The position numbers were made by a program, and so were the translations under genes. Of a stretch of 64,000 bases of DNA, positions 1 to 64,000 are shown piece by piece (positions within the stretch are counted from its first letter, which is position 1; every line of letters begins with the position of its first letter). Origin of the DNA: Lachnospiraceae bacterium (lineage in GTDB: Bacteria > Bacillota > Clostridia > Lachnospirales > Lachnospiraceae); contig JAGAIZ010000003.1 in the NCBI GenBank assembly GCA_017626325.1, positions 124,001-188,000 of the forward strand. Reading direction: 5' to 3'. Below the pieces are notes generated by a model, which was not told the DNA's origin, ran no database searches, and worked only from the letters and a program-made list of their open reading frames with translations.

Positions 1-466
1 CTATGATGAATTTGAAAAAACAGATGAGGATTTGATACTTCGATATGCATTAGCGGATATGGGTTATAAGATCAAATTAGTACAGTATGTGCAAGAAGAG
101 CGGCGTGGAGGAGAAAAATCAAGATTTAGTTTGGGTGGGTATTTATCATTTGTCATGAATTCTATGGTGAATACATCTACAGGTCCTTTAAGAGTTATGA
201 CTATTATTGGATTTGGAATGTCGTTGGTCAGTTTTTTAATTGGATTAGTCTATTTGATAATGAAATTGACGTTATGGTATAGATTTCAAACTGGAATGGC
301 ACCTATACTTATTGGCATGTTTTTTTTAGGTTCCATACAGCTTTTGTTTATGGGTGTTCTAGGAGAGTATATTGGTGCGGTTCTAAGGAAAGTTTCTAAG
401 CGTCCAGATATAATATTGAGTGAAAAAATAAATTTTGAAGAATCGAATAAAGAAGATGAAGTATAA
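1..466 (+). CDS. GT2 polyprenyl-phosphate glycosyltransferase, C-terminal part
   Basis: The reading frame is open from base 2, so the gene starts to the left of the window. What remains is the C-terminal end of a GtrB/DPMS-like family 2 transferase: a short cytosolic stretch with the basic GEKSRFS region, then two predicted membrane helices (around MTIIGFGMSLVSFLIGLVYLI and ILIGMFFLGSIQLLFMGVL) and the family ending LGEYIGAVLRKVSKRP. Such enzymes move a sugar from a nucleotide donor onto undecaprenyl phosphate at the inner face of the membrane. It lies just upstream of a polytopic GT-C-like protein that could use the lipid-linked sugar outside. The region is AT-rich compared with sequence after 2.9 kb. 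The catalytic domain is not visible, so the donor sugar is unknown. Confidence 0.85.
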   Translation, partial: YDEFEKTDEDLILRYALADMGYKIKLVQYVQEERRGGEKSRFSLGGYLSFVMNSMVNTSTGPLRVMTIIGFGMSLVSFLIGLVYLIMKLTLWYRFQTGMAPILIGMFFLGSIQLLFMGVLGEYIGAVLRKVSKRPDIILSEKINFEESNKEDEV

Positions 467-522
467 CTATTTTATGAATATAAAAATAGTATATCAGCAT
501 TTGAATAAGAGGCGTAACAGGT

Positions 523-2088
523 ATGGTTAGTTGTAGCTTAAATAAAATAAAAGAGATTAAAAAGAGCATTTATTTGTTGCTGAAACCATATAAGTGGGAA
601 TACCTGATAGGAACTGTTCTTGTTGGGATTATTTTATTTTCTGAATTATATGGTGATTTTTTTTATACTTATCGTGCGGGTCTGAACTTTTGGTATGCTT
701 TTTTTGAAGGTCATCCACTATCTTTTTATTCATATGCATTTGCGTTTCCGGGAGCCACACCGAATCGTACGATGATTTGTGGCGGTTCATATGATTTTAC
801 TATATATTTTTTCTTTGCTGTCTGGAATTTTCCAGCATGGCTATATGAGAGAATATCGGGAAATTATGCTGAGAGCAACTTTCTGTTTATGGCTTGGGCT
901 AAGCTTATGCTTCCGGCGATAGCTATTCTAATTGGCGGCAGGATGAAAAGAATCTATGAATTTATTACCGGGGATTCAGATGAGACTGCAAACATGCTGT
1001 ATGTTTATCTTTTTTCTGGAATATTGATAATGTCAGCATATTTTATTGGACAGTATGATGTTATTGGAGTCATGTTTGCTGTTTATGGAGTAGATTATTT
1101 CCTTAGAAAAGATTACAAGAAGTTTTATATTTCTTTTGCGCTTGCAATTACATGTAAGTATTTTGCTATTTTGTTATTTATCTGTCTGGTTCTGTTATAT
1201 GAAAAAAGAATATGTTATATACTGAGAAACTTATTGGCGGGGTGCAGCCTTGTAGTTATAGAAAAGCTGTTATTTAGTTTGGGCAAAAGTTATACTGAGA
1301 TTCATCCAGAGATGGCAGGGGGTGTGAGAACAAGTGAAGGTGTCGTTGCAACGGGCCTTATATCTTCCAGAGCGGGGTATTTATTTCAGGTACAATATGA
1401 TATGGGAGTAGATACGGTTTCAGTTTTTATATTGGTTATGGGTTTGATAGCGGCGTATTGTTACTTGCAGAAGAGAGAAGAAAATTATAATTTCTTTTTC
1501 AAAGTTATATATATATCTTTTGCTGTAAATGCTTGTTTTTTACTTTTTACAGAGAGCGCTCCTTACTGGGCAATGCTGTTTGTACCATGGATAGTTCTTA
1601 TGATGTATTGCAATGGGAAGAACCGTAAATTTAACATTTTGGCAGAAACACTGGGTATTAGTTGCTTTATGATTTGGCATATGGCAAGGGAAGCTCATTT
1701 CTTTAGTAGTGGTAATTGTGAAGGTATGCTGATGTATTATTTGTTAGGGGAACCGCCATATTTTGTAAACGGACTCAGTACAGTGATGCAGGTACTCTCT
1801 CAAGGTAGTCTATCTTTTGTGTTTAATTTTTGCCGATATATTTTCTATACATGTATGATCCTATTATTGATAGTGAATTTTCCACGTAAGGATAATAGTA
1901 ATTTTACAAGAGAAGTACAGGAAGTAGGCATGAGAGGGCTTTTTATTTTTAGAGAATTATGTAATTTGGGAATTATGTTGCTTCCGATCATAGTTTATGT
2001 GATTCAAGTGGTGTTCCATGAGAAATTAATTGATATATCAAATAGTGGCGGTTCGCTGACAGAGCTGATGAAAGTATTGGTTTATTGA
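523..2088 (+). CDS. polytopic membrane protein, GT-C-like
   Basis: A 521-residue protein with roughly 11-12 hydrophobic segments and no soluble catalytic domain. The first extracytoplasmic loop after helix 1 holds Tyr/Asp/Glu residues, and the helix pattern resembles polyprenyl-phosphate-sugar-dependent GT-C transferases (GT39/GT87-like). It follows the GtrB-like gene by 56 bases and precedes the RfbF paralog, so it probably belongs to the same surface-glycan unit. The codons are AT-rich like those of its two neighbours. A specific family cannot be assigned by eye, and a flippase-like or unrelated membrane protein remains possible. Confidence 0.6.
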   Translation: MVSCSLNKIKEIKKSIYLLLKPYKWEYLIGTVLVGIILFSELYGDFFYTYRAGLNFWYAFFEGHPLSFYSYAFAFPGATPNRTMICGGSYDFTIYFFFAVWNFPAWLYERISGNYAESNFLFMAWAKLMLPAIAILIGGRMKRIYEFITGDSDETANMLYVYLFSGILIMSAYFIGQYDVIGVMFAVYGVDYFLRKDYKKFYISFALAITCKYFAILLFICLVLLYEKRICYILRNLLAGCSLVVIEKLLFSLGKSYTEIHPEMAGGVRTSEGVVATGLISSRAGYLFQVQYDMGVDTVSVFILVMGLIAAYCYLQKREENYNFFFKVIYISFAVNACFLLFTESAPYWAMLFVPWIVLMMYCNGKNRKFNILAETLGISCFMIWHMAREAHFFSSGNCEGMLMYYLLGEPPYFVNGLSTVMQVLSQGSLSFVFNFCRYIFYTCMILLLIVNFPRKDNSNFTREVQEVGMRGLFIFRELCNLGIMLLPIIVYVIQVVFHEKLIDISNSGGSLTELMKVLVY

Positions 2089-2137
2089 TTATGGCGAAAA
2101 ATGAAGCACATTCAGAGGGATAGATGGGGGTAAGGCT

Positions 2138-2914
2138 GTGAAAGTAGTTATTTTGGCAGGAGGAAACAGAAGCACAATTAGTAATGAACAGGAGGGAATT
2201 CCTAAGCCAATGGCAGAGATTGGTGGGAAACCTATGATATGGCATATTATGAAAGGCTTTTCAGGATATGGAATTAACGAATTCATCATATGTGGCGGAT
2301 ATAAGGTGGATATGATTAAGGAGTATTTTATGGATTATTATATTTATCAGTCAGATATTACTGTGGATTTGAAGAATAATACTGTACAGATTCATAAAAA
2401 TCGAACAGAAGACTGGAAGGTTACTGTGGTGGATACCGGACTGTATTCTGCGACTGGTCAGCGTGTGGCACAAATTCAGGAATATATTGAAGATGAGAAT
2501 TTTATTGTCACATATGGAGATTGTTTGTCAAATATAGATGTTAATAAATTAATTGCGTATCATTTGAAGCATGGAAAGGCAGTGACTATGGCAGTTGCCA
2601 GACCAACGGGAAGAAATGAAGCATTGGAAATTGATTCAAATGGCCATATTGTGAAAAAAGGTACAATAGGAATGAATAGTCAGGCATGGACAAATGCCTG
2701 TTTATTTGTATTTCATAAGAAAGTATTTAATTTATTAATTGGTAATTATAGTTTGGAACAGCTTTTGACGGATTATTTAGCTGACAAAGAACAGCTTATT
2801 ACTTATAAACACGATGGATTCTGGGCTCCGGTAGAAACCTATCGGGATCTTGTCAATATGGAGAATCTTTGGAATGCCGGGATCGCACCGTGGTTAAATG
2901 GAGATAAAGCATGA
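2138..2914 (+). CDS. divergent glucose-1-phosphate cytidylyltransferase-like protein
   Basis: A 258-residue nucleotidyltransferase that aligns along its whole length with the RfbF encoded immediately downstream (KPMAEIGGKPMIWHIMK against KPMVEIGDKPILWHIMK). Several active-site positions differ. The P-loop-like motif is GGNRSTIS instead of GGKGSRIS, TYGDG has become TYGDC, GRFGA has become GRNEA, and VNAGF has become TNACL. It may be a catalytically altered paralog, one of changed specificity, or a decaying copy. The GTG start at 2138 follows GGGGG. The gene overlaps the next by four bases (ATGA), so the two are translationally coupled. It is AT-rich, unlike the copy after it. Confidence 0.75.
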   Translation: MKVVILAGGNRSTISNEQEGIPKPMAEIGGKPMIWHIMKGFSGYGINEFIICGGYKVDMIKEYFMDYYIYQSDITVDLKNNTVQIHKNRTEDWKVTVVDTGLYSATGQRVAQIQEYIEDENFIVTYGDCLSNIDVNKLIAYHLKHGKAVTMAVARPTGRNEALEIDSNGHIVKKGTIGMNSQAWTNACLFVFHKKVFNLLIGNYSLEQLLTDYLADKEQLITYKHDGFWAPVETYRDLVNMENLWNAGIAPWLNGDKA

Positions 2915-3684
2915 AAACAGTCATACTAGCAGGCGGCAAAGGCAGCCGCATCAGTGAGGAATCGGTATTAAAGCCGAAGCCAATGGTGGAGATCGGTGAC
3001 AAGCCGATTCTTTGGCATATTATGAAGATTTATTCCGCTTACGGCTATCACGATTTTGTTATTTGCTGCGGGTATAAAGGGCATATCATTAAAGATTATT
3101 TCGTCCATTATTATATGTATCAGGCGGATTCCACGTTCGGGCTGGCGGATGCAAGCAGAGAATACCATAATGCTTCGGCGGAACCGTGGCGGATTACTCT
3201 GGCTAACACAGGGCTGGAGACATTGACGGCAGGAAGAATTCTGCAAATCAAAGATTATATCGGTGAAGATGAGACTTTTATGCTGACCTACGGTGACGGC
3301 GTGGCAGATATTAATATCCCGGCATTGCTTGCCTTTCATAAGCAGCATGGAAGAATTGCGACGATTACGACCACACAGCCGGCGGGGCGTTTCGGCGCTA
3401 TCAAGATTGATGAACAGGGTATGATAGAAAGCTTTAAGGAGAAAGCGCGGAAAGACCAATCGTGGGTCAATGCCGGATTTATGGTGCTGAACAGAGAGAT
3501 ATTCGATTACCTGGGAGACGGTTCTGATATGTTGGAGAAAGCGCCGTTTGAAAGACTTGCGGCAGACGGTCAGATGGCGGCGTATAAACATCCGGGATTT
3601 TGGTCGCCTATGGACACGGTGCATGACAGGGCATATCTGGAGAGCTTGTGGAGTACGGGGGAAGCACCCTGGAAGCTCTGGTGA
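2911..3684 (+). CDS. rfbF: glucose-1-phosphate cytidylyltransferase
   Basis: A 257-residue enzyme making CDP-glucose from CTP and glucose 1-phosphate, the first step to CDP-3,6-dideoxyhexoses. The N-terminus LAGGKGSRIS with KPKPMVEIG, the metal-binding TYGDG near residue 130, the GRFGAI segment and the ending HPGFWSPMDT...LW.TGEAPWKLW are all typical of RfbF, and the length is normal. It is followed by the rfbH and rfbG homologs, which confirms the pathway. It overlaps the stop of a divergent paralog by four bases. The GC content and codon use change to the level of the rest of the window at about this start. Confidence 0.93.
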   Translation: MKTVILAGGKGSRISEESVLKPKPMVEIGDKPILWHIMKIYSAYGYHDFVICCGYKGHIIKDYFVHYYMYQADSTFGLADASREYHNASAEPWRITLANTGLETLTAGRILQIKDYIGEDETFMLTYGDGVADINIPALLAFHKQHGRIATITTTQPAGRFGAIKIDEQGMIESFKEKARKDQSWVNAGFMVLNREIFDYLGDGSDMLEKAPFERLAADGQMAAYKHPGFWSPMDTVHDRAYLESLWSTGEAPWKLW

Positions 3685-3750
3685 CCGGGGCAGCGGCAAA
3701 TGCACAGACAATAGTTCGATATAAGTATCAGAGAAAGGTATATATGGCAA

Positions 3751-5106
3751 ATGGAGCAGAAGACACAACAGCAGGCAAGAGAAGAAATATTGAATCTGGT
3801 AAAGGAATATTGCGATACTTATCATAATGTTAAGAAGCCCTTTGAAGAAGGACAGAGAATTCCTTACGCATCCAGAGTATATGACAGTGTGGAAATGATT
3901 AATCTGGTTGACAGTGCGTTGGAATTCTGGCTGACGTCAGGCAGATATACAGATCGGTTTGAGAAAGAACTGGCGGCGTATCTGGGAGTCAGATACTGTT
4001 CGTTAGTCAATTCCGGTTCTTCTGCAAATCTGATTGCATTTATGGCGCTTACCTCTCCTTTATTGGGAGACCGGGCGATCAGAAGGGGAGATGAAATCAT
4101 TACCGTGGCGGCAGGATTTCCAACAACGGTAACGCCGGCGATTCAATATGGCGCGGTGCCGGTGTTTGTAGATGTCACGATTCCGCAGTATAATATTGAC
4201 ATTGCCATGTTGGAAGAGGCATTGTCCGAGAAAACGAAAGCGGTTATGATTGCCCATACACTGGGAAATCCATTTGACTTAAAGTATGTGAGTGAATTCT
4301 GTAAAAAGCATAATTTGTGGCTGGTTGAGGATAACTGCGACGCGCTGGGAACGGAGTATACAATAGACGGAGAGACGAAACTGACGGGAACTGTTGGAGA
4401 TATCGGAACATCCAGCTTCTATCCGCCCCATCATATGACGATGGGAGAAGGCGGCGCCGTCTACACGGATAATGCTTTATTGAATAAATGCATTCGTTCT
4501 TTCCGTGACTGGGGGAGAGACTGTGTGTGCCCGTCCGGCAGGGATAATCTGTGCGGACACCGGTTTGACAGACAGTACGGAGAACTGCCGCCAGGCTATG
4601 ATCATAAATATGTGTACTCTCATTTCGGATATAATCTGAAAGCAACGGATATGCAGGCGGCGGTCGGATGTGCACAGCTTGAGAAATTTCCTTCCTTCGT
4701 GGAGCGGAGAAGACATAATTTTGACAGACTGAAAGCAGCCTTGCTCGCTGCTGATGCCACAGAGCATATTACGGACAAACTGATTCTTCCGGAAGCGTGT
4801 GAGAACTCCAATCCGAGTTGGTTTGGTTTCCTGATTACCTGTAAAGATGGTACGGACCGTAATCAGGTAGTGCGGTATATGGAAGATCATGGTATTCAGA
4901 CCAGAATGCTGTTTGCGGGTAATTTGACGAAGCATCCGTGTTTTGATGAGATGAGGAAAGCGAAAGAAGGATATCGTGTTGTAGGGGAACTTAAGAATAC
5001 AGATCGCATTATGTCAGACACTTTCTGGATCGGCGTATATCCGGGTATGACAGATGAAATGATTGATTATATGGCGAGGACGCTGGTGGAAGCTGTCAGC
5101 AAATAG
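3751..5106 (+). CDS. rfbH: CDP-4-keto-6-deoxy-D-glucose 3-dehydrase (E1)
   Basis: A 451-residue PLP/PMP enzyme of the DegT/AspC-fold family. As in E1 (RfbH/AscC), the usual PLP-binding lysine is replaced: the motif reads SFYPPHHMTMGEGG, with histidine at the lysine position. The iron-sulfur cysteines are visible as C-x-C-x7-C (DCVCPSGRDNLC), with an upstream cysteine in EDNCDALG. It removes the C3 hydroxyl of CDP-4-keto-6-deoxyglucose and needs an E3 reductase for electrons; no E3 gene is in this window. It lies between rfbF and rfbG, an order differing from the Salmonella F-G-H. Function is strongly supported by the hallmark histidine and cysteines. Confidence 0.93.
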   Translation: MEQKTQQQAREEILNLVKEYCDTYHNVKKPFEEGQRIPYASRVYDSVEMINLVDSALEFWLTSGRYTDRFEKELAAYLGVRYCSLVNSGSSANLIAFMALTSPLLGDRAIRRGDEIITVAAGFPTTVTPAIQYGAVPVFVDVTIPQYNIDIAMLEEALSEKTKAVMIAHTLGNPFDLKYVSEFCKKHNLWLVEDNCDALGTEYTIDGETKLTGTVGDIGTSSFYPPHHMTMGEGGAVYTDNALLNKCIRSFRDWGRDCVCPSGRDNLCGHRFDRQYGELPPGYDHKYVYSHFGYNLKATDMQAAVGCAQLEKFPSFVERRRHNFDRLKAALLAADATEHITDKLILPEACENSNPSWFGFLITCKDGTDRNQVVRYMEDHGIQTRMLFAGNLTKHPCFDEMRKAKEGYRVVGELKNTDRIMSDTFWIGVYPGMTDEMIDYMARTLVEAVSK

Positions 5107-5139
5107 AAATGCAGATGCGAAATAATTGTTGGAAATGGT

Positions 5140-6246
5140 ATGGAAAATATGTTTGATTTTGGACTGGATTTTTACAGAGATAAAAAAGTATTGATTACAG
5201 GGCATACGGGCTTTAAGGGAACGTGGATGTGCGCGCTGCTTTTACAGGCGGGGGCTAAGGTGACAGGATATGCGCTGGATGCGCCTACAGAGCCAAGTGT
5301 TTTTGCGTTATCCGGTATGGCGGGGAGAATCCGCTCCGTGACAGGTGATATCAGGGATTTGGTGCATCTGAAGCGCGTGTTTATGGAAGAACAGCCGGAG
5401 ATCGTCATTCATATGGCTGCGCAGCCGATTGTGCGGGAATCTTATAAGAATCCGGTTTATACCTATGAAGTGAATGTGATGGGAACGGTTAATGTTCTCG
5501 AGTGCGTCAGGCTGTGCCGAAGCGTCCGGTCTTTTGTCAATGTGACTACGGATAAGGTTTATCTGAATAAAGAGTGGGCATGGGGATACCGTGAGAATGA
5601 AGAACTGAACGGGTATGATCCGTATTCGAACTCCAAGTCCTGTTCGGAGCTTGTGACAAGCTGTTATAAGAATTCTTTCTTCGGTGCGGCCGGAAAGGAA
5701 GATGCGAACCCGGTCAGAACTGCGGTCTCTACGGCGAGAGCAGGCAATGTGATTGGCGGAGGTGATTTTGCAGCAGACCGCATTATACCGGACTGCATCC
5801 GCGCCGCTATGCGAGGGCAGGACATTGTAGTTCGTAACCCTTATTCTACGAGACCGTATCAGCATGTCTTAGAGCCGGTGGCGGTATATCTGATGATAGC
5901 GAAGCGGCAGTATGAGGATATCCGGTACGCAGGGAATTATAATGTGGGTCCGGATGATGCGGACTGTTATACCACGGGACAACTGGTAACATTATTCTGT
6001 GAGAAGTGGAATCTGATTACAGGAGATAGTATAAGCTGGAGAAATGTGTCGGATGACGGACCGCATGAGGCGTGTTTCCTGAAGCTGGACTGCTCTAAAT
6101 TAAAGTCTGCGTATGGCTGGCGGCCTGTGTGGAATGTAGAACACGCCATGGAGAAAATCGTAGAGTGGCAGGCGGCATATTGTGCGCAGGAAGACATATA
6201 TGAGGTAATGCTTCGGCAGATAGAAGAATTCCTGCGAAGTCAGTAA
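5140..6246 (+). CDS. rfbG: CDP-glucose 4,6-dehydratase
   Basis: A 368-residue short-chain dehydrogenase/reductase. It has the NAD-binding GHTGFKGTWM near the N-terminus, the HMAAQPIVRESYKNP segment and the catalytic Y-x-x-x-K in YDPYSNSKSCSE. STARAGNVIGGGDFAADRIIPD is the signature shared by CDP-glucose dehydratases. It converts CDP-glucose to CDP-4-keto-6-deoxyglucose, the substrate of the RfbH encoded just upstream. ATG 5140 is used here; ATG 5149 is also possible. Only 33 bases separate it from rfbH, so the two are probably cotranscribed. Confidence 0.93.
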   Translation: MENMFDFGLDFYRDKKVLITGHTGFKGTWMCALLLQAGAKVTGYALDAPTEPSVFALSGMAGRIRSVTGDIRDLVHLKRVFMEEQPEIVIHMAAQPIVRESYKNPVYTYEVNVMGTVNVLECVRLCRSVRSFVNVTTDKVYLNKEWAWGYRENEELNGYDPYSNSKSCSELVTSCYKNSFFGAAGKEDANPVRTAVSTARAGNVIGGGDFAADRIIPDCIRAAMRGQDIVVRNPYSTRPYQHVLEPVAVYLMIAKRQYEDIRYAGNYNVGPDDADCYTTGQLVTLFCEKWNLITGDSISWRNVSDDGPHEACFLKLDCSKLKSAYGWRPVWNVEHAMEKIVEWQAAYCAQEDIYEVMLRQIEEFLRSQ

Positions 6247-6268
6247 ATTTAAATAAAAGAGGAAAATA

Positions 6269-7765
6269 ATGCGCAAGAGATACAAGCTGTTAGTCTTATC
6301 AATATTGCTGACAGCGTTAGCATTTTGTTACAGTAAAATCGAAGACAGAAATGCTCAGCTTATACTGCGGGAAGATGAGAAACCGCAGATGATAGTCAGG
6401 ACAGACGACATGGAGCAGACAGTATGGCCGTGGTATGACGAGAGTGAGGATATTCTGTATTTCTTTTTGCCGTCATTTGTGGATACCGACACCATATATT
6501 TTGACAAAATATGGGGAAGCGGCGTGGAGATAGACGGTGAGAAGTATAGCTGGGGCGGCAGCTTTCAGTGGCAGGCCGGAAAGGTCTACCGTTTCCGGCA
6601 GATGAAAACAGATTTGACATACCGGATTGCTTTTGAGAAGTCGGAGAATCTGCCGGCGCTTTTTGTTCATACGGACAGCGGCAGTCTGGAATATCTGCAT
6701 GAAAACAAGGAGCATCAGGAACAGGGAATGCTTGCCGTTATTGCGGAGAATGGAAACATAGGATATCATGGCAGAATAGACAAGCTCTCAGGGCGCGGCA
6801 ACAGTACATGGGACTCTTATAAGAAGCCGTATTCGCTGACTCTGCCCGCATCTTATTCGTTATGCGGTCTGGAAGCCGGGGAGAAATGGTATCTGCTTGC
6901 CATGGCCTATGAATCTGATAAGATACATTCCAAAATGATGTATGATATGGCGCGGCAGATGGGAATGGAGTACGCGATTGAATCTACATGGGTGGATTTA
7001 TACTGTAACGGAGAATATCAGGGCTTGTATCTGCTGACAGAGTCGGTTACGGTTGGCGACGGCAGGGTTGAGATAGAAGCGCTGGAGGAGAATGATACGG
7101 ATATCAGCGGCGGGTATTTTCTGGAGAAGGAGACCTTTGATGCTGCAACGGTGCAGGAGCCTTATGTCTGTGCGGATTATGCCATGTTTATTGTCAGGTA
7201 TCCCAAAGCCCCGACCAAAGAGCAGCTTGCGTATATTTCCGGGTATATGAGATGGATTGAGCAAATGCTTCTGGCTAAGGATCCGGCATACCGGGATTAT
7301 GTGGACGTCGATTCGTTCGCGGATCATCTGATCCTGGAAAATATCGCGTTAGATGCCGATGGAATGATGCGGAGTACTTTCTTCTATAAGCGCAGGGGAA
7401 GCGATAAGCTGTATCTGGGGCCGGTATGGGATTACGACAGAGCCATGGGAGGAGGATATCCTGTGGAGCAATATGAAAATTCTGTATTTATGGTTGGAAT
7501 GGAAGTATGGTATGAAGCCCTTTACGCAGATGAATATTTCCGGGATACTGTAACAACCAGATATCAGTCGCTGCGCCCATATTTACAGTGGCTTCTGGAA
7601 TCGGGGATCGATACTTACGCGGATGAAATCAGGGCATCCGCAGAGATGGACCGTATTATGGAGAGGGCGCATAAGCAGACGCAGGATTACGATACGGCGA
7701 TTGAGGACTTGAAGGAGTACTTTGCCGGACGTCTGGAGTATCTGGATTCGTTGTGGGGAGAATAG
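6269..7765 (+). CDS. cotH: CotH-family protein (CotH 1)
   Basis: A 498-residue protein with an N-terminal hydrophobic segment (residues about 6-20) that would export or anchor it outside. The CotH kinase-fold motifs are intact: SGRGNSTW followed by KKPY around residues 174-187, VDLYCNGEYQGLYLLTE around 242-258, and GPVWDYDRAMG further on. Bacillus CotH phosphorylates spore-coat proteins, and related proteins occur widely in Clostridia with unknown substrates. It follows rfbG by 22 bases with AGAGG ahead of the ATG, so it probably shares that transcript. It is the first of five CotH-like proteins in the window. Kinase activity is inferred from the family. Confidence 0.88.
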   Translation: MRKRYKLLVLSILLTALAFCYSKIEDRNAQLILREDEKPQMIVRTDDMEQTVWPWYDESEDILYFFLPSFVDTDTIYFDKIWGSGVEIDGEKYSWGGSFQWQAGKVYRFRQMKTDLTYRIAFEKSENLPALFVHTDSGSLEYLHENKEHQEQGMLAVIAENGNIGYHGRIDKLSGRGNSTWDSYKKPYSLTLPASYSLCGLEAGEKWYLLAMAYESDKIHSKMMYDMARQMGMEYAIESTWVDLYCNGEYQGLYLLTESVTVGDGRVEIEALEENDTDISGGYFLEKETFDAATVQEPYVCADYAMFIVRYPKAPTKEQLAYISGYMRWIEQMLLAKDPAYRDYVDVDSFADHLILENIALDADGMMRSTFFYKRRGSDKLYLGPVWDYDRAMGGGYPVEQYENSVFMVGMEVWYEALYADEYFRDTVTTRYQSLRPYLQWLLESGIDTYADEIRASAEMDRIMERAHKQTQDYDTAIEDLKEYFAGRLEYLDSLWGE

Positions 7766-7776
7766 AAGAGGGAAGA

Positions 7777-7920
7777 TAGGTTGAAAAATCACTCTGATGA
7801 GCTGATTTTTCAATCCCAAATTTGTGCCGGAGCGTCACAAATTTGTCTGATGGCAGATGAGAAACCGCCTGCGCGGATTTCTCATCGCCTCTTCGCGACA
7901 GGGCGTTCAGAAATGAGGAT
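7777..7920 (+). repeat. 144-base three-hairpin element flanked by 11-base direct repeats
   Basis: Three inverted repeats sit in a row between cotH 1 and the next gene. The first is 7779-7815 (13-base stem with one wobble, arms ending TTGAAAAATCA / TGATTTTTCAA). The second is 7817-7845 (perfect 10-base stem CAAATTTGTG / CACAAATTTG). The third is 7856-7886 (GATGAGAAA.CCGC / GCGG.TTTCTCATC with a one-base bulge). The 11-base sequence TAGGTTGAAAA occurs at 7777-7787 and again at 7921-7931, where it runs into the next start codon. This looks like a small inserted palindromic element. Its 5' end recurs at two places in the kdp region. Confidence 0.75.
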
Positions 7921-7930
7921 TAGGTTGAAA

Positions 7931-8659
7931 ATGGAATTCACATACAAAGCATACGGAGAATTACTGGCGCTGTTAAGGCAGCAGGGCTATACATTCAGCA
8001 GTTATCACAATTATCAGGATTGTGACAGAAGTGTCATCATACGCCATGACATAGACATGGATATTGCCAAAGCTGTAAAGATGGCGGAAATGGAACAGGA
8101 AATGTGTGTTTCCTCCACATATTTCGTCCTCGTTACGAGTCATTTCTATAATATTTTTGCCAGGGAGAATCAGGACATGCTTCGGAAGATGCATGGCATG
8201 GGGCATGAGATCGGCCTGCATTTTGATGAGGCGAAATATGGCGAAGAGACGGATATGGTGCTGGCGATGGAGCAGGAAGCGGAGCTGCTTGCACAGTGCA
8301 TGGGAGTTCCGGTGAGGAGCGTTTCGATGCACAGACCTTCCAGGAAGACGCTTGAAGCGGATTATCTGGTGAAGGGCGGACAGATTGTCAACAGTTACGG
8401 GACGGAATTTTTCCGGAATCATAAATATGTGTCTGACTCCAGAAGGAACTGGAGAGAGGATGTTTTGGCCATTATCCGAAGCGGAGAGTATGACAGGCTG
8501 CATGTACTGACGCATGCTTTCTGGTATGACCAGACAGAACAGACTGCTAAGGAGACTTTGAAGGCTTTTTGCGAGGGCATGACCGGACGCTGTTATGAAT
8601 GGATGCAGGATAATGTGCGTGATCTGGATGAAATATTAAAACGATCGGAGTTAAGATAA
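7931..8659 (+). CDS. polysaccharide deacetylase-like protein
   Basis: Starting at ATG 7931 gives a 242-residue soluble protein. The frame is open further upstream, but that stretch lies in a three-hairpin element and is probably not translated. Visible residues fit a divergent metal-dependent NodB-type fold: RHDIDMD near residue 40, H-x-x-x-H in GHEIGLHFDEAKY, and SMHRPS. No signal peptide is seen, so it may act in the cytosol on a nucleotide- or lipid-linked sugar. Members of this group are often listed as polysaccharide deacetylase/WbmS-like in glycan loci. It stands between CotH 1 and the LpxD-like acyltransferase, a pairing that could deacetylate and then re-acylate an amino sugar. Confidence 0.65.
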   Translation: MEFTYKAYGELLALLRQQGYTFSSYHNYQDCDRSVIIRHDIDMDIAKAVKMAEMEQEMCVSSTYFVLVTSHFYNIFARENQDMLRKMHGMGHEIGLHFDEAKYGEETDMVLAMEQEAELLAQCMGVPVRSVSMHRPSRKTLEADYLVKGGQIVNSYGTEFFRNHKYVSDSRRNWREDVLAIIRSGEYDRLHVLTHAFWYDQTEQTAKETLKAFCEGMTGRCYEWMQDNVRDLDEILKRSELR

Positions 8660-8691
8660 CGCCGACCAAATCGGTGGAAATGGGGAAGAAT

Positions 8692-9579
8692 ATGGTAACA
8701 TTAGCGCAGATAGAAGCTTACTTGACACACAGGCAGATGGAATATAGAATACAGACAGCGGGTGAAGTGGTAATCGGGGGATTCTCCTCACTGGATCACT
8801 ATCAGCCCGGTACGGTTACCTGGATCAAATCAGCAGACAAATGGCACAATGATCTGCCGGAGATTGCGTTATGTGTCGTTCAGGAAGGGACGGATGTTCC
8901 GCTGCCGAATCAGATAATCTGCCGCAACTCCAAACAGGTATTTTTTATGCTGATAGAGCATTTCTTTGCCGTGGAGGAGGAAGAAGAACCGATAGGACGC
9001 AATACGGTGATCGGTCCAAGAGTGCGGCTTGGCAGGAATGTCAGAATAGGGCATAACTGTTCTGTTACAGGAGATGTGGTTATCGGGGATGATACCGTGA
9101 TTTCTGATAATGTTGTGATCAGGAACAGAGTGCGTATCGGCAGAAGATGCGTCATACAGGCATTGACGATGATTGGAGAAGATGGGTTCGGGGCATATGA
9201 GCAGGACGATCACCGGAAAGTTATGATCAGGCATTACGGCGGGGTCATGATTGGCGACGACGTTTTCATCAGCAGTCATGTGGATATAGAACGGGGAACG
9301 ATTGACGATACTGTGATTGGGGACGGCACGAAGATAGCGCCCTGTACGCTGATCGCGCATAATGCCAGAGTAGGCAAGGACGCCGTGCTGATCTGTTCCC
9401 ATTTGTACGGAAGCGCAGAAGTGGGAGATAACGGCTGGGTCGTTGGATCGATTATCAAAAACCAGTGCAGAGTAGGAGAGAACGCTATGGTAGGCATTGG
9501 TTCTGCGGTGACAAGAGATATTGAAGACGGTAAGGTTGCGGTGGGAATCCCGGCACACGTTATCAGGGACAACGTCTGA
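8692..9579 (+). CDS. LpxD-like hexapeptide-repeat acyltransferase
   Basis: The architecture is that of UDP-3-O-acylglucosamine N-acyltransferase (LpxD): an N-terminal domain of about 100 residues, then a left-handed beta-helix of hexapeptide repeats (IGRNTVIGPRVRLGRNVRIG and onward, ending VGENAMVGIGSAVTRDI..GKVAVGIPA). The catalytic-type histidine context CTLIAHNARVG is present. In Gram-negative bacteria LpxD builds lipid A; here a sugar N-acyltransferase role in surface-glycan synthesis is more likely because nothing else for lipid A is seen. The start is uncertain: GTG 8674, ATG 8680 and ATG 8692 are in frame, and 8692 gives the usual family N-terminus. The gene is 32 bases past the deacetylase stop. 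Confidence 0.8.
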   Translation: MVTLAQIEAYLTHRQMEYRIQTAGEVVIGGFSSLDHYQPGTVTWIKSADKWHNDLPEIALCVVQEGTDVPLPNQIICRNSKQVFFMLIEHFFAVEEEEEPIGRNTVIGPRVRLGRNVRIGHNCSVTGDVVIGDDTVISDNVVIRNRVRIGRRCVIQALTMIGEDGFGAYEQDDHRKVMIRHYGGVMIGDDVFISSHVDIERGTIDDTVIGDGTKIAPCTLIAHNARVGKDAVLICSHLYGSAEVGDNGWVVGSIIKNQCRVGENAMVGIGSAVTRDIEDGKVAVGIPAHVIRDNV

Positions 9580-9610
9580 GTATAGAATCTGAATAGAAAG
9601 AAGGCAGCCG

Positions 9611-10288
9611 ATGTATCGTGTAGAAGATAAATATTGCTGCAGTCCGAATGAAATGTTCCTGCTGCAGAGAAGAATAGGAGCAGTGCTGCGGCCCGACGCC
9701 AATGAGAGCAATCCGGAAGGGTACAGCATTATCAGTCTGTATTTTGACGATCTGGAGGATTCCTGTCTGCAGGATACTCTGGACGGGAACGAGCGACGTA
9801 ATAAGTATCGTATCAGAATCTACAACAATTCTCTGGATATGATCAAGCTGGAGGTGAAAGAGAAGCTGGACAGCAGGATTCGTAAGCGCTCTAAGAGGAT
9901 TACCGAGGAGGAAATGCGCAGGCTGATATGCGGTGAGCGTATTGAGGATTCGGCAAGGGCGGACGATCCGGCGACCATGTTTAATCTTGCCATTGCGTCG
10001 AGAGGGCTTAAGCCTAAGGTAATCGTCGCCTATGAGCGGAAGGCTTATGTGTTTGGGCCGGGCAATACGCGGATTACCTTTGATAGAAACATCCGCGCCA
10101 GCAGCCGCATAGAAGACTTTGGAAAGGCTGATCTTGTCTATGATTATATCAGGGAACAGGATTCGGTGCTGGAAGTCAAATATGATGAATTTATTCCGGG
10201 CTTCGTGCTGCAGCTTCTGGAGCTTGGGAATATGCAGCAGACCGCGTATTCCAAATACCGGCTGGGAAGAGAATTGTATCTGGGTTAA
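9611..10288 (+). CDS. VTC-domain polyphosphate polymerase (copy A)
   Basis: A 225-residue protein consisting of the VTC triphosphate-tunnel domain alone. The charged tunnel residues are visible in order: E-x-K in VEDKYCC, YFDD, K-x-R-x-R in NKYRIRIYN, LEVKEK, the YERKAY segment, TRITFDRN, LEVKYDE and SKYR at the end. In yeast Vtc4 this domain polymerises ATP gamma-phosphate into polyphosphate; bacterial single-domain versions are poorly studied. There is no membrane segment, so it acts in the cytosol. It is followed by the DUF4956 membrane protein, the same pairing seen at 34.3-35.7 kb, which suggests a two-part complex. Confidence 0.88.
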   Translation: MYRVEDKYCCSPNEMFLLQRRIGAVLRPDANESNPEGYSIISLYFDDLEDSCLQDTLDGNERRNKYRIRIYNNSLDMIKLEVKEKLDSRIRKRSKRITEEEMRRLICGERIEDSARADDPATMFNLAIASRGLKPKVIVAYERKAYVFGPGNTRITFDRNIRASSRIEDFGKADLVYDYIREQDSVLEVKYDEFIPGFVLQLLELGNMQQTAYSKYRLGRELYLG

Positions 10289-10436
10289 TGGTTTCTATAG
10301 GGGTGGCTGAACTGTTACTATCATTTAAATAAAGCGTAGCATATGTTTGAAAAGGACAGATAAAAAGGAAACCAACAAAAAAAGAGGCGGACCGGAATGT
10401 AAAGTAACTGAAACGGTCAACCGGAATGGAGGAAAC

Positions 10437-11117
10437 ATGTCAATCAAAGATGTTATTAAAAACAGTGTATACGAAAGCCTGGGCGGCGGAACCAATCTGT
10501 CGGCGTCGAATATTCTGCTGCTGATTGGAATCGCCTGTCTTGTGGGGATATATATCTTCACGGTATATAAGTGGTCCTGCAAGTCGGCTTTTTATTCGAA
10601 GGATCTGAATGTTACCATGGCGGGACTGCCGCTTATCATCGCCGCGATTATGATTGCAATGCAGTCCAATCTGCTGGTTTCCCTTGGTATGGTGGGCGCG
10701 CTGTCCATCGTCAGATTCCGTAATGCGGTGAAGAATCCCATCGATTTATTATATTTGTTCTGGTCTGTCAGCGCGGGTATTATTGTCGGTGTAGGGCTCT
10801 ACATACTGGCGTTTATACTCTGTATTGTGATGACGATACTGCTTCTTTTATTGGATATGGTTCCGAACGCAAAAGCGCCGGATCTGCTGGTGCTTCGTGC
10901 GGGCGCTGAGGATATGGATTATGAGAAACTGGAGAGTATTCTCAAGGAAGGCTGTAAATACCATAAGGAGAAGTCCAGAAGTATTAAGAACGGCGACGTG
11001 GAGCTGATCATAGAGATCAGGACGTCCAGGAAAGAAGAAGTGCTGGGGAAGATTACAGCGATGGAGAATATGACGCAGATTTCCTGCATTTCCCATGACG
11101 GCGAGTGCAGAGTATAG
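10437..11117 (+). CDS. DUF4956 membrane protein (copy A)
   Basis: ATG 10437 is preceded by GGAGG at good spacing and gives 226 residues; the longer open frame is unlikely. Three or four hydrophobic helices fill residues about 20-130. They include MVGALSIVRFRNAVKNPIDLLYLFW, the hallmark of DUF4956, where basic residues lie in or beside the membrane. A cytosolic alpha/beta tail of about 80 residues follows. It sits downstream of a VTC polymerase gene, as does copy B. By analogy with yeast VTC, where a membrane domain passes nascent polyphosphate across the bilayer, a channel role is plausible but unproven. A terminator hairpin follows. Confidence 0.85.
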   Translation: MSIKDVIKNSVYESLGGGTNLSASNILLLIGIACLVGIYIFTVYKWSCKSAFYSKDLNVTMAGLPLIIAAIMIAMQSNLLVSLGMVGALSIVRFRNAVKNPIDLLYLFWSVSAGIIVGVGLYILAFILCIVMTILLLLLDMVPNAKAPDLLVLRAGAEDMDYEKLESILKEGCKYHKEKSRSIKNGDVELIIEIRTSRKEEVLGKITAMENMTQISCISHDGECRV

Positions 11118-11141
11118 TCTGTGTATGGCGATATAACAGAT

Positions 11142-11180
11142 AGGGGTGTCCGCAGCATATGCCGCGGGCGCCCCTTTAAT
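11142..11180 (+). terminator. rho-independent terminator after DUF4956 copy A
   Basis: A GC-rich hairpin (AGGGGTGTCCGC / GCGGGCGCCCCT, two G-T wobbles) is followed by TTTAATT on the plus strand. It ends the plus-strand unit and overlaps the stop of the convergent CotH gene. Confidence 0.7.
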
Positions 11181-12996
11181 TGCTGTAGATGATCGTGTCG
11201 CTGAAGATAGGGCGCAGATTATCATAAGCTTTTCCGTTTTCGAAATGGAATGTCTCACAATGGAAATGTTCCATTACTTCTTCTATCACCTCATCGGGAA
11301 TGGTCATGCCGTCTTTGATCCAGTATTCCGTGTCACGATAGACGGCGCCCGGAGCGGTGTTGACAAACAGAATATAGTGATAATTCTCCGGATGATTGAA
11401 GCGGTCATACAGGTGTTCAAGACGCAGGCCGATATAGTATTCCAGGTAAGAGACGGAGGAGTCGTAATCATCATAGGCAGGAGAGTGATAGCCCTTATCC
11501 TGCCAGCGCACAGTGTCCATTGTGATCGACGGCGCAATCCGTTCGATGAGCGCAGGAATATGATCGGAAAGATATTCCTGCATGAGCGGGTAGGCCAGTT
11601 CGTTGTATTTTTTTATTACCGCGTCGCGGAAGTATTCTATGGCAAACAATTCCTCGCAATAGCCTGTCGGATATGCATTCAGATCAGCCACGTATCCGCG
11701 TTCCGCACGTCCCCATGCGTTGTCATAATCCCACACAGGACCGGCATATAATTTGCCTCCCTCTGTATCGCTCATTTTATAATAATAGGTCGAGGCAATA
11801 TTGGAATCGATGTCATTGGTAATAGCATTCACCAGATACATGTCTACGAAAGAATCGATATCAATATATTGTCCCAGATTCTCATATTTTTCATACGAAT
11901 CACAGTCTTTGATGTAATCTTCTACGGTGTTCATATATTCTGAGACAGCTTCTAATTCCGCTTCCGAAACAGGAGTTGGATTCTTGACGAGGAAATCCCG
12001 CATACCGGTTACCTGGAATACCTGATCGTCTTCCTCGATTCTGTCATGCAGTATTTTCTCAATCAAATAGCCGTCCTGGATATCGATGCGGCTTTCAAGC
12101 AGCTCTACCTTCTCGCATAACAGATAATTACCGGCGTATTCTCCATTGAAGTAAAGATCTACGTATTCCGTGTCTACGATGTATGGCATCTGCAGATCCT
12201 TGCAGTATTCATATACGATCTTATTGCGCAGATAGGTTCCGTCAAAGGCGTTTGCCTGCAGGATATATTTGTCGGCATATCCCATGGACAGGACATTGGC
12301 AGCGGCCTCGAAGGTAATCTGGAAGCCTTTTTTCTCCACATCATAATAACTGGAATTGCCGTGCCCTTTGATAGCGGCGAGGGAACCCTGACTATCGATA
12401 CTGCCGTCCGCATTCAAACAGATAAACGCTCCGGGTTCTTTGTATTCTTTGGAAGAATTGATGTAATCAATGGAGCCTGTGGCGGTGGAGAGAAAGACTG
12501 CCGGCAGGTTTTCTGACTGCATAAACGTAATCGTGCGCGACAGCGTATCGGTATTCTCTTCATGAGTCTCTCGGATAGTCAGCGCGTATTCTGTATCGGC
12601 GGCGTAGGCGCTCAGTTTGTCGCCTGTATGAACAGGAATATTGTCTATGGTCATCTCATAGAGGGTCTCGTCATACCGGATGGTATATTCCTGCAGCAGA
12701 GCGCAGGAGGGAAGGAAAAAATAGCAACTGCCGGATTTGTTGCAGTAAAGGCTGATATCAGGAAGAACGGCATTCTCCGGTGCGCGAAGGAAGATATCCA
12801 GATAACCGCCGGAGCCGTTCAGAATATCGTGGTCTGACGGGGAAGATGTCGTTTCTTGTGATAAAGTATAAGACGGATTTTCGTTGGAAACCTCCCGGAG
12901 CGTATAATAGCGTACCACAACACCCAAGCCGCCCGCAAAGACCAGACAGAGGATAAGAGTAGATATTGTGTGAAAATGTTTCATTTTTATATGCAT
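11176..12996 (-). CDS. cotH: CotH-family protein (CotH 2)
   Basis: A 606-residue exported CotH protein on the opposite strand to its neighbours. It starts with a basic stretch and a hydrophobic segment (FHTISTLILCLVFAGGLGVVV), then a region of about 100 residues rich in Asp/Ser/Thr. The CotH domain has KGHGNSSY (Arg of GRGN replaced by His), then KKGF, then VDLYFNGEYAGNYLLCEKVE and an intact GPVWDYDNAWG. The C-terminal part after the kinase fold (about 80 residues, YHYILFVNTAPGAVYRDTEYWIKDGMTIPDEVIEE) has a counterpart in CotH 3 and CotH 5, so it may be a shared accessory domain. Its gene lies between a VTC/DUF4956 pair and a giant surface protein. Confidence 0.87.
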   Translation of the reverse strand: MHIKMKHFHTISTLILCLVFAGGLGVVVRYYTLREVSNENPSYTLSQETTSSPSDHDILNGSGGYLDIFLRAPENAVLPDISLYCNKSGSCYFFLPSCALLQEYTIRYDETLYEMTIDNIPVHTGDKLSAYAADTEYALTIRETHEENTDTLSRTITFMQSENLPAVFLSTATGSIDYINSSKEYKEPGAFICLNADGSIDSQGSLAAIKGHGNSSYYDVEKKGFQITFEAAANVLSMGYADKYILQANAFDGTYLRNKIVYEYCKDLQMPYIVDTEYVDLYFNGEYAGNYLLCEKVELLESRIDIQDGYLIEKILHDRIEEDDQVFQVTGMRDFLVKNPTPVSEAELEAVSEYMNTVEDYIKDCDSYEKYENLGQYIDIDSFVDMYLVNAITNDIDSNIASTYYYKMSDTEGGKLYAGPVWDYDNAWGRAERGYVADLNAYPTGYCEELFAIEYFRDAVIKKYNELAYPLMQEYLSDHIPALIERIAPSITMDTVRWQDKGYHSPAYDDYDSSVSYLEYYIGLRLEHLYDRFNHPENYHYILFVNTAPGAVYRDTEYWIKDGMTIPDEVIEEVMEHFHCETFHFENGKAYDNLRPIFSDTIIYSN

Positions 12997-13108
12997 AGAT
13001 TGGTCACCTGTTGCTGTTATGATCTGTTGTTATCTTTTATCATCTTAGCCTAAAAGAAAATAGAATTCAATAAGAGAGTGAGATGGCAATGATTTCTAAT
13101 ACATTTTT

Positions 13109-13137
13109 ACTGGAAAAGATTTTGAAATGTGTTATTA
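13109..13137 (+). promoter_or_regulatory. candidate promoter for the glucosaminidase surface protein
   Basis: TGGAAA and TATTAT (13132-13137) are separated by 16 bases, about 40 bases ahead of the proposed GTG start at 13175. The -35 match is weak. The -10 overlaps the most upstream ATG of the open frame (13127), which argues against that ATG as the start. Confidence 0.3.
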
Positions 13138-13174
13138 TACAGGTAGACATAACATACCTAAAGGGAATTTGAAA

Positions 13175-16100
13175 GTGAAAGAGGTAACAGACAAGATGAG
13201 AGAAGCGAACGGAAGAAAGCATAAAGCGCATACCTGTCCTTACAGGTGGCTGGCGTTTGTTCTGGCGATGGCACTGTGTCTGGGCAGCAGCTCTCTGCAG
13301 GTGCTGGCAGCAGAAGAGGCAGGCGCATACACGGGATATGCGGAAAGCAACAGTTCGGAGGCGGGAACCGGCAGCCGGACGGATGGGAATGACCAGACAG
13401 AAAACGGCGAACAGCCAGCAGACGGAGAAGAGCCGGGAACCGACGAACAGCCAGCAGACGGAGATGAGCCGGAAGCGGGCAGGAATCCGTCAGCCGGAGA
13501 CGGGGCCGGAACCGGAGAGAAGCCGGATGGCTCGAATCAGGGAGACGGAGAAGAGCCGGGAGATGGCGAACAGCCAGCAGACGGAGATGAGCCGGAAGCA
13601 GGTGGACAGCCTGCGGAGGAAGATCATCCGGGGGACGGGCCGGAGAACGGCGGTTCCTCAGATCTGCCGGAGCATGAAACCGGGAACGACGAAGATGAGG
13701 ACGACGAAGACGAAGAACAGATTTCTGACAACACATTGGAAAGCGTTTCCGACAATGCCTTGGACACTGTCTCGGAGAATGATCTGGATTCTGTTTCGGA
13801 GAACGATCTGGATGAAGAATGGGAGGCGCTTGTTAAGGAGGCGGAAGAAGCCTTTGCTAAACTGCTTGACGACAAAGCTCTGATGGCGTTAATTTATCAT
13901 ACCGACAGCTATCAGGTACGGAGCGAGGCGAAGGAGGACAGTGCGCCTGTAGCTGTGCTGCAGTCGGGACATACCGTATACCTGCGCGGCGTCAGAATAA
14001 CACAGGAGAATATCTGGTACCGGGTGCAGTTCTGGATGGACGGCGGTGAGCAGACAGGCTATGTGCAGAGTTATTATCTGGCTTATTCGGATGAAGACTG
14101 GCTCGCATGGGAAGAAGAGTATATATCGCCGCTCTGGAAGCTGGAGCATGAGCTTGGACGTTCCGCTTACGGGATGCGTACCTATGCGGTCATGGAAAGA
14201 AGCGTGGATTATTCGGATATATCGGCATTTCCTTCCAGTTATCAGGGCGCTTTGCGCAAATTAAAGGATGCCCATCCGAACTGGACGTTCGTACCCATGA
14301 ATACGGGACTGGATTTCCAGACGGTAGTACGCAATCAGATGGGAGATAAGAGTTTGATCCAGAATACGAGCAGCAATGTTTCCAAAGGCTGGGTCGGCAG
14401 TAAATACAGCGGAAGCTGGTACTATGCCACGGAAGCGGGCGTGTCTCATTATTTAAATCCCTGTAATTTCCTGGCGGAAGAATATATGTTCCAGTTTGAA
14501 CAACTGACCTTTAACAGCTCTTATCACAACGTGTCGGCTGTGCAGGCGTTCTTAAATTCCACCTTTATGAAAGGGGCGATCCCGGATGATTCCGGCGGCA
14601 GAACCTACGCGGAGGCCTTCTATGAGATCGGAAAGAACCGTAAGCTGAGCCCTATTCATCTGGCTTCCCGTGTGTATCAGGAGCAGGGAAAGGGTACTTC
14701 TCCGCTTATTTCGGGTACGTACAGCGGCTATGAAGGGTATTACAATTATTTCAATGTGGGCGCCAGCGGGACGTCGGATGCGGAGGTGATCAGGAACGGT
14801 CTGGCATACGCCAAGTCCAAAAACTGGAATACGCGCTACAAGTCCCTGGAAGGGGGCGCTGCCACGATCGGCAACAACTATGTTCTGAAAGGACAGGATA
14901 CGCCTTATTTACAGAAATTTAATGTGGACGGCAGCTATCACAGTCTGTATACCCATCAGTATATGCAGAATATTCAGGCCCCTGCCAGTGAGTCGCAGAC
15001 GACCAGGAAGATGTATTCCGGCGCGGGAAGTCTTAATTCCGCTTTCGTTTTTAAGATTCCGGTCTATAAGAATATGCCCGGCGGGACGGAACTTACATTA
15101 AATAAGACCAGCCATACCATGAATAAAGGCGATACGCTGCAGTTGTCCGCAGCGTTAGACGGAATCGCCGTAGCGGAAGACGATGTGACCTGGAAGAGCG
15201 ACGATCCCTCTGTCGCCACGGTGCAGGGCGGACTTGTCAGCGCTTTGAAGGCCGGGGAAACGACGATTACAGCCACATATGACGGGTGTGTCACATCCTG
15301 CCATATTACCGTAGAGAATCCGCTGCAGGGCATCAGCCTGCAATATGACGGTCAGGCGGTCAGCGTAGAGAATCCGGTAGTGCTTAGAAGGGAAGACACC
15401 GTGACGGAAGACACGGCGGGCTTTACAGACAGGGAAATCAAAGAGAATGTCTCGGAAGCGGTTCTGCAGGCAGTGTTTGAACCGGAGGATGCCACCGGCG
15501 ACAGGACCATTGTCTGGAGTACATCCAATAGTAAGACGGCGACCGTAAAAGCGGATCCGGAAGACAGTACGAGAGCGATTGTCACCGCGAAGGCTGCGGG
15601 GGAAGTAACGATTACGGCGAAAGCTTCCAAGGCAGGCAATCTGACCGCCGCATGTAAGGTGGAAGTGATCGCGCCTGTCTATTCTCTGAAGATCAGGAAC
15701 CTGAACGCGAAGGAGATCGATACAGACGAGCAGACGACGCTTTACGCGGGACAGAACGTGAATCTGACGGCGGAGTATGAACCCAAGAACACTACCTCTG
15801 ACACGCAGATTACATGGAGCAGCTCTGACGAGCGTGTCGCAGTTGTCAACAACGGCAAAGTGACAGCACTGTCAGAAGGTGAGGCGGAGATTACGGCGTC
15901 GATGACAGGGCGTGATAAGGTCTACTCCGCAGTCCATCGGATCGTCGTAAAGGAATGCTCGGTAGTGTTCATGAAGCAGGATGGTACGACCCGGGTGAAG
16001 GTCTTAAATATGGCATATGGGGAGCGTGTACCGAAAGAAGAATTCCCTGAGGCGCAGGACGTAGACGGCAGTCTTTTCATTGGCTGGTATACGGGCAGGA

Positions 16101-18151
16101 ACGGCACGGGCAGTCTGTTTGATGAGACTACGGCAGTTTATCAGGAACTGATAACGGTCTATCCGCATTACGAGGAACAGGGCAAGGGCTTCTATGTGGT
16201 GCCCGTAGGAGACCAGACTTATACGGGCAGCGCGATTAAGCCGGTGATTCAGGTATACGACGGCGCGTCCTATGAGGACGGCGATACGGAATTGGTGCCG
16301 TTAGTGCTCAATCAGGATTACAGCGTATCTTATAAGAATAATAAGAACGTGAACGCAGAGGGCAGTAAGGCGGTTCCTACGATTACCGTAAAGGGCAAAG
16401 GAAATTATGCGGGAACCCAGTACGTGTATTTTAATATCGTGCCCAAGGCGCTGACGGATCGGGATATTACGGCGGAGAATATTACTGCGGCCTACAGCGG
16501 CAGAACGATCAAGAGCGCGCCGCAGATACTGCGGGACGGCAAGAAGCTGAGGGCGAATACGGATTATACAGTGACCTATCCGCAGACCGGAACAGGCGCA
16601 TATCAGCAAACGGGAACTTACCCCATCGTGATCAAGGGCAAGGGCGGCTATACAGGAACCATCACGGTCTATGAGACCATTACACAGTCCGTCTTGTTAA
16701 GCAAGGCCAGCGTGACAAAGATACCGAATCAGACCTACCGGAACGAGCTGGTGGACAAGGAAGCGGGAATCGGCATCATGCCGGCGGGGCTGACAGTGAA
16801 ATATAAGAACACCATTCTGGAAGAGAGCAAGGACGGCGGACGCACCGGAGATTATACGGTGACCTACCGGAATAATATGGAGATCGGAACCGCGACGGCA
16901 ACGATAACAGCGGTAGAAGGAAGCGGTTTCGCGGGCAGTAAGAGCGTTACCTATAAGATTGTGGGTACTTCTCTGACGAAAGCCAAAGTGACAGGAATCG
17001 AAGCCAGAGAGTATACCGGCAGTGAAGAGGACGTGAAACAGAGCGGATATGCGCTGACCCTGAACGGGCAGGAACTGGTCGAGGATGTGGATTATGTGGT
17101 GTCATACAGCAATCTGTCCAAGGTCGGGACGGCGAAGATCGTGTTCCAGGGAATCAATGAATATACCGGCAAGATCACGAAGAGCTATAAGATTACCGCG
17201 CATTATATTTCTTCGGATGAGGCGGGAAATGACCCGCAGATCAGTATGGCGTATTACCTGCAGGGAGAAGACGCGTCCCGGGCTGTGGAGATAGACTCTC
17301 TTGAGGAGATATCGGCGCCTTATGTTAAGAGCGGCAGTAAGCCGGTGGTCATTTTGTATTTCCGTGGGGCAGAACTGACGCCGGGCAAAGATTATACGAT
17401 CAAATACGCCAATCATAACGCGGTTACGACAGACGATATGACGGAGAAAAAACTGCCTAAGATCACGATAACCGGTAAGGGCAATTTCAAGGGAAGCTTC
17501 AGCGGAACATGGAAGATCACGGACGGTCAGATGGCGGATGGAAACGGCAAGCTTGTGATGACGGCGAAGGATGTGGTCTATAAGAATAAGAAGGGGGCAT
17601 ATAAAACCTCCGCTGTCATCACGGATGTAAGCGGCAGTAAGCTGGCGGCAGGCAGGGATTATGAAAAGACGCTGCTCTGCACATATGTGGACGAGACTGC
17701 AGTGACAGGCGCGGACGGCAGCATGATCGTACGCAGCGCCGGAGAGGAAGCGGAGACTTCTGATATTGTCCCCGCAGGAACAAGAATGCGCCTGACTGCA
17801 TTCGGCAAAGGCGCATACGCCGGAGAGAACGGAAGCGGCGCTTCCATCTCGGTGATTTACCGCGTAGTGGCGTCTAATATTTCAGGGGCCAAAGTGAAAA
17901 CAGTATCAAAGTCCTATCAGAACGGCAGGGCGGTAACCCTGAAGCCGGAGGAACTGACAGTGACCTTCAAGGGCGTGTCAGAGCCGCTTGTCTATGGCGA
18001 AGACTATGTGATCGACGCAGGTACTTATGTCAGCAACAGCAAGAAAGGCAAGGCCTCCGTTATCATACGCGGTATCGGTAATTATGGCGGAGAGAAGAAG
18101 ATAACCTATACGATCGGCGCCAGACAGATTCTTTGGTGGAGGAATAATTAG
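13175..18151 (+). CDS. giant secreted glucosaminidase with SH3-like, BIG2 and Ig-like repeats
   Basis: About 1658 residues, starting at GTG 13175 (AAGGG eight bases before; ATG 13196 is the alternative). Order: signal peptide ending near VLAAEE; an acidic Gly/Pro/Glu/Asp linker with repeats; four copies of an eight-residue S-[DE]-N-x-L-[DE]-x-V unit; an SH3-like domain; an endo-beta-N-acetylglucosaminidase domain (catalytic-type Glu in LASRVYQEQGKG); three BIG2 domains; an InlB/flg_new-like repeat; and about six repeats of 80-100 residues with N-x-D-Y-x-V-x-Y and G-x-G-x-[YF]-x-G motifs. It probably trims peptidoglycan or surface glycan and stays wall-associated, although no LPXTG is seen at the end. 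It stands beside CotH 2 and could be a modification target. Confidence 0.85.
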   Translation: MKEVTDKMREANGRKHKAHTCPYRWLAFVLAMALCLGSSSLQVLAAEEAGAYTGYAESNSSEAGTGSRTDGNDQTENGEQPADGEEPGTDEQPADGDEPEAGRNPSAGDGAGTGEKPDGSNQGDGEEPGDGEQPADGDEPEAGGQPAEEDHPGDGPENGGSSDLPEHETGNDEDEDDEDEEQISDNTLESVSDNALDTVSENDLDSVSENDLDEEWEALVKEAEEAFAKLLDDKALMALIYHTDSYQVRSEAKEDSAPVAVLQSGHTVYLRGVRITQENIWYRVQFWMDGGEQTGYVQSYYLAYSDEDWLAWEEEYISPLWKLEHELGRSAYGMRTYAVMERSVDYSDISAFPSSYQGALRKLKDAHPNWTFVPMNTGLDFQTVVRNQMGDKSLIQNTSSNVSKGWVGSKYSGSWYYATEAGVSHYLNPCNFLAEEYMFQFEQLTFNSSYHNVSAVQAFLNSTFMKGAIPDDSGGRTYAEAFYEIGKNRKLSPIHLASRVYQEQGKGTSPLISGTYSGYEGYYNYFNVGASGTSDAEVIRNGLAYAKSKNWNTRYKSLEGGAATIGNNYVLKGQDTPYLQKFNVDGSYHSLYTHQYMQNIQAPASESQTTRKMYSGAGSLNSAFVFKIPVYKNMPGGTELTLNKTSHTMNKGDTLQLSAALDGIAVAEDDVTWKSDDPSVATVQGGLVSALKAGETTITATYDGCVTSCHITVENPLQGISLQYDGQAVSVENPVVLRREDTVTEDTAGFTDREIKENVSEAVLQAVFEPEDATGDRTIVWSTSNSKTATVKADPEDSTRAIVTAKAAGEVTITAKASKAGNLTAACKVEVIAPVYSLKIRNLNAKEIDTDEQTTLYAGQNVNLTAEYEPKNTTSDTQITWSSSDERVAVVNNGKVTALSEGEAEITASMTGRDKVYSAVHRIVVKECSVVFMKQDGTTRVKVLNMAYGERVPKEEFPEAQDVDGSLFIGWYTGRNGTGSLFDETTAVYQELITVYPHYEEQGKGFYVVPVGDQTYTGSAIKPVIQVYDGASYEDGDTELVPLVLNQDYSVSYKNNKNVNAEGSKAVPTITVKGKGNYAGTQYVYFNIVPKALTDRDITAENITAAYSGRTIKSAPQILRDGKKLRANTDYTVTYPQTGTGAYQQTGTYPIVIKGKGGYTGTITVYETITQSVLLSKASVTKIPNQTYRNELVDKEAGIGIMPAGLTVKYKNTILEESKDGGRTGDYTVTYRNNMEIGTATATITAVEGSGFAGSKSVTYKIVGTSLTKAKVTGIEAREYTGSEEDVKQSGYALTLNGQELVEDVDYVVSYSNLSKVGTAKIVFQGINEYTGKITKSYKITAHYISSDEAGNDPQISMAYYLQGEDASRAVEIDSLEEISAPYVKSGSKPVVILYFRGAELTPGKDYTIKYANHNAVTTDDMTEKKLPKITITGKGNFKGSFSGTWKITDGQMADGNGKLVMTAKDVVYKNKKGAYKTSAVITDVSGSKLAAGRDYEKTLLCTYVDETAVTGADGSMIVRSAGEEAETSDIVPAGTRMRLTAFGKGAYAGENGSGASISVIYRVVASNISGAKVKTVSKSYQNGRAVTLKPEELTVTFKGVSEPLVYGEDYVIDAGTYVSNSKKGKASVIIRGIGNYGGEKKITYTIGARQILWWRNN
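13409..13587 (+). repeat. imperfect in-frame repeats encoding an acidic Pro/Gly linker
   Basis: GAACAGCCAGCAGACGGAGA occurs exactly at 13409-13428, 13445-13464 and 13568-13587. The last two copies stay identical for about 32 bases. They encode EQPADG[ED]EPE units, a linker likely to change in length by recombination. Confidence 0.8.
13724..13819 (+). repeat. four 24-base repeats encoding SxNxLxxV
   Basis: Four consecutive degenerate 24-base units encode SDNTLESV, SDNALDTV, SENDLDSV and SENDLDEE. Each has a serine followed by acidic residues (S-x-x-[DE] spacing in several), which is a reasonable phospho-acceptor context, although that is inference. Confidence 0.75.
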
Positions 18152-18203
18152 AATACACAATAAGGCATTTAACGGTAAATGCAAGCAGAAAGGAGAAAAA
18201 CAA

Positions 18204-18457
18204 ATGCCGGTAATATCAAGATTTTACGGAATTGTAATCAAAATGTATTTCAGACAGGCAGAGCATAACCCGCCCATATTCACGTTATTTACGGCGAATA
18301 TTTAGCAGAAATTGACATCAGAACAGGGGAGATGTTAGTTGGGGATTTGCCAAGAAGAGCATTGAACATGGTTGAAGAGTGGACGGAGAAAAATAGGGAT
18401 GCGCTCCTTGAAATTTGGAAAACTCAAAATTATGTGGAATTGCCACCGCTGGAATGA
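18204..18457 (+). pseudogene. DUF4160 protein gene broken by a one-base frameshift
   Basis: From ATG 18204 (AGGAG ahead) the frame gives a normal DUF4160 start, MPVISRFYGIVIKMYFRQAEHNPP, and then goes out of frame to a TAG at 18303. Reading on in the other frame from the same point gives the rest of the family: HIHVIYGEYLAEIDIRTGEM...PRRALNMVEEW...YVELPPLE with a stop at 18455-18457. Restoring one C in the CCGCCCAT run near 18272 would give an intact protein of about 84 residues. DUF4160 and DUF2442 genes are commonly adjacent and have been suggested to be toxin-antitoxin-like. A sequencing error in the short C run cannot be excluded. Confidence 0.8.
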
Positions 18458-18489
18458 TTCAGCGGCGAGCATTCGCGGGAGGTGAAACA

Positions 18490-18747
18490 ATGTTTTACAG
18501 AGTGCAAAGCGTAGAGCCAAAAGACAATTTTATTTTATCTGTGTTATTTACGGACGGAGTAAAAACAGAATATGATATAAAACCATTATTTGCAAAATGG
18601 GATGTATTCAACAATCTGAGAACGATCAAGGGACTTTTTCAGCAGGTCAAGGTTGATGCCGGAGGTTTTGGGATTAGTTGGAATGACGAAATAGATCTTG
18701 CAAGTGAAGAATTACGGATAAATGGAAGAGAAGAAACGAAATTCTAG
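18490..18747 (+). CDS. DUF2442 protein
   Basis: An 85-residue protein starting at ATG 18490 with GGGAGGTG just ahead; the longer open frame from 18415 overlaps the broken DUF4160 gene and is not needed. The sequence VKTEYDIKPLFAKWDVFNNLRTIKGLFQQVKVDAGGFGISWNDEIDLASEEL matches DUF2442, with its typical F-x-[DN]-G-x-x-x-x-x-[DE] start and I-x-W-[ND]-[DE]-x-I-D-L core. These proteins usually accompany DUF4160, often regarded as a candidate toxin-antitoxin pair. Here the DUF4160 partner is frameshifted, so only this half is likely to be made. Confidence 0.85.
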   Translation: MFYRVQSVEPKDNFILSVLFTDGVKTEYDIKPLFAKWDVFNNLRTIKGLFQQVKVDAGGFGISWNDEIDLASEELRINGREETKF

Positions 18748-18765
18748 AGAAAAATTTGCAATTAG

Positions 18766-18806
18766 CAACAAAAAAACCAAGAAACAGCGTGCTTTCTGGG
18801 GTTGCA
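18766..18806 (-). terminator. terminator-like hairpin with a T run on the minus strand
   Basis: The arms CCaAGAAA and TTTCTGG surround an eight-base loop, nested inside GCAAC...GTTGC. On the minus strand the hairpin is followed by TTTTTTTT. No minus-strand gene ends here, so its use is unclear. It may simply be the end structure of the DUF2442 transcript. Confidence 0.4.
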
Positions 18807-18860
18807 CACAATAATTTGTTAAGATTTTCTTAAAAACACAACATATGGTACCAAATCCAC

Positions 18861-18889
18861 TTGTATTGCACAATCGAAAATGCTATAAT
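18861..18889 (+). promoter_or_regulatory. sigma-A promoter of the BspA-like surface protein
   Basis: TTGTAT (18861-18866), a 17-base spacer, then TATAAT (18884-18889) with the extended TGC just before it. It lies about 110 bases upstream of the start at 18997, leaving a long 5' leader. Confidence 0.75.
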
Positions 18890-18908
18890 CAAGTCACTAT
18901 TATTGGAT

Positions 18909-18945
18909 TTATGTAAATCAAATTCAATTATGTAAATCAATTCAG
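18909..18945 (+). repeat. tandem direct repeat in the 5' leader
   Basis: TTATGTAAATCAAATTCAA (18909-18927) is followed directly by TTATGTAAATCAATTCAG (18928-18945). It lies between the promoter at 18861-18889 and the start at 18997, so it would be in the untranslated leader or just at the transcription start. Confidence 0.7.
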
Positions 18946-18996
18946 AAGTACACTTGGTGATAAAGTAGCAAAGAACAGGAAAAGGTGGAGAGAATT

Positions 18997-21900
18997 ATGA
19001 AGAAGAGAAGGGTACTTGCGTTATTGCTGGCGTTGAGTCTTGCGGTCAGCATGAATGGTCTGACTGTTCTGGCGGCAGGGACGGACGGCGCAGAGACGGC
19101 GGCAATAGCGCAGGAAGAGCAGACGGCGGAGAGCGCGCAGGAGGATGCGGAAGGCGAGACGCAGGAGTCTTTGGGTGAGACGGAAGATACTACCGACACC
19201 GGAGAGGCGGACTCAGGGGATCAGGAACAGGAAGATACTAAGCCGGATTCCGGGGACGATTCTCAGGCGGACGCAGATCAGGACGATACGGAGGGAACGG
19301 AAGAAAAGCCGGGAGAAGATTCGGAAAACGGCGATGATACCGTTGAGGATGGCAAGACGGAAGAGACAGACGGTGAGATAGATCCGGATGCCGAAGAATT
19401 GCCGTCAGAAGAAATAGACGGGACGGACGAGGCAGAAGAGACAGACGAAGAGAACGCGGAACAGAAGACAGAAGAAGCGGAAACAGAGAAGCTGCCTGCG
19501 GTCGTTCGTATGGTAACCTTTACGGATGATACCGGTATGCGCATTACTTATGACGCAAATGAGGCGGCATCTTATCAGTATGAAGTGTCCACAGACGGTG
19601 TGCTGACCGGGGTGAAGAATGCAGAGGGAAATGCTGTCAGCTTCAGCGGCGAGGTGGTTTTGAGCCAGCCGGAGAGCGGCAGTTATACCGGAATTGCGGC
19701 GTCGGTCTTTGGCGGTAATACAGATATCACTTATGTGAAAATCCCAAGCGGCGTAACCAGTATCGGAGACGGTGTTTTCAAGGGATGTACGAAGCTGAAA
19801 GGCGTATATATCCCGGGGACAGTGACGTCGATTGGCGAGAGCGCGTTTGAAGGATGTTCTTCTCTGACGCAGCTTGCGATCCCCAAGAATATACAGTCGA
19901 TCGGCAAGAATGCGTTCTATGGAGATGCCAGACTGTTCATGGTACATATGAAGGATGCGGATTATGCCAGACTTGAGACGATTGGCGAGAGCGCGTTTTA
20001 CGGCTGCCGGGCTTTGGAGAAATTCTGCTCTGACGGGGCCTTTGTCCTGCCGGAAAGTCTGGTGTCTATCGGCAGCAGCGCATTTTATGGATGTAATTCT
20101 ATTCCCGGTGTGCTGATGCAGGATAATGTGACAGAGATAGGAAGCGAAGCGTTTAAGAACTGCAGCGGCGTGACGAAGGTATATATTTCCAGCCTGACAG
20201 GCACGTTGCCGGAGGGCGTTTTCGAGAATTGTACCAGCATCAGTTCCGTTGAGATCGGGAATATGAAGAATGTGAACCTGACGATTGAGGCGGGCGCTTT
20301 TAAGGGATGCTATAATCTGGGCAGCATAGATCTGCCGGAACGAGTGGTTGCCGTGAAGAACGGGGCTTTTGAAAGCTGCAGCAACCTTATGAGAATCTAT
20401 ATCGGCAAACAGTGGGCTGAGATAGAAGACGGCGCGTTTCCGGAGAATGATGGCTTGTGTCTTGTGGGAACGGCGGCAAGCTGCGCGGCGTATGATTATG
20501 TATATAAATATAACCATTATCCGACGCTTCGTTTTGTCAATATCAATGACGCCGAAGCGGAAGAACTCTATACCTATTCGGAAAGGCTTACCGGCGACGG
20601 CATTAGCGAGATCAAGATGACCGTTTCTGAGAGCCTGGCGGGCAAAGATATCAACGAGACAACCCCCAAAGGCGTCAAGGCAAGAACCAAGCTGTATATT
20701 GTATTTAACGGTTCCCCCTTGAAGGAGGGGATCGTAGAACTGGTGGAAGGCAGCCTCAAATGCAACGGCACTGTGATCGAGAAAGCAAAGGACGGTACCT
20801 ACAGCTTCTCAATGCCGGACGGCGGCGCGGTGATCACGGCTGAGTTCGCCGCTAAGAGCAGCGATCAGGCGATCAATGGTCTGGCTGACAATGTCACGAC
20901 AGAGCTGTCTAACGGCAGGGAATTGAAGATCGGACAGAAGACCCGATTATTCCTGGTCAGCGACCATGATAAGGACGATAATCTGATTCCTGCTTCCAAG
21001 ATTAAGTATTGGGTGGAGGAGGATGATAAGACATATGCGTCTGTTGCTTCCGACGGTACGATACGGGCGCTGGCGGAAGGCTCCGCTGTTGTGTACGCCA
21101 GTGTGACGGGCGGAGACGGCAAAGAGATTCTGAAATCCGTAACGATTACGATAACAGAAGAGTCTGTTCAGTATATCAGGATCAGGGCATCCGGGTATTC
21201 TACGAATGTTACGGTTGATGAAGAGGAGAGCGTAGCCTATATTGACAGTACTCTTGTGAACCAGAATTATACGTTCAAGCTGAAAGCAACGGCTTACGAT
21301 GCATATGACGACGATATGGCTACGGCGTTTACCTGGAGCACGAGCGACAAGAAGGTGGCGTCGCTTGCCAGGACGTCTACGACCTCCGCGTCCTCGGAAA
21401 ATACGGTTACGATACCGAAAGGAACGGACGGAGAAGCTACGATTACGGTAACCGCCACCAACAAAGATAAGACGAAGGTGACGCAGAAGTTCCTGATCAG
21501 CGTCAGAGACAGTAAGCCGAGGCTGGCAACTTCTACGATCACGGTTAATCCGTATAAGACGGAGGGCGGCGTGCTGGAGGTTATCGGCGCATATGACAAG
21601 GCTGTCACAAGCGTAGAACTGTATGAAGAGAAGAACGCTATCGCGTCAAGCGATTTTACATTGACGAAGGATACGGAAGGCAGCACAGATACCATATCAA
21701 GGTATTATGTGAAGGCACGTTCCGGGTTGAAGGATAAGACCTATACGGTCAGGGTGAGGATCAATAAGTCTAACAATAATATGCAGACTTTGAAGATCAC
21801 AGTGAAATCCTCCATGCCGAATCCGAAGGTCGCTTTCCAGAAGAAGCAGCCCAAGATCAATCTGTTCATGGCAAATGACCAGACGGAGATCAAGATGCTG

Positions 21901-23898
21901 ATATCCAATCTGGGCAGTGAAAAGGTTTCAGCTTGCAGTCTGGAGCCGCTGACGTCTGCTGGCGCATCTACTTATGCGGACGACAGGAAGTTCGTAGATA
22001 ATTTTGCGGCCGAGCTGGGCGAAGACGGCAATACGGTCGTGATCAGGCAGATCAGCGACAGTATGGAGTATACTTCCAAGAATAAGCCTGCCGTGACGGG
22101 ATATCTCGTATTGAAATTCGAAGGCTATGACAGCAGGAAGGTTGAGAAGAAATTCAAGATTACGATTCCGACACAGACTGTGAAGCCGACTTATGTTCTG
22201 GACAGGACATCCGATACCTATAATGAAGACTGTGAGTCTCAGACGGTGACACTTAAGCTTCTGGATAAGAAGACGAAGAAGCAGGAAATCCTTGCAGCGG
22301 AAGAATTTGACGAGGTAGCGGTACTGTCCAGCAGCGTATCCTGTGTCAGCGACTGCAGGATCAATGATGACGGAGAACTGGAATTTATCATAGACGGCAG
22401 CAGCATCAAGAAGGGCAATGTGAACATCCGGCTGCATAAGCGGGAATGGGCTGACGACCAGAGTCTTACCTTTAAATATACGATCAAGACGACGACGGCG
22501 AGCCCTAAGATCACGGTAAAGGCATCGACTGTTACACTGAACAATAATTATGCGGATACACCGGCGGCGTTTGCTTTTGTATCCAATCAGAAGGATACGG
22601 TTTTACACGATACACAGGAATTTATCCCCAATTCCAATGCGAAAAATGCGGCGGAGTATGAGAAGATTCACATTGATTGTGATGCGCAGGGCGGAACGGT
22701 ACGGATTGATGAAGATATAAAACCCGGCAGCTACAAATTCACGTGTGCGGTGCAGGATCAGAACGAGAACACGCTCAAAAACGGCAAAGTTACGCTGACG
22801 GTTAAGGTCGTCAATACCAAGCCGACTGTTACGATGAAGGGAAGCATGGCGTTAAACATCAAGGCAAAGGCTCAGGAGACGGCGGAACTTGCGATTACGC
22901 CCAAGAACCTGCCGGAGGATTATGTGCTTGATGTGGACAGCACGCTTGCGTCGATCGTGTGCACGACCAAAAATCAGGCGGCTGTCAAAGATAAGCTTGT
23001 CTGGAATATAGAAAGCCCGGAGGAGGAAGACGGACCGGATAAGCTGACGGTATCCTTACAGTCTTCCACACCGTCTGCGGCGAATTACAAGTTCAGTATT
23101 ACGCCCTGCTATAAGAGTGCGGACGGAAACAACACCGTACAGGCAAAGACGGCAAGCTTTAACGTAAAGGTATATACGAATACGATTTCGGTTAATCTTT
23201 CTTCCAAGGGCAGGCTGAACCTTCTGGATCGTCTGACCGGAGAAGACAAAGAGTATACGACGACTAACAGTATCACTTATACGCCGGCGTTGAAGAACGT
23301 GAAGGATACGGTAGTGGAAGCGAGAATCTTTGATGCGGACGCCGGACAGCCTAAGTATGACAGCGAAGAGAGCAAGCGTTTTACAGTGGAGGTCCTGGAT
23401 GGCAAATTATATGTTGTTCCCAGGACAGGCGCTGTTCTCACCAATAATAAGTCATATGAAGTGAAGATCTGGGTGAAGCTGGAGAATTATTCCTTCGGCG
23501 GCAGCAACGGCGGCGGTACATGGGTCAACGACGGAAAGATTCTGAAGATCAAGACGGGTCAGACGCTTCCAAAGGTTACGACAAATGTATCTGCCTTGAA
23601 TCTGTATCTGTCCAATAAGAATTATACGGCAACCTTCATTGTGTCGCCGAAGGAGGGCTCCGTAGGCACTGTTTCAGGTATCAGCTTCGACGAGAAGGAT
23701 GAAAAGGCGTTGGATTCCTTCACGATGGTGAAGGAGATACAGAAGGACGGTTCCCTGAAAGTAACCATGAAACTCAAAAATACGGTATCTTATAGCTGCA
23801 ACACAACGAATAAGATCAAGATGTATATAGAGTTCGAGGGACAGGGCGACAATACGCCGGGTACGGCAATTACCATGAATGTTAAGATCAATAAGTAA
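18997..23898 (+). CDS. giant secreted leucine-rich (BspA-like) surface protein
   Basis: A 1633-residue protein starting at ATG 18997 (GGTGGAG ahead). A clear signal peptide (KKRRVLALLLALSLAVSMNGLTVLAA) is followed by about 130 residues of acidic Asp/Glu/Thr/Gly linker. Then come LRR_5/BspA repeats from about residue 225 to 500 (IPSGVTSIGDGVFKGC, IPGTVTSIGESAFEGC, IPKNIQSIGKNAFYG and others). The remaining 1100 residues are Ig-like beta modules, including a BIG2-like domain near residue 650-715. No LPXTG or obvious membrane anchor is seen at the end. BspA-like proteins bind host or microbial ligands. It has its own promoter and is flanked, with the glucosaminidase protein, by CotH genes. Confidence 0.85.
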   Translation: MKKRRVLALLLALSLAVSMNGLTVLAAGTDGAETAAIAQEEQTAESAQEDAEGETQESLGETEDTTDTGEADSGDQEQEDTKPDSGDDSQADADQDDTEGTEEKPGEDSENGDDTVEDGKTEETDGEIDPDAEELPSEEIDGTDEAEETDEENAEQKTEEAETEKLPAVVRMVTFTDDTGMRITYDANEAASYQYEVSTDGVLTGVKNAEGNAVSFSGEVVLSQPESGSYTGIAASVFGGNTDITYVKIPSGVTSIGDGVFKGCTKLKGVYIPGTVTSIGESAFEGCSSLTQLAIPKNIQSIGKNAFYGDARLFMVHMKDADYARLETIGESAFYGCRALEKFCSDGAFVLPESLVSIGSSAFYGCNSIPGVLMQDNVTEIGSEAFKNCSGVTKVYISSLTGTLPEGVFENCTSISSVEIGNMKNVNLTIEAGAFKGCYNLGSIDLPERVVAVKNGAFESCSNLMRIYIGKQWAEIEDGAFPENDGLCLVGTAASCAAYDYVYKYNHYPTLRFVNINDAEAEELYTYSERLTGDGISEIKMTVSESLAGKDINETTPKGVKARTKLYIVFNGSPLKEGIVELVEGSLKCNGTVIEKAKDGTYSFSMPDGGAVITAEFAAKSSDQAINGLADNVTTELSNGRELKIGQKTRLFLVSDHDKDDNLIPASKIKYWVEEDDKTYASVASDGTIRALAEGSAVVYASVTGGDGKEILKSVTITITEESVQYIRIRASGYSTNVTVDEEESVAYIDSTLVNQNYTFKLKATAYDAYDDDMATAFTWSTSDKKVASLARTSTTSASSENTVTIPKGTDGEATITVTATNKDKTKVTQKFLISVRDSKPRLATSTITVNPYKTEGGVLEVIGAYDKAVTSVELYEEKNAIASSDFTLTKDTEGSTDTISRYYVKARSGLKDKTYTVRVRINKSNNNMQTLKITVKSSMPNPKVAFQKKQPKINLFMANDQTEIKMLISNLGSEKVSACSLEPLTSAGASTYADDRKFVDNFAAELGEDGNTVVIRQISDSMEYTSKNKPAVTGYLVLKFEGYDSRKVEKKFKITIPTQTVKPTYVLDRTSDTYNEDCESQTVTLKLLDKKTKKQEILAAEEFDEVAVLSSSVSCVSDCRINDDGELEFIIDGSSIKKGNVNIRLHKREWADDQSLTFKYTIKTTTASPKITVKASTVTLNNNYADTPAAFAFVSNQKDTVLHDTQEFIPNSNAKNAAEYEKIHIDCDAQGGTVRIDEDIKPGSYKFTCAVQDQNENTLKNGKVTLTVKVVNTKPTVTMKGSMALNIKAKAQETAELAITPKNLPEDYVLDVDSTLASIVCTTKNQAAVKDKLVWNIESPEEEDGPDKLTVSLQSSTPSAANYKFSITPCYKSADGNNTVQAKTASFNVKVYTNTISVNLSSKGRLNLLDRLTGEDKEYTTTNSITYTPALKNVKDTVVEARIFDADAGQPKYDSEESKRFTVEVLDGKLYVVPRTGAVLTNNKSYEVKIWVKLENYSFGGSNGGGTWVNDGKILKIKTGQTLPKVTTNVSALNLYLSNKNYTATFIVSPKEGSVGTVSGISFDEKDEKALDSFTMVKEIQKDGSLKVTMKLKNTVSYSCNTTNKIKMYIEFEGQGDNTPGTAITMNVKINK

Positions 23899-23910
23899 GC
23901 AACATAAGAT

Positions 23911-23946
23911 ACAGCGGTCGGATATTCCGGCCGCTGTTGCATTTTG
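23911..23946 (+). terminator. rho-independent terminator after the BspA-like protein
   Basis: A 12-base stem ACAGCGGTCGGA / TCCGGCCGCTGT with one wobble and a three-base loop, followed by TGCATTTTG. It is placed 12 bases after the stop codon. Confidence 0.8.
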
Positions 23947-24005
23947 CGTAAGGATTCGGTATGATGGAACATATGAATTGGCATAAAGGAGAAGAGGACT
24001 GATAA

Positions 24006-25376
24006 ATGAAGGATTTCATGCACAAAGGACTGGAGGATATGAAGGAGCATAAGAGATTTTACCTGTTTATCATCATGACAGCGGCGCTGATGCTTCTGAG
24101 CATTATCTGGGTCTATCATACGAAGGTGCTGAATGCTCCGAAGGTGTACTCTGACGGGTTTGGCTATTATGTATATCTTCCGGCGCTTATCTATGGGGAT
24201 TTTGGCTTCGGCTTCGTGGAGGGCTGGGAGCATCCTCTGAGTCTGATCGAAGCGTCCGGCGGGCTGATCAATAAGTATCCGGTGGGAGTGGCGGTCATGG
24301 AGAGTCCCTTTTTCTTTGCGGCGCATGCGGTCTCTCTGGTCAGGGATGCGATCACAGGGAGCGTGACGGCTACAGGTTATACGAATCTGTATCAATATAT
24401 GGTATTATTCGGCGGCGTCTGCTACTGGGCGGCGGGCACGGTGCTCTTATATAAGCTGCTGGTGAGATATCTGGGTTTTTCTGAGAGAGTTTCTTTGGCG
24501 GCTTGTGCGATTATCACGTATGGAACGAATCTGTTTCATTATGCCTCCTATGACGCCTGTTTCTCTCATGTATATTCTTATTTCCTGTTTAATCTGTTTC
24601 TCTTCTATCTGTGCTGGTATGAGGAACGTGAGAAGGAGGGCAGGAACAAAACGGTCCATACCTGTATCTTCGGCCTGCTGGCGGGGCTTATCTTCATGTG
24701 CCGCAATACGAATATCCTGTTTGTGCTGACCTACGTACTGTATGGGGTCAGAGATCCGGACAGTCTGAAGAAGAGAGCCGTCACGGTTCTTAAGCCGGGG
24801 AGAGCGGTTCCGATTGTCATGACAGGGTTTGTGACGATTCTGCCGCAGTTATTGTATTGGCATGCGGCGACAGGGCATTGGTTTGTGTATTCTTACGGTT
24901 CTAAGGAATCCTTCTATTGGCTGGCGCCGGAGCTTGGCAATTTCCTGTTCAGCGTCCGCAAAGGGTTGTTTTTCTGGAGTCCGATTCTGTTGCTGGCGGT
25001 TGCGGGAATCTTTGCGGCGTACCGGAAACGGCAGAAGCTGTATACCGGGCTGGTGGTTTTCCTGGTGCTGATCGTCTATATCTCCAGCGCATGGTGGTCA
25101 TGGTACTACGGCGGTTCCTATGGACAGAGAGTAGCGGTGGATTTCATGTGCCTGTTTACGATTTTTACAGCGTATGTACTGCAGACGCTGGAAGGGTGGA
25201 AGCAGCAGGGAGCAAGAAGCGCCGGGCAGAAGATTATCAGCGGTCTGACGTATGGGTACTGCGGCGTATGCATCGCGTGGAACCTGCTCTGCATGACCGC
25301 GTACTGGTACCGCGTCCTGCCTTCGGACGGGGCGGACTGGAATACGGTCAGGAATATTGTGGGAATGATATTGTAA
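24006..25376 (+). CDS. GT-C-type membrane glycosyltransferase-like protein
   Basis: A 456-residue protein with about 10-11 hydrophobic helices. A first extracytoplasmic loop contains Y-S-D-G-F-G-Y-Y-V-Y-L-P, the sort of Asp-rich first loop that holds the catalytic acid in GT-C/PMT-like enzymes using polyprenyl-phosphate sugars. The end of the protein has further helices rather than a soluble domain. It is followed after 10 bases by CotH 3, so the two are cotranscribed. That would fit transfer of a sugar to, or export near, a CotH-modified surface product. The ATG at 24006 follows AAGGAGAAGAGG. Exact family not certain. Confidence 0.6.
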   Translation: MKDFMHKGLEDMKEHKRFYLFIIMTAALMLLSIIWVYHTKVLNAPKVYSDGFGYYVYLPALIYGDFGFGFVEGWEHPLSLIEASGGLINKYPVGVAVMESPFFFAAHAVSLVRDAITGSVTATGYTNLYQYMVLFGGVCYWAAGTVLLYKLLVRYLGFSERVSLAACAIITYGTNLFHYASYDACFSHVYSYFLFNLFLFYLCWYEEREKEGRNKTVHTCIFGLLAGLIFMCRNTNILFVLTYVLYGVRDPDSLKKRAVTVLKPGRAVPIVMTGFVTILPQLLYWHAATGHWFVYSYGSKESFYWLAPELGNFLFSVRKGLFFWSPILLLAVAGIFAAYRKRQKLYTGLVVFLVLIVYISSAWWSWYYGGSYGQRVAVDFMCLFTIFTAYVLQTLEGWKQQGARSAGQKIISGLTYGYCGVCIAWNLLCMTAYWYRVLPSDGADWNTVRNIVGMIL

Positions 25377-25386
25377 GGGTGTAAGC

Positions 25387-27579
25387 ATGAGTAAAGAACG
25401 GATCAAAAGGATTGTCAGCATAGCGGTACCCGTCTTGTTTATGGGCGTGGTGGTTTTCTGCGTCTGTTATTACCATAATGTATACAGACAGCCGGAGGAA
25501 GCGGCACAGGATAATCATGTTACAATAGAAGACCGGGAGCCGCAGGAAGAAGCGCAGCAGCAGGACACCTCGGAAGAGACAGAAGCAAATCAATATGATG
25601 ATGAGGGATATCTGGATATCCGGGCTGGTCTGACCGGTATGGGCGACGCGGAAAGCGTCAAATTATATGTGCAGAACGATACGTGTTATTTCTTCCTGCC
25701 GGCTTATGCGGACGCTGGACAGATTGTGTGGCAGTTTGATGAAGAACGATATGAAGTTCTGCTCGACGGACAGGCCGTCAGAGACGGCGACCGTCTGGAA
25801 ATGACGGGCATAAGCAATACCGTGTATGAAGCCAGGACGGATGGGACGGCGGCCGAAACAGACGAGACGAAGACCGAAACAGGCGGGACGAAGACCGAAA
25901 CAGACGAGACGAAGACTGAAACAGACGGCGCGGCAGTCGGGACGGCAGACGAAGAGCAGGAGCGGACGCTTCAGATCAGACGGCAGACGGACGCGGACAC
26001 GGTGGAATACAAGCTGCGGGTCATGAAGTCAGAGTCTTTGCCTGCAATATTTATTGATACGGACAGTCAGGCAATGACTTATCTGGAACAGGACAAAGAG
26101 CATGAAGAAACAGGAAGCTTTGTCTGTATTTCCGCTGCGGGGGAGAAGGATTCAGGAGGCGTGCTTGACAAGATATCCGGCAGAGGCTATTCCAGCTTCA
26201 GCGCAGCCAAAAAGTCTTATACCATTACACTTGAAGAAGCGCAGCCGGTGCTGGGCATGAGCAGCGCCTGCAAATGGGTGCTGCAGGCAAACGCTCTTGA
26301 CCTGACCCGGATGCGCAACAAGACGGTCTATGATATGGCGAAGGATATGGGGGTTCCTTATGCGGTGGATTCGGCATATGTGGATCTGTATTTTAACGGA
26401 GAATATGCCGGTAATTATCTGGTGTGCGAGAAAATAGAAGCTTCGCCCAACCGCATGGATATCGGAGAGGATTATCTGTTAGAAGGAATCTTCGCCAGCA
26501 GATCGGAAGAAGAAATCGACTGCTTCCGGAGTGAGGCGGGCTGGTATGAGGTTAAGAATCCCGAAGAAGTCACGGAGGAAGATCTGGAATTTCTGGCGGA
26601 CTATATGGACAGAATTGTGGAACTGATCGAAGGCTGCGATACGGAGGAAGCGTATAAGAACCTGCAGCAATATATAGATATTGAATCCTTCGCGCAGATG
26701 TATTTATTGGATGAATTGACCAATGAGCCGGATCTGAACAGAGCCAGTACCTTCTATTTTATCAGACAGGAAGGAGACGACAGGAAGCTTTATGCCGGAC
26801 CGGTGTGGGATTATGACAGATCGCTGGGGAATGTTGAAGGCGCGAAATACGATAACCTGACCTGTCTGTCGCCGGGGCTGGGAGAGAAGCTTTTTGCGTG
26901 CAAATATTTCAGGATGTATGTCACGGAGCGCTTCGCCGGACAGTATGAGCAGATAATCAGACAATATCTGGAGAACAGGATACCGGATTACAGCGAATAT
27001 ATCCGCGCGTCGATCGCGATGGACGGGATTCGCTGGGGTTCTCAGGAGAATAACAGTTATGTCAATACGAATCCGGTCTATTCTACTTTCGACGATGCGG
27101 TCAGATACATGACTTATTATCTGAATGCCAGATATGAACTGATTCGAGGCTATCTGTATGAACCGGACAGGTATCATCAGATCGAGTTTGTTAATACTGG
27201 TTCCAAAGTGGAGTACGACAGCCGCAGATACTGGATTGTGGATGGAGAGACTGTGCCGGAGGAGGTGACGGCATATCTGGAAGAGATTTTCCAGTGCAAC
27301 GGATGGACCTTTGCGGACGGCAGGCGCTGTCAGGTGAACAGGCCGGTATTCGGCGATATGAAGGTGTATTCCTACGTGGATCAGAGTAAGCTCGAAGAAA
27401 CGCAGACGCAGACGGAAGCACAGGAAGAGCAGGAACAGGTAAACGCAGGATATAGTAAGAGGTTCGTATTTTTCTGTATGATGGCGTCAGCGGGCGCTGC
27501 CGGCGTGTGCGGTATTGCGCTGGGATGGCTTGCGCACAGGATGAGATCAAAGAAGAAAGACAAAAGCCGGAAGGAGTAG
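25387..27579 (+). CDS. cotH: CotH-family protein with C-terminal membrane helix (CotH 3)
   Basis: A 730-residue protein anchored at both ends: a helix at about residues 12-30 and another near 690-712, followed by a Lys/Arg-rich tail (MRSKKKDKSRKE), so the kinase-like domain should lie outside the cell. Before it are an acidic Gln/Glu linker and a TETDETK-type repeat. The domain carries SGRGYSSF (Asn of GRGN replaced by Tyr), KKSY, VDLYFNGEYAGNYLVCEKIE and GPVWDYDRSLG. The post-domain module (FVNTGSKVEYDSRRYWIVDGETVPEEV) resembles that of CotH 2. It is downstream of the GT-C gene. Activity is inferred; the replaced Asn is a caution. Confidence 0.87.
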   Translation: MSKERIKRIVSIAVPVLFMGVVVFCVCYYHNVYRQPEEAAQDNHVTIEDREPQEEAQQQDTSEETEANQYDDEGYLDIRAGLTGMGDAESVKLYVQNDTCYFFLPAYADAGQIVWQFDEERYEVLLDGQAVRDGDRLEMTGISNTVYEARTDGTAAETDETKTETGGTKTETDETKTETDGAAVGTADEEQERTLQIRRQTDADTVEYKLRVMKSESLPAIFIDTDSQAMTYLEQDKEHEETGSFVCISAAGEKDSGGVLDKISGRGYSSFSAAKKSYTITLEEAQPVLGMSSACKWVLQANALDLTRMRNKTVYDMAKDMGVPYAVDSAYVDLYFNGEYAGNYLVCEKIEASPNRMDIGEDYLLEGIFASRSEEEIDCFRSEAGWYEVKNPEEVTEEDLEFLADYMDRIVELIEGCDTEEAYKNLQQYIDIESFAQMYLLDELTNEPDLNRASTFYFIRQEGDDRKLYAGPVWDYDRSLGNVEGAKYDNLTCLSPGLGEKLFACKYFRMYVTERFAGQYEQIIRQYLENRIPDYSEYIRASIAMDGIRWGSQENNSYVNTNPVYSTFDDAVRYMTYYLNARYELIRGYLYEPDRYHQIEFVNTGSKVEYDSRRYWIVDGETVPEEVTAYLEEIFQCNGWTFADGRRCQVNRPVFGDMKVYSYVDQSKLEETQTQTEAQEEQEQVNAGYSKRFVFFCMMASAGAAGVCGIALGWLAHRMRSKKKDKSRKE
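25854..25933 (+). repeat. 21-base in-frame tandem repeats inside CotH 3
   Basis: Almost four copies of a 21-base unit (CGAAACAGACGAGACGAAGAC and variants) encode TETDETK, TETGGTK, TETDETK and TETDGAA. The period is a multiple of three, so slippage would change the linker length without shifting the frame. Confidence 0.85.
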
Positions 27580-27592
27580 ATTTCCGGCTTTT
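27562..27592. terminator. bidirectional terminator between CotH 3 and the XRE regulator
   Basis: AAAAGCCGGAA and TTTCCGGCTTTT pair around an eight-base loop, with T-rich ends on both strands. It overlaps the stop regions of both convergent genes. Confidence 0.85.
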
Positions 27593-27935
27593 AATCTGTA
27601 TTCTTAAGAAACTTGATATATTTGAGTAAATCTCTGCGTTCCTGACGGTTCAGCTTCTGAATGTCGTACATCACGTCATGCATCGTAATATTGCCGAGAT
27701 ATGTGTTGTTCAGATTGGTGCTGCCCAGATAACTGGTGTCGGCGCCCAGGAGATAATCTGTGCTTACTTTATAGTATTTGGCTAACTGGATTACCACCCA
27801 TGTAGGAATGTCGCGGTTGCCGCTTTCGTAGTTGGAGTAAGTCTGCTGCGATACGCCAAGGTAATCGGCAACGACTTTCTGCTTGAGATCATGATCTTCG
27901 CGCAGATCGCGGATTAACTCACGTAATTCTTTCAT
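27591..27935 (-). CDS. XRE-family helix-turn-helix regulator
   Basis: Starting at ATG 27935 (AAGGAGG ten bases before) gives 114 residues; the ATG seven codons earlier overlaps that ribosome site and is less likely. The N-terminal 65 residues form a Cro/C1 helix-turn-helix: LREDHDLKQKVVADYLGVSQQTYSNYESGNRDIPTWVVIQLAKYYKVSTDYLLG. The remainder is a short helical tail (LNRQERRDLLKYIKFL) probably used to dimerise. Two palindromes ACAAC-N5-GTTGT lie upstream of it, so it probably represses its own gene and perhaps the divergent plus-strand glycosyltransferase unit. It is the only transcription regulator in the 57-kb surface region. Confidence 0.88.
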   Translation of the reverse strand: MKELRELIRDLREDHDLKQKVVADYLGVSQQTYSNYESGNRDIPTWVVIQLAKYYKVSTDYLLGADTSYLGSTNLNNTYLGNITMHDVMYDIQKLNRQERRDLLKYIKFLKNTD

Positions 27936-27994
27936 CGCACCGCAGCCTCCTTTCACAATCGCTTAATACAATTTACTGTTAAAAATAGTAGCAC

Positions 27995-28009
27995 ACAACA
28001 AAAAGTTGT
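27995..28009. promoter_or_regulatory. operator-like palindrome 1
   Basis: ACAAC-AAAAA-GTTGT, 60 bases upstream of the XRE start. Its half-sites and five-base spacing are identical to those of a second site 54 bases away. Confidence 0.6.
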
Positions 28010-28048
28010 ATGGGTAAATGCGTGAAAATGAATAATGAAAGCACTCTT

Positions 28049-28063
28049 ACAACATATTGTTGT
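28049..28063. promoter_or_regulatory. operator-like palindrome 2
   Basis: ACAAC-ATATT-GTTGT, extended by TT/AA to an eight-base arm on each side. The centre-to-centre distance to site 1 is 54 bases, close to five helical turns, so both sites would face the same side of the DNA. Confidence 0.65.
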
Positions 28064-28264
28064 AAAAAGAGAGGAAAATATACAATTACAATTACAGTTG
28101 CAGACAAAATTGAGGGAAAAGCGCAGAAGAAATCCCATTCGTGCAGCGAATATAGGATGGATTTGCGGATGCTGCTGTGAACGGAGTGAACAGCGACTGT
28201 ATTTGACGAAACTTTGACGGATTTGCACGGTTAGATTGTATATTCCGGGAAAATAAGGTAAAAT

Positions 28265-28294
28265 TTGATAGTGATATATGATTTGAGGTACAAT
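28265..28294 (+). promoter_or_regulatory. candidate promoter for the GT2 gene
   Basis: TTGATA (28265-28270), an 18-base spacer, then TACAAT (28289-28294). It would start transcription close to the ATG at 28306, leaving almost no leader, so either the true start is the second ATG (28315) or another promoter is used. Confidence 0.35.
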
Positions 28295-28305
28295 ACATAG
28301 GAAGT

Positions 28306-29064
28306 ATGGTTGATATGCAGAAGGTATCTTTACTCGTAACCACTTATAATGATAAGGACAATCTGGCAGTTACGCTGCAGAGCATAGAGAGCCAGGATTA
28401 TGGGAATATAGAGGTAGTGATTGTAGACGGCCGGTCTCAGGATGGTACGCCGGGATTGATTGAGCGGTTTGCCGATGCGCACAGAGAGAAGGACGATCCT
28501 ATTACGGTGCGGTGGATTTCGGAGCATGACCGTGGATTATATGATGCGATGAACAAGGCGTGGGCCATGTGTACAGGAGACATCGTGGCGGTCTGCAATG
28601 ACAGACTGTGCGTGCAGGACGCGGTTACGAAGCTGGTAGGTGCGATCGAGCATGCCGGAGAAGGATGTGTGGGAGCGCATTCTGACCTCGTCTATATGCA
28701 GGGAGACCGGGTAGTCAGAACATGGCATATGGGTGAGGGAAGCCTGAAAGAGGGCTGGATGCCGGGACATCCTACGCTGTTTCTCAAGCGCGAAGTATAC
28801 GAGAAGTATGGCGTGTATGATATCAGCTACCGTTGTGCCGCGGACTATGAATTTATGGTGCGTTTTCTGAAGGAGGGACAGAACCGTCTTGCTTATGTCC
28901 CCGAAATATTGATTTCCATGTTTTACGGGGGGACAAGCAACGCGGGGCTTCATAATTACCTGATTTCCTTTAAGGAAGCTTATCAGGCGCTTCGTAAGAA
29001 TAAGGTTGCGCATCCGCTTCTGATTACGATCAGAAGAACGTGGAGAGTATTGCGTCAGTTCTAA
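28306..29064 (+). CDS. family 2 glycosyltransferase (WcaA-like)
   Basis: A 252-residue GT-A enzyme. It starts VSLLVTTYNDKDNLAVTLQSIESQDYGNIEVVIVDGRSQDGT and carries the later sugar-binding SEHDRGLYDAMNKAWAMCTGDIVAVCNDR, where the usual DxD is changed to CND. The PGHPTLFLKREVYEKYGVYD segment and the CAADYEF motif are typical of a group of exopolysaccharide GT2s related to colanic acid transferases. It is cytosolic with no membrane helix. It heads a two-gene unit with the GT-C-like gene that follows after about 20 bases. Acceptor and sugar are unknown. Either ATG 28306 or ATG 28315 may be the start. Confidence 0.85.
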   Translation: MVDMQKVSLLVTTYNDKDNLAVTLQSIESQDYGNIEVVIVDGRSQDGTPGLIERFADAHREKDDPITVRWISEHDRGLYDAMNKAWAMCTGDIVAVCNDRLCVQDAVTKLVGAIEHAGEGCVGAHSDLVYMQGDRVVRTWHMGEGSLKEGWMPGHPTLFLKREVYEKYGVYDISYRCAADYEFMVRFLKEGQNRLAYVPEILISMFYGGTSNAGLHNYLISFKEAYQALRKNKVAHPLLITIRRTWRVLRQF

Positions 29065-29086
29065 ATGAAAGAGTAAAGGTGCTTTG

Positions 29087-30847
29087 ATGAAAACAGGAAA
29101 TCCTTTGTACAATATTGCAAATTCGATAATCAGGACTTTTCTGACAGTGATTGTCTTTCTGCTGTTCCTGCACAGTATTTTCAGCACGAGCTTTATAGGA
29201 AGAGTTGTCAGAGAGGACGGAACGGCGCAGGCGATGACCCGGAATATTGCGGACAGTCCTGGGCTGCATCTTGCGGTGTTCCTTGTGCTTACGGCGGCGG
29301 CTCTGCTGTTATACGGACGGCTTGTCAGACGGCGGTCCTGGTCAGGATGGTTCGACAGACATGGCAATCAGATGCTGGGGCTTGTATGCATCCTGCTGTT
29401 TCTGGCGGGCAGTGCGTGGATTATGCTGACGCAGCTTAAGCCTGGCTCTGATCCGGCGAAAGTGTATGCGGCGGCAATGCAGTGGCGGGCAGGAGATTTC
29501 TCAGCTTTTGAAGAGGGAAACTATCTGTTCTGTTATCCTTTTCAGTCAGGCATTGTGCTCTTTTATTATCTGTTGTCCTTTGTATTCGGTGTTGATAATA
29601 CGATCGGCCCTCAGTTTGTAAATCTGGCAGCGCTCGTCGTCAGCTACTATCTGCTGGCATGGTTTGTACGGTTTTGCTGGCGGGAGGATAAGGCGATGCC
29701 GTTCCTCTCTTATCTGGCCCTGATGGGATGGACGCCGTTGTTTTTCTATATCACGTATCTTTACGGTATTTTGCCGGGGATGGCCTGCTCTCTGGGCGCT
29801 ATGTGTCTTGCGGCACAGTATCTGAGAACCCGCAGACTGCGCTATATGGCAGGCGCTTCGCTGTGCATCGGGCTTGCTGCGGTACTTAAGATGAATTGTC
29901 TCATCTACCTGATAGCAATTGCCTGTTTTGTGATTTATGATGCGGCAGATCTGGTGTTTGTCAGAAAGGAACCGGTCAGGAAAGGACTTGCGTCTGCAGG
30001 GTTCGTATTCATGATGGTACTTGGAGTCTGGGGATGTAATCTGGCAACGGAGAAATATGTGGAACATCTGTCAGGATATGCTATGCCGGAGGGAGAGGTT
30101 ATGCTTTCATGGGTCGTTATGGGGCTGCAGGAGGCGCCCCGGGGACCGGGAAATTATAATGGTTATAACGGCAATGTATTTTTTGGCAATGATTTTGACA
30201 CGGAAGCTGCCAATGCACAGTCTCTGGCTGATCTTAAGAAGATCATCAGACGTATGGCGGCCGATCCGATAGATGAGGGCGTGTGCTTTTTTGCCAGAAA
30301 GACGGCATTTCAGTGGAATAATCCCACATTTATCAGTATGGAGCGAATGAGTGGAAGAAAATCCGCCACTTCGATGAAAGCGCCGGTGAGGAGCATTATT
30401 GACGGCAGGGGAAGCGTGCTTCTCTCTGTCGGTCTGAATTATGTGCAGACGTGGATTCTGGCAGGTATGCTCCTGTATCTGCTGCTTCACTGGAGGAGCC
30501 GGAATCTGTATGAGATGATGGCAGCGGTGGTTATTCTGGGCGGATATCTGTTTCACATGGTATGGGAGGCAAGCGCTTCCTATACCATACCGTATTTTGT
30601 TCTTTTCATCCCGTACGCTGTTAAGGGATTCCTGGACTGGATCAGAACGCTTCACAGAATCGTGGAGGAGAGCAGAAGCAGAGGAGGACTTCCACTGGGC
30701 GTGCGCCGGGCGGCGATCGGGGCAGCCTGTGTGTTCCTGGTCGTTTTGGGCGTCAGCAGAACGAATTTGTTTCGGAATACCATCGCGCTGGACGACGGGC
30801 CGGAAGCGAGGGCGCAGTACTATCATGAGGACAGTCAGTCGCCGTAA
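29087..30847 (+). CDS. GT-C-type membrane glycosyltransferase-like protein
   Basis: A 586-residue protein with about 12 hydrophobic helices. ATG 29087 with AAAGG ahead is preferred over the TTG just before it. A first large loop (MLTQLKPGSDPAKVYAAAMQWRAGDFSAFEEGNYLFCYPFQSGIVLFYYLL) contains the acidic residues expected in GT39/PMT-like enzymes, and the pattern of short loops and paired helices fits that superfamily. It follows the GT2 gene and may use a lipid-linked sugar that another enzyme makes. The 3' end runs into a 29-base tandem repeat shared with the convergent gene. Confidence 0.65.
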   Translation: MKTGNPLYNIANSIIRTFLTVIVFLLFLHSIFSTSFIGRVVREDGTAQAMTRNIADSPGLHLAVFLVLTAAALLLYGRLVRRRSWSGWFDRHGNQMLGLVCILLFLAGSAWIMLTQLKPGSDPAKVYAAAMQWRAGDFSAFEEGNYLFCYPFQSGIVLFYYLLSFVFGVDNTIGPQFVNLAALVVSYYLLAWFVRFCWREDKAMPFLSYLALMGWTPLFFYITYLYGILPGMACSLGAMCLAAQYLRTRRLRYMAGASLCIGLAAVLKMNCLIYLIAIACFVIYDAADLVFVRKEPVRKGLASAGFVFMMVLGVWGCNLATEKYVEHLSGYAMPEGEVMLSWVVMGLQEAPRGPGNYNGYNGNVFFGNDFDTEAANAQSLADLKKIIRRMAADPIDEGVCFFARKTAFQWNNPTFISMERMSGRKSATSMKAPVRSIIDGRGSVLLSVGLNYVQTWILAGMLLYLLLHWRSRNLYEMMAAVVILGGYLFHMVWEASASYTIPYFVLFIPYAVKGFLDWIRTLHRIVEESRSRGGLPLGVRRAAIGAACVFLVVLGVSRTNLFRNTIALDDGPEARAQYYHEDSQSP

Positions 30848-30909
30848 CTGCCCGGATCACCGCATCAGTGCCGTAACTGCCGGAACCGCCGCATCAGTGC
30901 TGTAACAGC
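30841..30909 (+). repeat. 29-base tandem repeat across two convergent gene ends
   Basis: Two 29-base units (30841-30869 and 30870-30898, a few mismatches, each starting GCCGTAACTGCC and ending CCGCATCAGT) are followed by a third partial unit starting GCTGTAAC. The first unit contains the stop of the GT-C gene and the second the stop of the convergent GT2 gene. Confidence 0.8.
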
Positions 30910-31913
30910 AGCCGGAACAATCGATAGAGGCGATGCCGGATGCAGAAGGTATACAGCTTATTGTGCAGACCGTTGATGCTGCTTGCTGTAACCGTGTGAA
31001 AGGCCTTGCGGATTGGAGGGTAATTGCATTCTTCCATAAAACGCTGCCGGAAGTCCCGGGCGGATGAAAGCATATCGCCAAAAACAGGTATGAAGGTGAG
31101 TAAGCATTGATATACAAAATAATAATCTAACTGTTTCTCCATGTACGGGTATCTGGAGAAGTCAATCACCTGGCTGTAGGTGTCGAACATTCTGCGGTTT
31201 TCGAGCAGGCGGCTGTGCGGCATGCTGTGATGACTGACAGAGTCCGCATTGCTTCGGTAATAATAGAAGGCTTCTTCAAAGAAATAGATGGATTCGGCAT
31301 CCAGCATACAGCTATATGAGGCAAGACCGTCTTCGCCTACGATGATGTCCTGCGGAACATGAAAAAGGTGCTTTTCCAGCAGAGAGCGGCGGAAGATCTT
31401 GTTGCAAAGGCTGGGTGCTATACCATAGGTGAAGAAGTCGCCGAAATAGATCATGCGGGGGTAGACTTCCTTCTCCAGACGGGATTTATCATAGAAGCCT
31501 GCAGGAAAAGGGCTGCTGCAGGTGATCTCCCTGTCGGGAGCGGCGGCGATATAGTTGCAGTGCAGAATATCCGCGCCAGTGTCTTTTGCGGCGCGGCACA
31601 TCCTGTCATACATATCGGCGCGGATCCAGTCGTCGCTGTCAACGAAGGTGACGTATTCGCCGCGGCTTGCCTGATATCCTTTCTGTCTGGCGGCGGTGTG
31701 GCCGCTGTTGGGCTGGTGCAGACAGCGTATCCGGGGATTGGCGGCGGCATAATCATCGCACAGCCGCGAAGAACCGTCCGTGGAACCGTCATCTACGAGG
31801 ATAAGCTCGTAATCTGTGCAGGTCTGTGCCAGAATACTGTCAATGCAGACAGAAAGGTAGTTCTTTACGTTATAGACAGGTACAATAATGCTTAGAAACG
31901 GATCAGATGACAT
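30894..31913 (-). CDS. family 2 glycosyltransferase (EpsJ-like)
   Basis: A 339-residue protein with a classical GT2 N-terminus. SIIVPVYNVKNYLSVCIDSILAQTCTDYELILVDDGSTDGS is followed by QPNSGHTAARQKGYQASRGEYVTFVDSDDW, in which DSDD is the metal-binding DxD. The C-terminal 140 residues are helical and less conserved, as in capsule and exopolysaccharide transferases such as EpsJ. It is transcribed against the flanking genes and divergently from the GT4 gene at 32026, with 112 bases between them. Sugar specificity cannot be read from the sequence. Confidence 0.9.
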   Translation of the reverse strand: MSSDPFLSIIVPVYNVKNYLSVCIDSILAQTCTDYELILVDDGSTDGSSRLCDDYAAANPRIRCLHQPNSGHTAARQKGYQASRGEYVTFVDSDDWIRADMYDRMCRAAKDTGADILHCNYIAAAPDREITCSSPFPAGFYDKSRLEKEVYPRMIYFGDFFTYGIAPSLCNKIFRRSLLEKHLFHVPQDIIVGEDGLASYSCMLDAESIYFFEEAFYYYRSNADSVSHHSMPHSRLLENRRMFDTYSQVIDFSRYPYMEKQLDYYFVYQCLLTFIPVFGDMLSSARDFRQRFMEECNYPPIRKAFHTVTASSINGLHNKLYTFCIRHRLYRLFRLLLQH

Positions 31914-32025
31914 CGTAATCCTCCATTCGTGTTGTGTTCGTAAGTTATGTGTTAAGATGACCTTATTGTAGCTTTTTTACGGATTGTTTGCAAGCGGAGG
32001 ACAGACAATAGAAGGTGTGAAATCA

Positions 32026-33099
32026 ATGGATAAGATTGTATTTGTAATACCGGACATGCCGGGAGGCGGCACGGAACGGGTGGTGGCGCTTCTGGCCAAT
32101 GAATACTGCGACAGGGGCAGAGAGGTCGGCATTCTGTTGTTCGCGGGACATGATACGGCGTATCCTCTGCGGGAACGGGTCGAGGTAGTCAGCGTGGGGG
32201 AGCCTTCCGGGGGCAGGATCAGGAGCAGACTGGCAAGACTGCGCCGGATGCGCCGGTATTATCGTGAGAACAGGAATTGTCAGATATGGGCGTTCAGCGT
32301 GATGGGAACTGTCTTTTCGGCGATTGCGGCGATCGGTCAGAGGCACTTGTTCCTGGTTTCGGAGCGCAATGACCCGAATCAGTATGATCATAAGAAGCTC
32401 CGCAACCTGTTCTACAGAAGGGCGGACGTAGTGGTATGCCAGACGCCGGATGCGGCGGGCAGCTTCCCGGCAGGAATAGCGGCCAGGTCGGTGGTAATTC
32501 CGAATCCCATAGAGGCGGGCGGTACAGAGCCTTATGACGGCGTCAGAGAGAAAAGGATTGTGGCGGTAGGCAGACTGAATCCGCAGAAAAACCACAGGCT
32601 GCTTCTGAAAGCGTTTGCCGGTTTCGTGAAGAGACACAGCGACTATGTATTAGAAGTGTACGGCAAAGGAGAACTGGAAGAAGAACTGAAACAGTACGCC
32701 GTTCAATTGGAGATTGCGGACAAGGTGGTCTGGAAGGGCTTTTCGGATCATGTGAAGGAAGATATCAACCGGGCGGCGATGTTCGTATTGTCTTCCGATT
32801 ACGAAGGGGTATCGAATTCCATGCTGGAAGCCATGGCGCAGGGAGTGCCGGTGATCTCTACAGACTGCCCCATCGGCGGCTCTAAGATGTATATTCAGGA
32901 TCATATCAATGGCATTCTGGTGCCTGTGCGCGACGACAGGGCGCTTCTGGACGCCATGCTTGAGCTTGCCGGGGATGCGGAATTGTCACGCCGTATCAGT
33001 ATGGCGTGCAGACGTCTCAGAGAGGAAAATACAGTGGCGCAGATTGCGGACAGATTTCTTGATACGGTCAGTGCGGTTTCGGACAGGAAGAGAGTATAA
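32026..33099 (+). CDS. family 4 glycosyltransferase
   Basis: ATG 32026 follows GAAGG and gives 357 residues in the GT-B fold; the frame extends 14 codons upstream. The first domain opens VFVIPDMPGGGTERVVALLANEY. The second has VAVGRLNPQKNHRLLLKAFAGF, the E-x7-E nucleotide-sugar site in EGVSNSMLEAMAQGVPVISTDCPIGG, and YIQDHINGILVP. This pattern is close to the GalNAc/Glc-type GT4s of capsule loci (GT4_GtfA/PglH-like). It starts the long plus-strand run up to 45 kb. Retaining transferase; donor not certain. Confidence 0.9.
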   Translation: MDKIVFVIPDMPGGGTERVVALLANEYCDRGREVGILLFAGHDTAYPLRERVEVVSVGEPSGGRIRSRLARLRRMRRYYRENRNCQIWAFSVMGTVFSAIAAIGQRHLFLVSERNDPNQYDHKKLRNLFYRRADVVVCQTPDAAGSFPAGIAARSVVIPNPIEAGGTEPYDGVREKRIVAVGRLNPQKNHRLLLKAFAGFVKRHSDYVLEVYGKGELEEELKQYAVQLEIADKVVWKGFSDHVKEDINRAAMFVLSSDYEGVSNSMLEAMAQGVPVISTDCPIGGSKMYIQDHINGILVPVRDDRALLDAMLELAGDAELSRRISMACRRLREENTVAQIADRFLDTVSAVSDRKRV

Positions 33100-33152
33100 G
33101 CCGGTTATCGCCCTGATTACAGCGGCGTAATGGAGTAGCATGGAGGAGCATA

Positions 33153-34277
33153 TTGAAAAATAATCGTGACGGCAAAAACGTATTGGTGATTAATCCGATT
33201 CTATATACGGCGGAAACAAACCGGATTCCCAGAGTAGATTCCATCCGGGATACGATGATCTATACGATGTGTATGGGGTTTGTTAAGGCGGGGCATCAGG
33301 TCACGCTTATTGCGGCGGAGGACTACAGACCGCAGAGAGAAGAAGAATACCCATTCCCGGTCGTCTGGATGCGGACCATATGGCATAAGGTGTTCCAGCC
33401 CAGATGCCTGCCATATATGCCGGCGCTCAGGAACTATTTAAGACAGCATAAGGAATATGATCTGGTTATCAGCAGCGAGGTGTTTGCTACATGGTCTTAT
33501 ACGGCGGCGAGAGTGTGTCCGTCAAGGACGCTGATCTGGCATGAACTTGCGGCGCACAACCGGATGCTGCATAAGCTTCCTTCGAGGTTCTGGTATCACA
33601 TCGTGGCCCGTCTGTGTATGAGCAGGGCGGCGGTGGTGCCCCGGTCGGAGGCGGCAGCGGCGTTTATCAGGCAGTTTTCGCACCGCGTGACGGATATGAC
33701 GATCGATCACGGGGTGGATCTGGACCGTTTTCCGGTTGATGGGACCGTGCCCAGGGAGCGGCAGTTTGTGGTGGTATCGCAGCTTATTGAGAGGAAACGG
33801 ATTGATAAGACGATTCTCGCCTTTGCGGATTTTGTGGATAGAGGGCACGGAGAATTCCGTCTGTATCTGATCGGAAACGGGGATAAGGAAATGGAACTCC
33901 GCAGGCTGGCAGCCGCAAGAGGAATGGAAGAACATGTGATATTCTGCGGCAGGATGTCGCATGAAGAGCTGATGCCCATCGTGGCGCGGTCTCAGGCCCT
34001 GCTGGTCTCCACGGCGAAGGACAATAATATGGTATCGATCGTGGAGAGCATTGCGGCGGGCACACCTGTCGTGACCACGTCAGTACCTTATAACGCCGCT
34101 TATATCAAGGCGTACCGGCTGGGAATCGTGGAGGATAACTGGTCTGCCGGGACGCTTGAGCAGATTGTGGGAGAGAATGATGAATACAGGAAGAACTGCG
34201 TCGGATACAGGGCGCGGTTATCGAATATTTATGGCGCGGAATGCTTTATCAGTCTTGCAAACTTGATTTTTCGTTAG
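33153..34277 (+). CDS. family 4 glycosyltransferase
   Basis: A 374-residue GT-B enzyme starting at TTG 33153, which has GGAGGAG six bases ahead. The acceptor-side domain runs to about residue 195. The donor-side domain has IDHGVDLDRF, FVVVSQLIERKRIDKTILAFADF, IGNGDKEMELRRLA and the E-x-E region STAKDNNMVSIVESIAAGTPVVTTSVP. It shares this arrangement with family 4 capsular transferases. It sits between another GT4 gene and the second VTC gene. It is soluble or peripheral to the membrane; sugar unknown. Confidence 0.88.
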   Translation: MKNNRDGKNVLVINPILYTAETNRIPRVDSIRDTMIYTMCMGFVKAGHQVTLIAAEDYRPQREEEYPFPVVWMRTIWHKVFQPRCLPYMPALRNYLRQHKEYDLVISSEVFATWSYTAARVCPSRTLIWHELAAHNRMLHKLPSRFWYHIVARLCMSRAAVVPRSEAAAAFIRQFSHRVTDMTIDHGVDLDRFPVDGTVPRERQFVVVSQLIERKRIDKTILAFADFVDRGHGEFRLYLIGNGDKEMELRRLAAARGMEEHVIFCGRMSHEELMPIVARSQALLVSTAKDNNMVSIVESIAAGTPVVTTSVPYNAAYIKAYRLGIVEDNWSAGTLEQIVGENDEYRKNCVGYRARLSNIYGAECFISLANLIFR

Positions 34278-34335
34278 TATAAGGGTAGAATAAGAAGAGT
34301 GTTTATGAAGCGGAAGAAAGCAGAAAGGAGACGGG

Positions 34336-35028
34336 ATGCTTTCTGTACTTAGAAGTGAACTGAAATACTGGATCAGTTATCGGGACAGCCTTATGCTGCA
34401 GGCGGAGTTAGAGGAACTGCTGATGCCGGACGCATATTCGCAGGATGGCTTTTACCGGGTGAAAAGTCTGTATTTCGATTCCATCAATCAGGTGGATTTT
34501 ATAGAGAAGTTAGACGGTGTGGAATCCAGAAAGAAGATCCGTATGCGGATTTATGATGAGGATACGGAGACTGTCAAGCTGGAATGCAAACAAAAGCGCG
34601 GGGCGCTGCAGCACAAGGAGAGCCTGCTGATTGGCAGGACGGAGGCTAAGCGGTATATGGAAGGCGATTACGGCGGACTGCTGGAACGGCCGGAAGAGAC
34701 TGCGTGGCGTTTATACACGGATATGACGCTGGGGTGTTACCGTCCCGCAGTCATGATAGAATATGACAGATGCGCTTATCTGTACGGAGAATACAACACG
34801 CGTATTACGATTGACAGAAATGTCCGCAGTTCGGAGCTTTGCCTGGATTTATTTGAGAAGCAGATACCGTGGATTCCCACCATTGACGATCAGGTGATTC
34901 TGGAAGTGAAGTTTAATGAGAAGCTGATAGAACCGATCAGGCGTATCCTGGCGAAATACCATCTGACCAATGTATCAGTCAGCAAGTATGGAAGCGGACG
35001 CCCGATTCTGGAACAATATATTGTATAA
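34336..35028 (+). CDS. VTC-domain polyphosphate polymerase (copy B)
   Basis: A 230-residue single-domain VTC protein with AGAAAGGAG before ATG 34336. Tunnel residues are kept: E-x-K in RSELKYWIS, YFDSINQ, K-x-R-x-R in RKKIRMRIYDED, VKLECKQKRG, the segment EYDRCAYL, TRITIDRNVRSS, ILEVKFNEK and SVSKYGSGRP. It shares this motif order, but little overall identity, with copy A at 9.6 kb. It begins a compact block VTC - DUF4956 - degenerate CotH - CotH 5 with gaps of 23 bases, an overlap and 73 bases. This is the clearest sign that the three families work together. Confidence 0.88.
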   Translation: MLSVLRSELKYWISYRDSLMLQAELEELLMPDAYSQDGFYRVKSLYFDSINQVDFIEKLDGVESRKKIRMRIYDEDTETVKLECKQKRGALQHKESLLIGRTEAKRYMEGDYGGLLERPEETAWRLYTDMTLGCYRPAVMIEYDRCAYLYGEYNTRITIDRNVRSSELCLDLFEKQIPWIPTIDDQVILEVKFNEKLIEPIRRILAKYHLTNVSVSKYGSGRPILEQYIV

Positions 35029-35051
35029 ATAGAACAACGGAGGAAAAACAG

Positions 35052-35723
35052 ATGTCAAAGAAGGATATATTGGAGTGGTTTACTGCAAACGGAGAGGCGC
35101 TTGGCGTGGACAGGATTCTGTTTGTACTTTGTATGGCGCTGGTGATTGCAGCGGTTATCTTCATTACCTACAGACTTGCCTATACGGGCGTCAGTTATAA
35201 CAGCAGATTCAATGCGAGCAACGTGGCCATCGTCATGATTACTGCGGTAATCATGCTGATGATCAGCAGCAATATAGCGATTTCTTTGGGTATGGTGGGC
35301 GCGTTATCGATTGTGAGATTCAGAACGGCCATTAAGGATCCGGCGGATACGGTCTACATCTTCTGGGCGATCGTAGAGGGATTGTGCGTGGGTGCGCAGA
35401 TTTATAAGCTGGCTGTCGTATCCACCCTGTTTATTGCCATTATTTTGCTGGCGCTCAGCTATTACGCAAGCATACAGAGAAAGTACCTGATTATTGTGCG
35501 CGGTACGAAGGAAGTGGAATTAGAGCAGGTGAAACAGTGTCTTGCGCCGTATTATCCGAAGGTGCATGTGAGAGCGTCTAATTATACAGGCGAGCGCTGT
35601 GAGATCATATGCGAAGTGTCCGCATACCGGGAGATCAAAGAAGAGGCAGTCGGGGCGCTTAAGGCCTGTGAGCATGTCAGCGGTGTGAACTGGTTATTAG
35701 AAATGGGAGAACGTGTCGGATAA
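35052..35723 (+). CDS. DUF4956 membrane protein (copy B)
   Basis: A 223-residue protein with a GGAGG site before ATG 35052. Three or four helices lie in residues about 18-135, with the DUF4956 core SLGMVGALSIVRFRTAIKDPADTVYIFWAI, nearly identical in the middle to copy A (GMVGALSIVRFR). A cytosolic tail of about 80 residues follows. Arg/Lys residues at the membrane surface could contact an anionic polymer such as polyphosphate. The stop and the next start overlap as TAATG, so CotH 4 is translationally coupled to it. Confidence 0.86.
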   Translation: MSKKDILEWFTANGEALGVDRILFVLCMALVIAAVIFITYRLAYTGVSYNSRFNASNVAIVMITAVIMLMISSNIAISLGMVGALSIVRFRTAIKDPADTVYIFWAIVEGLCVGAQIYKLAVVSTLFIAIILLALSYYASIQRKYLIIVRGTKEVELEQVKQCLAPYYPKVHVRASNYTGERCEIICEVSAYREIKEEAVGALKACEHVSGVNWLLEMGERVG

Positions 35724-37198
35724 TGAAGAAGAGACCTGTTTGGATAGGCTGTCTGATCATAGCTTTCGCCTGTTGTGTACTGCTGTTCCATGTCGTAGAT
35801 AATATGGAGTTCTGCGGCCTGCGGGTTCAGACTGAGGAGTGGCTGGAAGCAAAGACGGCTGAGATGCATTTTGTGGACAAGCCGGAGAATGTGGATGAAT
35901 TGATACAACTGGACGGCCAGCGGATTCCTTATGACCGGTCCGGGAATACTTTTTATGTGAGCCAGTCAACGGAGGCAGCAGAGTATGCCGGAACCTTTCA
36001 GGCTATGGGCGATAATTGTGAGATTTATATACAGCGTGACGAGGCGCTTGGGGATAAACAGTCGGCGATTGCGCAGGGGCATGTGTTTAAGCTGTGGTTT
36101 CTGACCGCAGACACATGCACGACGGCGAATCTGGTTTTCTCAGGACTGCCTGTTCTTAGTATCGGAGCGGAAGCCGACTCGCTTACCGCGGCTTACGCGC
36201 AGGGAGATATGGTTGTATACAATCCTGATGATACGGATATCAACGGCATGAGCGTGAAACAGTCCGCGGTGACTGTAAAGCAGAATGAAAATACGGGGAC
36301 GATCACGTTCAGGCTTTATAAGAAGGCTTATAAAGAGGAGAGGAATCTGTCGCTGCTCGGATTGGGAAAGCATACTTCTTGGAAGCTGTATCAGGTTTCT
36401 GAAAAAGATGACACTTTTGTCAGAACACTTTTGTCCGTCTATGTCTGGAACGGCGTCTGTGGGGACGAGAGCTTACAGCGCGGTATGGGTCTGGCGGAGG
36501 TCATAGTCAATGACCGGTATGCCGGGCTGTATTATCTGGCGCCCAAGGCGGGCAAGGGATTCCTGGGGCTTCAGGAGACAGACCGGATATATGAATGCGA
36601 GGATATGCTGGAGGATGGCACACAGGTCTTTGAAGTGGTCGGAGACGAGGATATACCGGAGAACTATGCACAGCTTGACGCTTATCAGTCCGTGCTTGCT
36701 GATCTGTCGGGGGAGAATATAAGCCGGATCGATCTGGACAATTATATCAACTATCATATTTATCTGCAGGCAGTCTGTGGGATTCGCAATAGTCAGGAAG
36801 AATATTATGTGATCGCACAGAATCAGGGGAACGGTTATCTATACCGCAGATGGCCGGAGCCGACAGAATATGTCTGGGGATTGTATCCTTCCAGAATCGG
36901 CTGGCAGTCTCTTACCGCTGCGGAGAATATTATGGAGGATGAGGCCTATCATCTGATTGTGGAGCAGGATGCGTCTGTGGCGGCTTATACAACTGAGCGG
37001 TGGAACGAACTGAGACAGAGCGTGCTGTCTACGGAGGTGCTTACGCAGGCGGCGTATGCCTATGAGAAGAGACTGGCGGACGGAGGATATATTGTCAGAG
37101 AGGCGCAGCAGGAAACTTATAATGATTCGTGCGGCGTGTTACAGGATATGATAATAAAGCGTATGGATTATCTGGACAGTTATTTTAACGGTTCATAA
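35723..37198 (+). CDS. degenerate CotH-like protein (CotH 4)
   Basis: A 491-residue protein with an N-terminal helix (residues about 7-24) and an overall plan matching CotH proteins: a beta-rich exported region, then a helical part. The middle motif survives in altered form (AEVIVNDRYAGLYYLAPKAG against VDLYFNGEYAGNYLLCEKV). The GRGNS-W motif is replaced by LGLGKHTSW, and GPVWDYD by EYVWGLYPSRIG, so the metal- and ATP-site residues appear lost. It may be a pseudokinase, perhaps a scaffold or activator for CotH 5, whose gene follows. Assignment rests on position, length and partial motifs; no other family is recognised. Confidence 0.6.
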   Translation: MKKRPVWIGCLIIAFACCVLLFHVVDNMEFCGLRVQTEEWLEAKTAEMHFVDKPENVDELIQLDGQRIPYDRSGNTFYVSQSTEAAEYAGTFQAMGDNCEIYIQRDEALGDKQSAIAQGHVFKLWFLTADTCTTANLVFSGLPVLSIGAEADSLTAAYAQGDMVVYNPDDTDINGMSVKQSAVTVKQNENTGTITFRLYKKAYKEERNLSLLGLGKHTSWKLYQVSEKDDTFVRTLLSVYVWNGVCGDESLQRGMGLAEVIVNDRYAGLYYLAPKAGKGFLGLQETDRIYECEDMLEDGTQVFEVVGDEDIPENYAQLDAYQSVLADLSGENISRIDLDNYINYHIYLQAVCGIRNSQEEYYVIAQNQGNGYLYRRWPEPTEYVWGLYPSRIGWQSLTAAENIMEDEAYHLIVEQDASVAAYTTERWNELRQSVLSTEVLTQAAYAYEKRLADGGYIVREAQQETYNDSCGVLQDMIIKRMDYLDSYFNGS

Positions 37199-37271
37199 TT
37201 TCCGATACGTGTTACGCAGTTATTTGTGCCTGCGCCCGGATGCCCAGGCTGAGCAGGAATGGGAGATTAAG

Positions 37272-39524
37272 ATGAAAAACAGAATAGCAAATTTTATTCT
37301 GCTTGTATTATTTGCCGGAGCCATTCTGTACTGTATCAGCTATCCGGGGACAGATGGAGATGAGTATGCTAAGGAAGGGCAGCAGCGGGTGGTGATTCTT
37401 GCGGAGGAGACAACTGAAACTGCGTCCGCAGAGGATGCGCAAGAAGCGGATCCCTATGAAGAAGACTATCTTCCGGTCAGCGTGACGGCAGGGTGCGACA
37501 GCGTTACCCGGGAAATCAGTCTGTATGTGTCGGAGGGAGTCTGCTATGCATTTCTGCCTGCTTATGCAGATCTGACAAAAGTGTCATTTGTGTTTGGCGA
37601 GGGTTGCGAGGTACGGCTCTCCGGCAGACAGCTTACGGCAGGAGAAATCTTACAGCAGATAGAAATCGGTATGGAATATGAGCTGGACATCACAGACCAG
37701 AAGCAGAACACGCTGCATTATGCCATGGTGTTTATGCAGTCGCAGAATATGCCTGCGGTGTTTATCGATACGCAGTCCGGTTCTATGGATTATGTGGATG
37801 CCGTCAAGGGGAACGAAGAGTCGGGGTATTTTACCTGTGTGACGGAGGATGGCGGGATTGACAGTGAGAGCGCTATGAACCGGATCAGAGGAAGAGGGAA
37901 TACCAGTTGGGGCGGAATCGGCAGGAAGAACCAGTATAATGTTCAGCTTGCGGACGCTGCGGACGTGATGCATATGGGAAGCGCACAGAACTGGATTATT
38001 CAGGCGAATAAGCTGGATGTGTCCATGATGCGCAATAAGCTTGCATATGACTTCGCAAAGGATCTCGGCGTGCCCTATGCGGTAGACAGCGAATTTACGG
38101 ATATGTATTTTAACGGCAGATATATGGGCACGTATCTGGTAATTGAGAAGATAGAGACAGGCGCTAACCGTATTGACATCGATGCGGAAGAAGGCTATGT
38201 GATCGAGCGGGATTTCAGGGAGAAGGATCCGAACAAATCTTTCGGGATCAGTTACGGAACCTATGCCATACGGTCGCCGAAGGATACCACAGAGGAAGCC
38301 CATGATTATATCGCGGATTATGTGAATCGGGCTGCGGAAAGCATCACGAAGGCAGCGGACAGCGATGAATATCTGGATTATATCGATATCAATTCCTTCG
38401 CCAAACTCTTTATTATGAATGAGATCAGCAATGACCCGGACGGCAATGCGCTCAGCACGTATTTCTATAAAGCGGACCGGACAGATCAGACGAAACTCAC
38501 GGCAGGACCGGTATGGGATTTTGATATCGCCTTCGACAACGACGAGAGAGGCGACGATATACTGGGGAGCAATTACGGTGAGGAGTGGTTTCAGGATCTG
38601 TACCGGAGCGAGGCCTTCCGGGCGGAGGTAGCCAGTGTGCTTCGCGATATCATGGAAGAAAAGTATGAAAAATACAGCACGCAGTATTTCGACGATATCA
38701 AGGCGTATCTGGAGCCTTCCTGGCGTATGAACGAGATACGGTGGAAGGAGAAGCGCGGATATATCGCATCGGTCTACCCGGACTTCGACGGGACGCTGGG
38801 CTATCTGGAATACTATTTTATGACAAGGCTTGAGAATCTTAATCAGGTTTTTAACGGAGAAGAGCAGTTCCATAAAGTAGAGTTCGTGGTGGGCGGACTG
38901 CAGTTTGCCCACGTTTATGTGCGGGACGGAGAGTTGATTCCGGCGCAGACGCTCCAGGGCATCACGGATTATTACGGCAGAGCGAAATGGCGGCTTACGA
39001 ATGACCAGGAGATCGACCCTGATACCTACAGGGTGTTTGAGGACGTCAGGATCAAATGCCGTTCCATAAGAAATGACGAAGAGACGGATATGGAGGACGA
39101 TGAGGACACATCCGGTGCGATTGGGACCGGGGACGATCAGAAGGGAGAACTGGCGATGCAGTGGATCAGTTTTATTATGTTGATGGTGCCGGGGCTGATT
39201 GCCGTATGGATCAGCGGCAACACCCGGATGAAAAGGGAGAACGCGTTTGCGATTGTGCTGCAGTATTTATGCAACAGCTTTGTCATTCTGCTGCTGGCAT
39301 ACGGAATATTCTACGTATTGTACGGCAGCGCGCTGCTGAGCTTCTCCGACAGCTATGACGAGACATATCAATTCAGTATCTATCATATTAACGTTACGTT
39401 TAAATATTTGCTTCTGACAGGAATACTGGCGGCAGGCGTCGGCGCGGCGGAACGTATTATGGGTACGGCGCTTAGAAAGCGGCAGAAGCGGCAGGGGGCG
39501 GATGTGTGGACAGGATTAAAGTAG
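37272..39524 (+). CDS. cotH: CotH-family protein with C-terminal membrane helices (CotH 5)
   Basis: ATG 37272 (GGGAG six bases ahead) gives 750 residues. An N-terminal helix (IANFILLVLFAGAILYCI) is followed by an acidic linker and the CotH domain with RGRGNTSW, RKNQYNVQL, TDMYFNGRYMGTYLVIEKIE and GPVWDFDIAFDND. A post-domain module ends near residue 620. Three or four further membrane helices follow (around WISFIMLMVPGLIAVWI, YLCNSFVILLLAYGIFYVLY, YLLLTGILAAGVGAAERI). The extra helices set it apart from the other CotH proteins here. It stands next to DUF4956 copy B and CotH 4, and overlaps the next gene by 19 bases. Confidence 0.87.
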   Translation: MKNRIANFILLVLFAGAILYCISYPGTDGDEYAKEGQQRVVILAEETTETASAEDAQEADPYEEDYLPVSVTAGCDSVTREISLYVSEGVCYAFLPAYADLTKVSFVFGEGCEVRLSGRQLTAGEILQQIEIGMEYELDITDQKQNTLHYAMVFMQSQNMPAVFIDTQSGSMDYVDAVKGNEESGYFTCVTEDGGIDSESAMNRIRGRGNTSWGGIGRKNQYNVQLADAADVMHMGSAQNWIIQANKLDVSMMRNKLAYDFAKDLGVPYAVDSEFTDMYFNGRYMGTYLVIEKIETGANRIDIDAEEGYVIERDFREKDPNKSFGISYGTYAIRSPKDTTEEAHDYIADYVNRAAESITKAADSDEYLDYIDINSFAKLFIMNEISNDPDGNALSTYFYKADRTDQTKLTAGPVWDFDIAFDNDERGDDILGSNYGEEWFQDLYRSEAFRAEVASVLRDIMEEKYEKYSTQYFDDIKAYLEPSWRMNEIRWKEKRGYIASVYPDFDGTLGYLEYYFMTRLENLNQVFNGEEQFHKVEFVVGGLQFAHVYVRDGELIPAQTLQGITDYYGRAKWRLTNDQEIDPDTYRVFEDVRIKCRSIRNDEETDMEDDEDTSGAIGTGDDQKGELAMQWISFIMLMVPGLIAVWISGNTRMKRENAFAIVLQYLCNSFVILLLAYGIFYVLYGSALLSFSDSYDETYQFSIYHINVTFKYLLLTGILAAGVGAAERIMGTALRKRQKRQGADVWTGLK

Positions 39525-40447
39525 CGTTCTGTTTTGATGAAAACCTGACAGACCAGGTGCTGGTTACGGCAGCTTCCCTGCTGGACAGGGGGAGGACGGA
39601 ACAGACGCATTATGATATCTATTGTATCTGCACGAAAGAGGCAGGCATCGTGCGGGAGCGGCTGGAAGCGGTTCTGCGTGCCAGAGACCGGGAATCTGCG
39701 CTTCATCTGTGCTGTGTGGATAATCCTTACGGTGATTCCTATGAGGTACGGGGCATTTCCGCAGGCACCTATCTGCGCCTGATGCTGCACAGATTTTTGC
39801 CCGAAGTCGATAAGATACTTTATATGGATGTGGATGTGCTGCTCTGCGGCAGCCTGCTTCCCCTGTGGCTCACAGATCTGTCCGGCAGCCTGCTGGCGGC
39901 GGTGAAGGGGGCTGTGAATCTGTCGGATAAGTGGGAATGGAACAGCGCCAGACCTTACTGGAAGCTTCTGGAAGGGCAGAAGGGAAGCTATATCAACGCA
40001 GGCGTAACGCTGTTAAATCTGGAGGAGATCAGAAAACAGCGGATGGAAGAGCGGTGGAATGAACTGGCCAGGGAGAAGCTGTATTATCAGGATCAGGATA
40101 TCCTGAATATTACCTGCCGGGACAGAATCGTCTATCTTCCGCCGGTGTACAACAGACTGGCTTATATGGAAGATAACGATTATAATAGATTTGTGGAGGA
40201 AGGCGTCTTCACGGCTAAGGAGTGTGAAGAAGCTATGCGGAGTCCTGTGATCATCCATTATGCAGGGGACAAGCCGTGGAAGCGGTACGATACGAATCTG
40301 GGCAGCCTCTGGTGGGACTATGTGAACAGTCAGCCCGATCTGCGGGGGCTGTTCGACGAGGCGGCGGCGCGCAGCTATCATGGCCCTGCGTTGTGGGAAC
40401 GGGGGCTGCGTAAGATAAAGAATATGCTTGGCATAGAGAGACTGTAG
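39506..40447 (+). CDS. family 8 glycosyltransferase
   Basis: A 313-residue GT-A enzyme starting at GTG 39506 inside the end of the CotH 5 gene (19-base overlap). The GT8 features are clear: VAFCFDENLTDQVLVTAASLL at the N-terminus, then SAGTYLRLMLHRFLPEVDKILYMDVDVLLCG with the DVDV metal site, YINAGVTLLNL, DQDILN and the C-terminal HYAGDKPWK. GT8 enzymes are retaining galactosyl/glucosyl transferases of LPS, capsule and surface protein glycans. The overlap with CotH 5 suggests linked production. Sugar not predictable. Confidence 0.92.
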   Translation: MDRIKVAFCFDENLTDQVLVTAASLLDRGRTEQTHYDIYCICTKEAGIVRERLEAVLRARDRESALHLCCVDNPYGDSYEVRGISAGTYLRLMLHRFLPEVDKILYMDVDVLLCGSLLPLWLTDLSGSLLAAVKGAVNLSDKWEWNSARPYWKLLEGQKGSYINAGVTLLNLEEIRKQRMEERWNELAREKLYYQDQDILNITCRDRIVYLPPVYNRLAYMEDNDYNRFVEEGVFTAKECEEAMRSPVIIHYAGDKPWKRYDTNLGSLWWDYVNSQPDLRGLFDEAAARSYHGPALWERGLRKIKNMLGIERL

Positions 40448-40502
40448 CGGCCAGGATTGTGAATAGGTAATTGCGAAACGGGAAAGGAGCATGGTTATAA
40501 TC

Positions 40503-41813
40503 ATGAAAATTGCAGTAGCGGGAACAGGATATGTAGGACTGGTGGCAGGTGTGTGCTTTGCGGAGAAAGGACATGACGTGACCTGTGTGGACGTGGACGA
40601 GGCCAAGGTGCAGATGATGCGTTCCGGCGTGACGCCTATCTACGAGGAAGGGCTGGAAGAGCTGATGCGGAAGAACAACGCTGCTGGCAGACTCCATTAT
40701 ACCACGGATTATCAGAGCGCTTATAAGGATGCGGAGGCGATCTTTATCGGCGTGGGTACGCCCGAGCAGCCGGACGGTTCTGCGAATTTGAGTTATATCG
40801 CCACGGTATCCAGACAGATCGCGGAATCGGTAGAGAGAGACTGTCTGGTGGTCGTGAAATCTACGGTTCCGGTGGGAACCAATGACAAGGTGGAGCAGTT
40901 TATCAGAGATTTCCTTGTAAGGGACGTGAAGGTTGAAGTGGCTTCTAATCCTGAATTCCTGGCGCAGGGTTCCGCCGTACATGATACGCTGCATGCGGCG
41001 CGGATCATTATCGGAACAGAGAGCAAAGAAGCGGAAGCATTGCTGAAGAAGATTTACGAGCCGTTTAACCTGCCGATTGTATCTGTCAACAGGCGTTCTG
41101 CGGAGATGATTAAATATGCCTGCAATGATTTCCTGGCTTTGAAGATCTCTTATATGAATGATATCGCCAATCTGTGCGAGCTGGTAGGCGCGGATATTGA
41201 CGCGGTCGCGGAGGGAATGAGTTATGATGCCAGAATCGGCGCAAGATTCTTAAACGCGGGCGTTGGCTACGGCGGAAGCTGCTTTCCGAAGGATACGAAG
41301 GCGCTTAAATATATCGCCAGACAGCACGGCTACACGCTGCGTACCGTGGAAGCGGCGGTGGACGTTAATGCGGAGCAGAAGACCAGATTATTCTATAAGG
41401 CGAGCGAACGAATGATCACCTTTGAACATCTTAAGGTGGCGGTGCTGGGGCTTGCTTTTAAGGCAGGAACCGATGATCTGCGCGAGGCGCCCTCCCTGGA
41501 CAATGTGGAGCTGCTGCTGCAGAAGGGTGCGGATATTATTGCTTATGATCCGGTTGCCGCAGATAATTTCAGGAAGAAATATCCCGAAGGACCGAATAGG
41601 AAGGGAACGATCCGCTATGCCGGGACGCCCCGGGAGGCGCTGCAGGACGCCAATATCTGTTTTGTCTTTACGGAGTGGAACGAGATTAAGGAGATAGCGC
41701 CGGAGACATTCAAACAGTGCATGAGGATTCCGCTTGTCTACGATGGACGCAACGTCTATGATGTGCGCAGGATGAAGGACGCGGGCGTTGAATATTACAG
41801 CATCGGCAGATAA
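40503..41813 (+). CDS. ugd: UDP-glucose 6-dehydrogenase
   Basis: A 436-residue enzyme that oxidises UDP-glucose twice to UDP-glucuronate with NAD. It has the N-terminal MKIAVAGTGYVGLVAGVCFAEKGH, SNPEFLAQGSAVHDT, the catalytic cysteine in GVGYGGSCFPKDTKAL and the C-terminal dehydrogenase domain with AFKAGTDDLREAPS. It is the start at ATG 40503 that gives the usual N-terminus; ATG 40491 is too close to its ribosome site. It is followed by an epimerase of UDP-glucuronate, so both UDP-GlcA and UDP-GalA can be supplied to the glycan. Confidence 0.95.
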   Translation: MKIAVAGTGYVGLVAGVCFAEKGHDVTCVDVDEAKVQMMRSGVTPIYEEGLEELMRKNNAAGRLHYTTDYQSAYKDAEAIFIGVGTPEQPDGSANLSYIATVSRQIAESVERDCLVVVKSTVPVGTNDKVEQFIRDFLVRDVKVEVASNPEFLAQGSAVHDTLHAARIIIGTESKEAEALLKKIYEPFNLPIVSVNRRSAEMIKYACNDFLALKISYMNDIANLCELVGADIDAVAEGMSYDARIGARFLNAGVGYGGSCFPKDTKALKYIARQHGYTLRTVEAAVDVNAEQKTRLFYKASERMITFEHLKVAVLGLAFKAGTDDLREAPSLDNVELLLQKGADIIAYDPVAADNFRKKYPEGPNRKGTIRYAGTPREALQDANICFVFTEWNEIKEIAPETFKQCMRIPLVYDGRNVYDVRRMKDAGVEYYSIGR

Positions 41814-41903
41814 TCAGGCACAGGCAGGCTGACACATAGATTCCTGCCGGGGCTTATGCGCCGCATACATTGCGCAAGACTGAGAGAAAGGCATGGTTAC
41901 AGC

Positions 41904-42899
41904 ATGAATCCATTGGATGTTAATAAAACATATTTCGTTACGGGGGGAGCCGGATTTATCGGGTTCCATTTGTCTAAGAGTCTGCTGGAGCAAGGGGCCA
42001 GGGTGATCGGCTTCGACAACATGAACGACTATTACGAGGTAAGTCTCAAGGAGGATCGTCTGGCGATCTTACAGAAATATGAACGGTATACGTTTATCAG
42101 AGGAGATCTGGCGGATAATGCCGCCGTAATCAGCGCGTTTCAGGAATACCGTCCGCAGATCGTGGTGAATCTGGGCGCGCAGGCGGGGGTCAGATACAGT
42201 ATCGACAACCCGGAGGCGTACATGCAGTCCAATATGATGGGATTTTTCTATATTCTGCAGGCGTGCCGGTATTTTCCGGTGGAGCATCTGGTGTACGCTT
42301 CTTCCAGTTCCGTGTACGGAGGCAACGACAAGGTTCCCTTTTCTACAGAGGATAAGGTGGACGAGCCGGTAAGCCTCTATGCCGCGACGAAGAAATCAAA
42401 TGAGCTGATGGCGCACGCCTATAGCAAGCTGTATCAGATTCCCGTGACGGGACTTCGGTTTTTTACCGTATACGGACCCTTCGGCAGACCGGATATGGCA
42501 TATTATAAGTTTACGAAGAAGATACTCGCGGGAGAGCCGATACAGATCTATAATAACGGCGATATGTATCGTGATTTCACATATATTGACGATATTGTGC
42601 AGGGGGTTGAGAATATTCTCTGCAACCCGCCCGCGCGGAATGAAAAGGGAGCCAGCTACAGAATCTATAATATCGGCAATCACAAGCCGGAGAAGCTGAT
42701 GGATTTCATACAAACGCTGGAGAAATGTCTGGGCAGAACCGCCGTGAAGGAATATCTGCCGATGCAGCCCGGCGATGTTTATCAGACTTATGCGGATGTG
42801 TCGGAACTGATGCGGGACTACGACTTCAAACCGGATACTTCTATCGAAGAAGGTCTGACGAAGTTCGTGGAGTGGTATCGGGAATACTACAGAGTATAA
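41904..42899 (+). CDS. UDP-glucuronate 4-epimerase
   Basis: A 331-residue extended SDR. ATG 41904 is chosen because it yields the normal N-terminus ahead of YFVTGGAGFIGFHLSKSLLEQG. NLGAQAGVRYSIDNPEAY, SSSSVYGGN and the catalytic Y-x-x-x-K in YAATKKSNELMAHAYSKLY follow, as does RFFTVYGPFGRPDMAYYKF, typical of UDP-GlcA 4-epimerases (LspL/Cap1J-like). It makes UDP-galacturonate from the product of the preceding ugd gene. A UDP-glucose 4-epimerase role is less likely given these motifs and neighbour. Confidence 0.88.
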   Translation: MNPLDVNKTYFVTGGAGFIGFHLSKSLLEQGARVIGFDNMNDYYEVSLKEDRLAILQKYERYTFIRGDLADNAAVISAFQEYRPQIVVNLGAQAGVRYSIDNPEAYMQSNMMGFFYILQACRYFPVEHLVYASSSSVYGGNDKVPFSTEDKVDEPVSLYAATKKSNELMAHAYSKLYQIPVTGLRFFTVYGPFGRPDMAYYKFTKKILAGEPIQIYNNGDMYRDFTYIDDIVQGVENILCNPPARNEKGASYRIYNIGNHKPEKLMDFIQTLEKCLGRTAVKEYLPMQPGDVYQTYADVSELMRDYDFKPDTSIEEGLTKFVEWYREYYRV

Positions 42900-42995
42900 T
42901 CGGTAATCTGTACCGGAAATAATATCAGGAACAACAAGCGCGTACGATAAGCACGCAGCAGCGTATAACAGATATGTCAGAAAAGGAAAGAGCAG

Positions 42996-44015
42996 ATGGA
43001 AGCCAGTGCAAAAATGCAGGAAAACAGAAAAGAAGGCGCGGTGAGCCGGGAAACTCCGGTTTTATATTTGGTGGTGCCGTGTTATAACGAGGAAGAGGTC
43101 GTAGAGAAATCGGCGCAGATCATGGGCGGCAAGCTGAAGCGGCTGAAGCAGGAGGGCAAGATTGCGGCGGCCAGCAAGATTATGTTTGTCAATGACGGCA
43201 GCAGGGATAATACGCTCCGTCTCCTGCACCAGATTGCCGATCGGGACGCTATGTTCTCCGTGGTGAGTCTGTCGGGCAATTACGGACATCAGAGCGCGAT
43301 CCTGGCGGGTATGATGATGGCGAGAAAATATGCGGATGCCGTGATTACCATTGACGCCGATCTGCAGCAGGATATCGAAGCGCTTGACAAGTTTCTTGCA
43401 TGTTATATGGCGGGAAGCGATGTCGTCTATGGGGTACGCAATGACAGACATTCGGATGGCATTTTTAAGAAGGGGACGGCGACGGCTTATTATAAGTTGA
43501 TGCATCTTTTAGGAAGCAGAGTAATTGCCAATCACGCGGACTACCGCCTGATGTCGAAGAAAGCGCTGGATGCCCTGTCGGAATACAAGGAGACGAATCT
43601 GTTCTTGAGAGGGCTGATCCCCACGATGGGCTTTCCCTCCGATGTGGTGTATTTTGATGTGAAAGCCAGAGAGGCGGGGCATTCCAAATATACGTTGAGT
43701 AAGATGATGACGCTCGCATTAGACGGGATTACCTCTATGAGCATCAGACCCCTTCGGATGATTGCTGTTTTGGGATTTATTTTCTTCCTGTTCTTTGGGA
43801 TTGTAGGCATTACAGTGATCGTGGATTGGGTGCAGGGGAACAATGTTCCCGGCTATACGACGACGCTGTTGGTGTCCCTGCTGACCGGGGGAGCAACGCT
43901 CGTGTCTCTTGGCATTATCGGAGAGTATATAGGCAAGATTTATATGGAAACCAAACACAGACCAAGGTATATCATCGATACCTTCGTGTGGAAAGAGGAT
44001 CAGAAGAGTGATTAA
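42996..44015 (+). CDS. GtrB-like polyprenyl-phosphate glycosyltransferase
   Basis: A 339-residue GT2 protein with two C-terminal helices. The catalytic domain has LVVPCYNEEEVVEKS, FVNDGSRDNT, GNYGHQSAILAGMMMARKYADAVITIDADLQQD and ADYRLMSKKALDAL. The membrane part holds IAVLGFIFFLFFGIVGITVIV and TTLLVSLLTGGATLVSLGIIGEYIGKIYMETKHRPRYI. Such enzymes load undecaprenyl phosphate with one sugar (often Glc, GlcNAc or GalNAc-type) for transfer outside. The ChbG-like deacetylase overlaps its 3' end by eight bases, so the sugar may be an N-acetylhexosamine that is then deacetylated. GTs of this class recur at the left edge and at 50.9 kb. Confidence 0.92.
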   Translation: MEASAKMQENRKEGAVSRETPVLYLVVPCYNEEEVVEKSAQIMGGKLKRLKQEGKIAAASKIMFVNDGSRDNTLRLLHQIADRDAMFSVVSLSGNYGHQSAILAGMMMARKYADAVITIDADLQQDIEALDKFLACYMAGSDVVYGVRNDRHSDGIFKKGTATAYYKLMHLLGSRVIANHADYRLMSKKALDALSEYKETNLFLRGLIPTMGFPSDVVYFDVKAREAGHSKYTLSKMMTLALDGITSMSIRPLRMIAVLGFIFFLFFGIVGITVIVDWVQGNNVPGYTTTLLVSLLTGGATLVSLGIIGEYIGKIYMETKHRPRYIIDTFVWKEDQKSD

Positions 44016-45000
44016 AACAGACATTCATGCAGATGATTACGCGCTGACCGTTCATACTTCCGGGGATATGCTGGAATGCATGAGGGCAGGCGAATTAGAC
44101 AGTATCAGTATTGTTCCGAATATGGCGTGCTTTGAACAGTGTATGGATATGCTGTATGAGGCAATACCGAACATTCCGTTTCTGCCGCTTATGTCGGTGC
44201 ATCTGGATTTCGTGGAAGGACACAGTCTTGCGGGATGCGCGCAGGTTCCGCTTCTTGCGGAAGCGGACAGCGGCCTGATGGGGCTTTCCTGGGGAGGACT
44301 TTTCAAATATTCTTATTTACCATGGAAGAGAAAAGAGGCCAAAGGGCAGCTTAAAAAGGAAATTAAGGCGCAGATCGAACGGACGCAGGAGGCTGTCCGG
44401 ACATGTATGGAGATTGCGGACAGACATGGGATACCGTATAAGCAGCACGGACTCAGAATAGACAGCCATCAGCACGCCCATATGATACCCGTGGTGTGGG
44501 AAGCCCTGGTGGAGGTGCTGGAGCAGGAGCATTATCAGACGGAATATATCAGAAATTCCAAAGAAGTGCTGGGAGCGTTTCTGTCCGAAGCTTCTCTGTG
44601 GAAGACTTACCGTCCTGTTAATTTCGTGAAAAACAGGCTTTTATCGCTCTATTCTTACCGGGCGGACCGCTACAGTAAAGAACACGATATGGAACAGATG
44701 TACCTATGGGGGCTGATTATGAGCGGCCGCATGGATTATGACAGGATTGTCAGATTGTATCCGAAGGTAAGTCGTAAGGCGCAGAGAGACGGCAGAGTAT
44801 TGGAGATTCTTTTCCATCCCGGACTGACGCTGCCGGAGGAAGTGACATCCGAGATCGGCGGCGAGGCGGCGAAGGATTTCTATCTGCGTCAGGACAGACA
44901 CGTGGAAATGGCGGCTGTTCACAAAATGTCCCGGATTACCGGACGAAAGAATCAGAACGAAAAAAATCAGAACGATAATAAGAACCGGAACGATACTTAA
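44008..45000 (+). CDS. ChbG/HpnK-family carbohydrate deacetylase
   Basis: A 330-residue YdjC-fold protein starting at GTG 44008, overlapping the GtrB-like gene by eight bases. Metal ligands are visible in IHADDYALT near the start and DSHQHAHMIPVVWEAL near residue 155, and the FHPG motif follows later. Family members remove acetyl groups from N-acetylated sugars, for example chitooligosaccharides (ChbG) or hopanoid-linked GlcNAc (HpnK). Placed after a GtrB-like gene, it could deacetylate an undecaprenyl-phosphate N-acetylhexosamine, in the manner of ArnD/NaxD-type steps. The last 20 residues are an Asn/Lys/Asp-rich tail (part of the terminator) and look dispensable. Confidence 0.85.
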   Translation: MIKTDIHADDYALTVHTSGDMLECMRAGELDSISIVPNMACFEQCMDMLYEAIPNIPFLPLMSVHLDFVEGHSLAGCAQVPLLAEADSGLMGLSWGGLFKYSYLPWKRKEAKGQLKKEIKAQIERTQEAVRTCMEIADRHGIPYKQHGLRIDSHQHAHMIPVVWEALVEVLEQEHYQTEYIRNSKEVLGAFLSEASLWKTYRPVNFVKNRLLSLYSYRADRYSKEHDMEQMYLWGLIMSGRMDYDRIVRLYPKVSRKAQRDGRVLEILFHPGLTLPEEVTSEIGGEAAKDFYLRQDRHVEMAAVHKMSRITGRKNQNEKNQNDNKNRNDT

Positions 45001-45022
45001 GAGTACCGTTCCAGTTCTTTTA
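44980..45022. terminator. bidirectional terminator at overlapping convergent stops
   Basis: AAGAACCGGAACG.TACT pairs imperfectly with AGTA.CGTTCCAGTTCTT around TAAG and runs into TTTTATTT. The stop codons of the deacetylase and the SGNH-like gene overlap by four bases within the loop, so the coding ends double as the terminator. Confidence 0.8.
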
Positions 45023-45956
45023 TTTCATCCCGCAGGATTTCCATGAAATATACCGCGCCCTGTTCGTTTAAATGGTCGGAATCCGAGAAATATTCCAGAT
45101 GATCGCGAAATCTCTCGTCGTCGGAGTAATCATAATAGCTGACGTCTGTGTCGGCTGCGATCCTGGTCACGGTTCTGTCGAATTCCTGCAGGAATTCCTC
45201 AGATACCAGATCGCGGTAATATCTGGAGAACGGTGTTGTGATCAGAACAGGCGTAATCTCATGTTCTTTACAGTAGCCGATGATCGCGTATAATTCATCA
45301 ATGCGTTCCGGCAGGAAATATTCTTCTTTGTTATCAAAATGTCTGCTGTAGCGTTCCTGCGCTCTCCGTGCAAACTCTTCGGCGTCAACGCCGTCGTCGG
45401 CAGCCTGTGCCGTCAGGCTCAGATTCAGATCCGGAAGCAGCTTTAAGATATCCTCTCCCGCGGAAAGAACGGGCATTTTGTGCGTTACCAGATCGACGTA
45501 CGGATCATAATCCGGGATGTACTGCGGCGGAAGGAAATGGTAATAACGGATACTCATTGCCTGCCGCTCGCTATCGCTCACCACCTCATTGTTAAAAGAG
45601 AAATAGGATACCGGAATAAACAGGACGCTCTTCTTGACCATATACTGGCCGTAGGCCTGCAGGATTGCGTAATCGTAATCGTAGGACTGGCTTGTATTGG
45701 CGAAGTTAAAGCAGATATAGCCTTTGTCTCTGATCGCGTCGTAGTTGAAATCGTAGGCCCCGTGGGAACTGCCCAGATTGCCTACATGAATCTCCCAGTA
45801 CTCTCTTCCAAGCATATCGAATTTGGTGACGTCGGCATATTTCTGTTCGTCTATTTTCAGATAAGGCTTGTTCAGACTAAGGAGAACCAGTACAGCCGCT
45901 GCCGGAATCAGGATGACCTTCAGCAGAAATCGTATGATATCTTTCTTTTTGTTCAT
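44997..45956 (-). CDS. SGNH-like protein, partner of the MBOAT acyltransferase
   Basis: A 319-residue protein (start ATG 45956, GGAGG eight bases before) with one N-terminal helix (FLLKVILIPAAAVLVLLSL) and an extracytoplasmic SGNH-type domain. The nucleophile serine lies in GNLGSSHGAYD and the catalytic D-x-x-H in DSDHLNEQG near the end. AlgX/DltD/PatB-like proteins take an acyl group from an MBOAT partner and place it on a polymer. The MBOAT gene lies just upstream on the same strand, so this pair probably acylates the surface glycan. An alternative is a DltD-like role for teichoic-acid type polymers. Confidence 0.78.
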   Translation of the reverse strand: MNKKKDIIRFLLKVILIPAAAVLVLLSLNKPYLKIDEQKYADVTKFDMLGREYWEIHVGNLGSSHGAYDFNYDAIRDKGYICFNFANTSQSYDYDYAILQAYGQYMVKKSVLFIPVSYFSFNNEVVSDSERQAMSIRYYHFLPPQYIPDYDPYVDLVTHKMPVLSAGEDILKLLPDLNLSLTAQAADDGVDAEEFARRAQERYSRHFDNKEEYFLPERIDELYAIIGYCKEHEITPVLITTPFSRYYRDLVSEEFLQEFDRTVTRIAADTDVSYYDYSDDERFRDHLEYFSDSDHLNEQGAVYFMEILRDEIKELERYS

Positions 45957-46029
45957 GTAAGAATCCTCCATTCAAACGAAATAGTATCTTTTCATATCCG
46001 TGCTTTGTCCGCCGGATGGCCCGGAGGGC

Positions 46030-47499
46030 TTAGAACTGGAAATAGATGAATTCAGTCGCAACGCCTTTGGGCGCAAATAACGCGATGGCGACGAGCAGCA
46101 GCACATAGACCGGGTAACGGATATAACCCTTCTGTCTGGAAAACGTTTCAATGACGTCGCATTTTAACGCCGCGTAATCATAGATACCAAGCAGCAGGAC
46201 GGATAAGGTCATGCCGATTGCGGCGGCGGGAGACAGTTCCAGACAGACGATCGCCGTCTGTAAGTAATTGAGCGGGCGGGAAGCGTCCCAGAAGAGACGG
46301 GAGATAACCCAGGCCGCGTCTGCAAAGGTATTGGCCCTGAAGAAAATCCAGGTAAAGCATATCAATAGAAAGGTGACGGGTAACTGCCACCAGTGTTTGC
46401 GGACTGTCCGGCGTGTCGCGTTGTCAGACGAAGCCGTCTCTTTTGCTTTGCGCCGGGGAAAGAGCAGTGTTTCGAGGATCTGCAATAGCCCGTGGAGACC
46501 GCCCCACGCAAGGTATGTCAGACTGCTGCCGTGCCAGAAGCCGCTGACAAGGAAAGTAATTAACAGATTCAGACAGTGTCGCCATTTCTTCACCCGGTTG
46601 CCGCCAAGAGGAATATAGATATAGTCGCGGAACCATGTGGAGAGCGAGATATGCCATCTGCTCCAGAATTCCCTGATGGAGAAAGAGAAGTAGGGACTTT
46701 TGAAGTTGGTCATCAGATCGATGTCAAAAAGCTTCGCGCAGCCGATGGCGATATCGGAATAGCCTGAGAAATCACAGTATATTTCAATGGCAAACATGAT
46801 GGTCACAATGATAAAGGCGAGGCCCACGTAGCTGTGCACGTTGTCATACAGCCTGTCCACAGTCAGAGCGAAGACGTCGGCAATCACAAGCTTCTTGAAA
46901 TATCCCCATGCCATCAGCTTCAAACCGTAGGTTACCTGACTGTAGCAGAAAGGCCGTTCCTTCTTATACTGCGGCAGGAGGGAATCCGCTCTGCCGATAG
47001 GGCCGGCGAGAAGCTGCGGGAAGAAGGAAACGAAAAGCGCATAATAGCCAAAGTGCTTCTCCGCCGGAATCTTACCCCGATAGACGTCGATCAGATAGCC
47101 CATAGACTGGAAGAAATAGAAGGAGACGCCTGCAGGGAGAAGGATTCGCATGGTAATGGGCTGCAGGGACAGCCGCCCGGCGTCGATCAGACTGTTAAGC
47201 TGATTGACGCCGGGGCTTCCCAGCTTATAGAAGAGAAGGATCAGCACCAGAGGCACGATACCGTCGATCAGACAGCGTTTCTTCTGTCTGGTCGAAGCTG
47301 CCTTCTCCAGCCGGCGCGCCAGTACGTAGGTAAGCACTGTGGCGGCAAACAGCAGAATGCCATAGCCGATATGCAGATTCATATAGAATACATAGCTGGC
47401 GGCAAGCAGAAATATCCACCGGTACCTGTGTGGCACCAGATAATACAGGAGAAACACTCCTGTGATAAATATGCCAAAGCTTATGGAATTAAATAACAT
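46030..47499 (-). CDS. MBOAT-family O-acyltransferase (with SGNH partner)
   Basis: A 489-residue polytopic protein of the AlgI/DltB group. The start is N-terminal to a pair of helices, the family motif appears in AGPIGRADSLLPQYKK and FSGYSDIAIGCAKLFDI, and the active-site histidines lie in SGFWHGSSLTYLAWGGLHG. It moves acyl groups, commonly acetyl, across the membrane to be placed on an exported sugar. The SGNH-like gene follows on the same strand (58 bases) and the GtrII-like gene precedes it by 11 bases, so all three form one unit under the promoter near 49.1 kb. AAGGAG lies ahead of the ATG. Confidence 0.9.
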   Translation of the reverse strand: MLFNSISFGIFITGVFLLYYLVPHRYRWIFLLAASYVFYMNLHIGYGILLFAATVLTYVLARRLEKAASTRQKKRCLIDGIVPLVLILLFYKLGSPGVNQLNSLIDAGRLSLQPITMRILLPAGVSFYFFQSMGYLIDVYRGKIPAEKHFGYYALFVSFFPQLLAGPIGRADSLLPQYKKERPFCYSQVTYGLKLMAWGYFKKLVIADVFALTVDRLYDNVHSYVGLAFIIVTIMFAIEIYCDFSGYSDIAIGCAKLFDIDLMTNFKSPYFSFSIREFWSRWHISLSTWFRDYIYIPLGGNRVKKWRHCLNLLITFLVSGFWHGSSLTYLAWGGLHGLLQILETLLFPRRKAKETASSDNATRRTVRKHWWQLPVTFLLICFTWIFFRANTFADAAWVISRLFWDASRPLNYLQTAIVCLELSPAAAIGMTLSVLLLGIYDYAALKCDVIETFSRQKGYIRYPVYVLLLVAIALFAPKGVATEFIYFQF

Positions 47500-47510
47500 A
47501 GTCGTTCTCC

Positions 47511-49022
47511 TTATTCGTTAAAGTGAATTATGATTTTATCCTCATAGGTATAGCAGGAATAGACCGCGTTAGTAAGAACAGGAGTATCCTGCTCTATAGC
47601 CAGCGCTTCCTGCTCGCTCAGACTGTCAAATTCCAGATCATACCGCATATAATGCAGCAGTTGTGCGCCGCCCAGATAAGAGGAATTGGAGATATACATG
47701 GGGATAATGTGCTGGAAAAGAGGGTATTTTTCACACAGCATAGCGTTTTCCTTTGAACGAAGCATCTTTCCGTCTATCGTTAAGCGGTGGTACTGTCCGT
47801 TTGTGTTCATTGCATCTATGTCGCGGACAATACCGTAAGTGATATACTCATCATATTGCTTCTGGCTCTTCATGGCGTTTCCGTAAGTATAGGAGAAGGT
47901 CAGGCTAAAGAGCAGGCAGGGAATTAACAGAATGATCGTAAGTTTCTCTGCCCTGGATGCGATGAAGTAAATCATAATTCCGGCCCAGAGACAGAAACCG
48001 CACAGTACGATCAGAGTATGTGCGCTCATGCTGAAGATAGAAGGCGTAAGCACCAGTAAAGGAAGGATGGAGCCTGCCGTGATCAGTACCGGGAGAAACA
48101 GGGTGTAGAGAGCACCCAGGTATCGGAATCTGCCGCAGGTGCGCCGGATTGTCATGACTGCCACAAGCATACCGCCTGCCATCAGGAGAAGCGCAGACAG
48201 AATGACAGGCATGGGGACGCCCGGAAGATACAGCTTCATCAGGTAGAGAAAGCGGTCAAAATTCCGGCGTACGGAATCAAGCAGTCCGGCGCTGCTGTCA
48301 AGAGAGACCTGATATGCGCTCTGCTGCCAGCCGCCGTCCGCGATATAGTGCGGCATGATAATAAAATAATAGATAAGTGCGCCTGTGCCGAGAGATACGG
48401 CTCTCATGACAAGGCGGATCCAGTCAATGTCAGCGGCAAGTATCATGAAGAACAGTTCCAGACAGCCAAGCGCAATATACATTCCGCAGCAGGGCTGATA
48501 GGAAGTCAGTATGACCATACACATGAGAAAGGAAAAGCAGCTCATCTTCCGGATGTTTGTCCCGGATGGGAGCGCATAGGGAATGACAGCGGCGCACAGG
48601 GCAAGAACCATCGTGACGCAGTCATACCGGTAGGACAGATTGGAGAGGAAGAAGGGATTGGCGATTACCAGGAATCCAATCACTGACAAAATCCATACGG
48701 AATGGACGTCCGGCAGGTTCTGACGCAGATACAGCGTCAGGGTATAAGCCAGTATGAGAATGGACATCAACAGCGGCAGCGGGGCGATATCGCCGATGGG
48801 AGTCCCGCCGCAGAGCCATTTCATGATCCATTCCGTCAGAGGACGGGCGTCGCTGGTCCAGCCTGTGACACCGCGCAGGCTTCTGGAAAGATCGTCCTGA
48901 TAATAACGGTCCGCCAGAAGGATGGGCAGCACATAGATTCCGAATAACAGAATCAGGCTATAGAAAACCCTCATATAATTCCGGTCTAATTTGAGCCAGA
49001 GCGGCAGGGGGATCTTTTTCAT
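47511..49022 (-). CDS. GtrII-like membrane glucosyltransferase
   Basis: A 503-residue protein with about 11-12 helices. ATG 49022 (GGAG six bases ahead) is preferred to the earlier in-frame codons. The first outer loop carries LADRYYQDDLSRSLRGVTGWTSDARPLTEWIMKWL, matching the GtrII group of O-antigen glucosyltransferases where the Asp pair is near the active site. These enzymes take glucose from undecaprenyl-phosphate-glucose outside the membrane; the GtrB-like genes at 43.0 and 51.0 kb could supply it. It is the first gene of the minus-strand acylation unit. Confidence 0.72.
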   Translation of the reverse strand: MKKIPLPLWLKLDRNYMRVFYSLILLFGIYVLPILLADRYYQDDLSRSLRGVTGWTSDARPLTEWIMKWLCGGTPIGDIAPLPLLMSILILAYTLTLYLRQNLPDVHSVWILSVIGFLVIANPFFLSNLSYRYDCVTMVLALCAAVIPYALPSGTNIRKMSCFSFLMCMVILTSYQPCCGMYIALGCLELFFMILAADIDWIRLVMRAVSLGTGALIYYFIIMPHYIADGGWQQSAYQVSLDSSAGLLDSVRRNFDRFLYLMKLYLPGVPMPVILSALLLMAGGMLVAVMTIRRTCGRFRYLGALYTLFLPVLITAGSILPLLVLTPSIFSMSAHTLIVLCGFCLWAGIMIYFIASRAEKLTIILLIPCLLFSLTFSYTYGNAMKSQKQYDEYITYGIVRDIDAMNTNGQYHRLTIDGKMLRSKENAMLCEKYPLFQHIIPMYISNSSYLGGAQLLHYMRYDLEFDSLSEQEALAIEQDTPVLTNAVYSCYTYEDKIIIHFNE

Positions 49023-49084
49023 AGCAATCTCCATTCCGCAGTTTAAGACGCTTCGTCCAAACCGCAATACTATTGTTACCACTC

Positions 49085-49113
49085 ATTTTAATGCATTTCG
49101 GAGGAATATGCAA
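49085..49113 (-). promoter_or_regulatory. promoter of the GtrII-MBOAT-SGNH unit
   Basis: On the minus strand TTGCAT (49108-49113) and TAAAAT (49085-49090) are 17 bases apart. They lie about 65 bases upstream of the GtrII-like start, with no intervening gene. Confidence 0.7.
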
Positions 49114-49272
49114 ACTGCAAGTAGCGCAGGCCGGTCAGCCAGGCAGGTCGGCGCAGGGATAGGCTTTTAATATAAAAATAGCCGAAAATGTTTCTTTTGC
49201 ATCTCATTTATGATAAAATTCTATTGGTTTATACAAAATAGTATGTGAATGAACTTAAGAATGGATTAGATT

Positions 49273-50808
49273 ATGGGAATTACCTCATTTTATTTTTTAT
49301 GTTTTTTTGCCGCGATGTTAATACTGTATTACAGTATCCCTAAGAAATTCCAGTGGGGATTTCTTCTCGTATGCAGCGCAGTGTATTATCTGACGACGGG
49401 CAATGCGCTTCTGATTCTGTATCCTTTTGTATCGGTGAGCGTCTGTTATCTGGGTATCCGTTTGCTGGCGAAGCTGCCTGCTGACAAAGAGAAGGAGCGT
49501 AAGCGCGCGCTTATCGTGACCGTACTGGTGAATATCGGTATTCTGGCGGCGCTTAAATATGTCAATTTCGGCATTTATACGATAGACGGCATAGCGCGTT
49601 TGTTTGGAAGCTCCGGGACGCTGATTCAAAGCGTGGATTTTCTGGTGCCTTTGGGAGTTTCTTTCTATACCTTCTCACTGCTTGGGTATGTGGTGGATGT
49701 CTATTACGGGATTGCCAGGCCGCAGAAGAATTATTTCAAGCTGGCCTTGTACGGCATCTATTTTCCGGTGATCATATCCGGCCCGATCTTAAAGTACAGG
49801 GAGCACGGAGAGCAGTTCTTTGAGCCGCATGCCTTTGATTACTGTCAGGTGACGCGCGGTCTGCAGCGTATGCTCTGGGGATTCTTCAAGAAGCTGGTGA
49901 TCGCCGAGAGGCTCGGGATGTTAGTCGATACGGTCTACGGGCAGTATGCGCAGTATCCGGGAGTCTATATCTGGGTGGCGACGATCTGTTACGCGTTTCA
50001 GTTGTATACGGATTTCTCAGGCTGCATGGATATCGTGCTTGGCATGTCGGAGAGCTTCGGCATTATTTTGCCGGAGAATTTCAATACGCCGTTTTTTGCT
50101 TCAAGCATCTCGGAATATTGGAGAAGATGGCATATCACGCTGGGCGTATGGATGAAGGATTATGTGTTCTATCCTGTGCTGCGTTCCCGGTTCTTTACGA
50201 ATCTGAACAAGTCCTGGAAAGAGAAATTCGGCAAGAAGAAGGGGAAGCAGTACGCGACCTTTGCCGCGATGTTTATCCTCTGGCTGACGGTGGGAATCTG
50301 GCATGGCGGAGACTGGAAATATGTGATCGGTTCCGGTCTGCTTCACTGGTTCTATATTGTGATGGAAGAGCTGCTTGCGCCGCCTTGTGAGAAGCTGATG
50401 AACAGGCTTCATATCGATGCAAAGGGCAGGGCTGTCAGGATAATCCGTGTGCTCAGAACCTTCTTGCTGGTCTGCATCGGCGATCTTTTCTTCCGCGCCG
50501 CATCGGTGGGAGACGCTTTCGCCATGCTGGCGAAGGCTGTAACGACGTGGAATCCGCAGGCGTTATGGGACGGTTCGCTTCTGCAGCTTGGGCTGGACGC
50601 GGTAGAGCTTGCGATTGCGGCGGTATCCCTGCTTATGCTGTATGGTGTGTCTTTGCTTCAGCAGAAAGGTTCTGTGCGTGACCGCATCGCGGCAAGACCT
50701 CTGCCGGTCCGGTGGATGATCTGGTATGCGCTGCTGTTCTATGTGATTCTGCTGGGGTGCTACGGCCCGGGCTACAGCGCGTCGGAGTTTATTTATCAGG
50801 GCTTTTAG
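49273..50808 (+). CDS. MBOAT-family O-acyltransferase (second copy)
   Basis: A 511-residue polytopic protein with the MBOAT pattern. GPILKYREHGEQF near residue 167, FSGCMDIVLGMSESFGI, PFFASSISEYWRRWHITLGVWMKDYVFYPV and the histidines in VGIWHGGDWKYVIGSGLLHWFYI are all visible. It is divergent from the GtrII unit. No SGNH partner lies beside it, although a secreted SGNH/GDSL hydrolase gene is found at 56 kb. The two MBOAT proteins are distant paralogs and may use different acceptors. No strong ribosome site is visible before the ATG at 49273. Confidence 0.9.
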   Translation: MGITSFYFLCFFAAMLILYYSIPKKFQWGFLLVCSAVYYLTTGNALLILYPFVSVSVCYLGIRLLAKLPADKEKERKRALIVTVLVNIGILAALKYVNFGIYTIDGIARLFGSSGTLIQSVDFLVPLGVSFYTFSLLGYVVDVYYGIARPQKNYFKLALYGIYFPVIISGPILKYREHGEQFFEPHAFDYCQVTRGLQRMLWGFFKKLVIAERLGMLVDTVYGQYAQYPGVYIWVATICYAFQLYTDFSGCMDIVLGMSESFGIILPENFNTPFFASSISEYWRRWHITLGVWMKDYVFYPVLRSRFFTNLNKSWKEKFGKKKGKQYATFAAMFILWLTVGIWHGGDWKYVIGSGLLHWFYIVMEELLAPPCEKLMNRLHIDAKGRAVRIIRVLRTFLLVCIGDLFFRAASVGDAFAMLAKAVTTWNPQALWDGSLLQLGLDAVELAIAAVSLLMLYGVSLLQQKGSVRDRIAARPLPVRWMIWYALLFYVILLGCYGPGYSASEFIYQGF

Positions 50809-50967
50809 GTAAAATACGATAGTAAATCTAAGGTTTTTATGATAAGATAAAAGATATATTTGATTTGGAAATATTTGTGAAGCGTTATTGTGACCAGGAC
50901 AGGAAGGCGTAAGCGGCGTACCGGTCTGTCCATGTCTCTGGGAGCGGCGTTTCGGAATGGAGTCAAG

Positions 50968-51909
50968 ATGGATAAAATAGCGGTTTTAATTCCATGCTAT
51001 AATGAAGAGAAGACAATTGCCAAGGTGGTAAAGGATGCGAAAGAAGCCCTGCCGGAAGCGGTGATTTATGTATATGATAATAATTCCAGCGACCGTACTG
51101 TGGAACTGGCGAAGGAAGCAGGGGCGGTAATCCGTTATGAATATATGCAGGGCAAGGGCAATGTCATCCGGCGGATGTTCCGTGAGATTGAGGCGGAATG
51201 TTATATCATGGTGGACGGAGATGATACGTATCCCATGGAGTATGCCAGAGAGATGGCGGATAAGGTGCTTGCGCACAATGCGGATATGGTTGTGGGAGAC
51301 AGACTGTCCTCTACCTACTTTACGGAGAATAAGAGACCTTTTCATAATTTCGGCAATTCCATTGTGCGCAGCAGTATTAACCGGCTGTTCCACTGTGAGA
51401 TTAAGGATATTATGACCGGATACCGGGCGTTTAGTTACGGATTTGTCAAGACATTTCCGGTATTGTCCACCGGATTTGAGATAGAGACGGAGATGACGAT
51501 TCACGCGGTCTACAACAATATGCAGATCGAGAATGTGATCGTTGATTATCGTGACAGACCGGAAGGCAGCGAGTCTAAGCTGAATACGTTCTCCGATGGA
51601 TTTAAGGTGCTGCATACGATACTGAAGCTGTACAGAGACTATAAGCCTCTTGAATTTTTCGGACTGTGCGCGTTGATTCTGGCAGTCGTGGCGGTGATAT
51701 TGTTTGTTCCGATTTTTGTGGCTTATATTGAGACAGGGCTTGTGCTTCGGTTTCCTACTTTATTTGTCAGCGGATTTATTGCGCTGGCGGCCATCCAGTC
51801 GTTGTTTGCCGGACTGATTCTGTCGAACATGGCGCTGAAGAACAGACGGGATTTCGAATATCGTCTGGCGCTTGTCACACGCAGGCTGCAGCACGAGGGG
51901 AAGTCATAA
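50968..51909 (+). CDS. GtrB/DPMS-like glycosyltransferase
   Basis: A 313-residue GT2 protein started at ATG 50968 (GGAG five bases before); the frame extends 26 codons upstream but with no family residues. The catalytic part has VLIPCYNEEKTIAKVVKD, VYVYDNNSSDRT, ADYRAF replaced by MTGYRAFSYGFVKTFP, and VDGDDTYP as the metal site. Two C-terminal helices follow (LCALILAVVAVILFVPIFVAYI, FIALAAIQSLFAGLILSNMAL). It probably charges undecaprenyl phosphate with a hexose, to feed the DUF6020-like or GtrII-like proteins nearby. Its 3' end is part of a 37-base tandem repeat. Confidence 0.9.
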   Translation: MDKIAVLIPCYNEEKTIAKVVKDAKEALPEAVIYVYDNNSSDRTVELAKEAGAVIRYEYMQGKGNVIRRMFREIEAECYIMVDGDDTYPMEYAREMADKVLAHNADMVVGDRLSSTYFTENKRPFHNFGNSIVRSSINRLFHCEIKDIMTGYRAFSYGFVKTFPVLSTGFEIETEMTIHAVYNNMQIENVIVDYRDRPEGSESKLNTFSDGFKVLHTILKLYRDYKPLEFFGLCALILAVVAVILFVPIFVAYIETGLVLRFPTLFVSGFIALAAIQSLFAGLILSNMALKNRRDFEYRLALVTRRLQHEGKS

Positions 51910-51963
51910 GCCCGGCAGCAGGCTGCAGCATGAGGAGAAGTCATAAGCCCGGCAGCAGGCTGA
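51881..51963 (+). repeat. 37-base tandem repeat at a gene end
   Basis: The unit that starts GCAGGCTGCAGCA and contains the last codons and stop of the GtrB-like gene (51881-51917) is repeated with two differences at 51918-51954, then a partial third copy follows. The second copy keeps the GTCATAAG segment around the stop. Confidence 0.85.
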
Positions 51964-52052
51964 CGGGGCAGCGAACATGTAGTGCAGCGAAGCTGCGGGA
52001 ATAAAGCGTCATACGGCGTTTGGGCTGCAGACGGGGAGAGAGTCGGATTGTT

Positions 52053-53891
52053 ATGGGAACGATACGGGAACGTTATACAAAGAAAGAACTGTGCATTACA
52101 ATACTTACGGCGTGTGCCGCTCTTGCGGTAACCTGCCGTATTTTCTTATTGCTGCGCGCGGAAGGGCAGCTTTATACGATGGGGATTTTCCCGCTGGCAG
52201 TTCTGGCGGGCTTATACTGTGTATGGAAAAAGATGCTGTTTATACAGGAAACATTCTTTATGAGCCGGGTAAGAATCGTTCTGGCGGCGGTATTTACGGC
52301 GCTGCAGACGGTTGGCGTGTGGTGGAGTAATCCGGGGATGGAAGCGCACGTCAGCGGCTGGGAGATCTGCCTGTGGACAGTCTGTCTTACGCCGCTGTCC
52401 TATGCAGGGTTGAACACGTTGCTTGCATGGGCAAAGAGACGGTGCGGCCATGCTGTGAACAGGGCGCATGGTATCAGCACGCATAGTATCAGAGATTTTT
52501 GGGGCGCGTTTGCGGTTATCATGCTCGGCTTTATGATTCCCTTCGCCACGTATTTTCCGGCGATTATGGCATATGATGTGATTCCGCAGTTGGATCAGAT
52601 CAGGGTCAGCGGTTATACCACGCATCATCCCCTTGTGCATACGCTGATGATTACGCTCTGCCTTAAGGCAGGAGAGGCGCTGTCCTTTATCGGGAACGCG
52701 GACCGGATTGGTCTGGCGGTTTATTCCATGCTGCAGATGACCGTTATGGCGGGCGCTTTCGCTTATGTATACGTCTTCCTGCGCGGGCGGAATGTGAATC
52801 GATACCTGTGTTATTGCTACGTGCTTTGCGCAGCATTCTATCCGACCCATGGGATGTTAGCTGTTTCCATTACGAAGGACAGCATCTATGCGGTGCTGGT
52901 GATGCTGTTTACGGTGTGGGTATATGATGCCGTGACGGGAGATAAGGAGAGAGTCTTATCGGCAGGCTGGCTGACAGCCTATGCAGCCATCACAGTCTTA
53001 TTACTGCTGTTTCGCAATAACAGTATCTATGCATGGGTCTTGTTCGTGCTGGTCTATGGTGCGGCGGCGCGCAAGTCATATGTCTATCGCAGAATGATGG
53101 GTATCCATGCGCTGTCGTTTATCTTATATCTGGTCCTGAACATGGGACTGATTCAGATGACGGGCGCTACCAATACCACTTACGCGAGGGAAATGCTGAG
53201 TGTGCCCGCACAGCAGATTGCCAGAGTGGCTGCGTATCATGGAGAGGAATTGACTGCAAAAGATCATGAACTGATAGAAGCTGTCTGGGGAGAAGGAAAT
53301 ATACCGGAGTATGTGGCGGCAATTGCTGACCGCAGTAAGAGGGATATTTCGAATGACCCGGAGGTCCTTAAGAATCTGGCACGTCTCTGGACGTCTCTGG
53401 GCAGACGGTATCCGGGGGAATATGTGAAAGCGTTCATGCTTAAGAGTAAGGGCTTGTGGTATCTGGAAGATACCAGTTATTTGTTTGATGTGTATTCCTA
53501 TGCTAAGGGATATCTGCAGATCACCTATCCGAGTGACCAGCAGGAATATATGGAGGCGCTGGCGCCGGGATATTACAGACACCAGAAGCTGCAGCCTCTG
53601 CAGGCGGTATACCGTTTCTTCGCGGGAGGCGACGCCGTATGGCGGTATCTGCCGTTTCTGTCTGTTGTGATGCAGCCTGCTTTCTATTGTTATCTGCTCG
53701 TCTTCTACATCCTTGTATGTATCGGACGGAAGCGGTATCAATGCCTGATTCCGGCTGTTTATCTGGCGGCATTGCTGGGGACGTTGTTTCTTGGCCCCTG
53801 TGTGCTGGTGCGGTATGTCTATCCGGTGATGCTCGCGGTCACGGGATTGGCGCTGGCCGATTTCGGTCAGCGCTCTGAACTGTCTTTATGA
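52053..53891 (+). CDS. large polytopic membrane protein, DUF6020-like
   Basis: A 612-residue protein with about 13 helices. ATG 52053 is preferred over the TTG 33 bases earlier; no strong ribosome site is seen. An outer loop has PAIMAYDVIPQLDQIRVSGYTTHHPLVHTLM, with an Asp and paired histidines like those in the DUF6020/GT-C-like group of putative glycan-modifying proteins. A further loop holds TKDSIYAVLVMLFTVWVYD and RNNSIYAWVLF, also characteristic of that group. It follows the GtrB-like gene, so a role as the transferase that uses the lipid-linked sugar is reasonable. The family name is a tentative match by eye. Confidence 0.6.
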   Translation: MGTIRERYTKKELCITILTACAALAVTCRIFLLLRAEGQLYTMGIFPLAVLAGLYCVWKKMLFIQETFFMSRVRIVLAAVFTALQTVGVWWSNPGMEAHVSGWEICLWTVCLTPLSYAGLNTLLAWAKRRCGHAVNRAHGISTHSIRDFWGAFAVIMLGFMIPFATYFPAIMAYDVIPQLDQIRVSGYTTHHPLVHTLMITLCLKAGEALSFIGNADRIGLAVYSMLQMTVMAGAFAYVYVFLRGRNVNRYLCYCYVLCAAFYPTHGMLAVSITKDSIYAVLVMLFTVWVYDAVTGDKERVLSAGWLTAYAAITVLLLLFRNNSIYAWVLFVLVYGAAARKSYVYRRMMGIHALSFILYLVLNMGLIQMTGATNTTYAREMLSVPAQQIARVAAYHGEELTAKDHELIEAVWGEGNIPEYVAAIADRSKRDISNDPEVLKNLARLWTSLGRRYPGEYVKAFMLKSKGLWYLEDTSYLFDVYSYAKGYLQITYPSDQQEYMEALAPGYYRHQKLQPLQAVYRFFAGGDAVWRYLPFLSVVMQPAFYCYLLVFYILVCIGRKRYQCLIPAVYLAALLGTLFLGPCVLVRYVYPVMLAVTGLALADFGQRSELSL

Positions 53892-53901
53892 GCGCGGAGC
53901 G

Positions 53902-55731
53902 TTATTTCCGAAGCTGATATACATGATAGATTGTATTTCCGGCGGTGAAGCTGTCTGCCTTTACGAGTGAAGCGTCATAGCGGTGCCGCAGATACATAAT
54001 GACCGGATGTTCTTCCGGGTAGGGCGATTCCTCCAGAATAAAATATACAGTATCGTTTTCTATCAGATCCAATCCGAAATCTCCGATTCCGTGGGCTGAC
54101 AGTTTCTTTAAGCTGTTGGGGTTGCATACCACGCCCCAGTTGGTATAGAAGAAATTGTTGTAGGTGTCAAGCGTCAAATCAAAAGGCGATTCGCAGTAGT
54201 TATCCAGAGTATTTCCGTCATAGGTCCAGATGTAGAAATTGTCAGGATGGGAATGACAATAGTCTTTCAGCCCTTCCCAGTTCGCCTGTTTGGCGTGATA
54301 GTTGGCGTCGATATCCGTCTTGGTAAAGTACAGAGAGGATATGCTGATCACCAGAAGGCAGGGCAGTATGACGGCATAACGCCTGGTTTTCTCCAGCCGG
54401 AGCAGATTGAAGCTTAGTAGGATACCGAACAGGATCATATAATCTGCGGTAATCAGGGGCTGTGAGATTCGTTTGGGGAAGCGCCCTTCATATAGTACGT
54501 ACCCCCAGCTTACCATGCGCCCGAAGAAGTAGAACAGATATACCAGAAGGGCGTTATAATTCCGCCTGAGCAGAATCAGGATGAAGGTATCGAACAAGAG
54601 GAGCGCCAGCAGCGCATTGGCAGGCTGCATACCATCCTGAAAAAGAAACACGGTGATGCTTCCGGTGAGGATGTTTTTGACGCGGTCTTTTAAATTGGTA
54701 CGCTTCAGATAACAGTCCCGGGCAATATCGTGCATCTCTTTCCAGTCTTCGACAGACATGCCATAGCCGATATAGGGGGCGCCGTTTCTGCGGTACATAT
54801 AGTCTTCCTCGGATAAGCCGAGAGCGGTAAGCTCATCTGCGCACTCCTCGTATTCCGGCCAGGTATAGAAGTCTCCGACCCGTTCTCTGTAGTGATTTAT
54901 CTTACGAAAATCAGCCCATTCCGGCTCAGAATAAGCGGCAAGGTGCAGTCCGAACAGAACGCCCATGCCGGCAAGAAGAATCACCGCGCAGCTTATCAGC
55001 TTGGCGGCAATGTGTTCGCTGCCGTTTCTGTAAGCAATGATCCATTTGGCCAGCCAGAGCATTCCGGCCATGGGAAGAATCAGATATAAGATATTCTGCC
55101 GCATACTGTAGGCGGTCAGGGCGAAGAGCAGGGTAGGAATATTACGCCGTAAGAATTCTCCCGTGGAGACATTCATCCGGGTGGTCATAAAGCTAAACAG
55201 CGCCGTTGCCGCGGCGAAGCCCGCCGTTGTCGTATACTGTGCCTCTGAGAGCGTATTGAGGTCGATCAGGAAGAACAGCACGCAGAGAATGGACAGCGCG
55301 GGCTTCCAGACAGGATCTGAAGCGTTGTGTCTGCGCCAAAGAGTCATCGTGCGTTCGTAGATAAAGAAGATGCATGCAATATGTACGCCGTGCTGGAACA
55401 GTCCGTACCAGGGAAGAAAGCTGCACAGCTTATACAACTGGCACAGCAGCCAGGACAGCGGGTAGAGGAAGAAGAGGACGTGAGCGTCCGGATAGCCTAA
55501 GTAGGCGCCGGAAAGGGTGCTGTACATGCCCCAGTCGTCATTGATACCGTCCACCGGTTTGATCCATATTAACTCGATGCAGTAGAAGAGGATGACGAAA
55601 ACAATAAAAACCAGACGCTGCAGTATCATCGATCTTCCGAAAGAATTACTTCTGTCGGTCTGGCGTCTCTTATATTGTCCGGTGGGTAAGGGAGTGATGT
55701 CAGGATCGGCTCCGGGTGTAATGAACGGCAT
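53902..55731 (-). CDS. unrecognised 609-residue polytopic membrane protein
   Basis: About 12 hydrophobic helices, preceded by a short cytosolic Arg-rich start (YKRRQTDRSNSFGRS). An early outer loop, KPVDGINDDWGMYSTLSGAYLGYPDAHVLF, has the Asp pair seen in several GT-C-like proteins. A large outer part of about 100 residues at the C-terminus (SHPDNFYIWTYDGNTLDNY onward) is presumably a carbohydrate-facing domain. It lies convergent with the DUF6020-like gene and has its own promoter. No family is assigned. Confidence 0.6.
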   Translation of the reverse strand: MPFITPGADPDITPLPTGQYKRRQTDRSNSFGRSMILQRLVFIVFVILFYCIELIWIKPVDGINDDWGMYSTLSGAYLGYPDAHVLFFLYPLSWLLCQLYKLCSFLPWYGLFQHGVHIACIFFIYERTMTLWRRHNASDPVWKPALSILCVLFFLIDLNTLSEAQYTTTAGFAAATALFSFMTTRMNVSTGEFLRRNIPTLLFALTAYSMRQNILYLILPMAGMLWLAKWIIAYRNGSEHIAAKLISCAVILLAGMGVLFGLHLAAYSEPEWADFRKINHYRERVGDFYTWPEYEECADELTALGLSEEDYMYRRNGAPYIGYGMSVEDWKEMHDIARDCYLKRTNLKDRVKNILTGSITVFLFQDGMQPANALLALLLFDTFILILLRRNYNALLVYLFYFFGRMVSWGYVLYEGRFPKRISQPLITADYMILFGILLSFNLLRLEKTRRYAVILPCLLVISISSLYFTKTDIDANYHAKQANWEGLKDYCHSHPDNFYIWTYDGNTLDNYCESPFDLTLDTYNNFFYTNWGVVCNPNSLKKLSAHGIGDFGLDLIENDTVYFILEESPYPEEHPVIMYLRHRYDASLVKADSFTAGNTIYHVYQLRK

Positions 55732-55795
55732 AGGTTTTTCCTTTCACGGCGTGCTATAAATAACATGTTGTTATATGCATAATTTTACCTTTCTC

Positions 55796-55824
55796 ATTAT
55801 ATACTATAGTACGAATTGGTACAA
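55796..55824 (-). promoter_or_regulatory. promoter of the 609-residue membrane protein
   Basis: On the minus strand TTGTAC (55819-55824) and TATAAT (55796-55801) are separated by 17 bases. They lie about 65 bases from the ATG at 55731. The rest of this 273-base gap is AT-rich with no further clear signal. Confidence 0.78.
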
Positions 55825-56004
55825 ATAGAAATGGCGGCCAATTCTTAAGATTTGTGAAATGTTTTTTTAATAAAGGCGAAGAGGGATACTCAAATGTGTG
55901 AAAATGTGATAAAGTTACAAAGGAAATAAATATGCTGTGTCTGTTAAGTACATAAACCGGCACGCGGCGGATTCCCGGGTTGAGAAGAAAGGCGGATTAT
56001 AGAT

Positions 56005-57120
56005 ATGGAACAAAGAGGACATGGGAGAAAAGGAAAGTATCAGAATAACATACTACTGCTGACCGTACTCATTGGGTTTTGTATTCTGGCTCTCATTGAG
56101 ATCGGATATGGACATGCACAGATGAAGGTGGAGAAGGAACGCCTTGCGCTGGAAGAATCCAATAACCAGGCTATGCAGGAGCTTAAGCAGGAATGGAACC
56201 AGATCAAAGACGGTACCAGCGTGGTGACCGACGAACAGGAACAGGAGCAGGCTGTCAGCGGCTCGGACCAGTCGGAAACCGAGACGTCCAAGGTTGTAGC
56301 CAAAGCCGAGACGGAAGATAGCAGCGATGAGCAAGATGAAGATCTCCCGGATGAAGACAAAGATTACGATATGCAGATCGTCATTCTGGGCGACAGTATT
56401 ATGGACAATGACCGCACGGAAAGCGGAGTGGCAGCCATTATCGGAGAGGAATGCAACGCTAAGGTCTATAATATGGCGATGGGAGGCACTACGGCGGCGC
56501 TGATGCCTACGGAACAGTATAATTATGCGACATGGGATTCCAGGTGTCTTCTGGGAGTCGTGAACGCGATACTGGGTAATATCAATACAGAGATTTTCGA
56601 CGATTATCCCGCGGGCAAAATCCTGAAAGAGTGCGATTTTGATAAGACGGATTACTTTATTCTGGAGTATGGCGTCAATGATTTCCTGACCGGGCAGATA
56701 CCGCAGAGCCGGTATCTGGAAGGGGGAGATACGCTGGCGGTGGACGATGTGCACACATACACTGGCGCGCTGGAGAATGCGGTCGTTTTGCTGCAGGATC
56801 GTTTCCCGGACGCCAAAATCCTGTTGATCGCGCCGCATTATTGTCAGATTTTTAACGGTACGACCTTTATGGGAGACGGGTATTCCATCGATTACGGCTT
56901 CGGTCCGCTGATTAATTTTGCAAGAGGTACCGGGTATATTTATGAACAGCATAAGGATGAGAATGTAATATTCTACAATGCGTTCGAGGAAAGCGGCATC
57001 AACGCGGAGACGGCAGATCAGTATCTGGATGACGGCGTACATCTGACGCCGGAAGGCAGCAGAGTCTATGCGGATTATGCGGCCCGGCTGATCAACGCTG
57101 ATTTCAGGCCGGAAGAATAA
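56005..57120 (+). CDS. membrane-anchored SGNH/GDSL hydrolase
   Basis: A 371-residue protein with one N-terminal helix (NILLLTVLIGFCILALIEIGYG). A predicted coiled or acidic spacer of about 75 residues (rich in Glu, Gln, Asp, Ser) follows, then an SGNH domain. The serine is in ILGDSIMDNDR, the Gly in MAMGGTTA, the Asn in EYGVNDFLTG and the D-x-x-H in DDGVHLTPEGSRVYADYAARL. The domain would face the outside and could remove or add acyl groups on surface polysaccharide, a possible counterpart to the MBOAT enzymes. It is the last gene of the surface region, convergent with kdpE. Confidence 0.85.
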   Translation: MEQRGHGRKGKYQNNILLLTVLIGFCILALIEIGYGHAQMKVEKERLALEESNNQAMQELKQEWNQIKDGTSVVTDEQEQEQAVSGSDQSETETSKVVAKAETEDSSDEQDEDLPDEDKDYDMQIVILGDSIMDNDRTESGVAAIIGEECNAKVYNMAMGGTTAALMPTEQYNYATWDSRCLLGVVNAILGNINTEIFDDYPAGKILKECDFDKTDYFILEYGVNDFLTGQIPQSRYLEGGDTLAVDDVHTYTGALENAVVLLQDRFPDAKILLIAPHYCQIFNGTTFMGDGYSIDYGFGPLINFARGTGYIYEQHKDENVIFYNAFEESGINAETADQYLDDGVHLTPEGSRVYADYAARLINADFRPEE

Positions 57121-57124
57121 ATAC

Positions 57125-57142
57125 AGTGATTTTTCAACCTAT
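57125..57142 (-). repeat. short copy of the dispersed element, containing the kdpE stop
   Basis: On the minus strand the 18 bases ATAGGTTGAAAAATCACT match 7776-7793 exactly, starting within the last codons of kdpE so that its TAG stop is part of the repeat. No further hairpins of the 7.8-kb unit follow. Confidence 0.7.
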
Positions 57143-57840
57143 TCCACCTTCATCATCCGATACCCCACACCGATGTGGGTCTGGATATACTGCGGAGAAT
57201 CCGGCGTTGGCTCCAGTTTCTTCCGCAGCGTTGCCATAAACACGCGGAGGGAAGCAATATCATTATCCCAACTCCGTCCCCAGATATTTTGCGTGATAAA
57301 GGTGTGCGTCAATACTTTGCCTATATTTCTGGACAGCAGGCACAGCAGCTTATACTCAATCGGTGTCAGATGCAGTTCCTGACCGTCCAGATATGCGCAT
57401 CCTCCGGCATAGTCTACCTTCAGCTTCCCGTTGATAATAACAGAACCGGCAGACAGCATTTCCGCTGTCATGTAGGAAAGCCTTCTCTGGGTGACCCGAA
57501 GCCGCGCCAGAAGTTCCTCTACAGAAAAAGGCTTGGTCAGATAATCGTCAGCCCCGGCATCCAGAGCCTCAATCTTATCGTTGTCCTCACTGCGGGCACT
57601 GATTACGATGATGGGCAGATTGGACCAGGAACGGATATTACGGATTACCTGTACGCCGTCCATATCCGGCAGCCCCAGATCAAGCAGTATAATATCAGGA
57701 TTATGAGAAGCCGCCTCTAAAAGGGCGGTTTCGCCATTTGCCGCTACCAGATAGCGATAATCATTCGTTTTTAATGTAGTTGTAATCAGGTTGCGTACCG
57801 GAGGGTCATCCTCCACAACCAATATTAAAGATTTATTCAT
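57139..57840 (-). CDS. kdpE: KdpE response regulator
   Basis: A 233-residue OmpR-type regulator starting at ATG 57840, which overlaps the end of kdpD by eight bases (ATGAATAA). The receiver domain has VVEDDPPVRN, the phosphorylation Asp in DIILLDLGLPDMDG and the Lys in DYLTKPF. The C-terminal winged helix has HLTPIEYKLLCLLSRNIGKVLTHTFI and GVGYRM. It would activate kdp genes at low potassium or high osmolarity when phosphorylated by KdpD. The last residues and the stop lie in the short dispersed repeat. Confidence 0.95.
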   Translation of the reverse strand: MNKSLILVVEDDPPVRNLITTTLKTNDYRYLVAANGETALLEAASHNPDIILLDLGLPDMDGVQVIRNIRSWSNLPIIVISARSEDNDKIEALDAGADDYLTKPFSVEELLARLRVTQRRLSYMTAEMLSAGSVIINGKLKVDYAGGCAYLDGQELHLTPIEYKLLCLLSRNIGKVLTHTFITQNIWGRSWDNDIASLRVFMATLRKKLEPTPDSPQYIQTHIGVGYRMMKVE

Positions 57841-60535
57841 GCAATTCAACCTCCCCTGCCGGTAATGTAAATGTAAAGACGGTTCCTTGCGGCTCATGAT
57901 CTGCTACCCGGATGGTTCCCCCGTGGGCAGTGACAATAGACTTGCACAGCGACAGACCCAGACCAAGGCTTCTTCGGCTGTCCGCGACTTTGTTGGCTCC
58001 ACTGTAAAACATATCGAAAATATGCGGCTTTTGATCGTCCGGAATGCCCGGGCCATCGTCAGAAACAGAAACGATGACTTGCCGGGCTTTTCTGTCCATT
58101 TCAGTATGAACCTCGATCACAGATTCTGCCGGCGTATACTTAATGGCGTTGTCCAGTAAATTGATAATAACCTGAACGATCAGTTTGGCATCAATGCTTG
58201 CAAGGATCAGATCCTCAGAGAAACTGACCCGGATGGTATGTTCCTTACTTTTGCGGCTGATATGCCGCAAAGCTTCCGTGACCACCTCGTCCATCAGTTC
58301 CACGGACTGCGTCAGATGAACCTGTCCGCCCTCAATTCTGGTAATCGCCAGCAGATTCTCCACCAGATTGATCAGCCACATGGAATCGTCATATATATCC
58401 GTAAACGTCCGTTTTCTTGTATCATCGTCCATTTTCTGATAATTTGCCAGCAGGTTGCCGGCGTTCCCGGAAATAGAAGTAAGCGGTGTGCGCAGATCAT
58501 GAGAAATAGCCCGAAGGAGGTTTGCACGAAGCTGCTCATTTTTGGCCAGAATTGCGGCTTCTTCTTTTTCCCGGGCGTTTTTCATATTTTCCAATGCCAG
58601 GGCGCACTCGCCGAGAATGGACAGCAGGACGCTGTTCTCAAAGGGATCCAGCGGAACCTCGTTCATTGCGATTCCTACAACGCCGTACACCTGCTGATTG
58701 ACCCGGATAGCCAGATACAGGCATTGGGCGCTGGATAAGGTGTTGGTTGTGGCGCCGGCATGCTTATTGTTGTGCAGCACCCAGGCCGCCACCGCTTTTT
58801 CATTTTCCGAAGACAGATCAGGCTGTGTGCTGTCCGGCGTCCGGAAAACAGCGGGTGCGTCAAGCTCCTGTCCGTTTGACAGATAGACTACAATATCTTT
58901 TCGCAGTAATTTCAGGAGCTGTCCTGCCGTCGCTTTTGCAACAGACTGCTCATCCGGCTCCTTTTGGAGAAGCTGATTTGTCTCAAACAATATCTTGGTG
59001 CGGTATGCTGCATGCGCCGCCTGCTTCGCATTGTTCTTCAAACGGATGGCAAGGGAACCTGTCAGCAGCGCAACCATAAACATGATAGGAAAGGTTACCA
59101 AATAATCGGGATCATGAAAGCGAAAGGTAAAGCGGGGGACTGTAAAAAAGAAATTAAATACCAATACGCTTACAATAGAAGCAATTAACCCGCAAAAGCG
59201 ATTGGTCGTAATGACCGAAACGACCAAAACGCCGAATATATATACCGATACAATGTTGGCTTCTGAGAATCCCATGGTATAAAACGCATAGCCGACTAAG
59301 GTCGCCGCCAATAGGATCAATATGCTTTTGGCGGCATCCCGAATCGGCATGGCTGTCATACGCAATGGCATGTCCGGCTTTCTCTGATAACGGTTCCCCG
59401 CACCGGCATCGGGAATTACATGGACGTCCAGATTGGGAGCGGCGGCAATCAGCCGTTCCGTCAGAGCAGGCTTGCTGAATATGCTTTTTCTGGTTGCGGC
59501 GCTGCGCCCGATCACAATTTTGGAGACGCCGGAAAGTCTTGCAAATTCCGCAATCTGATATGGGACATCCTCGCCGTAGACGGTTTCTATATGAGCGCCA
59601 AGCTGTCCTGCCAGCCGGATATTGTCCCGCAGGCGTTTCTTGTCTTCCTGGTTCATTTCGGCTGCTGCAGGCGTTTCCACGAAAAGGGCGGTAAAGTTTC
59701 CACGGAATGCCCGCGCCATCCTCGCGGCGGTACGGATGATCTTCGCATTGGACGGAGAAGACGAAAGGCACACAAGAATATGCTCATCGGTGTGATAGTC
59801 CCCCCGGCTCTTGATTCTTACGCTCTCTGTCAGCAGATTGACCCGGTCCGCACAGCGGCGCAGGGCAATCTCCCTCAAAGCGGTCAGATTTTGAAGCGTA
59901 AAAAATCCCGCCGCTGCCCGTGCAGCCTGCTCTTCCCGATAGATATTTCCGCTTGCCATGCGCTCCAGAAGCTCTGACGGTTCAACATCCACCAACTCTA
60001 CCTGATCCGCCTGGTCAAATACGGAATCCGGGATACGCTCCCGCACGAAAATGCCTGTAATAGAAGCAACCGTATCATTCAGGCTCTCAATATGCTGGAC
60101 ATTGACAGTGGTGTAAATATCAATCCCGGCATTCAGAAGTTCCTGCACGTCCTGATAACGCTTGGCATGACGGCTGCCCTCCGCATTGGTATGGGCCAGT
60201 TCATCTACCAGGAGCAACTGCGGTTTCCGTTTCAGCGCACTATCAATATCAAACTCCCGAAGCGTTATCTCACCATAAGGCACCTGTTTCACAGGAAGCT
60301 GTTCCAGACCGTCCAGCAGAGCCGTTGTCTGTGGTCTGGAATGCGGTTCTATATAGCCGGCAACCACCTGGATTCCGCGCTCCATGGCCTGATGGGCCGC
60401 CTGCAGCATGGCATAGGTTTTGCCCACACCCGCGGAATAACCAAAGAATATTTTCAATTTACCCTTTTTTTCACTTGCTGTATCATTTTGAATTACTCTT
60501 AAAAGCTGATCCGGGTCTTGTCTTGGCATTTCCAT
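57833..60535 (-). CDS. kdpD: KdpD sensor histidine kinase
   Basis: A 900-residue full-length KdpD. Order: KdpD N-terminal domain with Walker A GYSAGVGKTYAM (about residue 30-40) and LLVDELAHTNAEGSRHAKRYQDV; a USP domain (about 245-370); four helices of DUF4118 (about 400-500); a GAF-like part; HisKA with SHDLRTPLTSISGNAGNLLANY; and HATPase with NLLDNAIKYTP, DDGPGIPDDQ and GLGLSLCKSIVTAHGG. It senses K+ or turgor and phosphorylates KdpE. GGAG lies eight bases before the start. It is encoded downstream of the transporter genes, not upstream. Confidence 0.95.
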   Translation of the reverse strand: MEMPRQDPDQLLRVIQNDTASEKKGKLKIFFGYSAGVGKTYAMLQAAHQAMERGIQVVAGYIEPHSRPQTTALLDGLEQLPVKQVPYGEITLREFDIDSALKRKPQLLLVDELAHTNAEGSRHAKRYQDVQELLNAGIDIYTTVNVQHIESLNDTVASITGIFVRERIPDSVFDQADQVELVDVEPSELLERMASGNIYREEQAARAAAGFFTLQNLTALREIALRRCADRVNLLTESVRIKSRGDYHTDEHILVCLSSSPSNAKIIRTAARMARAFRGNFTALFVETPAAAEMNQEDKKRLRDNIRLAGQLGAHIETVYGEDVPYQIAEFARLSGVSKIVIGRSAATRKSIFSKPALTERLIAAAPNLDVHVIPDAGAGNRYQRKPDMPLRMTAMPIRDAAKSILILLAATLVGYAFYTMGFSEANIVSVYIFGVLVVSVITTNRFCGLIASIVSVLVFNFFFTVPRFTFRFHDPDYLVTFPIMFMVALLTGSLAIRLKNNAKQAAHAAYRTKILFETNQLLQKEPDEQSVAKATAGQLLKLLRKDIVVYLSNGQELDAPAVFRTPDSTQPDLSSENEKAVAAWVLHNNKHAGATTNTLSSAQCLYLAIRVNQQVYGVVGIAMNEVPLDPFENSVLLSILGECALALENMKNAREKEEAAILAKNEQLRANLLRAISHDLRTPLTSISGNAGNLLANYQKMDDDTRKRTFTDIYDDSMWLINLVENLLAITRIEGGQVHLTQSVELMDEVVTEALRHISRKSKEHTIRVSFSEDLILASIDAKLIVQVIINLLDNAIKYTPAESVIEVHTEMDRKARQVIVSVSDDGPGIPDDQKPHIFDMFYSGANKVADSRRSLGLGLSLCKSIVTAHGGTIRVADHEPQGTVFTFTLPAGEVELHE

Positions 60536-60628
60536 TTACGATTCTCCTTGCCTTCTTCATACGGTCACACTGTACCGGCAATTTCTGTTTTTCCTGTGCC
60601 GGCACAAAGAATTTATTTTCCACGCATT

Positions 60629-61105
60629 TCATAAACAACCGGCGAAAGCGGATGCAGCTTCACCAATCCATAACACCTTCTGAATGATATGTCCGTCTGC
60701 AATCGGTTCAAGGGGCAGCCCGCCATATTTCATCCTAACAGGGGTGCGATTCAAAGAGACTATCCTGGAATTATACTCCATATTGGCAGGAATTTCAGTA
60801 TTTTGGGGCAAAAAAATCACATCCGATCTGCCGGCGGAAAGACTTTTGAGCAATTCCGCCTCTGTTCCGCAGTAAATGCGGACAGATATATCCGGGTACA
60901 TTTCCGCGTAATACGCAAGAACATCGGCAATGCTGTCCGCAGCCGTCGGATCGCAAAAACCAAGCCGCAGAATATTACCGGCGGATGAAAGCTGTCCTTC
61001 CTGCATATGACGGTTTAATTCAAGAAAGCGATCCAGCTTGTCCATCAGAAACCATCCGAAAACAAAAACTGCCGCCACGGCAGCAAGCAATAGCACATCC
61101 TGCAT
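60629..61105 (-). CDS. small membrane-anchored protein with LysR-ligand-domain-like part
   Basis: A 158-residue protein with a strong AGGAGG site seven bases before its ATG. It begins with one helix (VLLLAAVAAVFVFGWFL). A middle of about 90 residues (ILRLGFCDPTAADSIADVLAYYAEMYPDISVRIYCGTEAELLKSLSAGRSDVIFLPQN) resembles the first half of a LysR-type substrate-binding domain but has no helix-turn-helix. It lies between the TrkA-like gene and kdpD, 27 bases from the former. It could be an extracytoplasmic or membrane-side sensor that tunes Kdp. No named family is recognised with confidence. Confidence 0.65.
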   Translation of the reverse strand: MQDVLLLAAVAAVFVFGWFLMDKLDRFLELNRHMQEGQLSSAGNILRLGFCDPTAADSIADVLAYYAEMYPDISVRIYCGTEAELLKSLSAGRSDVIFLPQNTEIPANMEYNSRIVSLNRTPVRMKYGGLPLEPIADGHIIQKVLWIGEAASAFAGCL

Positions 61106-61132
61106 AGTCTCACCTCCTGTGAATGAGAAGCT

Positions 61133-61780
61133 TCAAATATGGAAGCATTTCTGAATATCTCTGTTTCGCCCCAACACAAGCATCGTACTTCCTGATCCCA
61201 GAACCACATCGGGAGTGATAGAAAGCTCCAGTTTGCCGGCTTTTTTGATTCCCATAATGTTAATGCTGTATTTCTTCCGAATGTCAATTTGTCCGATGGT
61301 CTTGTCTGTCCAATCTTCCGGAACCGGTATTTCAAAGATCGCGTGCTCTTCATCCAACTCGATGTAGTCCAAAATGTGGTCGGCACTGTAGCGGATGGCT
61401 GTCCATTTGGCAAGCTGCTTTTCGGGATAGACCACCTCGTCTGCACCGTTGCGCAGGAGGAACTTTGCCTGCACGTCTCTGGCTGCCCTGGATACCAGGA
61501 GCTTTGCGCCAAGCTCCTTGAGCAGAGAGGTGGTTTCCAGAGAACTTTGAAAATCATTTCCAATGGCCACAATGCAGACATCATAATTGCGGATTCCCAG
61601 AGTTCCCAGAAAAGCGGCGTTTGTGCTGTCGCCGATCTGCGCATTTGTTACAGAGGGCAGTACCGCGGCTACCCGCTCCTCCACACGGTCTACCGCCATA
61701 ACCTGATGATTCAGCTCATTCAAGTGTATGGCAATATGTCTGCCAAATCGTCCTAACCCAATCAGAAGTATAGATTTCAT
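61133..61780 (-). CDS. TrkA/KtrA-like NAD-binding protein
   Basis: A 215-residue RCK protein. ATG 61780 gives the canonical MKSILLIGLGRFGRHIAIHLNELNHQVMAVD, with the GxGxxG NAD motif; AAGGAG lies 11 bases ahead. A TrkA_N domain (about 1-120) is followed by a TrkA_C-like part (about 135-210, LELSITPDVVLGSGSTMLVLGR). Such proteins gate KtrB/TrkH potassium channels by NAD or ATP binding; no channel gene is in the window. Here it follows kdpC after a hairpin and may modulate Kdp or a KtrB/TrkH encoded elsewhere. Confidence 0.85.
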   Translation of the reverse strand: MKSILLIGLGRFGRHIAIHLNELNHQVMAVDRVEERVAAVLPSVTNAQIGDSTNAAFLGTLGIRNYDVCIVAIGNDFQSSLETTSLLKELGAKLLVSRAARDVQAKFLLRNGADEVVYPEKQLAKWTAIRYSADHILDYIELDEEHAIFEIPVPEDWTDKTIGQIDIRKKYSINIMGIKKAGKLELSITPDVVLGSGSTMLVLGRNRDIQKCFHI

Positions 61781-62060
61781 CGTATCGTTATCTCCTTTAG
61801 CCAACCGTTTCTTTTCAGGGGGAAGTTTTGCCGCCTGCAGCCAGCGTCAGCGGGACAAGTCGGCGGCACAAACAGTCAGGCTTATACGGTCTTTATCATA
61901 CGCTTCCTCTGATAAAGAAGGTAAAAGAATCTTTGCAACCGCATTAAGATGATATAAAGAAGGACTGGAGCGCTAAATCGCTCCAGTCCTTGCCGCAGAG
62001 TGTCCGTTTCATGAAGGAATACGGTGGAAATTTTAGGAATCATCAGAGTGATTTTTCAAT
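61781..62060. other. gap between kdpC and the TrkA-like gene
   Basis: This 280-base gap holds the short dispersed repeat at its kdpC end and the strong hairpin at 61957-61990. A possible minus-strand TTGCAA/TTATCA promoter pair with a 17-base spacer follows the hairpin. The remainder has no convincing gene. Confidence 0.5.
61957..61990 (-). terminator. terminator or attenuator hairpin after kdpC
   Basis: AAGGACTGGAGCG and CGCTCCAGTCCTT form a perfect 13-base stem with a six-base loop. On the minus strand the sequence then reads CTTTATATC, a short U-rich tract. It may end or attenuate transcription from kdpC into the TrkA-like gene. Confidence 0.65.
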
Positions 62061-62064
62061 CTAT
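62040..62064 (-). repeat. short copy of the dispersed element, containing the kdpC stop
   Basis: On the minus strand the 25 bases from ATAGATTGAAAAATCACT onward differ from 7776-7800 at one position only. The TAG stop of kdpC is part of this copy, as for kdpE. The rest of the three-hairpin unit does not follow. Confidence 0.75.
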
Positions 62065-62669
62065 TTCTCCAAAATACCATCCAGTATCAGGTTCACCTTG
62101 AGAACATTCACGGTTTCCTCGCCGAAAATTCCGAGGAATCTGCCTGACGTACATTGATCGATAACAGCGCGCACTTCATTCACCGTAATTTCTCTGGCAT
62201 CAGCGATCCTCGCTGCCTGATATTCGGCTGCCGCCGGAGAGATATGCGGGTCAAGGCCGCTGCCGGAGCAGGTGACCAGGTCGACCGGAATCGCGGTTTC
62301 ATCCATAGCAGGATTAGCCGCCCGCAGTTTATCAACCCGCTCTGCAACCAGTTCCTCATATTCTTCGCTGGCGGGAGAGAGATTAGATGGGGAGGCATAC
62401 AGCAGAGTTCTTCCGTCCTCGTCCTTATACGTGGAAACATCGATATTCATAATCCTTCCCCACATATGGGCGTCGTCAGTATACTGCTGACCCAGAAGCT
62501 CGCAGCCATACTTTTTGCCATCCACTACAATGATACTGCCGTTAGCCTTGGCAGGAAAAAGTAACTGCGCCAGTCCGGTAACAACGCCGGTATAGAGAAT
62601 GCCGCACATAACGGAGAAAATCAAAAAGATAATCAAAGCTTTCGGCAAAATTGATTTTACCATTTTCAT
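62061..62669 (-). CDS. kdpC: KdpC subunit of the potassium-transporting ATPase
   Basis: A 202-residue protein with one N-terminal helix (ALIIFLIFSVMCGILYTGVVTGLAQLLFP). The family motifs follow: GCELLGQQYTDDAHMWGR, then VTCSGSGLDPHISPAAAEYQAARIADAR and the C-terminal GRFLGIFGEETVNVLKVNLILDG. KdpC stabilises the KdpFABC complex and raises its affinity for ATP. AAGGAGG lies ahead of its ATG and 16 bases separate it from kdpB. Its stop falls inside a short copy of the dispersed repeat. Confidence 0.95.
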   Translation of the reverse strand: MKMVKSILPKALIIFLIFSVMCGILYTGVVTGLAQLLFPAKANGSIIVVDGKKYGCELLGQQYTDDAHMWGRIMNIDVSTYKDEDGRTLLYASPSNLSPASEEYEELVAERVDKLRAANPAMDETAIPVDLVTCSGSGLDPHISPAAAEYQAARIADAREITVNEVRAVIDQCTSGRFLGIFGEETVNVLKVNLILDGILEK

Positions 62670-62685
62670 ACGCTTCAGCCTCCTT

Positions 62686-64000
62686 TCAGACTAAGCCGGC
62701 TAAAACCAGCAAAACATCGATCAGTTTGATAAAAATAAACGGCGCGATCAGACCGCCAAGCCCGTAGATCAGCAAATTCCGGGACAACAGTTTTCCAGCG
62801 GAAACCTCGCGGTATTTCACACCCTTTAACGCAAGCGGAATCAGGGCAATGATAATCAACGCGTTATAGATAATCGCGGAAAGCACCGCGCTCTGTGAAG
62901 AATGCAGCCCCATAATGTTCAGCGCGGAAAGCTGTGGATACAATCCCATAAACAGCGCCGGGATGATGGCAAAATATTTCGCCACGTCATTGGCAATGGA
63001 AAAGGTTGTCAGACTGCCCCGGGTCATCAGAAGCTGCTTGCCTATCCGAACAATTTCAATCAGTTTGGTGGGGGAAGAATCCAGATCCACCATATTGCCG
63101 GCCTCCTTGGCCGCCTGGGTACCGCTGTTCATGGCCACCGCCACATCAGCCTGCGCCAATGCCGGCGCATCGTTGGTCCCGTCACCGGTCATGGCAACCA
63201 GATGCCCTTTAGCCTGAAAATCACGTATCATGGAAAGCTTGCCCTCCGGCGTCGCCTCCGCAAGGAAATCATCCACACCGGCTTCTGCGGCAATGGCTGC
63301 GGCAGTGATCGGATTGTCGCCGGTGATCATAATGGTCTTGATTCCCATTTTCCGCAGGTCCGCAAATTTTTCCTTTACCCCCTGCTTGATAATATCCTTC
63401 AGATAGATTACGCCGAGAATCCTGTGGTTCTTCGTCACCACCAGAGGGGTACCGCCCTTGGAGGCAATGGATTTGACAACATTATCGCATTCCTCGGAAT
63501 ACATGCCTCCCGCGTGCGTGACATATGCCTGCATGGCATCCGCCGCGCCTTTACGGATTTCATTTCCGTCAAAATCCACGCCGCTCATACGGGTCACGGC
63601 GGTAAACGGAATAAACCGCATTCCCTTATCCTGAAGATTCCTGCCGCGGATCCCGAACTGTTCCTTTGCCAGCACCACAACGCTTCTGCCTTCCGGCGTC
63701 TCGTCCGCCAGAGAAGAAAGCTGCGCGGCATCCGCCAGTTCTCTGATGTCCGCACCGTCTACCGGAATAAATTCCGAAGCCTGCCGATTGCCCAGCGTGA
63801 TCGTTCCGGTTTTATCCAGCATCAGAATGTCCACGTCACCGGCTGCCTCAATAGCCCTGCCGCTCATGGCGAGGACATTGGCCTGGTTGAGCCTTGACAT
63901 ACCCGCGATTCCGATGGCGGAGAGCAGCGCGCCGATGGTGGTAGGCGCAAGGCAGACCAGGAGCGCTACCAGCGTGGTTGCGGATGTGGGATTCGGAATG
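62686..64000 (-). CDS. kdpB: KdpB catalytic subunit of the potassium-transporting ATPase, partial
   Basis: The frame is open to the right edge; the visible part is the last 438 residues or so. Reading from 63999 gives [20 protein letters not shown], followed by [17 protein letters not shown], the conserved membrane region of KdpB. Then come the phosphorylated Asp in [44 protein letters not shown], the hinge [29 protein letters not shown] and C-terminal helices. It hydrolyses ATP to drive high-affinity K+ uptake through KdpA, whose gene is expected to the right of the window. Confidence 0.96.

Follow-up and report, generated by a model that had tools for sequence, protein, structure and literature searches.

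What supplies phosphate to a kinase that works outside a bacterial cell is, to our knowledge, an open question. The locus analyzed here raises it in concrete form. Within a stretch of 64,000 nucleotides (the window) from a gut bacterium, a unit occurs twice in which a likely polyphosphate-making membrane machine is accompanied by predicted exported kinases of the CotH family, and one of these copies includes a conserved, apparently dead kinase. Pfam searches of the open frames bore out the five CotH genes and two VTC/DUF4956 pairs that a sequence-only reading of this DNA had described (Table 1).

Table 1. Positions, strands and Pfam assignments of the CotH, VTC and DUF4956 genes in the window
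Gene	Position	Strand	Assignment
CotH1	6269..7765	+	CotH (PF08757), 127.5 bits; predicted exported kinase
VTC1	9611..10288	+	VTC (PF09359), 126.4 bits; predicted cytoplasmic triphosphate-tunnel, polyphosphate polymerase-like domain
DUF4956-1	10437..11117	+	DUF4956 (PF16316), 46.8 bits; membrane protein
CotH2	11176..12996	-	CotH, 144.7 bits; predicted exported kinase
CotH3	25387..27579	+	CotH, 133.2 bits; predicted exported kinase, C-terminal membrane segment
VTC2	34336..35028	+	VTC, 126.3 bits; first of quartet
DUF4956-2	35052..35723	+	DUF4956, 45.3 bits; membrane partner
CotH4	35723..37198	+	CotH, only 26.1 bits (cut-off 23.8); predicted pseudokinase
CotH5	37209..39524	+	CotH, 120.8 bits; active-type kinase paired with CotH4, C-terminal membrane segments

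VTC is the sole Pfam domain found in the two window VTC proteins (225 and 230 aa), and none of the ten proteins scanned with NCBIfam received an informative name. DUF4956-1 probably starts at its ATG rather than at the frame-opening TTG (10347), because a relative in L142 begins there; CotH5 has an alternative start at ATG 37272. CotH2 is convergent with VTC1-DUF4956-1, while VTC2, DUF4956-2, CotH4 and CotH5 are consecutive. The TAATG coupling claimed for this second block holds at the DUF4956-2/CotH4 junction (35721-35725) and fails at the other two, where 23 bases separate VTC2 from DUF4956-2 and at least 10 bases separate CotH4 from CotH5. Between 30.8 and 45.2 kb, promoter-like matches numbered 16, versus 17.0 in shuffled sequence (sd 3.8), and terminator-like matches numbered 15, above the shuffled level of 9.3 (sd 2.9); neither type of match marked clear operon boundaries in this region. 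A recent tandem duplication of the two pairs was considered and rejected, as VTC1 and VTC2 share 32-33% identity, DUF4956-1 and DUF4956-2 share 30%, and they belong to different subclades. The island around the pairs is rich in glycan and surface genes, and two further CotH matches lie elsewhere in the genome (C24:109393 and C58:9125).

The VTC-DUF4956-CotH association is beyond chance, strong and wide. VTC and DUF4956 are present in the identical 25 of 199 phylum genomes, and DUF4956 lies within 5 kb at 31/32 VTC places in the phylum sample and 59/63 in the family sample. The sequence-only reading had proposed comparing co-occurrence of the three families within 5 kb with chance, and this comparison came out in its favor: CotH lies within 5 kb at 21/32 phylum-sample and 21/63 family-sample VTC places, where 0.23 and 0.46 would be expected under a null that places CotH uniformly at random in its genome and ignores the clustering of surface genes. 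The other 42 family-sample places have no CotH within that distance. Distances among VTC proteins and among their DUF4956 neighbors are also correlated (77 pairs, rho 0.83; none of 999 permutations was as high). Among the five VTC places without DUF4956 within 5 kb, three are in genomes that carry DUF4956 on another contig (G062, G232 and G247), and two are short partial matches (G223 and G213:C53). VTC fragments and contig-edge copies were retained in these denominators. Before counting, we removed second pieces of single open frames (5 rows and 3 rows, plus fragment rows), two PelG matches that fell short of the cut-off, Cthe_2159 rows that did so too, and a Cthe_2159 row just at it (G224:C46); one CotH row under the cut-off (G176) was kept.

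Residue conservation suggests what the VTC domain does. The equivalents of Vtc4 K200, R264, R266, K281, K294, R361, R373, E426, K428 and K458 are kept in 81/81 VTCs, including VTC1 and VTC2; E426, K428 and K458 were placed by a weak extra aligned piece (-0.8 bits), the motifs themselves being clear. The first motif Glu is replaced by Arg in 80/81 (one gap), a polymerase-like feature. At one tunnel-entrance position, the second of the N-terminal motif, Glu stands in 80/81 (one gap) in place of the Thr of Vtc4. Glu at this position is also found in tripolyphosphatase-type tunnel enzymes, a pattern drawn in part from PMC4641920. K458 has been termed catalytic in Vtc4 (PMC4641920), and R264, R266 and E426 have been named as tunnel residues (PMC9911596). 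Our VTC profile gave 1e-18 with Vtc4, a stronger match than with the subunits Vtc2 (4e-11) and Vtc3 (2e-8). From these residues, the domain likely makes polyphosphate from ATP.

In the DUF4956 partner, R89 and R91 are kept in 77/77 proteins and are the sole charged residues conserved at 90% or more; DUF4956-1 keeps their equivalents. The yeast VTC channel is lined by basic transmembrane residues whose loss removed the vacuolar polyphosphate store (PMC9911596). Searching the PDB with the DUF4956 profile returned weak, likely chance matches only, with no Vtc1 and no detectable relation to the yeast VTC membrane parts.

The CotH proteins carry the features of exported kinases, as the sequence-only reading had proposed. 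By our own hydropathy threshold, an N-terminal export or anchor segment is present in 43/43 CotH proteins examined from the window or from loci that contain VTC, and in 0/4 short spore-type CotH without an adjacent VTC. CotH1, CotH2, CotH3 and CotH5 keep the catalytic Glu and the equivalents of D228 and D251 in the CotH alignment; changing either Asp inactivates B. subtilis CotH (PMC7821199). The CotH profile matched Bacillus CotH (PDB 5jd9) at E = 9e-48. Single-sequence PDB searches with VTC2 and CotH1 gave nothing useful, whereas the VTC and CotH profiles succeeded.

CotH4 reads as a CotH pseudokinase, which the earlier reading had missed. It and its 10 orthologues (11/11) lack the Glu and both Asp residues that the 41 other aligned CotH proteins all keep, and the loop Gly is missing from them as well. 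The two alignments differ around the second Asp; neither gives CotH4 an Asp there. Family membership is indicated by matches to CotH at E<=0.1 in 10/11 and by a profile-profile score of 99.9%, circular in part since CotH4 itself belongs to the CotH alignment. In all 11 loci the predicted pseudokinase sits between DUF4956 and an intact CotH. It is under selection, with dN/dS of 0.13-0.22 among relatives, similar to that of the kinase (four of the six pairs, which share loci, have dS close to 1 or higher). Decay into a pseudogene was rejected on these values and on the full-length frames in 11 genomes.

This DUF4956-pseudokinase-CotH block is kept in 10/59 other genomes of the genus (11/60 with this one), and no CotH4-type pseudokinase was found in 38 genomes searched beyond the genus sample. 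Searching genome contigs with CotH4 found no relative; VTC2 found three contigs, two of them known relatives (L163 = G280, L164 = G267). In one block genome (L135) VTC is further upstream, six genes away from DUF4956 and about 8 kb from the CotH pair. The targets suggested earlier, namely the glycan or giant surface proteins encoded between the pairs, found no support. Relatives of the giant-protein genes lie near the block in 1/10 genus relatives (L137; 13-19 kb around the block), and no glycan locus is evident around it in 4/10 (L134, L136, L140 and L141), Pfam having been run on part of the block neighbors and, among these four, for L134 and L140. In L140 the block has lysA- and hisF-type genes to one side; to the other are a GH25 lysozyme, polA and coaE.

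A further finding is that VTC lineage predicts the exported partner, CotH or a Cthe_2159 lipoprotein. A tree of 81 VTC rows was built from 70 of the 93 distinct sample places and from 11 genus relatives, which were labelled CotH from the block survey. Of the 46 rows on one side, 40 have CotH, none Cthe_2159 and 6 neither; of the 35 on the other, 19 have Cthe_2159 lipoproteins, 1 CotH and 15 neither. No VTC place among the 95 rows of the two samples has both. The lone CotH label in the Cthe_2159 clade (G240:C153) is a 36-bit partial Pfam match unconfirmed by our CotH profile; the label was kept. VTC1 groups with CotH-partnered VTCs, in a 24-row subclade (support 86) that holds all three Pel-linked VTCs. 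VTC2 belongs to the other CotH subclade and, outside the genus, is nearest to operons with HEAT and GT2 genes.

The Pel link has precedent: the trio is not first seen here, as the CotH/polyphosphate-polymerase/DUF4956 set was described in 2020 in Gram-positive Pel loci (PMC7112168). In S. intermedius, deleting the CotH gene lowered Pel, while deleting SIR_1592, a four-TM protein that is probably DUF4956, raised it (PMC12345266, 2025). The S. intermedius relative has been called an MgtC-type membrane part that has an ACT domain. The 2025 paper reports aggregation loss for the SIR_1592 and CotH deletions and none for the polyphosphate-polymerase (SIR_1593) deletion; therefore VTC may not act upstream of CotH in S. 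intermedius (PMC12345266).

Taken as a whole, the unit may be a device for phosphate export and extracytoplasmic phosphorylation in which a CotH kinase is held by a pseudokinase; we give this reading a probability of roughly 0.4. The cytoplasmic VTC domain would make polyphosphate from ATP, and DUF4956, with its two invariant arginines, would carry the growing chain across the membrane by analogy with the yeast VTC transmembrane domains. Outside, anchored CotH would phosphorylate an envelope polymer, protein or glycan, and its phosphoryl source, where ATP is absent, would likely be exported polyphosphate or phosphate from it. CotH4, whose gene overlaps that of DUF4956, may hold or activate CotH5 as Fam20A does Fam20C. 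The sister VTC-DUF4956 lineage would serve Cthe_2159 lipoproteins in place of CotH. A more specific version, in which exported CotH uses polyphosphate threaded through VTC-DUF4956 as its donor (or attaches chains), with the pseudokinase docking CotH5 at the channel exit and the surface phosphorylated without ATP, is unlikely. Several points speak against the export-and-phosphorylation reading as a whole: Bacillus CotH uses ATP, 80/81 VTCs have the tunnel-entrance Glu, DUF4956 has no detected sequence relation to the yeast membrane parts, the SIR_1593 deletion had no reported aggregation loss, 42/63 family-sample VTC places have no CotH nearby, the CotH4-type pseudokinase is confined to 11/60 genus genomes, and VTC is apart from DUF4956 in L135.

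A doubtful but serious alternative is a regulatory module, in which VTC-DUF4956 sets cytoplasmic polyphosphate or phosphate signals, CotH phosphorylates parts of the envelope-synthesis machinery, thereby tuning its output, and no phosphate is exported. The opposite effects of the SIR_1592 and CotH deletions on Pel look regulatory (PMC12345266), and in both Pel papers phosphorylation or phosphate metabolism is put forward as a means of regulation (PMC7112168, PMC12345266). However, VTC-adjacent CotH proteins carry export segments, which place them away from ATP and cytoplasmic enzymes, and the block occurs in 4/10 relatives without evident glycan genes around it. It is rather improbable that VTC is another tunnel enzyme, a tripolyphosphatase or nucleoside triphosphate transferase, and that the trio handles a triphosphate-containing donor for some other surface modification. 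Tunnel enzymes with similar residues differ widely in reaction (PMC4641920), and the entrance Glu fits such a role, but the invariant K428 and K458 equivalents, the latter at a position termed catalytic, and the Arg that replaces the first motif Glu are polymerase-like.

Given the published association (PMC7112168) and the grouping of VTC1 with the Pel-linked VTCs, the set could also be a Pel accessory left behind by, or moved from, a Pel locus. The survey disfavors this, making it very unlikely: PelG has no match in this genome (92% complete), none of the 34 window proteins scanned with Pfam matched a Pel-named family, PelG lies within 15 kb at 3/40 distinct CotH-adjacent VTC places sampled (37/40 have none), and VTC2 belongs with the HEAT/GT2 operons. 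That CotH and VTC-DUF4956 merely collect independently in a variable surface-glycan island is hardly tenable. The island does hold many glycan and surface genes, and none of CotH1, CotH2 and CotH3 stands in direct line with a VTC pair, yet the observed adjacencies far exceed expectation, VTC lineage matches the exported partner, and block order is kept outside such an island in relatives. For VTC-DUF4956 and the quartet the survey refutes chance; CotH1, CotH2 and CotH3 fall outside the scope of that refutation.

If the export-and-phosphorylation reading is right, the unit offers a concrete answer to how phosphate is supplied outside the cell, and suggests surface phosphorylation where ATP is absent. 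The CotH/VTC/DUF4956 set is no longer a matter of Pel biology alone: at most of the CotH-adjacent VTC places sampled, PelG is not nearby, and the exported partner of the membrane module changes with its lineage between at least two alternatives.

If borne out, the conserved CotH pseudokinase-kinase pair would give bacteria a parallel to the Fam20A-Fam20C pair of the animal secretory pathway, in which a paralogue without catalytic residues likewise accompanies an intact kinase and neither is in the cytosol (PMC4421793); the family here is bacterial CotH. A paper on Fam20 evolution does not mention CotH (PMC5865150), and searches of open-licence PMC text, only one of them aimed at CotH pseudokinases, yielded no such pair in print. 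The Bacillus spore-coat kinase is of the same family by profile, its D228/D251 equivalents being kept in four window proteins, whereas the four short spore-type CotH examined have neither export segment nor neighboring VTC. Like the yeast complex of Vtc4, Vtc1 and Vtc3 (PMC9911596), the window pairs tie a cytoplasmic tunnel domain to a small arginine-conserving membrane protein; they differ in having no SPX domain, no detected DUF4956-Vtc1 relation and separate polypeptides.

Closer in gene order is C. perfringens NELoc-2, which reads VTC, 226 aa, resolvase, VTC, 222 aa, CotH, hypothetical, HEAT and a chitin-synthase-like glycosyltransferase (PMC2879425). Its 222-226-aa genes are annotated as tubulin/FtsZ GTPase (PMC2879425); from size and place, we infer that they are DUF4956. 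A Planococcus maritimus plasmid has VTC-DUF4956-CotH-hypothetical-HEAT-glycosyltransferase. Both share the VTC-DUF4956-CotH order and are of the operon type nearest to VTC2 outside the genus, but they have no pseudokinase, and the HEAT and glycosyltransferase genes that follow are absent at that place in the window. The Pel accessory set of streptococci, clostridia and bifidobacteria (PMC7112168, PMC12345266) shares all three families contiguously, with an exported CotH, a four-TM protein and a polyphosphate-polymerase domain. The locus described here differs in that it is not contiguous with pelDEADAFG, has no PelG, and combines two divergent pairs in one island with five CotH genes, one of them a predicted pseudokinase between DUF4956 and the kinase.

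The association of CotH with VTC and DUF4956 is real and wide. Among the 199 genomes of a phylum sample, VTC was found in 25 and DUF4956 in the identical 25, and 23 of the 27 genomes with CotH (one below the cut-off) also carried VTC (hypergeometric P = 7e-24). DUF4956 lay within 5 kb of 31 of the 32 VTC places in this sample, and CotH within 5 kb of 21. In a family sample of 60 genomes, VTC was present in 47, 46 of them with DUF4956, and 30 of the 32 CotH-bearing genomes had VTC (P = 0.002); DUF4956 was near 59 of the 63 VTC places and CotH near 21. Uniformly random placement of CotH would give 0.23 and 0.46 CotH-adjacent places in the phylum and family samples, respectively, both of which count the source genome's two VTC places. 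The sequence-only reading had proposed this survey as its own check, and the outcome is far from random. Among 14 control genomes, VTC and DUF4956 occurred in the same three, Bacteroides ihuae, Corynebacterium glutamicum and the archaeon Methanosarcina acetivorans, and CotH in C. glutamicum, M. acetivorans and Bacillus subtilis.

In the source genome, a 3.1-Mb draft of 88 contigs and 92% completeness, Pfam confirmed all nine genes (CotH1-5, VTC1/2 and DUF4956-1/2, numbered along the window), and the CotH genes and VTC/DUF4956 pairs had been observed correctly, save that CotH2 lies on the minus strand, DUF4956-1 probably starts at 10437 and TAATG coupling occurs at one junction, DUF4956-2 to CotH4. 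They are embedded in a surface-glycan island, in which the Pfam scan reaches to 51.9 kb. The gene row at 2.1-6.2 kb resembles a CDP-3,6-dideoxyhexose pathway (RfbF/G/H). Close VTC2 relatives in named contigs come from Lachnospiraceae or Clostridia, the best with 91% identity over VTC2.

Features of the glycan island and the CotH4-CotH5 pair, in window positions
Feature	Position	Strand	Basis
Two NTP-transferases, DegT-family aminotransferase, sugar dehydratase/epimerase-type gene (consecutive)	2138-6246 (2.1-6.2 kb)		Pfam
LbH transferase, GT2/GT4/GT8 glycosyltransferases, UDP-sugar dehydrogenase and epimerase, YdjC protein	island		Pfam
Two giant secreted proteins with Big_2 and BspA-type LRR domains	island		Pfam
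CotH4 (predicted pseudokinase)	35723..37198	+	Pfam
CotH5 (paired intact kinase)	37209..39524	+	Pfam
DltD-like gene, two MBOAT genes, GtrII gene (O-acylation/glucosylation set closing the island)	44997-50808		Pfam

At loci lacking CotH, the gene 3' of DUF4956 is often a lipoprotein with a Cthe_2159 carbohydrate-binding domain (PF14262; six of six scanned candidates). VTC places in the family sample had CotH only in 21 cases, Cthe_2159 only in 21, neither in 21 and both in none (Fisher P = 3e-5); the corresponding phylum counts were 21, 6, 5 and 0 (P = 5e-4). In a midpoint-rooted tree of 81 VTC sequences, built by quick search with SH-aLRT support, the main split separates 46 rows (40 CotH, 6 neither, no Cthe_2159), 11 of which are added genus relatives, so that close kin are over-represented on that side, from 35 rows (19 Cthe_2159, 15 neither, 1 CotH). 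With the rows that have neither partner left out, two changes explain the partner on this tree. Four genomes (G022, G105, G106 and G189) hold both VTC lineages, every copy beside its own partner type; the match of lineage to partner therefore does not stem from species kinship. VTC and DUF4956 distances are correlated (rho 0.83, 77 pairs; none of 999 permutations as high). VTC1 and VTC2 both fall on the CotH side in separate subclades, so that the window combines two module lineages that are old and distinct. The subclade of VTC1 includes copies linked to the Pel exopolysaccharide locus; nearest to VTC2 outside the genus are copies from G163, G229 and G213, whose operons show a HEAT/GT2 layout. 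Both partners are missing within 5 kb at 21 of the 63 family-sample places (in G245, G206, G210, G207, G215, G212, G241 and others). Those of them included in the tree fall mainly in the Cthe_2159 half, and in several of these genomes a separate contig carries a Cthe_2159 gene.

Changing Asp228 or Asp251 inactivates Bacillus CotH (PMC7821199). The equivalent positions were located in the PDB alignment by their 23-residue spacing. CotH1, 2, 3 and 5 retain both Asp residues, together with the loop Gly and the xYxGxYLxxE-motif Glu; all four are missing from CotH4, which by these residues is a predicted pseudokinase. Among 98 genomes searched, 60 from the genus (source genome included) and 38 from the order, CotH4-type proteins (matched at E of 3e-67 or lower) turned up in the source genome and 10 others, all within the genus; 8 further genomes gave weaker matches only, to other CotH proteins. 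The order DUF4956-pseudoCotH-CotH holds in 11 of 11, with VTC directly upstream in 10 and six genes away at locus L135, and DUF4956 overlaps the pseudokinase by one base in the window and in 7 of the 10 relatives. The Glu and both Asp are absent from all 11 pseudokinases and present in all 41 other aligned CotH proteins. We rejected the view of CotH4 as a relic and regard it as a kept protein: the block order is conserved, 10 of the 11 pseudokinases still reach E<=0.1 against Pfam CotH, and dN/dS across six pairs of relatives is 0.13-0.22 for the pseudokinase, 0.16-0.23 for the kinase and 0.03-0.11 for DUF4956 (dS near or above 1 in four pairs). By analogy, the Fam20A-Fam20C precedent (PMC4421793) suggests a role for the CotH4-type pseudokinase.

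The block stands independent of the glycan island. For each relative (loci L132-L141), 13-19 kb were fetched; Pfam was applied to part of L134, L137, L138 and L140, and the remaining neighbours were assigned from similarity to window genes and from gene order. The block lies within an island resembling that of the window in L132, L133, L135 and L139. In L137 its neighbours are related to the two giant proteins and to glycosyltransferases. It is flanked by a glycosyltransferase gene and a response-regulator gene in L138, and in L134/L136 genes for a LacI-type regulator and a GH42 beta-galactosidase adjoin it. In L140/L141 it is flanked by lysA/hisF-type genes, the other flank in L140 being GH25 lysozyme, polA and coaE. 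These settings vary, and the window's glycan and giant surface proteins, proposed as targets by the sequence-only reading, are therefore not general ones.

VTC1 and VTC2 (225 and 230 aa) are without membrane segments. The VTC profile matches yeast Vtc4 at 1e-18, and equivalents of Vtc4 K200, R264, R266, K281, K294, R361, R373, E426, K428 and K458 occur in 81 of 81 VTCs, the C-terminal ones placed through a weak aligned piece; one position carries Glu in place of the Vtc4 Thr. We assume the numbers of K200, K281, K294, R361, R373 and K428, which were placed by the same offset as the others. R264, R266 and E426 are numbered after PMC9911596 and K458, equivalent to K217 in VTC2, after PMC4641920. 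DUF4956-2 has three distinct hydrophobic stretches in a hydropathy plot; for its S. intermedius relative, PMC12345266 gives four. Across 77 DUF4956 sequences, R89 and R91 are invariant and are the sole charged residues conserved in at least 90%; in yeast VTC, basic transmembrane-helix residues line the channel that removes nascent polyphosphate (PMC9911596). N-terminal hydrophobic segments above a threshold that we set were present in all 43 CotH proteins examined (5 encoded in the window, 18 at VTC loci, 10 pseudokinases and the 10 kinases paired with them) and in none of four short CotH proteins not adjoining VTC. The simplest reading of these parts would be that phosphate is handed from inside to outside, by a cytoplasmic VTC polymerase, an arginine-bearing membrane DUF4956 and an external CotH kinase.

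We know of no CotH that uses polyphosphate as donor. In S. intermedius (PMC12345266), no aggregation loss was reported for deletion of the polyphosphate-polymerase gene; deletion of SIR_1592, probably a DUF4956 gene, increased Pel and decreased aggregation, and deletion of CotH decreased Pel. This pattern fits regulation at least as well as phosphate export. For stalk-forming Zetaproteobacteria, PMC8250860 lists the CotH-domain gene sfz6 with a stalk cluster, beside which an ATP-ADP antiporter gene is conserved; in two genomes sfz6 itself is located elsewhere. This hints, loosely, at a need of exported CotH for a phosphate-donor supply.

The trio has already been published as an accessory gene set of Gram-positive Pel loci (PMC7112168), and a 2025 paper states that its analyses failed to detect the three-gene arrangement away from the Pel locus (PMC12345266). 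PelG had no match in the source genome. Of 40 distinct VTC places with a CotH gene no more than 5 kb away, some on short contigs, 3 had PelG within 15 kb; we therefore rejected a Pel-locus identity for the window set. At the Pel-linked loci L107 (G105:C5), L115 (G217:C39) and L116 (G240:C40), CotH is upstream of VTC-DUF4956, not downstream, and L107 has a tandem CotH pair with catalytic residues in both. Plasmid pNP95 of Pseudobutyrivibrio xylanivorans, a non-pathogenic carrier, has the trio in the order CotH-VTC-DUF4956 within an EPS-type locus. A VTC domain is also encoded by three 'Bacteriophage sp.' records from human faeces (MT836222, MT838813 and MT837266), short and without annotation, which may be host contigs.

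Another layout, VTC-DUF4956-CotH-(~700 aa)-HEAT-GT2, recurs at loci L103, L114 and L117 and on plasmid NZ_CP059541.1, where a qatC (Qat anti-phage) gene lies ~5 kb beyond it. At the three loci the trio precedes proteins of ~700, ~370 and ~460-530 aa, matched by size and order; the HEAT and GT2 assignments were confirmed for L103 alone. This is the layout of C. perfringens NELoc-2 (PMC2879425) and of a Planococcus maritimus plasmid; it is possibly a synthase-dependent polysaccharide system shared with NELoc-2. The system type is partly in print already; as far as open-licence PMC text shows, the new findings are the pairing of a pseudokinase with a kinase, the frequency of settings outside Pel loci and the dependence of partner choice on VTC lineage.
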